The notes beneath the pieces are model-generated. The model made no database searches, was not told the origin of the DNA, and saw only the letters and a list, made by a program, of their open reading frames with translations. Below, piece by piece: positions 1-34,618 of a stretch of 34,618 nucleotides of DNA (position 1 is the stretch's first letter; each line of letters starts with the position of its first letter). The DNA is from an uncultured Fimbriimonas sp. Its GTDB lineage: Bacteria; Armatimonadota; Fimbriimonadia; Fimbriimonadales; Fimbriimonadaceae. The translations under genes and the position numbers were made by a program. The stretch lies in the NCBI GenBank assembly GCA_945952345.1, contig CAMFIS010000016.1, forward strand, positions 1 through 34,618, given 5' to 3'.

Positions 1-2
1 AG

Positions 3-257
3 GGCGTTCTCTTCTTATCCGTTCCAACAATTCACGCCATTGTGAAGGGCGGGCGACCGATTTCAACCCCCTCCGATGTGAAGGCAGCTCTAAGGTCCTT
101 CCGCCAGAAGACAACACCGTCCACACCCAATTCAGTCGAACTCCCCGAAGAACTTCGCAAGCAGCTTGAAGCCTTCTCGAAGGCCAACAACGCGAGGGTG
201 ATCGTTGACTCGCAAGGGAACTACAAAGTTCAAAAAATCCGTGGAAAGCGGAAATGA
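3..257 (+). CDS. C-terminal end of a gene truncated by the window edge, function unknown
   Basis: The reading frame that contains an apparent GTG start at 42 is open all the way to the left edge of the window (from base 3), reading G-V-L-F-L-S-V-P-T-I-H-A-I-V before K-G-G-R-P. I therefore treat this as the 3' end of a longer gene rather than a 71-aa protein starting at 42. The visible C-terminus has a GGRPISTPSDVKAAL stretch, a helix-forming stretch (ELPEELRKQLEAFSKA) and a very basic tail (KVQKIRGKRK). No family is recognised from this fragment. Stop is TGA at 255-257. The 101-bp gap to the next gene suggests that gene has its own promoter. Confidence is moderate that it is coding and low for anything else. 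Confidence 0.55.
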   Translation, partial: GVLFLSVPTIHAIVKGGRPISTPSDVKAALRSFRQKTTPSTPNSVELPEELRKQLEAFSKANNARVIVDSQGNYKVQKIRGKRK

Positions 258-358
258 TGCTGCCGTTGTATTCAAAACTGCAGTCCCATGGATAACCCGT
301 TGATAACATTTGAATCGGAAAGCTCTCGCATCGTTTCATAATTTCATTTGAGATACCT

Positions 359-685
359 ATGATTGACAAAGACCCAAAGGTAGACAAGTTCGCCCTGATT
401 CTGGGTCTAGACTATCCCTCGGCTCTAGGTATTCGGGCCATGCTGAGGTTCTTAGCCGAAGAGCATTACCCAATAGGAGCTTTCGGAACGATTTCCAATG
501 CTGACTTGGCAGATCGCATAGATTACACTGGCGATCCTGATAAATTGGTCGAAGCACTTCTGGAGTGCAAAATTCTGCACCATGATGAAAAAGGACTTAA
601 AATGCCAGACTGGACAGATGAAGATCCGTCTTGGTTTGGATTTAGCCGATGGATTCGGAATGGTAACCGTGAGACAGTCGAATGA
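359..685 (+). CDS. Small winged-helix-like protein, possible DNA-binding or replisome-organiser-type domain
   Basis: This 108-aa protein starts at ATG 359. Residues about 8-90 read like the small helical domain found at the N-terminus of phage replication and regulatory proteins: a DKFALILGL entry helix, a hydrophobic helix (GIRAMLRFLAEEHYP), a turn (IGAFGTIS), a recognition-like segment (NADLADRIDYTGDPDKLVEALLECKIL) and a short strand pair ending in KMPDWTDED. The GDP-x-KLVEALL...IL pattern followed by a D-W motif is what I associate with that domain; this is recall, not a search. It is the first gene of a tight operon, because its stop overlaps the next start as ATGA (682-685). It could be a local regulator of the following unknown genes. 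No Shine-Dalgarno sequence is obvious. Confidence 0.6.
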   Translation: MIDKDPKVDKFALILGLDYPSALGIRAMLRFLAEEHYPIGAFGTISNADLADRIDYTGDPDKLVEALLECKILHHDEKGLKMPDWTDEDPSWFGFSRWIRNGNRETVE

Positions 686-1128
686 GCGAAATGCATATTG
701 AACCAGTCAATCCCGTAGTATTCAGAGATGCATGCCACGGCCTTTTCGACTACGCAGAAACTAAAGCAGAGGAAATGGGAGACTCTTTCGATATGTTCTT
801 TGCCACTGCGATCTTCTTCAAGGAGCATTTCAACGTGGCATCAGGAGGACAAGAAGCACTTCGCCTGAGCATGTGTAGTTCAATGAGAATTCTTGCGCTA
901 CTTGAGCTTTTGAGAAATCGAAAAATTGAAGTCAAAGACCTGTTTGTAAAATTGGATGATGACGCTTCAACAGGTGTGAGTGAAATCGTATTTGAAGCAG
1001 CAGCCGTAGCTCCAATGAAAAATGGCCAATTTGAATTGGAAGATATCCTTGCGGAGGCGAGACCAAGACTTCGGCAGGTCGATGTGCTCGAACGACTGCT
1101 CGGAGTCAACAACGAGGAACCAAATTAA
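682..1128 (+). CDS. Unknown protein, paralogue A of a tandem pair
   Basis: This 148-aa soluble, acidic, mostly helical protein has no signal peptide or membrane segment. It overlaps the upstream gene by ATGA and is followed immediately (TAA then ATG) by a paralogue. The two proteins align over nearly their whole length: a V-x-P-x-x-FRD-x-C start, a central S-S-M-R-x-x-A-L helix and a very similar C-terminal block FEAAAVAP-x-(4)-G-x-F-x-x-EDILAEARPR followed by LE-x-LLG. The family is not recognised. Tandem divergent copies next to a small helix-turn-helix-like protein could be immunity-type or regulatory proteins, but nothing in the sequence decides this. The codons are AT-rich compared with genes beyond 5900. 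Confidence 0.75.
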   Translation: MSEMHIEPVNPVVFRDACHGLFDYAETKAEEMGDSFDMFFATAIFFKEHFNVASGGQEALRLSMCSSMRILALLELLRNRKIEVKDLFVKLDDDASTGVSEIVFEAAAVAPMKNGQFELEDILAEARPRLRQVDVLERLLGVNNEEPN

Positions 1129-1560
1129 ATGGGGATATTGGACGAAATTAAATCTGTCGATCCGATTAAATTTAGGGACGATTGCATAGATCTCATCGAC
1201 CAGGTTCAGAATCAGGCCCGAGAAGATGGCAAGAAACCTGATTTGCTCCAGGAGTCCGCGTTTTACTTTCTTGCGAAGATGGATCCAGAAATTGGGCAGG
1301 CATCAGAACAAGAGTACTACTCAAGTTCGATGAGATTCTTTGCCTTAATGTCGCTTTTGCATGCAAACAGAGAAAACCTCGATTTCCTTTTTCGACATAC
1401 GGCTGACGAAAGTGTTGACGAAATCCACATAATCTTGTTCGAAGCGGCAGCGGTGGCTCCTCTACGCGAAGGTAAATTCGATGCAGAAGACATTCTTGCC
1501 GAGGCGCGTCCACGAGTAGCACATATTGAAGCGCTTGAGAAGCTTCTTGGAGCAAAGTAA
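1129..1560 (+). CDS. Unknown protein, paralogue B of a tandem pair
   Basis: This 143-aa protein starts at the ATG directly after the stop codon of its paralogue, so translation is probably coupled. It shares with the 682-1128 product the FRD-x-C motif near residue 15, the SSMRFFAL helix and the C-terminal FEAAAVAP...EDILAEARPR block, ending LEKLLGAK. Length is within 5 aa of the paralogue. Divergence is highest at the N-terminal third and in the loop before the conserved block, which would suit a partner-binding surface; this last point is inference. No catalytic signature, membrane segment or cysteine cluster is visible. Function unknown. Confidence 0.75.
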   Translation: MGILDEIKSVDPIKFRDDCIDLIDQVQNQAREDGKKPDLLQESAFYFLAKMDPEIGQASEQEYYSSSMRFFALMSLLHANRENLDFLFRHTADESVDEIHIILFEAAAVAPLREGKFDAEDILAEARPRVAHIEALEKLLGAK

Positions 1561-1567
1561 TTGGGTT

Positions 1568-2092
1568 ATGGAGACGGTTGGCGAATCTCAAAAAGTGTCT
1601 AAGAGTAGGGCCGTTCCAATTCTTGCCACATGCCTCGGTGCATCGTTGCTACTGAATGCCTTCCTGATCGGTAAGTCGTCATTTGCTGCCAGCAAACCTC
1701 CCGAGGAAGTTAAACACGACGACATTGAGGTTCGCGCCACTGTAAAAAGCACGCGCAATGTCTTTGATTCGACTCCGTACACATTTGAAGGAACTATTAC
1801 AAATACTTCGAAAACCGATGCTGCGGAGGTCTTAATTCAGGCACATTACTCAAATTTCGTTGCCAAATCGGGAACCGATTTCGTTTCAGGAGAATTCGTG
1901 CAAGGATATCCAAGCTTCAAGAACCTGAAAGCTGGCGAGACACGTGCATTTACCTTTATTACTGCAAAGCAGGTTCCCAAATTCTTCGTGAAAGGCGATA
2001 CGGAAAACATGAGAGGAGACACCTACGTCCAAGCTGACACTCCAAAGCTTGACTGGCTCATCGCCACCACGGGAAAGATCGAAATTAAGTAA
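1568..2092 (+). CDS. Membrane-anchored protein with extracytoplasmic beta-rich domain, function unknown
   Basis: I choose ATG 1568, 7 bp after the previous stop, rather than an in-frame start at 1526 that would run inside the upstream gene. The 174-aa product has a short polar N-terminus, one hydrophobic segment at about residues 15-34 (PILATCLGASLLLNAFLIG), then a soluble domain beginning EEVKHDDIEVRATVKS. The pattern FEGTITNTSKTDAAEVLIQAHY...LKAGETRAF resembles FxLYD/DUF3426-type Ig-like domains, in which a protein-protein interaction strand pair follows a transmembrane anchor; the similarity is by eye only. It is the last gene of the 359-2092 operon. No function is assigned. Confidence 0.6.
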   Translation: METVGESQKVSKSRAVPILATCLGASLLLNAFLIGKSSFAASKPPEEVKHDDIEVRATVKSTRNVFDSTPYTFEGTITNTSKTDAAEVLIQAHYSNFVAKSGTDFVSGEFVQGYPSFKNLKAGETRAFTFITAKQVPKFFVKGDTENMRGDTYVQADTPKLDWLIATTGKIEIK

Positions 2093-2174
2093 GCGAAGCA
2101 GCTCCGCTAAGCTAAATGACGTTTTGTTTCGAAACTTGTAGGATAAGACAGCAAAGAGTGAGAAAAAGGACAGC

Positions 2175-2840
2175 ATGACTAGTGCTGAGTTGAAGAATCT
2201 CATGTTGGCTTATGAGATCGTGGGAAATGATTTGGATAAGAGAGGATGCGAGAAACTTGCTGACCTCACTGACAAGGCCATGTATCGAATCGCTCAGAAC
2301 TCCGCGTGGCAAAACGTGGGAGATGCCTTGCAGAGCACTTTTATTGACCCAGCAATTGCAGCGGGCCAGACAGCAATGAATGCAGCCAATACCGTTGGGC
2401 AAGCTGCGTCGAACGCAGCCAACGCGGCGGGACAGTTTGCTCAGAATTGGCTTACACCGCAAGGACTGGCAGCCCAGTCCGTTCAATTCTTGCAAGACCA
2501 ACTCAACAAGGCGGTTGACACTACTGTCAAGCAAAAGATCGAAGCTGAGCTTCAACGCAGAGGTGTGCAACCCCAGTCAAGTACGTCGACAAGCGCAACT
2601 CAACAGCAAAATTCTGTAATCTCAGAACTTCTTAATGATGCAAAGCAAGTTCATAACAGCGGAGGTGACGGCTGGACTCTCATTAACGACGTCCTCGCGA
2701 AGAACACATTCCTCTCCCCCGCATCAAAACAATCACTGAAGCAACAGTGGGCACAAATTGCCGAAACACTTCCAAAACACACAGGCAGTACGCCAGCAGC
2801 ATCACGAACGCCTACAAACACCCCAAGCAAACTGGCTTAA
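2175..2840 (+). CDS. Ala/Gln-rich helical protein of unknown function
   Basis: This 221-aa protein starts at ATG 2175, with an AAAAAGGA stretch about 7 nt upstream as a reasonable ribosome binding site. The N-terminal 60 residues are amphipathic helix (TSAELKNLMLAYEIVGNDLDKRG). Residues about 60-95 are a low-complexity run of Ala, Asn and Gln (repeats of NAAN/QAASNAANAAGQ). Residues 100-125 form another helix (QSVQFLQDQLNKAVDTTVKQ), then there is a Ser/Thr/Gln-rich linker and a second helical block. No signal peptide or clear membrane segment. It is flanked by two genes with transmembrane anchors and might act with them, but that is only proximity. Unrecognised. Confidence 0.6.
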   Translation: MTSAELKNLMLAYEIVGNDLDKRGCEKLADLTDKAMYRIAQNSAWQNVGDALQSTFIDPAIAAGQTAMNAANTVGQAASNAANAAGQFAQNWLTPQGLAAQSVQFLQDQLNKAVDTTVKQKIEAELQRRGVQPQSSTSTSATQQQNSVISELLNDAKQVHNSGGDGWTLINDVLAKNTFLSPASKQSLKQQWAQIAETLPKHTGSTPAASRTPTNTPSKLA

Positions 2841-2859
2841 GCAAGTTTTATCAACCCAA

Positions 2860-2868
2860 TGTTATAAT
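2860..2868 (+). promoter_or_regulatory. Extended -10 promoter placed for a leaderless mRNA
   Basis: The bases TGTTATAAT at 2860-2868 match an extended -10 element (TG, one base, TATAAT). The last T is only 8 nt before the ATG at 2877, so a transcript starting 6-8 nt downstream would begin at or next to the start codon. No good -35 hexamer is seen 16-18 bp upstream, which is usual for extended -10 promoters. No Shine-Dalgarno sequence fits between the element and the ATG, which supports a leaderless mRNA. Confidence 0.5.
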
Positions 2869-2876
2869 TAGCCTCA

Positions 2877-3947
2877 ATGGATTTTGAGGGCTGGATCGGG
2901 CATCTTACTAGTGTTTTGCAGGCCAATCATCCTGGCGTAACGCCCTCGATGATAGATGCAAATGCGATGTACCAAGCATTTGCCAATGGTGTTTCACCTG
3001 AAACCTTTGGTAGCACTCCCACCTTGCCGCTGAAGACCACCCCTCCGCCTGTTGCTCCGAGTCCAGTTGACAAACCCTTGGTCCAGCCTCCACCAGCAAT
3101 TCCAACGGTTCCATCCGATACCAAGCCTGCCTGGAGTGATTCAACGAAGCCATTCACTCCGAAAAAATCGAGCTTGAGCGGCATGCATATCGCTCTGGCC
3201 GTTTTAGGACTGCTTTTGGTGATAGTCGTGGTAGCCAATTTGACTACCACGGGCTCAAACTCGGGCTCGAACACGAATGCCTTGGCAACAACCGAAATTC
3301 CAATGACGGATGAGCAGAAGGTGGAGAAAGCGAAGATAGCGTTGTCCACCTGGACTGGAGACGAATCAGCCTACAGCGAAAGCAAAGGGCTACTATCAAC
3401 CATCCCAAAAGGTAGCAAGAGCAGCAAGGATGCTCTTGCATTGGCGGACAAATGGGAAGCCCGTAAAAAAGAAGCCGACAAACACAAGGCAGAAAAGGCC
3501 AAGGCTGACGAGGCTCTGCAGAAGAAGCGTGAAAGACAAGAAGCACTTGACGCCATCAAGAAGGAGAAGGAAGACATGAAGTATTTCACAGGAGACGGGG
3601 ACACCAATGTCGCTGTGCCAGGTGTAAAACTGCGAAATTCAACTGAAAGTCATGAAGCTAGAGGGAATTCGACATTCGTTCATGTCTTCGTTGCAGTCAA
3701 AAATGTCGGCTCAGATACGATTCATGCCAATCCAAACGATTTCACTCTTGCAGACTCCGATGGGAACACAGCCTCCCCAGACACGGACACCTACGGCTTG
3801 ACAAATTACTTCAATGCTGTGAATTTAAGTCCTGGTCAACAGACCTCAGGATGGTTGATCTTCTACCTAAAGAAGGACAAGAAATACATCCTTACTCGAA
3901 ACGGTGGGCTAAGTGGCTCGACGGTGACGAAGACGATCATCCCTTAA
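2877..3947 (+). CDS. Single-pass membrane protein with C-terminal DUF4352-like domain
   Basis: This 356-aa protein begins with a short helical domain (residues 1-45), then a Pro/Thr-rich spacer (50-95) and one strong hydrophobic helix at about 103-122 (MHIALAVLGLLLVIVVVA). It continues with a Ser/Gly/Asn spacer, a small helical part and a highly charged Lys/Glu/Ala coiled-coil stretch at about 190-235. The last 115 residues look like a DUF4352/telokin-like Ig fold: FVHVFVAVKNVGSDTIHANP, then ADSDGNT, LSPGQQTSGWLIFYL. There is no N-terminal signal peptide, so the central helix is the anchor and the Ig-like domain is probably outside. An extended -10 box sits just before the start codon. Function unknown. 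Confidence 0.65.
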   Translation: MDFEGWIGHLTSVLQANHPGVTPSMIDANAMYQAFANGVSPETFGSTPTLPLKTTPPPVAPSPVDKPLVQPPPAIPTVPSDTKPAWSDSTKPFTPKKSSLSGMHIALAVLGLLLVIVVVANLTTTGSNSGSNTNALATTEIPMTDEQKVEKAKIALSTWTGDESAYSESKGLLSTIPKGSKSSKDALALADKWEARKKEADKHKAEKAKADEALQKKRERQEALDAIKKEKEDMKYFTGDGDTNVAVPGVKLRNSTESHEARGNSTFVHVFVAVKNVGSDTIHANPNDFTLADSDGNTASPDTDTYGLTNYFNAVNLSPGQQTSGWLIFYLKKDKKYILTRNGGLSGSTVTKTIIP

Positions 3948-3961
3948 ACAACTTCCCGTCG

Positions 3962-4010
3962 TGCCTAAATACTCGGTTAGTCGCACAACCGACAAAGTCT
4001 TAGCTAGGCA
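3962..4010. terminator. Nested inverted repeats between convergent genes, possible bidirectional terminator
   Basis: This lies between the convergent stops at 3947 (+) and 4028 (-). The outer arms are TGCCTA at 3962-3967 and TAGGCA at 4005-4010. The inner arms are TCGGTT at 3973-3978 and AACCGA at 3987-3992 with an 8-nt loop. The symmetry and position suit a terminator used from both sides. There is no T-run on either strand, so intrinsic termination would be weak; this is inference from position and pairing. Confidence 0.35.
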
Positions 4011-4027
4011 TTGAGCAAGAGTGCCTG

Positions 4028-5173
4028 TCAGAACTTAACTCCAAGAATTTCACCAAGAGTCTCCCCTTCAACGTATTCGGCCTTTCCACCATTGTTCACC
4101 CAACGGGGAATTCGTGGAAGGTCGACTGTAGCATCAATAGGCTGAAAAGGATGAGAAAACTGTTCCAAGCGCAGGTTCGGAAAACTCCATGGATTGACGT
4201 GGTTACCCATGAGCACGTATGGCATATGGCTGTTTTTCACGCCTTGGCGTCCCAGCCATATGCCGTCTAGATCGCGAGTGACATGAGCCACTGACGACAG
4301 ATCCTCATTCAACACCCATTGCTCAGATCCGTAGAGAGCATCAAATTTGTCTTCAGCGTCGCTGTCCAATTGTCCAGCATTCACGGCAACGATTAAGGGC
4401 TTGTCAATACCCATATGCTGCCGTCTTTTGCCGCGAATCTCATCGCGAAGTTGAGACTTTGTTTGCGACCAGCCAACTTCCATCAGGCCAGCTCCAATTG
4501 CCTTCGATCCTGGCTTCCCCCAAGCTTCTTGCTTCTTGGGCATGATCTTAAACTGGATTATCCAACCGTTACTTTCAACCTTTACAAGGGGAAGCTTGTC
4601 AACACCACAACTGGCTATTTCCTCCCAATTTAGGTTCTTTTCAGCATTTCGCATCTGTGACACGATGCTGTTGGCGCTTGGCGCTTGAGCACCTTGAACC
4701 AGCTCATCAACATTCCAGAAAAACTTGGGAGACACAAACTTCTCGTTGATTTTGTCGTAAAGCACGTGTCGAACCTTCTAGTAGGCTCGCTGCGCTTTGC
4801 TCTTTCCGATGGAATGCACCGCTTCACAATAAAACTCCCCTCCTTGGGGCGTTTGAACAAGAAAGTCAGGTCGAGACTGAATGCCGTTCCCTGGTTCAGG
4901 CTCTATTTCTACCGTGCACCCCAAGGATTTGAAAAACTTGAATAGCAGCATCTCGAAGAATACAGGGTGAAAGTCTTCCTCAGAAGTTTCGATCTCGCGC
5001 TTGATCGCGGCCCTCTTTGGTCCATCTGGGTATTCCGAGAACCAGCTCTCCAGCACTTCAACTATTAAACGACAAACTGGACGAGAAGAGACCGACAAGT
5101 ATTCAAACTCGCCTTCACTGTAATTCTTGAACCTCAAACAGTTTGGGTCTGGTTCACGATCGAATAGTCTCAT
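4028..5173 (-). pseudogene. Restriction-endonuclease-like protein interrupted by an in-frame amber codon
   Basis: Two minus-strand open stretches, 5173-4781 and 4777-4028, are in the same frame and are separated only by a TAG at 4780-4778 (codon 132 counted from ATG 5173). Read through, they give a 381-residue protein with continuous family-like features. The N-terminal half has an EMLLFKFFKSLGCTVEIEPE helix/strand, an RPDFLV strand and FYCEAV, as in PD-(D/E)XK-type folds. The second half continues with LYDKINEKFVSPKFFW, GWIIQFKIMPK, KPLIVAVNAG, DALYGSEQ, IWLG and NPWSFPNLRL. These blocks recall a family of large uncharacterised endonuclease-like proteins. Because the stop falls in the middle of the conserved core, this is probably a nonsense-mutated gene. 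Restart at GTG 4765, amber readthrough or a sequencing error are alternatives. An upstream GTG at 5188 is a possible longer start. Confidence 0.7.
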
Positions 5174-5264
5174 AGGCCAGTTATACACAGATTGAAAGCT
5201 CCGCGAACGCCAAAGATCGGGGAAGTAGAAACAGCGCGGTTGGATTACTCAGTCACATTAAGTT

Positions 5265-5292
5265 CAATTGAGGCGGCAGCACCTGCCAATTG
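5265..5292. repeat. Small interrupted inverted repeat in the minus-strand gene cluster
   Basis: CAATT (5265-5269) can pair with AATTG (5288-5292), and inside this GGCAG (5275-5279) pairs with CTGCC (5283-5287) around a 3-nt loop. The bases GAGGC between the two left arms would bulge out. It lies between the stop of the small gene at 5299 and the amber-interrupted gene, so it could be a weak terminator or an RNA processing hairpin. No T-run follows. Confidence 0.25.
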
Positions 5293-5298
5293 GGGTGT

Positions 5299-5535
5299 TT
5301 AGAGTCCATGAAGTCGTTTTACCTTAGCAGGAATCATCTCGGTTAATCCGATCTGAAGCGCATCTTGCCACTCTTCAAAACTCATGCGTAAGTGATTTTC
5401 ATACAGGGAAATACACTGATCGAAAGCCTCGACAGACGCAGACTCATCTTCTTCGGCGTAGAGCTCGCGTACTTTATAGAGTTCCTCAAGGCATGCTTGC
5501 TCCGAAACAGAAAGCGGCTTGCAGCATTCATTCAT
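5299..5535 (-). CDS. Small helical cysteine-containing protein, unknown
   Basis: I choose ATG 5535 (78 aa) over the in-frame TTG at 5550 because AAGG lies about 5 nt before the ATG and because the ATG overlaps the stop of the upstream reading frame as ATGAATGA, a usual coupled junction. The protein starts MNECCKPLSVSEQACLEEL, so it has three cysteines in the first 15 residues, and then forms acidic amphipathic helices (YKVRELYAEEDESASVEAFDQCISLYENHLR). No domain is recognised. It sits between two apparently broken genes on the same strand. Confidence 0.5.
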   Translation of the reverse strand: MNECCKPLSVSEQACLEELYKVRELYAEEDESASVEAFDQCISLYENHLRMSFEEWQDALQIGLTEMIPAKVKRLHGL

Positions 5536-5811
5536 ACAAGCCTTGTACAAACCAGCTACCTGCTAATAGGGGGTATTTAGAATAATAAATCTCCAACTTA
5601 CCTGTGCCTTTGGTACCGTGCGAACTTACCCACCGATTCTCAAAGCCTTGAGGACCGTAGCAGTCATAAGCGTTCATCTCAACCCTTGATTCCCACGATC
5701 TTTGCATAGCCCACCAAGTATCTGTGGACCAATAGTTCGCCTCTGTAACTTCGAAACTTTCCGCAAATCATTTTTGAAAGTACTGAGGAATAGTTTTACG
5801 CCTACTTTCAT
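5528..5811 (-). pseudogene. Small gene with an apparent 1-nt frameshift, unknown function
   Basis: From ATG 5811, with a GGGG ribosome-binding-like stretch 3-6 nt before it, the minus strand reads MKVGVKLFLSTFKND and then runs into a different frame that ends after 44 aa. From just after that point, another frame is open without stops to TGA at 5530-5528 and reads FAESFEVTEANYWSTDTWWAM, then QRSWESRVEMNAYDCYG, ending SWFVQGLYE. Adding one T to the T-run (plus-strand AAA at 5765-5767) joins the two into a 94-aa protein, and 284 bp is one short of a multiple of three. The last bases overlap the start of the next gene (ATGAATGA), which supports the downstream frame as real. A shorter 59-aa version from ATG 5707 is the alternative. 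Confidence 0.45.
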
Positions 5812-5828
5812 ATCCCCTCAATCTGTCA

Positions 5829-5843
5829 CATTGCTTAGCAATG
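5829..5843. promoter_or_regulatory. Short palindrome upstream of the small minus-strand gene
   Basis: CATTGC (5829-5834) and GCAATG (5838-5843) are perfect inverted copies separated by TTA, 18 bp upstream of the ATG at 5811. The size and place suit an operator half-site pair. The rest of 5812-5902 is AT-rich with no other gene that I can see. Confidence 0.25.
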
Positions 5844-5882
5844 CATGATACACGAACTTTAGACAAATAAAGCAAACTTTTA

Positions 5883-5897
5883 GCAAATCTGCTTTGC
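5883..5897 (-). terminator. Weak terminator-like hairpin after sufE
   Basis: Read on the minus strand just after the sufE stop, GCAAA pairs with TTTGC around a 5-nt loop, followed by TAAAAGTTT. It is in the right place to end the sufS-sufE transcript, but the stem is only 5 bp and the T-run is broken, so this is a weak call. Confidence 0.3.
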
Positions 5898-5902
5898 GAT
5901 AA

Positions 5903-6292
5903 CTATTTTATGGTCATTCGGATTCGTTGCAGCATTCCCGCCAAGCCCTGCATTCGCTGATACGAGAGGCTCATTTCGTTCTTCGCAAGCCACGCAATGA
6001 AGTCGAAATCTTTCACTTCGCCGGTCGGAGCCGTGTCGAACAACTCTACCAGCAAACCCACGATTCCCTTCGTGATCAGCGCATCCGAAGTCCCTTCGAT
6101 GTGAACCTTGTCACCATTCGTCGAGACCTGCAGCCACACCTTGGATTGGCAACCTTTCACAAGATCGGCGTCGGTATAGGTGCCATTTGCTTCCAGTGAC
6201 TTGCCGCGGTCGATCAGCCATTCGAACTTCTCGTCTCGGTCGAGATAGTCCAACTCTTCTTCGAGCTCAACCGCGCGCTCGGCAACCGTCAT
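5903..6292 (-). CDS. sufE: SufE, cysteine desulfurase-activating sulfur acceptor
   Basis: This 129-aa protein accepts the persulfide sulfur from the cysteine desulfurase SufS through an active-site cysteine and passes it to Fe-S cluster scaffolds. The family signature is present: DADLVKGCQSKVWL, with Cys48 in the usual GCQSxVW context. The N-terminus (LIDRGKSLEANG) matches the region before this loop, and later residues (SDALITKGIVGLLVELF) fit the helical part after the GT-S-D-A turn. Length is typical for SufE. It overlaps the end of sufS by 4 bp (ATGA), so the two are co-translated, which fits the known SufS-SufE pair. No other suf genes (sufB, C, D) are visible in the window. Confidence 0.93.
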   Translation of the reverse strand: MTVAERAVELEEELDYLDRDEKFEWLIDRGKSLEANGTYTDADLVKGCQSKVWLQVSTNGDKVHIEGTSDALITKGIVGLLVELFDTAPTGEVKDFDFIAWLAKNEMSLSYQRMQGLAGMLQRIRMTIK

Positions 6293-7482
6293 CGCAGAAT
6301 CGTCACTCCCCTCTCAATGGCGTACAAAAACTTGTCGATGTCGGTTCCGTCGGTTGGTAAGCCAATCGATGCCCGAACCACCGAATCGACTCCGCTCTGG
6401 GCGAGCAGCGGATGGGCGCACATCTTTCCAACCCGAACCGCCACGTGTTTCTCGTTGAGGTACGCGCCGAGGTCGGCGGAATGCACGCCGTCGATGACAA
6501 ATGAAACCAACCGGGAATCGCACGACGGGTGCCCGAGCCATCGCAATCCTTTCACCTGCCTGAGTCCTTCGAGCAAGCACTCCATCGCCGTCGACTCTTC
6601 TTCCTGGTGCTCCCGATCCAGCTTCTCGCCGAGGTATTCCACCGCAACGCCAAGCCCGATCACACTCGCAATCGGCGGAGTCCCGGCCTCAAATCTAAGC
6701 GGCGGTTCTTGGTAGGTCGATCCCAATAGCGAAACGGTATCGATCATGTCGCCGCCGCCGATCCACGGGTCCATCGACTCCAGTGCTTCGGGTTTGCCGA
6801 TGAGGATTCCGATCCCAGTCGGCCCGTAAACCTTATGCCCCGAGAAGACCATGAAGTCCGCACCGAGTTTGGCAAAATCCGCCCGTTCGTGGGGCAAAAG
6901 TTGCGCCGCATCGATCAGCGTCACGACTCCATGCGCCCGCGCCGCCGCGATCATTCGCTCGATGGGTAACCGCTCGCCCGTGACATTTGAAACTGCCGTA
7001 AACGCCGCCAACTTAACGCCAGATGCGACCTTCACCATCCAGTCTTTCTCGTCGAAGTTGCCGTGCTCGTCCACCTTCGAGAACACCGTCTCGGTGCCAA
7101 TGCGCCCGCTCAGTAACTGCCAAGAAACGAGGTTGGCGTGATGTTCGAGGCCGGTCGCGAGAATGCGATCGCCTTTCTTAAAATGCTTTCCGGCATAGGA
7201 GTTCGCCACCAGATTGATGCCCTCGGTTGTGTTCTTCTGGAAGACCACTTGGTCTCGACCCACACCGACAAACTGGCCAATCTTGACCCGAGCGTTCTCG
7301 TACGCCTCGTCGGCTCGACCGCCGACATCGTGGTTCGCGCGGTGAACGTTGCCCGAGTAGTGGGTGTAGTACTCCATCACCGCGTCGATCACGACTTGAG
7401 GCTTCGGAGCCGTGTTCGCATAATCCAGATACACCAGATCGGGATTGTTGGCAAACAACGGAAAATCGGACTTGATCGACAT
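6289..7482 (-). CDS. sufS: SufS-type cysteine desulfurase
   Basis: This 397-aa PLP enzyme removes sulfur from L-cysteine to give alanine and an enzyme persulfide for Fe-S cluster assembly. The group II (SufS/CsdA) hallmarks are visible: LDYANTAPKPQ near the N-terminus, EHHANLVSWQ at 113-122, DAAQLLPHE around Asp191, the PLP lysine Lys217 in FSGHKVYGPTGIGIL, FEAGTPP at 264-270, and the catalytic cysteine Cys355 in RVGKMCAHPLL. The residue before this cysteine is Met, where most SufS proteins have His (HCA). It is directly coupled to sufE. There is a strong hairpin about 43 bp upstream of the start that separates it from the gene before. Confidence 0.95.
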   Translation of the reverse strand: MSIKSDFPLFANNPDLVYLDYANTAPKPQVVIDAVMEYYTHYSGNVHRANHDVGGRADEAYENARVKIGQFVGVGRDQVVFQKNTTEGINLVANSYAGKHFKKGDRILATGLEHHANLVSWQLLSGRIGTETVFSKVDEHGNFDEKDWMVKVASGVKLAAFTAVSNVTGERLPIERMIAAARAHGVVTLIDAAQLLPHERADFAKLGADFMVFSGHKVYGPTGIGILIGKPEALESMDPWIGGGDMIDTVSLLGSTYQEPPLRFEAGTPPIASVIGLGVAVEYLGEKLDREHQEEESTAMECLLEGLRQVKGLRWLGHPSCDSRLVSFVIDGVHSADLGAYLNEKHVAVRVGKMCAHPLLAQSGVDSVVRASIGLPTDGTDIDKFLYAIERGVTILR

Positions 7483-7524
7483 ACGCGGGCTACCTATGAA
7501 GGTACCTGTATCTGTTCTACGAGA

Positions 7525-7551
7525 GATCGCCCGCCTTCATGGCGAGCGATC
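7525..7551. terminator. Strong hairpin between the secreted protein gene and sufS
   Basis: GATCGCCCGCC (7525-7535) and GGCGAGCGATC (7541-7551) pair over 11 positions with a single A-C mismatch and a 5-nt loop (TTCAT). It sits in the 108-bp gap after the stop of the upstream minus-strand gene (7591) and 43 bp before the sufS start. No T-run follows on either strand, so it may be a Rho-dependent or processing hairpin rather than a classical intrinsic terminator. Confidence 0.45.
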
Positions 7552-7590
7552 AAGGCATCGAAAATTCTTCGCAATGAAGGCTTGTGCGCC

Positions 7591-9552
7591 TTACTCCGAA
7601 ACCTTTCCCCAGGTTTTATGAATACTCGTTCCGTCGAACGACTTGCTGTTGAGCGTGTAACGCGATTTGATTCCGTACTGCCAACCAAACCACCAGTCGT
7701 CGTGACGTTGCTCATGCGTCCAGTGGTAGCTCATCACAACTGGGATGATGATCGACTCGCCATCGGTCATCGTTGGGGCTCCACCCGCGCCGGTATACAG
7801 CGGTCGGTACTCCGCAGGTATGCCAAGAAGCTCGGTGTTCTGTGCGACGGTTCCAACTTCGAGCGTAAACGACGGGCCTTGGGCTCGGAATCCGGTCGGC
7901 AATTGGCCGTTCGCTTTGGCCGTCACTTTGATATACGCAACCCCCGTTCGCTTTTCAAAGTCAGGATCCAAAGCCAGCCCAAGTTGATCGGGCGAACTTT
8001 GCGCATATTGATGTTGATTTGCCCAGGTCTGCAATCCGCCAACAATGTTTCCCTTCATCGCCATTCGCTTCTTGGGATCGGTGACACCCATGTCGTCCAG
8101 CATTCGGTCCGCCAGATAGCCCGGGGAGCTTTTGATCCTGTTCGCGGCGTTCAAAGGTGCATCCGCAAGATGCATCGGGGCTGAAGCCCAGTTATAGGCC
8201 TTGTCGGCCACGCTATCGGGCACACCCCAAGATTTCGATATCTCGAAAGGAAGTTTCGGCAGCATCGCAACGATATCGAGGAGACACATTGTGAATCGGT
8301 CGAATACCCCTTTAATCGTCGTCAGTACGCCGTTGATTGCATTGAACACCTTCTCGTACCAAGCCTTCTCCTTGGGTGGCGGAGCCGGCGGAAGATAGAC
8401 TTTGGCGCCGAGCAAGACCGGTCCGCCAATGATCTTCTGTAACTCCTCGTTGGCCGCCCAATTAGGATTTGCCACGACGAAGCGATAGGCGTCGTCGGGG
8501 GCACCTTCGTATCCAGGCCGCCAACCTACTAATTCGGTAGTGAAGGTAAGCGGCGCCTTCTTCGGCGTTTCGACGGCTGGCTTGGATAATGTCAGAGCGA
8601 TGGAGTTGGTTGTTTGGCCCGATAGGCTTGTCGAGTTGGCGATCGGCACAACCCGCAGCCAATATTTGCTGCCGTCAGAATTCTTCAGCAAGCCCGTGAC
8701 GTCGACAGTAAATTGCTGCTGTCCAGTTCCAGAGACTTTGACCAGTCCGGACTGGACGACTTTGGCAGTATTCCAAAATGGCCATGCGGAAACGTCGGTC
8801 CAATTTCCTATCTGGTAAACCGCCGAACCCGTTCCAGCGGGCGGTTGCCAGCGGAATGTCAACGAAGTGTTGCCGCTGAAAATGGTGCCTTCCGAACCCC
8901 AGACCTGGTCCGGGAACTCGGGCGTTCCACGATTGACGAGGTACTCAATCGTCGGTCGTGCGGACTTATCCAAGTTCAACTCGCCAAAGTTCACCGATGC
9001 GATCGTCGAAGCAGCCCCGTCGGCGGTTGTTACTTGCACGAGGTACTCGGCGGTGCCGGAGCGGCCAATGATGCTGAGCGTATCTTTCTTCAATTGCTCG
9101 GCCATCGCCCTTGCCGATTGTTCCAGAGGCGTCGTCTTTCCGACCGTGAAGGTAATAATCCCAGGATTTCCTTGCGGAGCGAATTCAGCAAAGTTTAGCG
9201 AGAAGGAGGTTTTGCCGCTAACCTCGCCGAGGCTTTTTGTAAATGCGACCCGTCCCCGGCTGCTGTTTGATGTTCCACCTTTTCCAGGCGAATGAGGCTG
9301 CTGATCAGTGCCACCGAGCACCCAAACCACCACCTGGGCCTTGGTTGGCTTGGCCCTGGGTGCCATCGAAAGCGAGAAGTTAACTGTCTGGCTCGGAGCT
9401 CTCCAGCTCAGTTCCATGTTTGTTTTTTTCGATGTGGATAGCTCCAGATTGTCAAGAACGACAACGTTCTTGAGTTGCTTGTCAACCTGAAAATTTTGAG
9501 CATGAGCCCCAATGACTAGAAAGGAAAAAGCCGCAGCTACCAAAAACCGCAT
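7591..9552 (-). CDS. Large secreted protein of unknown function
   Basis: This 653-aa protein has a clear signal peptide (RFLVAAAFSFLVIGAHAQ) with likely cleavage after AHA near residue 18. The first 300 residues are beta-rich and include a fibronectin-III-like segment around residues 230-330 (LTFRWQPPAGTGSAVYQIG, then TVDVTGLLKNSDGSKYWLRV). The middle has a hydrophobic helical patch (VFNAINGVLTTIKGVFDRF, then FTMCLLDIVAMLPKLPF) and the end is another beta domain rich in Trp/His (SYHWTHEQRHDDWWFGWQYG). I do not recognise the family. It lies 27 bp downstream of the DUF1501 gene, so it could be co-transcribed with it, though an inverted repeat and a -10-like box just before the start suggest its own promoter. 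Confidence 0.7.
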   Translation of the reverse strand: MRFLVAAAFSFLVIGAHAQNFQVDKQLKNVVVLDNLELSTSKKTNMELSWRAPSQTVNFSLSMAPRAKPTKAQVVVWVLGGTDQQPHSPGKGGTSNSSRGRVAFTKSLGEVSGKTSFSLNFAEFAPQGNPGIITFTVGKTTPLEQSARAMAEQLKKDTLSIIGRSGTAEYLVQVTTADGAASTIASVNFGELNLDKSARPTIEYLVNRGTPEFPDQVWGSEGTIFSGNTSLTFRWQPPAGTGSAVYQIGNWTDVSAWPFWNTAKVVQSGLVKVSGTGQQQFTVDVTGLLKNSDGSKYWLRVVPIANSTSLSGQTTNSIALTLSKPAVETPKKAPLTFTTELVGWRPGYEGAPDDAYRFVVANPNWAANEELQKIIGGPVLLGAKVYLPPAPPPKEKAWYEKVFNAINGVLTTIKGVFDRFTMCLLDIVAMLPKLPFEISKSWGVPDSVADKAYNWASAPMHLADAPLNAANRIKSSPGYLADRMLDDMGVTDPKKRMAMKGNIVGGLQTWANQHQYAQSSPDQLGLALDPDFEKRTGVAYIKVTAKANGQLPTGFRAQGPSFTLEVGTVAQNTELLGIPAEYRPLYTGAGGAPTMTDGESIIIPVVMSYHWTHEQRHDDWWFGWQYGIKSRYTLNSKSFDGTSIHKTWGKVSE

Positions 9553-9573
9553 TACATATTTATTCTATGTAAT
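9551..9573. promoter_or_regulatory. Inverted repeat and -10-like box at the start of the secreted protein gene
   Basis: ATTACATA (9551-9558) and TATGTAAT (9566-9573) are perfect inverted copies with a 7-nt loop, and the left arm covers the start codon (9552-9550, minus strand). On the minus strand the loop region also reads TAGAAT (9567-9562), a -10-like hexamer 9 nt before the ATG. It could be an operator over a promoter for a leaderless mRNA, or a weak terminator of the upstream DUF1501 gene. Confidence 0.35.
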
Positions 9574-9579
9574 CGGGAG

Positions 9580-11109
9580 CTACTTCAACAGGTCTTTCAC
9601 AACGTGGCCGTTCACATCGGTAAGCCTGAACTCGCGCCCCTGGTAGTGGAAAGTCAGCTTGGTGTGGTCGATGCCCAGCTGGTTTAGGATGGTGGCTTGG
9701 AGATCGTGGATATGCACTGCGCCAGGCGTGAATTCCTCCACGCTTGGATCGATGATCTTGCCGTCCTTGTCGACGATGTTGTAGCCGTAATCGTCGGTTT
9801 GGCCATAAACGCCGGGCTTCACCCCGCCGCCCGCCATCCAAATCGTAAACGCCCGTGGGTGATGGTCGCGGCCGTAGTTTTCCTTCGTCAGCGGACCCTG
9901 GCAGTACACGGTTCGGCCGAATTCTCCCGCCCACACGACCAAGGTTTCGTCGAGAAGTCCTTGCCGCTTGAGGTCTTTGATGAGGGCGGCACAGCCTTGG
10001 TCCACGTCCTTGGCCTGGCCCTTGATGTCCGGCGTCAGGTTGCTATGAAGGTCCCAGCCACGGTGGAAGATTTGGATAAACCGAACGCCTCGTTGCACCA
10101 TTCGCCGCGCGAGCAGGCAGTTCGCTGCGAAGGTGCCAGGCTCGTGCGCGTCCTTGCCGTAGAGCTCCATCGTCTCGGCGGATTCTTTGCTGAGATCCAT
10201 GAGGTCGGGCACGCTAGCCTGGAGTTGATAGGCCAACTCGTACTGTTTGATGCGCGCCGCAATCTCGGGGTCGTTAAAGTGGTCCAGCGATTGGTGGTTC
10301 AGCGCTTCAACCGCGTCGAGCATCTTCCGCCGCGTTCCCCGGTCCATACCGTCTGGATCCTGGAGATACAGAACTGCATCGCCTTGAGAGCGGAACGCCA
10401 CTCCCTGGTATTCGCTGGGGAGGAATCCCGATCCCCACAGCCGCGGGTACACCGCCTGGTTTGGCTTACCGGTCGAGACCTTGCTGTGCAGCACCACGTA
10501 GGTTGGGAGGTTTTCGTTGAGGCTCCCCAAGCCATAGCTCAGCCAGGAGCCCATGCTTGGACGGCCCGGAATTTGGCTGCCGGTTTGCAAGAAAGTCGTG
10601 GCCGGATCGTGGTTGATCGCCTCGGTCCACATGGACTTCACCACGCACAGTTCCTTCACCACACTCGCCGTATGGGGAAGGAGTTCACTGACGTAGATTC
10701 CGTCGCCGCCGTTGTCGTACTTCTTAAAATCGAAGACGCTGGGCGCGATTGGGAACCTAGCCTGCCCGCTCGTCATTGTCGTGACCCGTTGGCCGCGCCT
10801 CACCTGGTCGGGGAGGTCGGCATTGAACATATCTCGCAGCTTCGGCTTGTAATCCCACAGATCGAGGTGGCTGGGGCCGCCGCTCATGAAGAGGAAGATC
10901 ACGCGTTTGGCTTTGGGGGCGAAGTTCGGAATACCCGGCAAGCCATGGTGCGCTTGCTGATCCATCGCCGCCGCCATTCCCGCTAACCCGCCAAGTCCGC
11001 TTGCCGCGAGCAAACGCCCCAGAGCGGCAGTTCCCACGCCGCAAGCCGTCCGGCCGAACAATTGTCGGCGGGTCATCATCAGTTCGGCGTCGCGGATCGG
11101 ATCGTTCAT
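9580..11109 (-). CDS. DUF1501 family protein, Tat-exported, alkaline-phosphatase-like fold
   Basis: I choose ATG 11109 (509 aa), which overlaps the stop of the upstream gene by one base (TGATG), over a longer start at 11166 inside that gene. A twin-arginine signal is present ([20 protein letters not shown]), so the protein is likely exported folded. DUF1501 marks follow: [26 protein letters not shown]-type loops ([14 protein letters not shown]), [30 protein letters not shown] and the YGRDHHP motif. The family is related to sulfatase/alkaline phosphatase metalloenzymes, but its substrate is unknown. It is almost always encoded beside a PSCyt/DUF1549/DUF1553 protein, as here. In Planctomycetota these pairs are proposed to act in polysaccharide use. 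Confidence 0.92.
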
Positions 11110-14021
11110 CAGTGCACGGTTAGGAATTCGTCGGTGTTCATCAGGGTCGAGCAAAGCAGCATCCACGCAGCCTGATCGGAAACGCGCTGGTTGGGCGTTT
11201 GAGGAGCGTCGCCGACCATCACGAGCTTCTTCGCGGCAGCTTCATCATTGGCGTACCGCTGTTGGAATCCTGATAATGCCGTCTTTAGAATCGTCATTTC
11301 TTTGGCTGAAGCCGACCTGCCAATGACGAGTCCAAATGCCCGCTGGATTCGCATGTCGTCATTCCCGGGACCGAGCAACATTCGCTGCGCCATCACTCGG
11401 CTCGCTTCCAAGAAGCCCGTCTCGTTCTCCGTAGTGAGGGCTTGCAAAGGTGTATTTGTGGTCGAGCGGCGAACAATGCAGGTATCGCGCAAAGGAGCAT
11501 CGAGATTCACCATGGCGGGCGGCGGCGCGGTGCGCTTCCAGAACAAATACATGCTCCGGCGATAGATTCCCGTGTCGTGCTCGCGAACATAGATGTGGGT
11601 CGAGCTCGCGGGATCGGAGGCGTTCTCCCAAATTCCGTCGGGCTGATACGGCTTGAATCCTTTACCGCCGACCTCGTGGACCAACAATCCGCTCGCCCAC
11701 AACGCCTTATCGCGGATGACTTCGGCATCCAGTCGGAAGCGAGGTCCGCGAGAGACTAAGCGATTCTCTGGGTCCTTGGCCAGCTTCTCCTTCGAGATTC
11801 GGGATGACTGGCGGAAGGTGGCGGATGTTACGATCATTCGGTTGAGAGCCTTGACGCTCCAACCGGACTTGATGAATGAGACGGCGAGGGCATCGAGCAG
11901 AGGTTGGTTCACCGGCCATTCGCCTTGGCTGCCAAAGTCTTCGGAGGTTTTCACGAGGCCGGTGCCGAAATGCTGCTGCCAAACTCGATTCACGAAGACC
12001 CGAGCGAACAAAGGATTGGTCGATGATGTCATCCATTGAGCCAGCCCGAGCCGGTTCACTTGAGCCGCAGGAGCCAACGTTCCCAGGAATCCGGGAACGT
12101 GCCGGGTCACCTTGTCTCCAAGCTGATCGTAGAGTCCCCGCTTGAGAATGTAAGTCTGCCGAGGCTTCTCCATTTCCTGAGCGATGAGGCTCATCGGAAT
12201 CGAGCTTTCGAACTCCGCTTTCGCCTTCATTAACCGCTGATATTCTTTGCGCGAAGTCTCGTCCGGCCCTACGGCGAGGTAGGCAATTCTCATTTCACGC
12301 AAGGCAACTGCGCTCGAAGGATTCTTTTGGTAGGCGATGACTTTGTCGCCCAGTTCCTTGTCGCGAGGATCGTACAATCGCAGGTTCAAGCCATCGGTCG
12401 AGATGCCGTTGATGACCTTAATGACGATCTCGTTCTCGCCCGCCTTGAAGTCGCCAGTGACCCGGTCGATACCTTGATCGATTCCGCGCCCGATCTTGTG
12501 GGAATGAATCAGTTTTCCGTTCAACCAGACTTTGACCGCGTCGTCGCTGGAAACGCCGAAGCCAATCGTCTCCGCCTTGTCCATCACGATCGTCCCGCGA
12601 ATATAGACACTCGCGTTATCCTTGCCGATGATGTTGGCGAAGTCTTTGCCAATTTCGAATGCAAACGGCTTCCATCCCTTCTCCCCGGCTCCGCCTGGTT
12701 CCGCCGCGCTTACCTGGTCGAAGGCAGCATCGAAGGAAGGTGCGGAATAGACCGGGCTGATCTGCCAATTTTTGGTCGCCGGAATCGGCTTGTTGTTCGC
12801 CGTGAATGCTTGCACCGCCGTATCGGGATTGACCTTTGCCAACACTGCGTCGATCGCGCGATCCATCGAAGAAATCTTCGCTTCTTGCTCCGGGGTCGCG
12901 GCCCGGACCACCGGAGGCGGATAGGTCACATTGCCGTCGAGTGGGTCGTCCTTTGTGCTGTTAAAGAAAGCATACAAACCGTAGTAATCCTTCTGAGCGA
13001 TGGGGTCGTATTTGTGGTCGTGGCATCGGGCGCATTGCACGGTCAGTCCCAGTAACGCCGTGCCTGTGGTGTCGACTCGATCGAACGTATTCCGCGCGAG
13101 AAACTCTTCGGCGATGGCTCCGCCTTCGTTCGAAGTGAGATTCATCCGAACATAGCCAGTCGCGACCAATTGCTCCGTAGTCGGCTTCGGCAACAGGTCA
13201 CCCGCCAACTGCCATTGAACAAACTTATCGAATGGCAAGTCCCGATTGAATGCGCTCACCACCCAGTCGCGGTATGGATAGACGCCGCGCTCGTTATCCA
13301 ACTGCAAGCCATGCGTGTCGCCGTAGCGAACAGCGTCGAGCCAGTACCGAGCTTCTTGTTCACCATAAGCGGGAGAGGCTAAGAGCTTATCGACAAAGCG
13401 CTCGTAGGCCCCCGGCTGCTTGTCGTTCACAAATGCGATCACCTGACCGGGATCGGGTGGCAATCCCGTGAGAGTCTGTGCCGCTCGCATCGCGAGCGTC
13501 TCGCGATCTGCTTCCGCTTCCGGCTTCATCCCCGCCGCATCCAGCTTCGCCAACACGAAGCGATCCAAAGGATTTTTGCACCATAGGGGATTGCTTACCT
13601 TGGGCAAGGCTGGCATCGTCGGCGTCACAAACGACCAGTGCTTCTCGTACTTTGCGCCGCTCGAAATCCATTGCTTGAGAATCTCGATCTGCGCCGTGGT
13701 CAATGGCTTCACGCCTGAGTCACTGGGCGGCATCCGAACATCGGCATCCTTGTCCGAGACTCTTTGAATGATCTTGGAAGCCGAGGGTTTTCCAACCACA
13801 ACCGCATGGGTCGCGACCACGCTCGAAAACTGATCTAACCGCAACCCCGCCGCCGCCTTCGCCGCATCCGGGCCATGGCACTTGTAGCACTTCTGACTCA
13901 AGATCGGCATCACGTCGCGGTCAAAGGATATTTCCGCCTTGGGCTTTGCGGGAGTCTGCGCTAGCGCTCCCCAACCAAGCACGCCAGAACCAACCAATAG
14001 CAGCGGAATCGAAGGTTTCAT
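11109..14021 (-). CDS. PSCyt1/DUF1549/DUF1553 secreted cytochrome-type protein
   Basis: This 970-aa exported protein has a signal peptide at residues 1-21 ([16 protein letters not shown]) and a cytochrome-c-like heme site C45-Y-K-C48-H49 (PSCyt1). The DUF1549 domain starts about residue 140 ([15 protein letters not shown]) and includes [14 protein letters not shown] [16 protein letters not shown] and [14 protein letters not shown]. An inserted PA14-like beta domain lies around 440-550 ([24 protein letters not shown]). The DUF1553 domain fills the C-terminal third ([58 protein letters not shown]). It is the first gene of a coupled pair with the DUF1501 gene. The pair is typical of Planctomycetota, Verrucomicrobiota and relatives; the role is probably periplasmic redox or glycan processing, not proven. 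Confidence 0.94.
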
Positions 14022-14070
14022 GAAGCTTAACGCAGTGAGGTGAGATTACCTACTGGGATTCGTGTACATC

Positions 14071-14099
14071 TGGACATCGTCACCCGTCTATTGTAAAGT
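14071..14099 (+). promoter_or_regulatory. Sigma-70-like promoter for the BNR-repeat protein gene
   Basis: TGGACA at 14071-14076 matches five of six bases of the -35 consensus, and TAAAGT at 14094-14099 matches four of six of the -10 consensus, with the preferred 17-bp spacing. It lies 33 bp before the ATG at 14133 in the gap between divergent genes. Confidence 0.5.
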
Positions 14100-14100
14100 T

Positions 14101-14116
14101 AGAATCGAAAGATTCT
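14101..14116 (+). promoter_or_regulatory. Hairpin in the 5' leader of the BNR-repeat protein gene
   Basis: AGAATC (14101-14106) and GATTCT (14111-14116) form a perfect 6-bp stem closed by a GAAA tetraloop, a very stable loop type. It starts right after the proposed -10 box and ends 8 nt before the GGAG ribosome binding site (14125-14128), so it would be at the 5' end of the mRNA and may protect it. Confidence 0.35.
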
Positions 14117-14132
14117 GGTTTCTTGGAGCAAT

Positions 14133-15686
14133 ATGTCCTTTCTTCCTATCGCACTTCTTGCATCGACGCAACGTTCGTCGATCGTAACCGTTCCTGATTC
14201 GGCGACGGCATACCTAACCTCAGCCGATGCTCGACCGAAAGTTGTAAGGATTGCTCGAGAGGGCCGCAACATTGGCATTGCATTTGAAGTCAACGACAGT
14301 TCCGGCCAGACGGTCTATTTCAGTAAAAGCTCCGACCTTGGTGCGACATTTTCCGCACCAACTCGCGTCGTTTCGGCAAAGCCATACGCAAACTGGCCCC
14401 ACCATGTGAATATCGCTATGGGCGGGGGGAAGGCTTACGTCAGCTATCGTATCGGAACAAAGTTGTATCTGACCGAAGGGACAGGCTTGACCTTAAGCAA
14501 GCCTCAAGAGATTGCCGACGACGTCTACGTGGCCGGTCTGGAAGACGCGGACTACGACCATCGAAATCAGTGGCTTGCCTACTGCAACGGCCTTCTTGTG
14601 GCCTATCCGTCTACGGATAAGAACATCAAAGTTGGGCGATATGATGGTGGAACCAAGTCGGGCGGCATCAAAGATTCGATTATAAGGCCCGCTGGCAGCG
14701 TCTTCCAACCCAAATCCAGCCTACTCCGTACGACCTCGCTGCTGCAGGATGGCCTTGATGTTGGCACGGTTCGCTTGCTCGTCAATGGCAACACGGTCCG
14801 TGTGGTTGGAGATAAGAAGGTTGCCCGCTATGGAGTATGGGTTGTGGGGTTCGCGATCAGTACCGATGGCGCCCGGTCTTGGCATTCTATTCCTGACGAC
14901 TCCGAGGTTCGGGATAACCACGTAACCTACCTCTCGTATCAAGAAGGTGGGGCAAACACGCGCTTTCGAACCATTGCCACGGAAGGTGCTCCAGGCGAAT
15001 ATGAGTTCACGGTTGGAAAAACAGGTCGCGAATGGGTAGCCGTCTACGGTGATGGCGAGACATGGGGAACCAGGAAATGGCAGATCGTGACTTCACTTGA
15101 TCCGACCAAAGGAATGTTTTCCGGCTTCTCCGTTGTGCCCGACCAGTGGTACCAATCTGTCGAAATTCGGCCGCTGCCAACGCCCGCGCCGGGAGAACGG
15201 AATGTCACCGTGCAAACCTGTAAACCTTCGATCATCGATAGTCGTGGCATTCCCGAAGTATTTTGGAACGAAGGTTCGCTTCTTGCCGACAGTCACGGGA
15301 CGGCGTGGCAGACCTCCTTCATGCCAGCCGATCTCGTTAATCACTACACGGGCGTAAAGGCAGTGCCATGGAAGACTTGGCAAGTTCCAGCTTGGAGTCG
15401 TGAAGACGCCTACCGTCGAACAACCAGCTATTGGACCGGCACCTTCAATGACATCCGAACATGGGTTCGGGGTGCTGATGTCGTTCACGTCGCGATCAAA
15501 AATCACCCAACTCGGGCAGGGGCGACACAAACGCTCCTGAAAGCCGATGTCACCAAAGGTTGGTCTCCTCTTAACCCGGATGAAGATTCGGGCCAAATGG
15601 ATTGGATGGACGTCGTCACCGACGGTTCAAACGCGGCGATGGTCTGGATTTCGAACAACCGCATTTGCATCAGAAGGATTCCTTAA
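14133..15686 (+). CDS. Exported BNR/Asp-box beta-propeller protein
   Basis: This 517-aa protein starts at ATG 14133, with GGAG 4-8 nt upstream. The short hydrophobic N-terminus (FLPIALLASTQ) suggests export. Two Asp-box-type motifs are visible: SSDLGATF at about residues 66-73 and STDGARSW at 243-250, with surrounding strand patterns such as VYFSKSSD, KAYVSYRIGTKLYL and GIAFEVNDSSGQ that fit a sialidase-like six-bladed propeller. Catalytic sialidase residues (an Arg triad with FRIP) are not evident, so I do not call an enzyme. The next gene starts 2 bp after its stop, so the two are co-expressed. Substrate unknown; both are probably cell-surface or secreted. Confidence 0.65.
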   Translation: MSFLPIALLASTQRSSIVTVPDSATAYLTSADARPKVVRIAREGRNIGIAFEVNDSSGQTVYFSKSSDLGATFSAPTRVVSAKPYANWPHHVNIAMGGGKAYVSYRIGTKLYLTEGTGLTLSKPQEIADDVYVAGLEDADYDHRNQWLAYCNGLLVAYPSTDKNIKVGRYDGGTKSGGIKDSIIRPAGSVFQPKSSLLRTTSLLQDGLDVGTVRLLVNGNTVRVVGDKKVARYGVWVVGFAISTDGARSWHSIPDDSEVRDNHVTYLSYQEGGANTRFRTIATEGAPGEYEFTVGKTGREWVAVYGDGETWGTRKWQIVTSLDPTKGMFSGFSVVPDQWYQSVEIRPLPTPAPGERNVTVQTCKPSIIDSRGIPEVFWNEGSLLADSHGTAWQTSFMPADLVNHYTGVKAVPWKTWQVPAWSREDAYRRTTSYWTGTFNDIRTWVRGADVVHVAIKNHPTRAGATQTLLKADVTKGWSPLNPDEDSGQMDWMDVVTDGSNAAMVWISNNRICIRRIP

Positions 15687-15688
15687 CA

Positions 15689-17140
15689 ATGGTCGCTGCA
15701 AGCATTTTGGCGCACGCGCTACTCTCCAGCCAGATCCGCAATATCGACGCAATTCAAAACATCAAAGTGACGATCAACACGGGTGAAGACGACCTAAGAG
15801 CCGACAGCGGCATCATGGTTATCATGCAATATACGGGCGGACGTCACCAAGTCTCGCCCGTGAAAAGGCCGGACGAGGCATTTGCCTCGAACTCCACAAA
15901 GACCATTACGATTACGCCGAGCGAAAGTGGGCTTAAACTTCCCGATCTCGAGCATATTCAGATTGATTTCCATTCTGGAAATGGCACTGGTTATGACGAC
16001 CATTGGAGTCTGCAAGGTGTCACCGTAACTGCAACCGTTAACGGCCAGGAAGTGATTGTCTACAACAACCGCAACTTGGGAATGAAGCTAATGTACTCTC
16101 AGCGGTGGACCTCCCCCATCTTTCCCGGAGCGAAGGCAGAAGACACGATCGATCCTGCCGATTTTTGGGCAGAGATCGAAGGTGGTGACCCCGCGCCATC
16201 GAACACCTCGTTGGTTCTCGACCTCGAGACAACCGACGGACGCTTTTGGGTTGGACGACGTTCGGGCAGCCAAATTGCCGATCCACGCTACCCGGGGGCT
16301 CGCGTCGAAGCCCGGACTTCGGACAAGTTATCTGTCAATTCGATCCGGGCGGTCCGAATCGGTTTTGGCCAATCCGCGATGAGCTCAACCGACTCTGGCG
16401 ACCGAGGCGGGAATTGGACCATGCGAGGCGTGCGCCTCTGCTATAAGGACAGCTCCGGGAATCGGAAGGAGTTTGCCTCTTACAATGAAATCAACTTTAG
16501 GTTTGGCGACGGTGGGTGGTGGCAATCGCCTATTTACCGCCGCTTCGACCGACACGCTGGCAATCCGCTTGGACTCCTGAGAGTTGAGGTGCTGACCGGT
16601 AAAGACGACCTTCGCCGCCTAAACTGGGCCAACGGAGCCTCCAACCATTACGACAGCAAGGTCGATATCACATTTGGTATTCCCGCATTTAGCTCGCTCG
16701 CTCGCTACGGAAACTGGCTCATCGACCCGAAGAATCCGATGCACGAAAAGACGCACACTCAGCCGATCATTGAGCAAGACGGAGATGAATTTCCGGAAGG
16801 CTGGACCGGTCACTATGGAAGCTGGGGGCGATTCTCGAAAGATTTCATCACTCGAGACACTCCTTACTTCCTCACGAGCGATCTTCAGAACGTAATCCTC
16901 AAATTCAAGCAGGGCCAAGGCGGCAATGTATCGCCCACCCAGAGCAATGGGGGAGGTGTCTTCGGAGACTTCCTCGCTGCCGACCAATGGGATCTTCAAG
17001 GAATTATCATCTCCTACCAAGCACCCGATCGCTCGATCCGTCGCATCTTCTCGGATTTCGAAGTCAACCAGCGCATGAGCAGCAACGACCAATCGTGGAA
17101 GTCTCGCAATTTTGAGACGCTACTTCTCCGTCGATTCTAA
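15689..17140 (+). CDS. Exported protein with PLAT-like beta-sandwich repeats
   Basis: I choose ATG 15689, 2 bp after the previous stop, giving 483 aa with a short hydrophobic start (VAASILAHALLSSQ). Three related units can be seen. Each opens with a strand plus a D-D-L-R or similar turn (VTINTGEDDLRADS; VLDLETTDGRFWVG; VEVLTGKDDLRRLN) and closes with a W-x-(2)-x-G-V-x-(V/L) strand (HWSLQGVTVTA; NWTMRGVRLCY; QWDLQGIIISY). The closing motif is like that of PLAT/LH2 domains, which bind lipid or protein partners; this is similarity by eye. It likely works with the propeller protein encoded just before. Confidence 0.6.
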   Translation: MVAASILAHALLSSQIRNIDAIQNIKVTINTGEDDLRADSGIMVIMQYTGGRHQVSPVKRPDEAFASNSTKTITITPSESGLKLPDLEHIQIDFHSGNGTGYDDHWSLQGVTVTATVNGQEVIVYNNRNLGMKLMYSQRWTSPIFPGAKAEDTIDPADFWAEIEGGDPAPSNTSLVLDLETTDGRFWVGRRSGSQIADPRYPGARVEARTSDKLSVNSIRAVRIGFGQSAMSSTDSGDRGGNWTMRGVRLCYKDSSGNRKEFASYNEINFRFGDGGWWQSPIYRRFDRHAGNPLGLLRVEVLTGKDDLRRLNWANGASNHYDSKVDITFGIPAFSSLARYGNWLIDPKNPMHEKTHTQPIIEQDGDEFPEGWTGHYGSWGRFSKDFITRDTPYFLTSDLQNVILKFKQGQGGNVSPTQSNGGGVFGDFLAADQWDLQGIIISYQAPDRSIRRIFSDFEVNQRMSSNDQSWKSRNFETLLLRRF

Positions 17141-17159
17141 ATCCCAGTATTTTTCGCCG

Positions 17160-17185
17160 TCTCCAATTCCTCCATTCCATGTGGA
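17160..17185 (+). terminator. Possible terminator hairpin after the PLAT-like gene
   Basis: Shortly after the stop at 17140, CCTCCA and TGGAGG form a 6-bp stem with a 7-nt loop within this interval. No clear T-run follows, so this is a weak terminator call supported mainly by position. Confidence 0.35.
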
Positions 17186-17254
17186 GGGGTAAAGGCTCGT
17201 GCATCCAATTAATGGCGCCATGCCTTCGCTGCCAAGTTTTATGGTTTAGTTAAT

Positions 17255-17278
17255 TTTATCAAAGTAAACTTTGATAAA
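17255..17278. promoter_or_regulatory. Perfect 11-bp inverted repeat, operator-like, upstream of the CIS operon
   Basis: TTTATCAAAGT (17255-17265) and ACTTTGATAAA (17268-17278) are exact inverted copies separated by AA. The 24-bp symmetric, AT-rich site has the size expected of a dimeric repressor or activator site. It is about 270 bp before the first CIS gene. A terminator function is less likely because no T-run follows. Confidence 0.5.
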
Positions 17279-17417
17279 TAATGAGGACTTAAGTTTATAT
17301 TCTCAAATCTCCACATTGGGGCGTGGAAGCGTGCTGCTCAAACGGCGCGATACGAGCGGAATCGAACTGGATTCTGACGGTTTGTTGTTGCGCCTCGCAT
17401 CCAAATCCGCAAACACT

Positions 17418-17440
17418 AACGCTATTTCCCCAACGCTATT
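17418..17440 (+). repeat. Direct repeats AACGCTATT, part of the CIS operon control region
   Basis: AACGCTATT occurs at 17418-17426 and 17432-17440, a 14-bp period. A third, inverted copy of its first eight bases (ATAGCGTT) is at 17510-17517, just upstream of the proposed -10 box. Three copies of one 8-mer in 100 bp is more than expected by chance, so these may be regulator sites. The rest of 17141-17548 shows no convincing gene; a 63-codon frame from TTG 17271 has no family features or ribosome binding site and is not called. Confidence 0.4.
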
Positions 17441-17464
17441 GAGCCGTGGGTATCCCAAATAATA

Positions 17465-17540
17465 TTTAGGACTTTAGACCTATTGGTTTGTAAAATTATG
17501 GGACACGGCATAGCGTTTTTTAGGTCCTTAGTCTTATACT
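17465..17540 (+). promoter_or_regulatory. Imperfect 16-bp repeat and -10 box, candidate CIS operon promoter
   Basis: TTTAGGACTTTAGACC (17465-17480) and TTTAGGTCCTTAGTCT (17519-17534) agree at 12 of 16 positions. The second copy ends directly at TATACT (17535-17540), a five-of-six match to the -10 consensus. A poor -35 match (TAGCGT, 17511-17516) is 18 bp upstream. A protein bound at the second repeat would cover the promoter spacer, so I infer regulated transcription of the CIS genes. Confidence 0.4.
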
Positions 17541-17590
17541 CCCGCTAATTGCTTTTGTGGCGATTGCTTTCACACAGCGAGAAGAATCCT

Positions 17591-18508
17591 GTGAATTTTG
17601 TGGACTCAAACCTGGTGCAAATTGCCGACTCGACGAGTCGCCCGAAGTACTTTTCGAGCGACGAGCTTTCGGCCATTGCCGCTGTGGCATTCGATGCCGA
17701 CGGGATGGGCCTTGGCGGGCCTTTCACTGCCATTTTTGATAGCTTGACCTTTGGCTATGCGATCTCCGCGACCGCAACCCTCGATGGACAGTGGGGCCTG
17801 CCAAGCGCCCATGAGAAGACCTCGACCAGCCTCACCATTCGCGGTCTCCAAAACCAGGACTCCGCGTATGTCGATGCTTTGTGGAGAGGCGCAATCGTCG
17901 CCCGGGCCACCACCAGTCTTGCCCCGATCGAATCGGTCGCCCTCCAGTGGACCGACGAGCAGATCGATCAACAGATCATCACCGATCTCGGGGCCTTACC
18001 CGCCATGCCACAGCTCGAAACCGAAAGACGAACGCGGCTCCTGGCAAGGATGAAATCGGCGGCCCATCAGCCTAACGCCATCACCGATGCGACGATCGAC
18101 TCCATCCTCACCAAACTCGATGTCGGTACAGTCAGCGATCTCCTCGCGATGGAGCGAGGCGCCCACGATATTGGCGTACTCCAGGTGCAGTTTGGCCAAC
18201 CCGGCCCCGTAAGCCAAAATCCGAAGGTCCTTCCTTTTGCGGGTGCGGTGATGATCCGCAACACCGATTTCTCGGTATCTCAACTCCTGGCCCAAACCAA
18301 GATTGTCCAGGCACAACTCACAAAAGAAGGGTTTAAGATTCCCGCCGAGGAATGGGTTCGAACCCTTCGCCCATTTACCGTTATTTGGGTCGTTCCGGCC
18401 TCAACATTCGACGACACCGGTTGGCCCGGAGCCAACCCCGACCAACGCATATCCCGCGCAACAACCTGGTTGGCCGAGCAAGGGATTGCCCTCATACCCA
18501 AGAAATGA
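17591..18508 (+). CDS. Unknown protein, first gene of the contractile injection system operon
   Basis: I choose GTG 17591 (305 aa) because GAGAAGAA lies about 6 nt before it and the product then begins MNFVDSNLVQIADS. The in-frame TTG at 17549 (319 aa) is the alternative and lies 8 nt after a -10-like box. The protein is soluble with mixed alpha/beta content. A beta-rich N-terminal part (FTAIFDSLTFGYAISATATL, then LTIRGLQNQDSAYVDALWRG) is followed by a helical linker (ETERRTRLLARMKSAAH) and a C-terminal alpha/beta part (RPFTVIWVVPASTFDDTGW). No signal peptide or membrane helix. The sheath gene starts 20 bp downstream. I do not recognise the family; it could be a CIS assembly or cap factor, which is inference from place only. 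Confidence 0.6.
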   Translation: MNFVDSNLVQIADSTSRPKYFSSDELSAIAAVAFDADGMGLGGPFTAIFDSLTFGYAISATATLDGQWGLPSAHEKTSTSLTIRGLQNQDSAYVDALWRGAIVARATTSLAPIESVALQWTDEQIDQQIITDLGALPAMPQLETERRTRLLARMKSAAHQPNAITDATIDSILTKLDVGTVSDLLAMERGAHDIGVLQVQFGQPGPVSQNPKVLPFAGAVMIRNTDFSVSQLLAQTKIVQAQLTKEGFKIPAEEWVRTLRPFTVIWVVPASTFDDTGWPGANPDQRISRATTWLAEQGIALIPKK

Positions 18509-18528
18509 ACCTTCGCTAGGAAATTCCT

Positions 18529-19659
18529 ATGGCTATACCAGCAGCATTCCCATACATAACGGTTGATATCGTTCCACCACCAGCGCCCGCCGCCGAAAGG
18601 TCACCCGGCGTGATTGCCGTCGTTGGCAAAACCCCCAATGGGGCAAATGGCGGTTCTCAACCCGTCAATAAACCCATCGTCGTAGAAACGCTTTCGGACG
18701 CTGCGAACTACTTCGCAAAAGTCAATCCTGACGGAAGCGTCGCCCCAACCGACCTATACAATTCGCTGGTGCTCGCCATGGAGCAAACGCCGAAGCCCTC
18801 CAAGATTTATGGCGTTCGGGTCAACGCCGACGACTATGCCGCCGCTCTCTCTTCGATCGAGGGCGTGGACGACATCACCATGGTCTCCCTGGCAAACGAA
18901 AAGACCGTCGGAACCGCAGCCGCCAATACCGGATTGAATGCGCTGAAGAAGCACGTTGAGTCCGTATCCGCACAAGGATCGCGAAGAATTGGTGTCGCGA
19001 TGGTCGACTCTTCTCGTGTGAAATCCAACACGTATGTCGCCGATACCCTTGCCGATGTTGCTACTGCGCCGAACAGCTTAAAGAGCGATGTCGGACGCAT
19101 GATCATGGCCGCCATTGCAGGATATGAGCCTCAAGTTTCAGTGGTTCTGAAGCCCATCAATGGAATTCAGATTCCAAATGGCAGCCAGTACAGCCCATCG
19201 GAAATCATGGGCCTCGCGCAAGAGGGAATCATTCCGATTATCGATCCAAGCCTGATCGTCGGCGATAGCCTCCACTTTGGCGATGGCCGAACGTTCTCGG
19301 GCAACGCAACCGTCGCGTACATCGATTTCGTCCGCGTCATCGACGACATCGAGTTCCGCCTCAAAGCTGGCCTTATCGGAGCAATCGGAGATTCGAGAAT
19401 CACGAAGGAAGGCATGACTTCGCTCAAGGTCCGCCTTGAGGGCATCCTTGGGCCGCTGCAGCGAAGAGCCGTCATCGACGATTTCCAAGTCGATATTCCG
19501 GTGCTCACGATTCTGAGCATGCCAGAAAGCGCGCGAAATACAACCGACAACGCGATTCTCGTTACCGCAAGGCAAGACCGAAATGTCGAAGTCGTCGTCA
19601 CCGTCAAGTACGGACCAGCCGTTCACCGACTCGGCGTTCGCCTGGTGGTCAAGTTCTAA
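18529..19659 (+). CDS. Contractile tail sheath protein
   Basis: This 376-aa protein forms the contractile outer sheath whose shortening drives the inner tube through a target membrane. Sheath features: the N-terminal strand PYITVDIVPPPAPAAERSPG followed by VIAVVGKTPNGANGG, a Rossmann-like middle (SLAMEQ, KIYGVRVNADDYAAAL), and a conserved C-terminal domain (VAYIDFVRVIDDIEFRLKAG, LEGILGPLQRRAVIDDF, VVVTVKYGPAVHRL). Length is at the short end for sheaths; the surface-exposed insert domains are small. A good ribosome binding site (AGGAAA) is 6-11 nt upstream of the ATG. Only one sheath gene is present, whereas many extracellular CIS carry two or three. Confidence 0.88.
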   Translation: MAIPAAFPYITVDIVPPPAPAAERSPGVIAVVGKTPNGANGGSQPVNKPIVVETLSDAANYFAKVNPDGSVAPTDLYNSLVLAMEQTPKPSKIYGVRVNADDYAAALSSIEGVDDITMVSLANEKTVGTAAANTGLNALKKHVESVSAQGSRRIGVAMVDSSRVKSNTYVADTLADVATAPNSLKSDVGRMIMAAIAGYEPQVSVVLKPINGIQIPNGSQYSPSEIMGLAQEGIIPIIDPSLIVGDSLHFGDGRTFSGNATVAYIDFVRVIDDIEFRLKAGLIGAIGDSRITKEGMTSLKVRLEGILGPLQRRAVIDDFQVDIPVLTILSMPESARNTTDNAILVTARQDRNVEVVVTVKYGPAVHRLGVRLVVKF

Positions 19660-19671
19660 GGGGATAACATT

Positions 19672-20106
19672 ATGGATTGGAACACTAGACTCGTCGTTAA
19701 GTTCACCGACGATGCAAAAGTCGAACACACGATCTCTCCGATCGATTCATTCTCGCCATCTTTCTCGCTGGGTGCGGAGCCGATTCACAGCATCGAGCAA
19801 ACGCATATCGGCGTGATCTACTCGCCCAAGTCGATGAACTTTTCGATCTCGGTCAAGGCGATTGGAGATGTTGTAGCACGCCTTACAAAGCTGGCATTTG
19901 AAGGCACCCGCTTCAGCATTTCGCTGCTCGAAGGCGAAGGAACCGACTGGGCATTTTCCACCATCGTGATGTCCGACTGCGTCATCACGAGTTGTACTCC
20001 GACGAGCGCATCGCCGAGCGGCGCCCCGGGGGCGACGTTCAGCGGATTCAGCCTCGCTTCGGTCTCCACGCCTAAGGCTGGCGTCACTGCCAGTTCGCTG
20101 CCGTAA
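19672..20106 (+). CDS. Tail tube protein
   Basis: This 144-aa protein lies 12 bp after the sheath gene, the normal place and size for the tube subunit (Afp1/Hcp/gp19-like). Its beta-barrel pattern is visible: LVVKFTDDAKVEH, SPSFSLGAEPIHSIEQTHIG, KSMNFSISVKAIG, then a helix (DVVARLTKLAFEG), TRFSISLLEGEG and WAFSTIVMSDCVITSCT. Tube rings stack to form the channel through which cargo is carried. The C-terminus is a flexible Ser/Ala/Pro stretch. The TAA stop overlaps the next ATG by one base. Confidence 0.75.
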   Translation: MDWNTRLVVKFTDDAKVEHTISPIDSFSPSFSLGAEPIHSIEQTHIGVIYSPKSMNFSISVKAIGDVVARLTKLAFEGTRFSISLLEGEGTDWAFSTIVMSDCVITSCTPTSASPSGAPGATFSGFSLASVSTPKAGVTASSLP

Positions 20107-20375
20107 TGGGAAACGAACCTCGTCGACAGGGCGGGCGCGCCATGCGCGTCCGCCGAACGGGTATCGCCCTTGTCCACGAAGGCGAGTTGATCCTGCCTGC
20201 CGCGGGTAGCGAAGCTGAAGGCGAGGTAGTGGCCGATGATGATCGAACTCAAATCGTCTATCGATTTCCCGTGCACATCGAGATTCGATCGGCGAGCCAG
20301 GCGATCGACGTCGACCCTATTGTTGACCAAGTGCTGGATCGACTGGCTCACAGCGTCGACTCCGTAACCATGTAA
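20106..20375 (+). CDS. Small CIS-associated protein, unknown
   Basis: This 89-aa protein is coupled to the tube gene (TAATG). It has a basic N-terminus (NEPRRQGGRAMRVRRTG), then IALVHEGELILPAAGSEAE, a HEGE-x-(I/V)-LPA-x-GSEA pattern that I associate with short proteins in other CIS or tail loci. A beta strand VYRFPVHIEI and a C-terminal helix (DPIVDQVLDRLAHSVD) follow. No known enzymatic motif. Its place between tube and cargo genes suggests an assembly, chaperone or tube-adaptor role, which is inference. Confidence 0.6.
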   Translation: MGNEPRRQGGRAMRVRRTGIALVHEGELILPAAGSEAEGEVVADDDRTQIVYRFPVHIEIRSASQAIDVDPIVDQVLDRLAHSVDSVTM

Positions 20376-20379
20376 TTCC

Positions 20380-23300
20380 ATGCCCGTCATCGTCGAAACC
20401 CCGATCCACCTAATCGTGGACGAAATCTCGGTCACCGAGCGCAGAGCCGAAATCGATCAGGCTCTTCGCCGGGCGATCGAGGCTGCGATGCAGCGAGCAA
20501 AGCTCGATGTGCTCGACGATCGGGGCGGCTACATGGGGGTAAAGATTCTGCCGCCGGAAATCACATACAGCGGTGAAGCCGCGAGGTCGTTCAATCGATC
20601 AGAATTTGCGAGCGACCTTTGGGACTTGATTCTCAATGCGGCCGAACGAACCGGAACATTTGCCCACGCTGCTGCGGCCGAACGAATTGAAACTCCGCTC
20701 CAGGCCACGCCGCAGGAGGTTCGAGATTCCCATCGTTATCATGCGATCATTCGTCGCTACCGGCTGCCGCAATATGACGACGGAAAGAACACCAGTGTGG
20801 AAGTCGACGGCGACGATGAACCTCAGGGTCACTACGTTCGACATTGGACTCCCGTCAATCTTTCGGCGATCAACCCGCAAACGCTATGGAACTCTCTGAG
20901 GGATTACATCGGAGACCAATTTCCTCCGACGGAAGACTCGGCGCTCATCTACCGTCGCAACGAGTCGCCTCTCGAGTTTGGCCTGTTCATGGTTGGAACC
21001 AATGGACGAGGGCTTGTTCGCAATATTGGTGGGTTTCAGAATTACCACTACGATGAGGCGAACCACCGCTTCGTTCCTACTCCTGCCCAAAACATGAAAC
21101 CACAGGAGGGAACGCTCTATCGTTTCCGATTCGACGGCGACGATGCCATCAATGGCGAGCACTTGAGAAGATTTTTCGAGTCCGAAATTAGAGAGCAGCT
21201 CGGGCATTACCAAAGGCCGGAGGGCGTTGGTAACGACGAGTTTGTAAACGCGATCGACCAGACCGTTACCAACGAACTGACTCGGCGAGCTCGTGATCTC
21301 GGACAGAATCGGACGGTCATCATTCTCGAAATGGGGGATTCCCACCTCGTCTTCCCCACCGACTCCGCCACGGAGGCCGCGCTTCCCTTCCAAACGAGTT
21401 GCCGACTTTGGCCATTTTCCACGAACGACTTTGTGGAAGGTCCGGATACAAGCGGTGAAGGCGATGGTTCGGGCGCCGGTCAGGGCTCTGGTGCGCAAGG
21501 AACGAACCGAGGTGGCGGAGGACAAGGAAACGGAAACGGGACCGGAACTCAGGGTGGTGGGGGTCGGCCAGGCTCTCCAATCTTCGTGGGCCAAGATGGA
21601 TCCGGAAATGCCAAATTCCACTTCCCCGGCCTGGGCGGAGAGGATGGTGCAGAACTTACTTGCGAGGCATTTCAGGACGAACCCAGCTGCGATGAGATGG
21701 GAGACATTGGTACCGTCTTCAAAGCTCGAATCGACGAAATTGCGGCACGCCTCGATATTTCGCCGTGCTACCTTCCAGCCCACTTCACCATCACTGCTGC
21801 CACGGTGATCAAGGATCACGCAACAACTTTGGCCAACTACACGGCCTTGGCAGGTCCCGTTTCTTTCTACCAACCTGTCACTGATCCCAATGCCTCGATC
21901 GATGTCGTGCGGATCGTACCGACGGTCTCGCCCGCCGTTCAAATCCTTCGATACTTGGCGGGAACCATTGCGAAGGTTACCGATCTCCAGGACCTCATCC
22001 TTAGCGCGTACGATTCGCCAGCCTTGCGAGAGCGAGTGGTCCGCAACTGGTACAGCAACATCGCTTCGTGGCTCCTGCACTACTTGATGGAAATTTCGAG
22101 CGCGATGGACGATGCGGTCGAAGAGATTTTCGAGCAAGGTTGCCGCGTCGTGTTCCTTCAGCTTCTGGAAACCTCGCGACAACAAATCCAAGGACGCATC
22201 GACAACTTTGCCGTTTACGGTCCGCTGTTTGCGATGATGGTCCAGAAATGGCTTCGCCAGCCTGCCGAATTGACCGACCTAAGAGACCGCCTTAGCCACT
22301 TTGAAGAAGCCCGATGGGTCCGTGATCATAGTTCGGTCCCTGGAGATTCCCTTTTGTCAGACGCGGCGAATACCGCCATCGACTCCAATCCTCTAACCGC
22401 TTGGGTTGGCGCGGCCCATGCAGTCAGCGGTCTCTTTATGCAAGCTCATCAGGCGATGCGCTCGACGGGCGAGGCGGGCGAAATCATCGAAACAAATGGC
22501 GTTGCCCGAATTCGAGACAGTCAGGGCCAGATGTGGACGAAACAGGAATTGGAAGATGCAATTGTCACGGTTCGGGGCGAAGCCGAAGACATCGACCCAC
22601 TGATCAAACAGATTCGCGACCTCCCCGACGTCTTTTCCGAATTCCAAAACCATCCGACGGCGGCCCTAGAAACTCTTCGCAATCTTCTCACCACCATGAT
22701 CGACAACAATGCCGAAATGACGCAGAAAACGATCTGGGATCCGATGTTTGCATTTCGGGCCAGTTCGATGGTGGAGAACATTCCCGGAGCGACCATACCT
22801 GGATCCGAGTACGCGCTGATGGGAATCCATATGCAGGTTCATAGCCTAATCGGGGAATTCTTCCACGGCAGTTACTACTATGCGCGGGGCGTGGACCAAG
22901 CGATTAGCTCCGAACTCGGAAAGCAAGCGATCGAGAACTTTGTTATTGGAGTCGGGATCGTTGCCCTCTGTGTATTTTGTGCTCCACTTGGGTTCCTCGC
23001 CGGCGTCGCTGCCGCCGTCCACGAACTGGATAAAGCCTACGAGCGTGAACGGCTGTTCATGTCGCTCATCGATCCGGAGTTGGTCCTCACGAGGGCAGAG
23101 GTGGAGGTGCAAAAGTTTGCGGCATGGTTGGGTTTCGCCCTCTCTGTCATTCCGGAAGCGGGCACGATACTCGGTACGGCTCGGGCCGGAATTCGTGGCG
23201 GACTCAAAGCCGGACTTCGAGCCGGTGCGCGTGAAGCCGCCGAGTACGCGGCGACAAGAATATCGCGGGAAATTGTCGAATCTCTAGAGCGGGAATTCTT

Positions 23301-23484
23301 GCCCGCTTTCATCCGCGAACTCGCCATGAACGAAGTCATGAATCGAGTCATCGAGACGGCCCTTTCACCAATTCTTGAAGCTGTTCAGCACAACGCCATG
23401 ATCACGACCTCGCCTGGCGGATCGGCCAATGCGGCCCAGATCCTCGACTCACTCGCCCGATCGAGAGGAGGCGCGACACCATGA
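20380..23484 (+). CDS. Very large CIS-associated protein with hydrophobic C-terminal region, cargo or loading factor
   Basis: This 1034-aa protein starts at ATG 20380, 4 bp after the previous stop. Residues 1-345 form a mixed N-terminal part beginning PVIVETPIHLIVDEISV with a YRFRFDGDDAINGEHLRRFF segment. Residues about 355-405 are a Gly-rich linker (GEGDGSGAGQGSG and similar). After it comes a long helical part. Two hydrophobic stretches lie at about 853-876 (FVIGVGIVALCVFCAPLGFLAG) and 905-925 (FAAWLGFALSVIPEAGTILG), followed by Arg/Ala-rich helices. The hydrophobic hairpin plus Gly linker resemble polymorphic toxin delivery proteins. It overlaps the next, toxin-like gene by ATGA. It could be an effector, a toxin carrier or a tape-measure substitute; the sequence does not settle which. 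Confidence 0.6.
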   Translation: MPVIVETPIHLIVDEISVTERRAEIDQALRRAIEAAMQRAKLDVLDDRGGYMGVKILPPEITYSGEAARSFNRSEFASDLWDLILNAAERTGTFAHAAAAERIETPLQATPQEVRDSHRYHAIIRRYRLPQYDDGKNTSVEVDGDDEPQGHYVRHWTPVNLSAINPQTLWNSLRDYIGDQFPPTEDSALIYRRNESPLEFGLFMVGTNGRGLVRNIGGFQNYHYDEANHRFVPTPAQNMKPQEGTLYRFRFDGDDAINGEHLRRFFESEIREQLGHYQRPEGVGNDEFVNAIDQTVTNELTRRARDLGQNRTVIILEMGDSHLVFPTDSATEAALPFQTSCRLWPFSTNDFVEGPDTSGEGDGSGAGQGSGAQGTNRGGGGQGNGNGTGTQGGGGRPGSPIFVGQDGSGNAKFHFPGLGGEDGAELTCEAFQDEPSCDEMGDIGTVFKARIDEIAARLDISPCYLPAHFTITAATVIKDHATTLANYTALAGPVSFYQPVTDPNASIDVVRIVPTVSPAVQILRYLAGTIAKVTDLQDLILSAYDSPALRERVVRNWYSNIASWLLHYLMEISSAMDDAVEEIFEQGCRVVFLQLLETSRQQIQGRIDNFAVYGPLFAMMVQKWLRQPAELTDLRDRLSHFEEARWVRDHSSVPGDSLLSDAANTAIDSNPLTAWVGAAHAVSGLFMQAHQAMRSTGEAGEIIETNGVARIRDSQGQMWTKQELEDAIVTVRGEAEDIDPLIKQIRDLPDVFSEFQNHPTAALETLRNLLTTMIDNNAEMTQKTIWDPMFAFRASSMVENIPGATIPGSEYALMGIHMQVHSLIGEFFHGSYYYARGVDQAISSELGKQAIENFVIGVGIVALCVFCAPLGFLAGVAAAVHELDKAYERERLFMSLIDPELVLTRAEVEVQKFAAWLGFALSVIPEAGTILGTARAGIRGGLKAGLRAGAREAAEYAATRISREIVESLEREFLPAFIRELAMNEVMNRVIETALSPILEAVQHNAMITTSPGGSANAAQILDSLARSRGGATP

Positions 23485-25607
23485 GGTTTGAGCCGCACTT
23501 TGAACCTAATATTCGACTTCTCATGGAGTCTCATCCATCGGTTGAAGCGCTTCGGGTCGCTCTCCACGAGCGAGGCCTTAACGAACGATCGACTGAAGGA
23601 TTTTTACGCACTCTCCTTCGAGCCATCCTTGGGGATGCCGCCGACCGCTACACGGGAGCTTCATCGCAACGTCTTCGCCGCATTCAGGCGCTCCGAGAAA
23701 GGCTGCACCTTTCTCTCGCCGAGGTCATTGCCGGGCGTCCTTTGCCCGCCGAAATGACGCCTGAAAGTTTGAACGGATTATTCGAGCAACTCCAGGCGGA
23801 GATGCGAGCGCTTCACGACCCACAAACTTTCATTAATGAAAATCCGCCCCAACCATTCGAACTGGACCTTACTAACGACCCAGCCGCAAGTTCGGATGCC
23901 CATTCGGCACCGGGACAGGGAGAGCAAGGGCTTGTTCGGCCCGCAATAGCCCAATGGTTCGAGCATTTATCCCAAGTAGACCAGGCGCTCTTTCGACGAG
24001 CGCGAGAGGAAGCCGGACAGGAACTGGGCTCACTCATCTTGTCTGAATCCGAAGGCGCGGTTGCGGCTCGCGAAGCCGACCTTCGGGCCCGCTTGGCAAG
24101 AGAAGGCTTTACACCCGACGAGATCAATCGAATTGCCCAGCTTGCCCGAGACGCCGGACATGAGCGGGCCAGGCTCGAGCGAGGACCAGGAGGCGCCGAA
24201 TACAATGCCCGCGCCATCGCCCTCAATGCTCTTCCTGCCGATCTTCGTGCTTTGGTCGAAGGCGACCGATTCCTGGAGAACCTCGCCCACGACAATCCTC
24301 AAATGCTGGCGGAATTGGCCAACCTGTATCGCCGCAATGGCGGATCGTCTCGCAGCGGATTCCGAGCGTACGTTCGACAACGTATGGTCACTCACATCGC
24401 GGGCATGCACGGGGAGTTCATCGCCGCGTTCCAGTTGGGCGAGCATATGACGATCCTGAAGCCACCCGATACGAATGTCACGATTCCGGGTACCGACATC
24501 GTTGGAGTCCTTGCCAACGGCGAGCTTTGGCTCATCGATAATAAGAGCCTCAGCCAGTCGACGCTGGACTCGGTGAGCTCGCTGACCCGAAACTTGCCTG
24601 GCAACATGGCGGACGACTCCGCCGCGCTTTCAACTCATTTGGCCGACATGGCAAGGCAGGGAATCGCGGCTGATCCGAACGTGGTCGCCGCTGCCGGTCG
24701 CCTCGCTCAAGCGACAACGGAGATCGGCAATCTGACTCGAGGTATGACTCCGGACCAAGTTGCAGAACCGGCCATCCAATCCCAGATTCAAGCGATTCTT
24801 AACCGGCACAACATCCGCCGAGTGGTGACCAACGCCTCGAGCGAGGTCACCGGTCTTTCCACCGCCCTGCAGAATATCGGCATTGAATTGCACGACCCGG
24901 GTACGGTAGGTCGCACACCGGGCACGGGAGGAACAGGCGGCACTGGCGGCAGCAGTTCACCACCTCCGGGAAGTCCTCCACCAGTAGGTCCTCCTCCAAC
25001 TGGAGTTCCTCCAACGGGCGCCGCGTCCATGCAAAGCAACCCGACGCCGAGAGTTCCTCCGCGCGGAACCTTGCCCACGCCTGAACTTCGAGTCGCATCC
25101 GACGCCAGGCTCAATCCCGGCCAATGGACGATCAACCACAGCACCGGCGAAACCGTCATTTGCAATTACACCGGCTTGGGTCATGAGCGAATGGGCACCG
25201 AGAATGCCCTCCCCAGCGGCATCGAGGTCGGTCTGCCCGGCTGGCATCGAGCTCACAGCCAAGGTGCTGGATTGAACGAATCCGCACATGGAATTCTTTA
25301 TGCTCCACCTGAAGTGAACCTGGGATACCAGAACCTGGGCATCGAGACCTTCATGCGAGACACATCCCGCATGTTGCCACCCGAGACGCGAATGGTCCTA
25401 ACCACGGCGACCCGGGCCCAGCCAGGTGGCCAACACATCCTGGCTTCAATTCAATACAAGATCGAGATCGAAGTCAACGGAGTCCGCACTCGAATTATCG
25501 AAGCCGGAATCGACGTTCAGAACATCCGCGACAATCCCCGGGTCGACATTTGGGCCCAGCAATTTGCCGATATCGAACCCTTCTTACCACCCCTTCCAAG
25601 ACGATGA
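23481..25607 (+). CDS. Predicted CIS effector: PD-(D/E)XK-like segment plus polymorphic-toxin-type-4-like C-terminus
   Basis: This 708-aa protein has a helical N-terminal half (residues 1-300). A nuclease-like segment follows: HGEFIAAFQLGE at 309-320, PGTDIVGV with Asp339 at 336-343, and LIDNK at 351-355. Spacing and order fit the E...D...(D/E)xK core of restriction-type nucleases, with DNK in place of ExK. A Gly/Ser/Pro linker (about 477-530) leads to a C-terminal domain, about 545-708, with an HSTGE-type start, GWHRAHSQGAG at 587-597, YAPPEVNLGYQNLGIE and IDVQNIRDNPRVD. The HRAHSQG and YAP-x-x-VN-x-x-x-QN-x-GIE pattern is what I recall for Bacterial toxin 4 domains. A modular toxin inside a CIS operon is most simply a payload. 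No separate immunity gene is apparent next to it. Confidence 0.65.
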   Translation: MRFEPHFEPNIRLLMESHPSVEALRVALHERGLNERSTEGFLRTLLRAILGDAADRYTGASSQRLRRIQALRERLHLSLAEVIAGRPLPAEMTPESLNGLFEQLQAEMRALHDPQTFINENPPQPFELDLTNDPAASSDAHSAPGQGEQGLVRPAIAQWFEHLSQVDQALFRRAREEAGQELGSLILSESEGAVAAREADLRARLAREGFTPDEINRIAQLARDAGHERARLERGPGGAEYNARAIALNALPADLRALVEGDRFLENLAHDNPQMLAELANLYRRNGGSSRSGFRAYVRQRMVTHIAGMHGEFIAAFQLGEHMTILKPPDTNVTIPGTDIVGVLANGELWLIDNKSLSQSTLDSVSSLTRNLPGNMADDSAALSTHLADMARQGIAADPNVVAAAGRLAQATTEIGNLTRGMTPDQVAEPAIQSQIQAILNRHNIRRVVTNASSEVTGLSTALQNIGIELHDPGTVGRTPGTGGTGGTGGSSSPPPGSPPPVGPPPTGVPPTGAASMQSNPTPRVPPRGTLPTPELRVASDARLNPGQWTINHSTGETVICNYTGLGHERMGTENALPSGIEVGLPGWHRAHSQGAGLNESAHGILYAPPEVNLGYQNLGIETFMRDTSRMLPPETRMVLTTATRAQPGGQHILASIQYKIEIEVNGVRTRIIEAGIDVQNIRDNPRVDIWAQQFADIEPFLPPLPRR

Positions 25608-26095
25608 GCAGCTACCAAAACTATCTGACCCTTCCTTCGGTGATCATCTCCGATGGCATCATCCCGATTCCTTTGTGGGCGGTAACCCAATTTTCGATAT
25701 CGGAGAGTTACCATTTGCCAGCAATCGCGAGTTCGAACCAGCGAGCGATTTTGCCGGTCCACGACGATACCATCTCGTTCAGCGGTGTGCTGGTAGGTCT
25801 GGAGCGCGAAGCTTGGAAGTTTGCTCTCGAGACCATGGCCGAAGCGAGCAAGCGTGGTACGGCTCTAGCGGCATATTCGGGCGGGGCGGTCTCCGGACTT
25901 ATCCTAGTCAGCTCCATGACGATTCGTACCGACATGCAAATCGAATCACTTTCTTTTTCGAATAGTTCAGCGAAGCGGCAGACCATCGATGTGTCGGTCA
26001 GCATGAAGCATCTTCCTCGGCCGGGCATGCTCGACAAGATTTTCGATATCGCCTCGATCGGCATTAGCATGCTCGGCGATGCGGGAGGCAACTGA
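25604..26095 (+). CDS. Tail protein U-like / tube-terminator or second tube protein
   Basis: I choose ATG 25604, overlapping the stop of the effector gene as ATGA, giving 163 aa. The protein has strand-rich patterns LPSVIISDGIIPIPLWAV, ILPVHDDTISFSGVLVG, a helix (EAWKFALETMAEASKRG) and VSGLILVSSMTIRTDMQIE, then SSAKRQTIDVSVSMKHL. The order resembles phage P2 tail protein gpU and similar tube-end proteins: a conserved D-T-I-x-(F/L)-x-G-V-L strand, then a helix, then the final T-I-D-V-x-V strand. This is pattern similarity only. It would sit at an end of the tube or adapt the hub. No LysM motif is visible, so it is not the usual Afp7-type protein. Confidence 0.5.
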   Translation: MSSYQNYLTLPSVIISDGIIPIPLWAVTQFSISESYHLPAIASSNQRAILPVHDDTISFSGVLVGLEREAWKFALETMAEASKRGTALAAYSGGAVSGLILVSSMTIRTDMQIESLSFSNSSAKRQTIDVSVSMKHLPRPGMLDKIFDIASIGISMLGDAGGN

Positions 26096-26745
26096 TGCGA
26101 TACGCGCTTGCCAGTTTGCTCACTCCCGATCCGGTGGCCGTAAACCCGGATGGATGGACAAATCCAGATTCGACCCTAACGGCGTCTTTACCGATCACCA
26201 CGAGTCTGACCGCCAACGTGCAAGCAAAGATGATCTTCCCCCTGGGACTGGCGAAGCAGGTGGTGCAGATGGATGGGTCAACGGTTTTGGACTCCTCAAC
26301 CGAGCAATGGGAAACTTATCCCGCCATACCAACCGGAGATCGCCTCGATCCACTGATGTCTTGCCCGAAGTTCGTGGTCAAGAATGGAGCGGTGACGCTC
26401 GGCATCGTCCCGTTTGTTAGTGGGTACGCCTTTGGAGTGGGTTCTACCGAACACGGCAAACTCAGCGTGCAGATTCAATTGAATTCATGGCAAGTGTGTT
26501 TGGGCAACCTGCGAGAGACCGGCACGTTTGGTTCGAGAGTTGACTTCTCCTTCCGCCAAGCCGACAAAGCGAGCAACTCGTTTGATATTCCCAAGGTTCA
26601 CCCCTACGTTGTGATGAGGGAGATTGCGAGTCTGCCAGCTCTGCAGGTCGCGGAGGTCGTGATCCTGAGTAACTGGTGGATCCCTCGCATTTACGAAGAA
26701 CTCAAGCCAATGCGTGGTCGAAGCCGCAAGAAGGTGAAAAAGTGA
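26095..26745 (+). CDS. CIS baseplate-region protein, unknown
   Basis: This 216-aa protein is coupled to its neighbour on both sides (TGATG at its start, GTGA at its end), so it is made with the hub. It is beta-rich, with repeats of hydrophobic strands (LTASLPITTSLTANVQAKM, then KFVVKNGAVTLGIVPFVSGY and KLSVQIQLNSWQVCLG) and ends in a very basic tail (RGRSRKKVKK). No membrane helix or catalytic motif. It is placed where other CIS encode a hub adaptor or a LysM-containing protein before the VgrG-like spike. Function is inferred from place only. Confidence 0.55.
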   Translation: MRYALASLLTPDPVAVNPDGWTNPDSTLTASLPITTSLTANVQAKMIFPLGLAKQVVQMDGSTVLDSSTEQWETYPAIPTGDRLDPLMSCPKFVVKNGAVTLGIVPFVSGYAFGVGSTEHGKLSVQIQLNSWQVCLGNLRETGTFGSRVDFSFRQADKASNSFDIPKVHPYVVMREIASLPALQVAEVVILSNWWIPRIYEELKPMRGRSRKKVKK

Positions 26746-28742
26746 GCTTCCTCGACACTCAGGCGAAGAACCAGAAGGCTGGTAACCAAGCCGGTTACGT
26801 GCTGGACTTCTTCAAGATCCAGTCCAATGGGCATGTCGACGAATCATCGGTGGCTCTGTCCGTTTCCTCCGACAATTACTTCACCAAGGTGGAAGCGACA
26901 ATGCCCGCGACGTTTTCAGCTGGGCGGTATGTCTTCGAGATCGAGGGGCTGACCGATGCCGACTATGCCAAGATCGCGCCCGGCAACACGTCGGCGGCAA
27001 GCGTCATTAAGCTCTATCTCTACTGGGGCGACGTGATCAACAGTGTGGCATCGTACTTCACGAATTTCGTGAAGCCGGGCAGCCTATCGGATTCGGACAA
27101 GCCAGATGCCATCGTGGCCGTCCTGCAAATCTTAAAGGTCAGCCGGACCGTGGGCGAGAATCGTTACATCACCAAGGTCGAAGCAATCGAGCGAGTGTTC
27201 TATCAGTGTCGGAACGCGATGACGCCGAGTCATGAGCCCATGCCCTACCGGGACGCGATTCAAACCCTTTGCCAAGCCGCGGTGGTCGACGTCGATCTCT
27301 ATCCCGCCAGCGGAAATCTGACGAATCCGCCAAGCGGCAGCGGAGCCGAAAGTTTCACGTTTGTTCCTGCCGATACTATCGCAAAGAGTCTTCGGGATCT
27401 TGGTAATCGCGTTCAGGAAAGCTCCGGCAAATTTGGCCGAGGAATGCTGATGATTCGAGACGGAAAACTGGTCTTTGGCGTGCGACCGATTCCCTATCCT
27501 ATGGGTACGACACCGGTCGATCTCTTGGCTAGCAATGGACTCGTCAAGGTCGAACTCACGGGATCTTCCGCCTCCGATCCTTTTTCAGACTACTCAGAAG
27601 ACACGGCATCAACTCAGGTAACCCGGCCGTCCTATTCGATCGTCCTTAAGGGGCGACCCGATCTGAAGCCAGGAATGATGGTTCGATTCGATCTTTCGCC
27701 GGAGAATACTGGCGACGTCGAGCCGAACCTCAAGGATTCCCTACTCGGCGTCTTCGCCGGATCGTTTGCCGCAACAGAAGCTATCACCAATCCTAAGTGG
27801 GCGTATATCGAGTCGGTTCAGCATCGACTCGGCCGAGAGCAGGGCTTCATTACCACGCTGGCTTGTATTGGCGTTCCCACATCGGATGGGGATGATGCTT
27901 GGGACGGCAGAACTCCTGTTCCAGCCGGAGCCGCGGCAACACAATCGGACAATGCGACGTCGGCCGACCCAGCCGAGCGAGCCGCTACCGCTATTCGCCG
28001 ACTCTCGGACCAGAGCGATCGACGAGTTGGGCTCGACGTTGCCGAAGTTCGGTCGTTCGTCTCGAACAGCGCTCAAGAGCCAACTAGCCAGACCGAAGTC
28101 GCTTGGTGCGGCCTGATCAACGCCGATGGCCGCCCGAACCAAAGTCGACGCCTCCCAATCTCGCGGCAAATTCGAGTTGTGAAGGAAGGCATTCCGTACG
28201 TTTCGCCTTTCGCTTGGGGCAAGTGCGGGTTGATTCTTCCCCGCTATCCAGGCATGCGGGTGGCGGTAGGGTTCCGTAATGGCGCTCCCTCGGATGCCAT
28301 CGACCTTGGCGGAATCTATGAGACCGGCAAGACGGGAACAAACGCTCAGCCTGGAGACTACTGGCTCTCCCTTCCGGCAAAGGTGCCGGCTTCGCAACGC
28401 CAACAGTTGGGCGAAAGCGACACGCCACAAGACTATTCCGACGCGGTCTCGAACGACCTCATCGACGCCGATGGCCACCGAGTGATCGAAGTTGGCGAGT
28501 TCACCGTTCGGGTCAATGAGCTAAGCGCTCTCAAGAAAGCGGGGGAACGCCCTGCACGAGCCTCGATTGCCAACAGCATCACCATCGAACATGCCAAAGG
28601 AGGCTCCTCGATCGTGTTGAAAGACAACGGGGACATCATCATCACCGGCAAGAACATTACGCTCGACGCCGGCTCGGGCAACATCAACCTCAAAGCATCG
28701 AAGGTCGACGTTGCCGTTTCCTCGGAGATGAACGTGCACTGA
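26742..28742 (+). CDS. VgrG-like baseplate hub and spike protein
   Basis: I choose GTG 26742 (666 aa): it overlaps the previous stop as GTGA and has AAGGTG about 6 nt upstream. An ATG at 26676 inside the upstream gene is less likely. The N-terminal part (VLDFFKIQSNGHVDESSVA, KVEATMPATFSAGRYVFEI) fits the gp27-like hub. The middle (around 470-570) includes an OB-fold-like segment ending PFAWGKCGLILPRYPGMRV and AVGFRNGAPSDAI, as in gp5/VgrG. The last 45 residues show the spike beta-helix rhythm: SIVLKDNGDIIITGKNITL, DAGSGNINLKASKVDV. It forms the trimeric spike under the tube and carries the PAAR-like tip encoded next. No extra effector domain is attached. Confidence 0.82.
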   Translation: MSFLDTQAKNQKAGNQAGYVLDFFKIQSNGHVDESSVALSVSSDNYFTKVEATMPATFSAGRYVFEIEGLTDADYAKIAPGNTSAASVIKLYLYWGDVINSVASYFTNFVKPGSLSDSDKPDAIVAVLQILKVSRTVGENRYITKVEAIERVFYQCRNAMTPSHEPMPYRDAIQTLCQAAVVDVDLYPASGNLTNPPSGSGAESFTFVPADTIAKSLRDLGNRVQESSGKFGRGMLMIRDGKLVFGVRPIPYPMGTTPVDLLASNGLVKVELTGSSASDPFSDYSEDTASTQVTRPSYSIVLKGRPDLKPGMMVRFDLSPENTGDVEPNLKDSLLGVFAGSFAATEAITNPKWAYIESVQHRLGREQGFITTLACIGVPTSDGDDAWDGRTPVPAGAAATQSDNATSADPAERAATAIRRLSDQSDRRVGLDVAEVRSFVSNSAQEPTSQTEVAWCGLINADGRPNQSRRLPISRQIRVVKEGIPYVSPFAWGKCGLILPRYPGMRVAVGFRNGAPSDAIDLGGIYETGKTGTNAQPGDYWLSLPAKVPASQRQQLGESDTPQDYSDAVSNDLIDADGHRVIEVGEFTVRVNELSALKKAGERPARASIANSITIEHAKGGSSIVLKDNGDIIITGKNITLDAGSGNINLKASKVDVAVSSEMNVH

Positions 28743-29065
28743 TGGCTTTTGTTCTCACTACCGGCGCCGATATCGAATGTTCCGCGAGTGGCAAAGTCCA
28801 ACTCAGTGGCAGCCACAAGCTGAAAGTGTCGGGACAGTCCGTTATCACGCCGGATGACGTCAATCACAAGACAATTTCTGGGTGCACGATTGCGAACTCG
28901 AACAGCACCAAGCAATGCACGACCGTCACCAGCGCGTCGGGAGGCTCGCCGAAATTGAAAGTCGACGGGACTGCCGTCGCCATCGACAGCCTTACCGGCA
29001 GCAGCGACGGTACAACCCCGGCAATCTCCGTCAAGTCCGCTGGACAATCGAAACTCAAGGGATAA
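28742..29065 (+). CDS. PAAR-like spike tip protein
   Basis: This 107-aa protein is coupled to the spike gene (TGATG). It starts AFVLTTGADIECSASGKV, the form seen in PAAR-like proteins of extracellular CIS (FVLTT-x-(A/S)-x-I-x-C). Cysteines at 13, 48 and 59 could bind a metal in place of the His/Cys set of classical PAAR proteins. Internal repeats LSGSHKLKVSGQ and GSPKLKVDGTAV, with a final QSKLKG, give the beta-rich cone. It is expected to cap the VgrG-like trimer and sharpen the puncturing tip. Position directly after the spike and before the gp25-like gene is the usual CIS order. Confidence 0.78.
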   Translation: MAFVLTTGADIECSASGKVQLSGSHKLKVSGQSVITPDDVNHKTISGCTIANSNSTKQCTTVTSASGGSPKLKVDGTAVAIDSLTGSSDGTTPAISVKSAGQSKLKG

Positions 29066-29069
29066 CTCA

Positions 29070-29576
29070 ATGGCTAACACCACACTCGACAAGCAAGCAA
29101 TACAGAATCAGGTTCTGGGCCGATCTTTCCGCCTCGAGCAAGTTGTCCCCGGATTTGAAATCGGGAGAGACATCGCGTTTGGCACGGGTCCTAATGGCAA
29201 AGACATCCAGTGGGTTCAAGGCATCGATTGCCTTGGACAAGCCCTCCGCAATGCGCTTACGACTGCGTTGGGCAGCGATGTATTCAACGTCAACTTCGGC
29301 TTCGATGGCCTCAATGCCCTCGCCGAGGAAACCGATCCCGTGATCATGCGCGAACGAGTGCGGATCTCGGTCATAAAAGTCTTACAACGGGACGCCCGCA
29401 TCCGGCGTATCCTCGACGTTAAATTGCTCGATGGGCGGCTTGATCCCTCCACCGGCAACGTCGATTCCACACTTCCGGTGTCGCTCAGCCGCGAGCTCAG
29501 CGTCGTCGTTTCTTTCGAAGTCGTGACGGGCGATCAGTTCACCGTCACGATGGGGCAGGTGAAATCCAATGGCTGA
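29070..29576 (+). CDS. GPW/gp25 family baseplate wedge protein
   Basis: This 168-aa protein starts at ATG 29070, 4 bp after the previous stop. It has the gp25/gpW features: a leading helix (QNQVLGRSFRLEQVVPGF), DIQWVQGIDCLGQALRNAL, GSDVFNVNFGFDGLNAL, then RERVRISVIKVLQRDARIRRI with a final domain strand LSRELSVVVSFEVVTGDQF. The R-x-x-I-x-x-x-L and D-x-R-I-x-x-I pair is the family hallmark. It forms the baseplate inner wedge and is believed to nucleate the sheath. It overlaps the J-like gene by 8 bp. Confidence 0.82.
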   Translation: MANTTLDKQAIQNQVLGRSFRLEQVVPGFEIGRDIAFGTGPNGKDIQWVQGIDCLGQALRNALTTALGSDVFNVNFGFDGLNALAEETDPVIMRERVRISVIKVLQRDARIRRILDVKLLDGRLDPSTGNVDSTLPVSLSRELSVVVSFEVVTGDQFTVTMGQVKSNG

Positions 29577-31020
29577 TTCCAACACGCAAATTCTCGATAT
29601 CGGGGCTGTCCTCTCGCTGGACTCAAAGGTCCACCAAACCACGAATTCCGATGGCTTCGGGATCACCGAAAGTGGTTTTCTGGCCAAGCCCTTTGCCCAG
29701 CTTCTCACCGAGAAACTCAGCCTCGCCCAGATGCTTTTTGGCAACGATATCGACATCTCGTCGGGTTCATCGATTCGAAAGCTCTTGGAGATTTCAGCTC
29801 TGGAAGAAGCTCGAATGTGGGCCGCTCTCGACGCGGCATACGACAACTCTTACGTCACCACTGCCACCGGCGAAGCGCTCTCGAAACTCGGCGCAGAGCT
29901 CGGTATCAGCCGTCCCCACATGGAAGCGCGGGGGACGGTGAAACTCACTTTGGCCGCCGCCTTGCCCGGAGGAATCAACAGCCTGACCATCCCCCGTGGC
30001 TCGCGCATGACAACCAGCGGCGGCCATCAAGTTGCGACCGACGAGACCGTCACTCTCTCGGCTCAAGGGCAATCGGCGGTGATCAAAGTCGTGGCCTTCT
30101 ATCCTGGACCCGAGCACAACCTCGATCCCAATGCAGTTGACGGAACCGCCCATCCGCAAAAGATTAATGACTGGATGCGTGGCGATTCTTCCCTCGAAGA
30201 AATGGTTCATGTGGAAACCCTGGCGGGCAAAACGATGGTCACGATCGACCATACCGCACCGCTGGCTGGAGGCGAGAACTATTGGTCGGACACCCGATAT
30301 CGCCAACTCTTGCTGCGGGCTCCTCGCTCGGTTTGGACTATCGAAGCAATCGAGACCGCCGTCTCCTTGGTGCCCGGAGTTCGGCAAGTGCGCGTCTACG
30401 ACGGCCGTGGCGGACTCGATATCAACCAATCCATCTTCGGCAACTTCAACTTCATCGAGCGAGTCTTCAGCGCCGAACGAGACCTCGGCAGCCCTTACTA
30501 CTTCAGCGTCCTCGTAGCACCGACTCCCGCCGCGATTTGGGATGGACCGACCGGTTTACAGAAGGCCGTCGAAACCGTGATCGAAGACCTTCGGCCGGTC
30601 GGAATCTTCCCTCAGGTCACCAGCGCGCAGGAAGTCGGCATTGGCATCAAAGGCAAGATCGTGGTCAACTATCCGCTACCAAATGGAACCAGGGCTCAGA
30701 TCAATGCCTCCCAAGCCGCGATCGCCCTCAAAAATCGCATCTACGATCTCGTCCGCAACTACATCGAATCGCTCAAAATCCAGGATCCGGTTCGACACTA
30801 CGAAGTTTCGTACGCCATCCTTAGTGACCCCGCAGTGGTGGATGTGCAAGACCTGCATCTCATCCAATACCCACCAGGATTCGACGGTTTCGACCTCAGC
30901 CAAGCGGTCTCGGCCACGGCGGTGACGACCTTCAATCCAGGCCAGAACGTGCAACTTGGCGCCGACCAGGTTCCCGTCTTCCTGGATGCGCCAAACACCA
31001 GCGATTTGGAGATTGTGTAG
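29569..31020 (+). CDS. Baseplate J/gp47-like wedge protein
   Basis: This 483-aa protein has the baseplate J-like pattern: an N-terminal helical start (LTEKLSLAQMLFGNDIDISSG, then IRKLLEISALEEARMWAALD), ATGEALSKLGAELGISRP, the PRGSRMTTSGGHQVATDE strand block and the ENYWSDTRYRQLLLRAPR motif. It continues with TAVSLVPGVRQVRVYDGRGG, as in gp47 proteins (the V-x-x-V-x-G-V-x-x-(A/V)-x-V repeat). It links the wedge to the hub in the baseplate. It overlaps the gp25-like gene by 8 bp, and its TAG stop shares one base with the GTG start of the next gene. Confidence 0.83.
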   Translation: MADSNTQILDIGAVLSLDSKVHQTTNSDGFGITESGFLAKPFAQLLTEKLSLAQMLFGNDIDISSGSSIRKLLEISALEEARMWAALDAAYDNSYVTTATGEALSKLGAELGISRPHMEARGTVKLTLAAALPGGINSLTIPRGSRMTTSGGHQVATDETVTLSAQGQSAVIKVVAFYPGPEHNLDPNAVDGTAHPQKINDWMRGDSSLEEMVHVETLAGKTMVTIDHTAPLAGGENYWSDTRYRQLLLRAPRSVWTIEAIETAVSLVPGVRQVRVYDGRGGLDINQSIFGNFNFIERVFSAERDLGSPYYFSVLVAPTPAAIWDGPTGLQKAVETVIEDLRPVGIFPQVTSAQEVGIGIKGKIVVNYPLPNGTRAQINASQAAIALKNRIYDLVRNYIESLKIQDPVRHYEVSYAILSDPAVVDVQDLHLIQYPPGFDGFDLSQAVSATAVTTFNPGQNVQLGADQVPVFLDAPNTSDLEIV

Positions 31021-33380
31021 TGGCAACCATCCTCGATCAGAACGGCTCAAACTCGATCGCGGCATCGACCCCGAACCTTATCGCAAACTTTCAGGCCGCA
31101 GCAGTTACTTCGACGATCACACCGAATAAGAACGGACTCGCAGTGGTCGACTGGCAAACTCGATTGCCATTGGTGATGGCGGTCCTCAAGAGCTCGATCG
31201 AGGATCACTCATCCATTCGCATGACCGCCACACTCAATCCCGGCACCGATAACCAATCTCTGGGCACTATCGAGTTCGGCGCATTCGCCGAGAAGGGCGC
31301 ATCTCTCCCGCTCTACTGCCCCATCATCGTGCAAGGCGGCTTGCCTGTGCCTGCTTTCTCGATCCAACTCACCCCGCAAACCGTCACCGAAGCCGGAGTC
31401 GCCACTAACGTCGCCGCCAAGAACATCGCCGACCTCATCGACGTCGTGGTCGTCGAGGGCAACATCGGTCGGCTGCTGTACAACCTCAATGCGGAGAAGA
31501 TGCGCATGCGGCGCATGGCTCGCCAGATTCACGCTTCGCGGCAAATAGACTTTGCCCGCCTCGATTCACTTGATCGGATCGGTGCCGATCTCGGTATTGC
31601 CCGGTGCGAAGAAGAAATCTTCTTCGACAAGCCTTCGGGCCAAGTTCTTTCGCGCCATTACATGCAGGGCGGGATCAAGGTAATGGAACCGGATTCGGAT
31701 TATGCGGCTCGCCTCAAAATCTACCAGCCCTTCCTTATGCCGAGTCGGAAATTCCTGGAGGCTCGGCTGAACGGCAGCAGCGAAGATCAGGCATTGATGC
31801 CAATCGTGGGTTATGACAAGCCCGTCACCCTGCAAGAGACGCAAAACACTTTCGCCGTCGCGATTCAACTTGTCGATGTTCAGGCTGCCAACCGGATCAC
31901 GAATTTCCTCAACTACGTTCGCGACGCCATCCTCATCTTCCCGGCCAACATTCCCGCGAACAACACTCGGCATGCGGGCCGCCCGTTGCCCAGTATCACC
32001 GCATCCGAAGTTCTCGCGCTACGAAACAGCATTCGGCAGAATTTCACGATCCCCAATGATCTCGGCCTTGCGCCGATGCTGGCCGGTGCCATCGACCGCG
32101 CCGGCCGGGTTACAAAAGCCCTGGGTGTGAATATCCAATGGACCATCAACAAAGCCTTCGATCCCGCCGGAGGAAGCCGATACCAAATGGGTCTTGGTCT
32201 CGACGTTGTTGGTCCAACCGGTGCCCAGATCGACCAACTCCGAACCGCCATCGCAAGCCAGGCAAGAGCGATCACGTCCGACCAAACTGCCGAGGCGCTG
32301 ATCCGCGATCTGCAGGCCATGACGATTCCATCGAATGCCGACGACCCCAATGCCGCGTGGTTCTGGAACGTTGCTGGCCTGCAGACAGTTCACAAGACTT
32401 CGGCTGGTCCGCTCTATCTTTCTCATTTGCCAACCTTCGGCCTCGCCATTTCAGGCCCCACCGCAGTCAACAACGGAGCCAATATCGGGTTCCAAGGCAA
32501 CTACCATGCACCGGGTGATCCTGGCAGCAACGCGCTCTTGGTTGAGATTCAAAACGCGGCTCAGGAGGAATGGGCGTCGTCTGGAAATCCGGCGTGGACT
32601 TTGCTCAGCGATGCCAACGCCGCCACCCTTATCAACGCCGCCGTGCAACTCCCGGCCGCCAGTCCGGTTTACGCCGCGTGCTCCAGCGCAGGGTGCCAAA
32701 TGTTCGCGAACAACGCGGTCTCGATTCCGCAGCTCAAAGCAATTCCAACCTCGCTTTTCGATGTCATCAAACTGCCGCCCGCCCTCAGCACGGGAATCAT
32801 GGCGAACAACGCCCAGTCGGTGCGCCAGTTCTCCCAACTGGTGACCATGTTCCAACGACTGGGCTTGGCCGCCATGGCCACGTTGGTGAACGCCGCGAAC
32901 GAAATTCACCTCGTGCTTTCCATCACCGGTTTGCCTGAAGTCGGGCTGAACCTGGGCGAGCGTCGATCATCGGGATTGCGATGGTATGTGGTTCCGATTG
33001 GCGGAACGCAGAAAGGGGCGGCCACCATCGATCCATTTGGCAGCGCACCCAACATGCACGGAACGCATGCCGGTCTGGTCGCTGTCGTGTGCCTCGGCTA
33101 CGTTCGCCGCGACTTCGCCGACCCCTACGAGTTCCGGGTTCTTCCCACCGAAGGCAACCTTCTGAACCTACATCAATACGAGTTCCTGATGAACTTCCTC
33201 GAGCAGACCTTCCCCATCGGAATCGAGGTGAACACCTTCGAGCTCAGAAAGTTCTTCGTCGATTTGGATGGCGACGGCGCGGCCGATCCGCTCTCCACCA
33301 ACATATCCAAGACTTATCGCAAGTACTACAACCCGCGAATGCGGGGCATCTACACCAACGAGGAGAAAGCAAATGGCTAG
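31020..33380 (+). CDS. Large second baseplate wedge-like protein
   Basis: This 786-aa protein starts at GTG 31020, sharing one base with the upstream TAG. Residues about 155-245 resemble a fragment of a J-like wedge (LYNLNAEKMRMRRMARQIHA, then LDSLDRIGADLGIARCEEE and MEPDSDYAARLKIYQPFL). The central part (400-640) is Ala/Asn-rich and repetitive in character, without a domain I know. The C-terminus includes a calcium-loop-like motif D748-L-D-G-D-G-A-A-D756 and ends NPRMRGIYTNEEKANG. Size and place match the second large wedge component (Afp12-like) of CIS. Length is similar to other Afp12-type proteins as I recall them. Confident as CIS-associated, less so for the exact role. Confidence 0.62.
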   Translation: MATILDQNGSNSIAASTPNLIANFQAAAVTSTITPNKNGLAVVDWQTRLPLVMAVLKSSIEDHSSIRMTATLNPGTDNQSLGTIEFGAFAEKGASLPLYCPIIVQGGLPVPAFSIQLTPQTVTEAGVATNVAAKNIADLIDVVVVEGNIGRLLYNLNAEKMRMRRMARQIHASRQIDFARLDSLDRIGADLGIARCEEEIFFDKPSGQVLSRHYMQGGIKVMEPDSDYAARLKIYQPFLMPSRKFLEARLNGSSEDQALMPIVGYDKPVTLQETQNTFAVAIQLVDVQAANRITNFLNYVRDAILIFPANIPANNTRHAGRPLPSITASEVLALRNSIRQNFTIPNDLGLAPMLAGAIDRAGRVTKALGVNIQWTINKAFDPAGGSRYQMGLGLDVVGPTGAQIDQLRTAIASQARAITSDQTAEALIRDLQAMTIPSNADDPNAAWFWNVAGLQTVHKTSAGPLYLSHLPTFGLAISGPTAVNNGANIGFQGNYHAPGDPGSNALLVEIQNAAQEEWASSGNPAWTLLSDANAATLINAAVQLPAASPVYAACSSAGCQMFANNAVSIPQLKAIPTSLFDVIKLPPALSTGIMANNAQSVRQFSQLVTMFQRLGLAAMATLVNAANEIHLVLSITGLPEVGLNLGERRSSGLRWYVVPIGGTQKGAATIDPFGSAPNMHGTHAGLVAVVCLGYVRRDFADPYEFRVLPTEGNLLNLHQYEFLMNFLEQTFPIGIEVNTFELRKFFVDLDGDGAADPLSTNISKTYRKYYNPRMRGIYTNEEKANG

Positions 33381-34506
33381 CAACGAGATTCGATATAACG
33401 ACATGTCCGTGACGGACGTCCTAACCACGCTCGATAAACAGGGCATCAAGGGTACCGATGCCAACACCATCGTGGCGGGCTGGATCCTCGAGAACGTGTA
33501 CAAGACCAAGCAAGTCTTCAACTACAAAGAGACCTTCGTGTCCAGCATTCCCGGCTGCATGCCTGGGCCGTTCGTTCGCAAGTTCGTGCACCAAAACTGG
33601 GTGGATGGCGAAGACCTCGTGCAGGCTGGCGATGCCAACGGCAAGGACGGTTTCAACAGTCGCTTCCACAAGATCGAACAGGACCTGGATGAACTCGGCA
33701 ACGAGATTCACACCTTGGCCCAATGCGTGGCGGATATGCGCGCGATGCTCGCCTCCATGCTTGGCGAGATTCGAACCGAGATCAACAACATCTACAGTCA
33801 GCTTCCCGGCACCGACGTGGTCGGTCCCATCCGCCAGTATCCGCACTACGCCTACGAACTGGACACCACGCCGCAATACCTCGGCACTTCCAAGATTCTG
33901 GGCAAGAACATGACGATGTGGCAGACGAAGGAAGGCATCATGACGCTGCCGACCGTCGGCGATCCGCCTCTGAATACTGGTCCTGGCCGCACCGCCACCT
34001 ACCCAGGTTTGCTCGTGCAGTACATGAAGGACAACCCTGCGTACAAGCAGACCTTCCCGGCTGCGGTGGATGTGGATACCATGCGCCAGAAGCTGGGCAC
34101 CAACGAAATCGCGCCGGGCATCACCGTCAACGACGCGCTCGCGATCATGCCAGCGGGCACGAAGTTCGCCACTGCGGACGCTTTGGCTGCCGACGTCACC
34201 GATCGAACGTCATTGGCTCTTTCGTTCACCGGACATACGGATGCGATCAAGGCGAATCTCGCCGGCCTCACCAGCATCGACAAGTCGACCGCGAGTATTG
34301 GCTTAGAGAGTCTCACCAACATTTCGTCTGACCAGCGAACGGCGCTTACGGCGGGCGGAATCAAGACGGCCGCGGACCTCGCGGCGGCCGATCCGATCAA
34401 GATCGGCGCGATCTTGAAGACGGGCGGCGTGACGACGACGGACGGAACGGCGGCAAGCTTGGTCACGAATGCGAAGCTCCTGGATCGGCTAAACATTCGT
34501 GGCTAG
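33373..34506 (+). CDS. CIS protein with helix-hairpin-helix-like C-terminus, possible fibre or adaptor
   Basis: I choose ATG 33373 (377 aa), overlapping the previous stop by 8 bp, with GAGGAG about 8 nt upstream; a start at 33268 would lie inside the upstream gene. The N-terminal 80 residues (VTDVLTTLDKQGIKGTDANT, VAGWILENVYKTKQVFNY) are helical, then a coiled-coil-like stretch follows (FHKIEQDLDELGNEIHTLAQ). The middle is an unrecognised domain with GPIRQYPHYAYELDTTPQY. The C-terminal about 80 residues (LTNISSDQRTALTAGGIKT, AADLAAADPIKIGAIL) match the rhythm of HhH/DUF4332-type helical domains. It is the last gene of the operon in this window, where other CIS encode fibres. Role uncertain. 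Confidence 0.55.
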   Translation: MASNEIRYNDMSVTDVLTTLDKQGIKGTDANTIVAGWILENVYKTKQVFNYKETFVSSIPGCMPGPFVRKFVHQNWVDGEDLVQAGDANGKDGFNSRFHKIEQDLDELGNEIHTLAQCVADMRAMLASMLGEIRTEINNIYSQLPGTDVVGPIRQYPHYAYELDTTPQYLGTSKILGKNMTMWQTKEGIMTLPTVGDPPLNTGPGRTATYPGLLVQYMKDNPAYKQTFPAAVDVDTMRQKLGTNEIAPGITVNDALAIMPAGTKFATADALAADVTDRTSLALSFTGHTDAIKANLAGLTSIDKSTASIGLESLTNISSDQRTALTAGGIKTAADLAAADPIKIGAILKTGGVTTTDGTAASLVTNAKLLDRLNIRG

Positions 34507-34618
34507 GGCTTGCTTGAACTCGTCATGACTTAGAAATATGCTTTAAGTAATCCGATGAGCTCTGCGGTATGTACATAGGCTCTCGAATGTACGGCAGCGT
34601 GGTGAAGATATTTATCGC
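34507..34618. other. Right-edge intergenic sequence, end of the CIS operon
   Basis: This 112-bp tail holds no clear terminator. A TATGTACATA palindrome is at 34568-34577. From ATG 34570 a plus-strand frame stays open to the window edge and reads MYIGSRMYGSVVKIFI, but there is no clear ribosome binding site and too little sequence to call a gene. Confidence 0.3.

What the first reader, a model, noticed from the sequence alone, without database searches (positions are those of the whole stretch)
17549..34506. A compact, apparently ATPase-less contractile injection system operon
Sheath, tube, VgrG-like spike, PAAR-like tip, gp25-like and J-like wedges lie in one plus-strand operon with start/stop overlaps at most junctions. 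No capsid, portal, terminase, integrase or lysis gene is visible, which argues against a prophage. From established knowledge of extracellular CIS (Afp/PVC-type), one would expect an AAA+ ATPase, a LysM-type protein, a tape measure and a tube cap. None is recognisable here. Instead two very large cargo-like proteins sit in the middle of the structural genes. This may be a reduced or divergent CIS lineage.
Basis: partly seen in the sequence, partly recalled or inferred. Interest (0 to 1): 0.8.

Follow-up and report, generated by a model that had tools for sequence, protein, structure and literature searches.

The report
ATPase-less toxin-injecting phage-tail operon
A bacterial genome carries a complete set of genes for a spring-loaded molecular syringe that looks like a headless phage tail with toxins where the length-setting ruler protein normally sits, lacks the usual loading motor, and belongs to a scattered family that standard annotation hardly recognises.

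Summary
Window 17591-34506 is a tight 14-gene plus-strand operon for a contractile injection system. The contig ends 112 bp after the last gene, so the window cannot show that an ATPase is missing; relatives can. The cassette recurs in 25 further genomes of several phyla, among them a single-contig genome of the same genus where opposite-strand genes follow. No Pvc16-type cap, Phage_sheath_1 or phage portal match lies within 30 kb on a cassette contig in 24 genomes, nor any listed AAA match in 12, while the same searches found ordinary eCIS loci elsewhere in some of them. The sheath has no match in 50,697 phage records; of 132 called cassette ORFs (w5, w6 not included) 2 match Pfam at 0.001. 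The order follows a Mu tail, with extra genes. The tape-measure place holds w5 and w6; w6's C-terminal toxin varies (Ntox4 here; Endonuclea_NS_2, Tox-SHH or a nuclease-like motif elsewhere). Best reading: a headless, ATPase-independent toxin injector whose payload is built in during tube assembly. A new variant of a known kind, rare and patchy, probably spread partly horizontally.

The parts
17591..18508 (+). w1, conserved protein of unknown fold, about 305 aa, in the tail-terminator place upstream of the sheath
   Evidence: 26 of 26 regions; alignment A4; no Pfam, PHROG or NCBIfam match and no credible PDB match; place compared with Mu gp37
18529..19659 (+). w2, contractile sheath, 376 aa, with a 15-residue in-frame gap relative to the 29 other aligned sheaths
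   Evidence: PHROG tail sheath; 653 related proteins among 8000 candidates scored; 26 of 26 regions
19672..20106 (+). w3, inner tube protein, 144 aa, named by place; only weak Hcp-like matches
   Evidence: 26 of 26 regions; Hcp-type chains at E 0.36-0.45
20106..20375 (+). w4, 89 aa, in the tail-assembly-chaperone place
   Evidence: 24 of 26 regions; alignment A14
20380..23484 (+). w5, 1034 aa, proposed payload carrier in the tape-measure place; hydrophobic segment around residues 855-873
   Evidence: 25 of 26 regions by profile, the 26th by BLAST to another w5; hydropathy; divergently encoded in Myxococcus
23481..25607 (+). w6, 708 aa, modular toxin: conserved N-terminal part, PD-(D/E)XK-like motif near residue 337, C-terminal Ntox4 domain 586-666
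   Evidence: Ntox4 9.2e-8, over the curated cut-off; motif; other toxin domains in relatives; profile in 18 of 26 regions
25604..26095 (+). w7, 163 aa, in the tube-initiator (gpU/gp43) place
   Evidence: 26 of 26 regions; alignment A6; P2 U ranks first but does not exceed shuffles
26095..26745 (+). w8, 216 aa, hub-region protein of unknown fold
   Evidence: 26 of 26 regions; alignment A7
26742..28742 (+). w9, VgrG-like hub plus spike, 666 aa, GTG start
   Evidence: 26 of 26 regions; Mu hub gp44 ranks first and spike gp45 second, in hub-then-spike order; hub score above 20 of 20 shuffles
28742..29065 (+). w10, PAAR-like tip, 107 aa, three invariant cysteines
   Evidence: 20 of 26 regions; alignment A11; the family name is by place and recalled resemblance only
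29070..29576 (+). w11, gp25-like baseplate wedge, 168 aa
   Evidence: PHROG baseplate 8.6e-9; P2 W above 20 of 20 shuffles; 25 of 26 regions
29569..31020 (+). w12, gpJ-like baseplate wedge, 483 aa
   Evidence: Pfam Baseplate_J 9.3e-13; PHROG 3.9e-46; 26 of 26 regions
31020..33380 (+). w13, large protein in the third-wedge (gpI) place, 786 aa, GTG start
   Evidence: 26 of 26 regions; best phage match is P2 J, not the collinear I, above 20 of 20 shuffles
33373..34506 (+). w14, about 377 aa, last gene, in the tail-fibre place; conserved N-terminal part, variable C-terminal part
   Evidence: 26 of 26 regions; alignment A13; ATG at 33373 seen

Best explanation
This is a complete operon for a headless contractile injector of a distinct lineage. 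Shown by sequence: sheath, gp25-type and gpJ-type wedges, a gene order that follows a Mu tail, a cassette conserved across phyla without a recognisable AAA+ ATPase or eCIS-type cap beside it, and a modular toxin (w6) where phages encode the tape measure. Inferred: the tube polymerises on the baseplate around w5, which acts as a tape-measure-like carrier, perhaps helped by w4; w6 is packed with it, so the payload is built in during assembly and no loading ATPase is needed; w1 closes the far end; w14 binds the target. On contraction the tube is driven through the target envelope, w5 helps membrane passage, and the nuclease-type toxin of w6 acts inside, most likely in competing bacteria.
For: Nine of 14 families in 26 of 26 regions, all 14 in 13 of 26, in one order apart from a relocated w5 in Myxococcus (many of these sequences also built the profiles). 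In 7 of the 25 regions other than the window the next called gene after w14 lies on the other strand, among them the single-contig same-genus genome. Sheath: phrog_23 in 22 of 30 relatives, phrog_279 in 11, phrog_205 in 6. w9, w11, w12 and w13 exceed 20 of 20 shuffles against Mu/P2 proteins. Control: canonical sheath in 11 of 24 genomes, Pvc16_N in 9 of 24, and in the 12 genomes also searched for AAA, 5 of 7 loci with both have a listed AAA match within 3 kb of Pvc16_N; none of these lies within 30 kb of a cassette. Toxin exchange in the w6 place: Ntox4 in two regions, Endonuclea_NS_2 and Tox-SHH in one each, nuclease-like motif in 9 of 26 regions (pattern written after seeing the alignment). 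SUKH-1-like gene after one w6 (below the curated cut-off). w5 as effector or carrier: divergently encoded in Myxococcus with a P-loop. In PVC the ATPase Pvc15 is reported to be needed for payload loading (PMC11495950, passages), so its absence calls for another route.
Against: w5 has no detectable similarity to Mu gp42 or P2 T; its role rests on place and modest hydrophobicity, and the hydropathy test is not specific: peaks of 2.0 or more in 17 of 25 w5 but also in 8 of 27 w13. In Myxococcus the place between tube and w7 holds only w4. No immunity gene lies between w6 and w7 in the window. A trans-acting ATPase elsewhere cannot be excluded: G000 has 19 PF00004 matches, only part of them listed, and many contigs end near the cassette. 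The sheath and w7 comparisons with phage proteins do not exceed shuffles. The window's sheath lacks 15 residues that the 29 aligned relatives have, so this copy may not work. No particle has been seen.
Confidence: 0.55

Rival explanations
1. An old R-type tailocin lineage that kills by membrane depolarisation; w5 is a true but diverged tape measure and the toxin domains are a minor extra.
For: Lack of ATPase, Mu-like gene order and compact operon are tailocin-like. Two of 111 flanking proteins match a lysozyme family (Glyco_hydro_25); whether they belong to the operon was not checked, and lysis genes were not searched for.
Against: Toxin modules occur in the w6 place across the family; the sheath has no phage match; w5 is moved out of its place in Myxococcus.
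Confidence: 0.22
2. A member of the Afp/PVC eCIS family that has lost or relocated its ATPase and cap and uses trans-acting ones.
For: Several relatives also hold canonical eCIS loci with an ATPase.
Against: The window's draft genome and the same-genus genome have no PF04984 or PF14065 match at E 0.001; of the core eCIS Pfams only Baseplate_J was seen among 132 cassette ORFs.
Confidence: 0.08
3. An intracellular or cell-bound device acting on the producer itself (as reported for Streptomyces CIS) rather than on neighbours.
For: No immunity gene beside the window's toxin; Streptomyces CIS are described as cytoplasmic (PMC10066040 and PMC12237407, abstracts in the listing). Release genes were not searched for.
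Against: Exchangeable nuclease-type toxins and a SUKH-1-like neighbour in one relative are the pattern of conflict between bacteria.
Confidence: 0.15
4. A decaying prophage remnant with no function.
For: The window's sheath lacks 15 residues conserved in its family.
Against: All 14 frames are open; the cassette is kept in 26 genomes; no portal match lies on a cassette contig within 200 kb in 24 genomes, though many contigs are shorter.
Confidence: 0.04

Closest known systems
Contractile tail of phage Mu (and the F and V tail operons of P2)
   Same: Order: terminator place, sheath, tube, chaperone place, tape-measure place, initiator, hub/spike, gp25, gpJ, third wedge, fibre; no ATPase known in these tails (recalled)
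   Different: Portal family absent from the neighbourhood; toxin proteins in the tape-measure place; extra genes w6, w8 and w10; very weak sequence similarity
R-type tailocins (pyocins, diffocins)
   Same: Headless, no ATPase, compact operon (recalled)
   Different: Tailocins carry no injected toxin (recalled); here modular toxins are part of the cassette
Extracellular CIS of the Afp/PVC type
   Same: Headless, toxin-carrying tail; VgrG-like and PAAR-like parts by place
   Different: No AAA+ ATPase or DUF4255/Pvc16 cap found, a single sheath gene, no LysM match; toxins in mid-operon, whereas eCIS toxins are reported at the 3' end
Tape-measure-related CIS effectors Sle1 and Tme of Streptomyces (PMC13277306 abstract and passages; PMC11126660 title and abstract in a listing)
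   Same: A tape-measure-like protein serves as effector with exchangeable functional domains
   Different: Sle1 is tied to DUF4157 proteins and lies just upstream of the sheath gene; w5 shows no tape-measure similarity here (coiled coils were not tested) and the toxin is mostly a second protein, w6
Type VI secretion
   Same: Contractile delivery of nuclease toxins, sometimes with immunity genes (recalled)
   Different: No TssB/TssC pair, ClpV or membrane-complex match among the cassette proteins scanned

Membership tests
Contractile injection system in the broad sense | Sheath, tube, spike and gp25/gpJ baseplate genes together | tested here: met
   Sheath and wedges by PHROGs and Pfam; tube and spike only by place and weak profiles
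Extracellular CIS (Afp/PVC type) | AAA+ ATPase in the gene cluster | tested here: not met
   No PF00004 match listed in 12 genomes lies within 70 kb of a cassette (about 150 matches listed, weaker ones not); no AAA match in the cassette proteins scanned
Extracellular CIS (Afp/PVC type) | DUF4255/Pvc16_N cap protein | tested here: not met
   PF14065 in 9 of 24 genomes, none on a cassette contig within 30 kb
Extracellular CIS (Afp/PVC type) | Core Pfam set (Phage_sheath_1, T4_gp19, Phage_GPD, PAAR, GPW_gp25, Baseplate_J) | tested here: not met
   Of these only Baseplate_J matched, in 2 of 132 ORFs at 0.001 and in the window's w12; list from PMC8213781 passages
R-type tailocin | No ATPase and no head genes | tested here: met
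   AAA as above; of head genes only the portal was searched
R-type tailocin | Tape measure protein | tested here: inconclusive
   w5 occupies the place but shows no similarity to Mu gp42 or P2 T
R-type tailocin | No toxin payload | tested here: not met
   Toxin domains in w6; that they are injected is inferred
Type VI secretion system | Two-part TssB/TssC sheath, ClpV and TssJLM complex | tested here: not met
   No such match among cassette proteins scanned
Prophage | Portal, capsid, terminase or integrase next to the tail genes | tested here: inconclusive
   Portal PF04860: no match on a cassette contig within 200 kb in 24 genomes. Capsid, terminase and integrase were not searched singly; the scan of 111 flanking proteins showed 25 of 105 families, none of these four
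Polymorphic toxin system | Conserved N-terminus with exchangeable C-terminal toxins | tested here: met
   w6 family
Polymorphic toxin system | Adjacent immunity gene | tested here: inconclusive
   SUKH-1-like gene after one relative's w6, 21.9 bits against a cut-off of 25.4; none between w6 and w7 in the window

The most novel reading that the evidence does not exclude
A cross-phylum lineage of contractile injection systems in which a toxin carrier has taken the tape measure's place, so that the tube is built around its own payload and needs neither a loading ATPase nor an eCIS-type cap; it could have gone unnoticed because its proteins match almost no Pfam models and because surveys require eCIS core genes or remove ATPase-less tail clusters as phages and tailocins.
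Probability: 0.45. Interest if true: 0.85.

Novelty: new variant of a known kind. Interest (0 to 1): 0.7.

Why it matters
If right, contractile toxin injectors need no loading motor when the payload is assembled in place like a tape measure, which gives a direct test of how cargo enters the tube. It also points to a group of injection systems that Pfam-based annotation largely misses, found in some genomes beside ordinary eCIS loci, with exchangeable toxins as a built-in part of the cassette.

Tried and rejected
Sequence searches of the PDB gave nothing significant: sheath, w5 only low-complexity hits from 0.034, w1 an aldehyde dehydrogenase at 0.01 judged chance, tube Hcp-type chains at 0.36-0.45, w7 none, w9 a tail-tip protein at 0.67 and a Vgr-type chain at 0.88 among four weak hits, w10 one hit at 0.44, w13 a Phi92 protein at 0.051. 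A scan of genome contigs with the window's sheath alone failed; the alignment found 33 loci. A protein search with w5 listed itself and two relatives; only 8000 candidates were scored.

The idea that the w4 motif goes with w6 was dropped: four regions with w6 lack the strict motif and three without a w6 hit have it. Reading the 1,590-aa w5 proteins as w5-w6 fusions was dropped; they are a second w5 type. Naive gene calling in high-GC genomes gave false antisense ORFs. The first profile-guided count was inflated for w8 and w10 by overlapping false ORFs, with cleaner alignments, replaces it (w10 fell from 24 to 20, w4 from 25 to 24, w11 rose from 24 to 25). A few of the 132 ORFs are such false ORFs.

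Literature: ten searches of the open-access library did not bring up a description of this lineage; the 2019 eCIS catalogue and most subscription papers are not held, so prior description is possible. Seen as passages: PMC12210884, PMC8213781, PMC10598620, PMC11566945, PMC11297309, PMC11915804, PMC11495950. PMC13277306: abstract and passages. Others: search listings only.
Full report
What is there. The window is one whole contig (34,618 bp) of a 304-contig assembly. From 17591 to 34506 fourteen plus-strand genes fill 99.9% of the DNA without internal stops, and 9 of 13 junctions overlap by 1-8 bp, taking the ATG at 33373 for w14. The contig ends 112 bp after the last gene, so 'no ATPase' could not be decided from the window.

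Identity of the parts. w12 matches Baseplate_J and w11 baseplate wedges of PHROGs. The sheath (w2) matches PHROG tail-sheath families: among 30 relatives phrog_23 in 22, phrog_279 in 11 and phrog_205 in 6, best E 5.2e-14. Tube, hub/spike, tip and third wedge rest on place and weak profiles. Against 24 tail proteins of Mu and P2, the collinear protein ranks first for w2, w3 (over 18 columns only), w7, w9, w11 and w12; w13 has P2 J first rather than the collinear I. Of six comparisons put to 20 shuffles each, w9, w11, w12 and w13 exceed all of them, w2 and w7 do not. w1, w4, w5, w6, w8, w10 and w14 show no such similarity. The order follows that of Mu: terminator, (gp38), sheath, tube, chaperone, tape measure, initiator, hub, spike, three wedges, fibre (PMC11915804 passages; record annotation, which labels gp37 a portal protein where the paper has a terminator). 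w6, w8 and w10 are extra.

A conserved cassette. A sheath profile found 33 loci in named records. I examined 24 of these 33 plus the window and G008; L013, L016, L018, L019, L020, L022, L025, L026 and L029 were left out, being short or close kin of others. With profiles from curated alignments, searched against stop-to-stop frames, w1, w2, w3, w7, w8, w9, w12, w13 and w14 are found in 26 of 26 regions, w5 and w11 in 25, w4 in 24, w10 in 20 and w6 in 18; 13 of 26 have all fourteen, and the order is kept in all but for w5 in Myxococcus. Many of these sequences also built the profiles, and in one Paraburkholderia region the missing w11 falls at a stretch I had not fetched. The Deltaproteobacterium region, without a w5 profile hit, has a 1,384-aa protein in the same place that matches the Myxococcus w5 at 1.6e-51. 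Actinomycetospora has an Ntox4 protein in the w6 place that the w6 profile misses. Hosts include Armatimonadota, Cyanobacteriota, Actinomycetota, Planctomycetota, Myxococcota and alpha-, beta- and gammaproteobacteria (record titles; grouping mine).

Spread. In short-search trees of sheath and gpJ, starred branches force at least two changes each for Actinomycetota and alphaproteobacteria. Yet labels are clustered: 11 and 12 changes in all against a least possible 9 and shuffled means of about 15. So descent within groups and transfer between them both seem present. The family is rare: 1 of 396 Actinomycetota, 1 of 398 Pseudomonadota and 1 of 292 Cyanobacteriota, each time the genome used as centre, 2 of 291 in the own phylum, but 22 of 300 in the family of Micromonospora, three of them distant and five already in my set.

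No ATPase, cap or head found. In the single-contig genome G008 the cassette runs from w1 to w14 and is followed by opposite-strand genes that match no cassette family. In 7 of the 25 regions other than the window the next called gene after w14 lies on the other strand. In 12 genomes no listed PF00004 match lies within 70 kb of a cassette; matches weaker than about 1e-13 were not listed. Pvc16_N occurs in 9 of 24 genomes and Phage_sheath_1 in 11 of 24, none within 30 kb of a cassette; the nearest is a second sheath about 31 kb away on the same contig of M. trifolii. Among the 12 genomes searched for AAA, 7 loci have sheath and Pvc16_N on one contig within 20 kb; 5 of them (G105:C40, G111:C8, G116:C57, G116:C49, G121:C1) also have a listed AAA match within 3 kb of Pvc16_N, two (G113:C10, G116:C134) do not. 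So the searches do find ordinary eCIS, in some of the same genomes. No portal match lies on a cassette contig within 200 kb in 24 genomes. Many contigs end well short of these distances. Of 111 flanking proteins the 25 of 105 Pfam families shown include no capsid, portal, terminase or integrase; they do include regulators, RimK-type ATP-grasp proteins (5), AAA_16 (2) and Glyco_hydro_25 (2). The sheath has no match in 50,697 phage records nor a confirmed one in a pattern scan of viral contigs, and one distant match (35%) on a Streptomyces plasmid. gpJ has partial matches under 30% identity in 11 phage records.

Hardly visible to annotation. Of 132 called cassette ORFs from 12 families (w5 and w6 not included; a few are false overlapping ORFs) 2 match a Pfam model at 0.001, both Baseplate_J. 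[quoted passage not shown] a metagenome survey removed clusters with fibre and tape measure but without the ATPase and plug as phages or tailocins (PMC12210884 passages). That these rules passed over this lineage is inference.

Payload. w6 has a shared N-terminal part and differing ends: Ntox4 in the window (9.2e-8) and in Actinomycetospora (3.3e-22), Endonuclea_NS_2 and Tox-SHH in one member each of 12 scanned, and a motif resembling PD-(D/E)XK nucleases in 9 of 26 regions (name recalled, pattern written after seeing the alignment). In one Rhodobacteraceae region the gene after w6 resembles SUKH-1, a family recalled as immunity proteins, at 2.8e-4 and below the curated cut-off. w5 comes in two types that share an N-terminal region of roughly 90 residues in BLAST pairs. 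Hydropathy peaks of 2.0 or more occur in 17 of 25 w5 proteins, the window's among them, but also in 8 of 27 w13 proteins, so this is weak evidence for a membrane segment. In Myxococcus only w4 lies between tube and w7, and a 1,510-aa w5 relative (1.9e-125) is encoded divergently upstream of w1, with a P-loop in its C-terminal part. This speaks for w5 as effector or carrier rather than a mere ruler.

How it most likely works. In Mu the tube lumen is filled by the tape measure (PMC11915804 passages); in PVC the ATPase Pvc15 is reported to be needed for payload loading (PMC11495950 passages). I infer that here the payload is laid into the tube during assembly, with w5 as carrier in the tape-measure place and w6 as toxin, so that no loading ATPase is needed. 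Contraction would drive the tube through the target envelope and release w5 and w6. Ejection, membrane passage, nuclease action and bacterial targets are not shown. That tape-measure-like proteins serve as CIS effectors is in print for Streptomyces (PMC13277306 abstract and passages).

Verdict. The system belongs to contractile injection systems in the broad sense, fails the defining tests of Afp/PVC eCIS and of T6SS that were made, and resembles a tailocin with toxins. I rate it a new variant of a known kind, with the caveat that the closest catalogues could not be read.

Noticed in passing
window 18529-19659: The sheath lacks 15 residues (45 bp, in frame) present in the 29 other aligned sheaths; database protein P0003 is otherwise identical in the alignment and has them. 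It may be strain variation or an assembly error.
   Followed up: partly
window 9580-14021, minus strand: Two neighbouring genes with PSCyt1/DUF1549/DUF1553 and DUF1501 domains, a set named after Planctomycetes, in an Armatimonadota-like genome.
   Followed up: no
window 1-6000: GC content 0.45-0.50 against 0.51-0.61 in the rest, with mostly short ORFs; possibly a foreign island.
   Followed up: no
window 14133-17140: Two large overlapping ORFs (517 and 512 aa) upstream of the operon with no Pfam or PHROG match and no counterpart in the 25 other regions.
   Followed up: partly
L035:4344-8873 (minus strand): Myxococcus w5 relative, 1,510 aa, with a P-loop in its C-terminal part that recalls zeta-type toxins (recalled); no significant Pfam match.
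   Followed up: partly
L042:1-1768: Nodosilinea: a long reading frame before w7 ends in a stretch resembling a restriction-type nuclease, perhaps the end of a w5 or w6 protein.
   Followed up: no
NZ_CP109336.1:195761-196702: A distant sheath relative (35% identity) on a Streptomyces canus plasmid, hinting at spread by plasmids.
   Followed up: no
G105:C40, G111:C8, G116:C57, G116:C49, G121:C1: Ordinary eCIS loci (sheath, Pvc16_N, AAA) in genomes that also hold the new cassette: two systems side by side.
   Followed up: partly
Downstream of w14 in L056, L060, L058, L057, L059, L054: A shared gene family of 305-537 aa follows the cassette in six actinobacterial, myxobacterial and deltaproteobacterial regions; not identified.
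   Followed up: no
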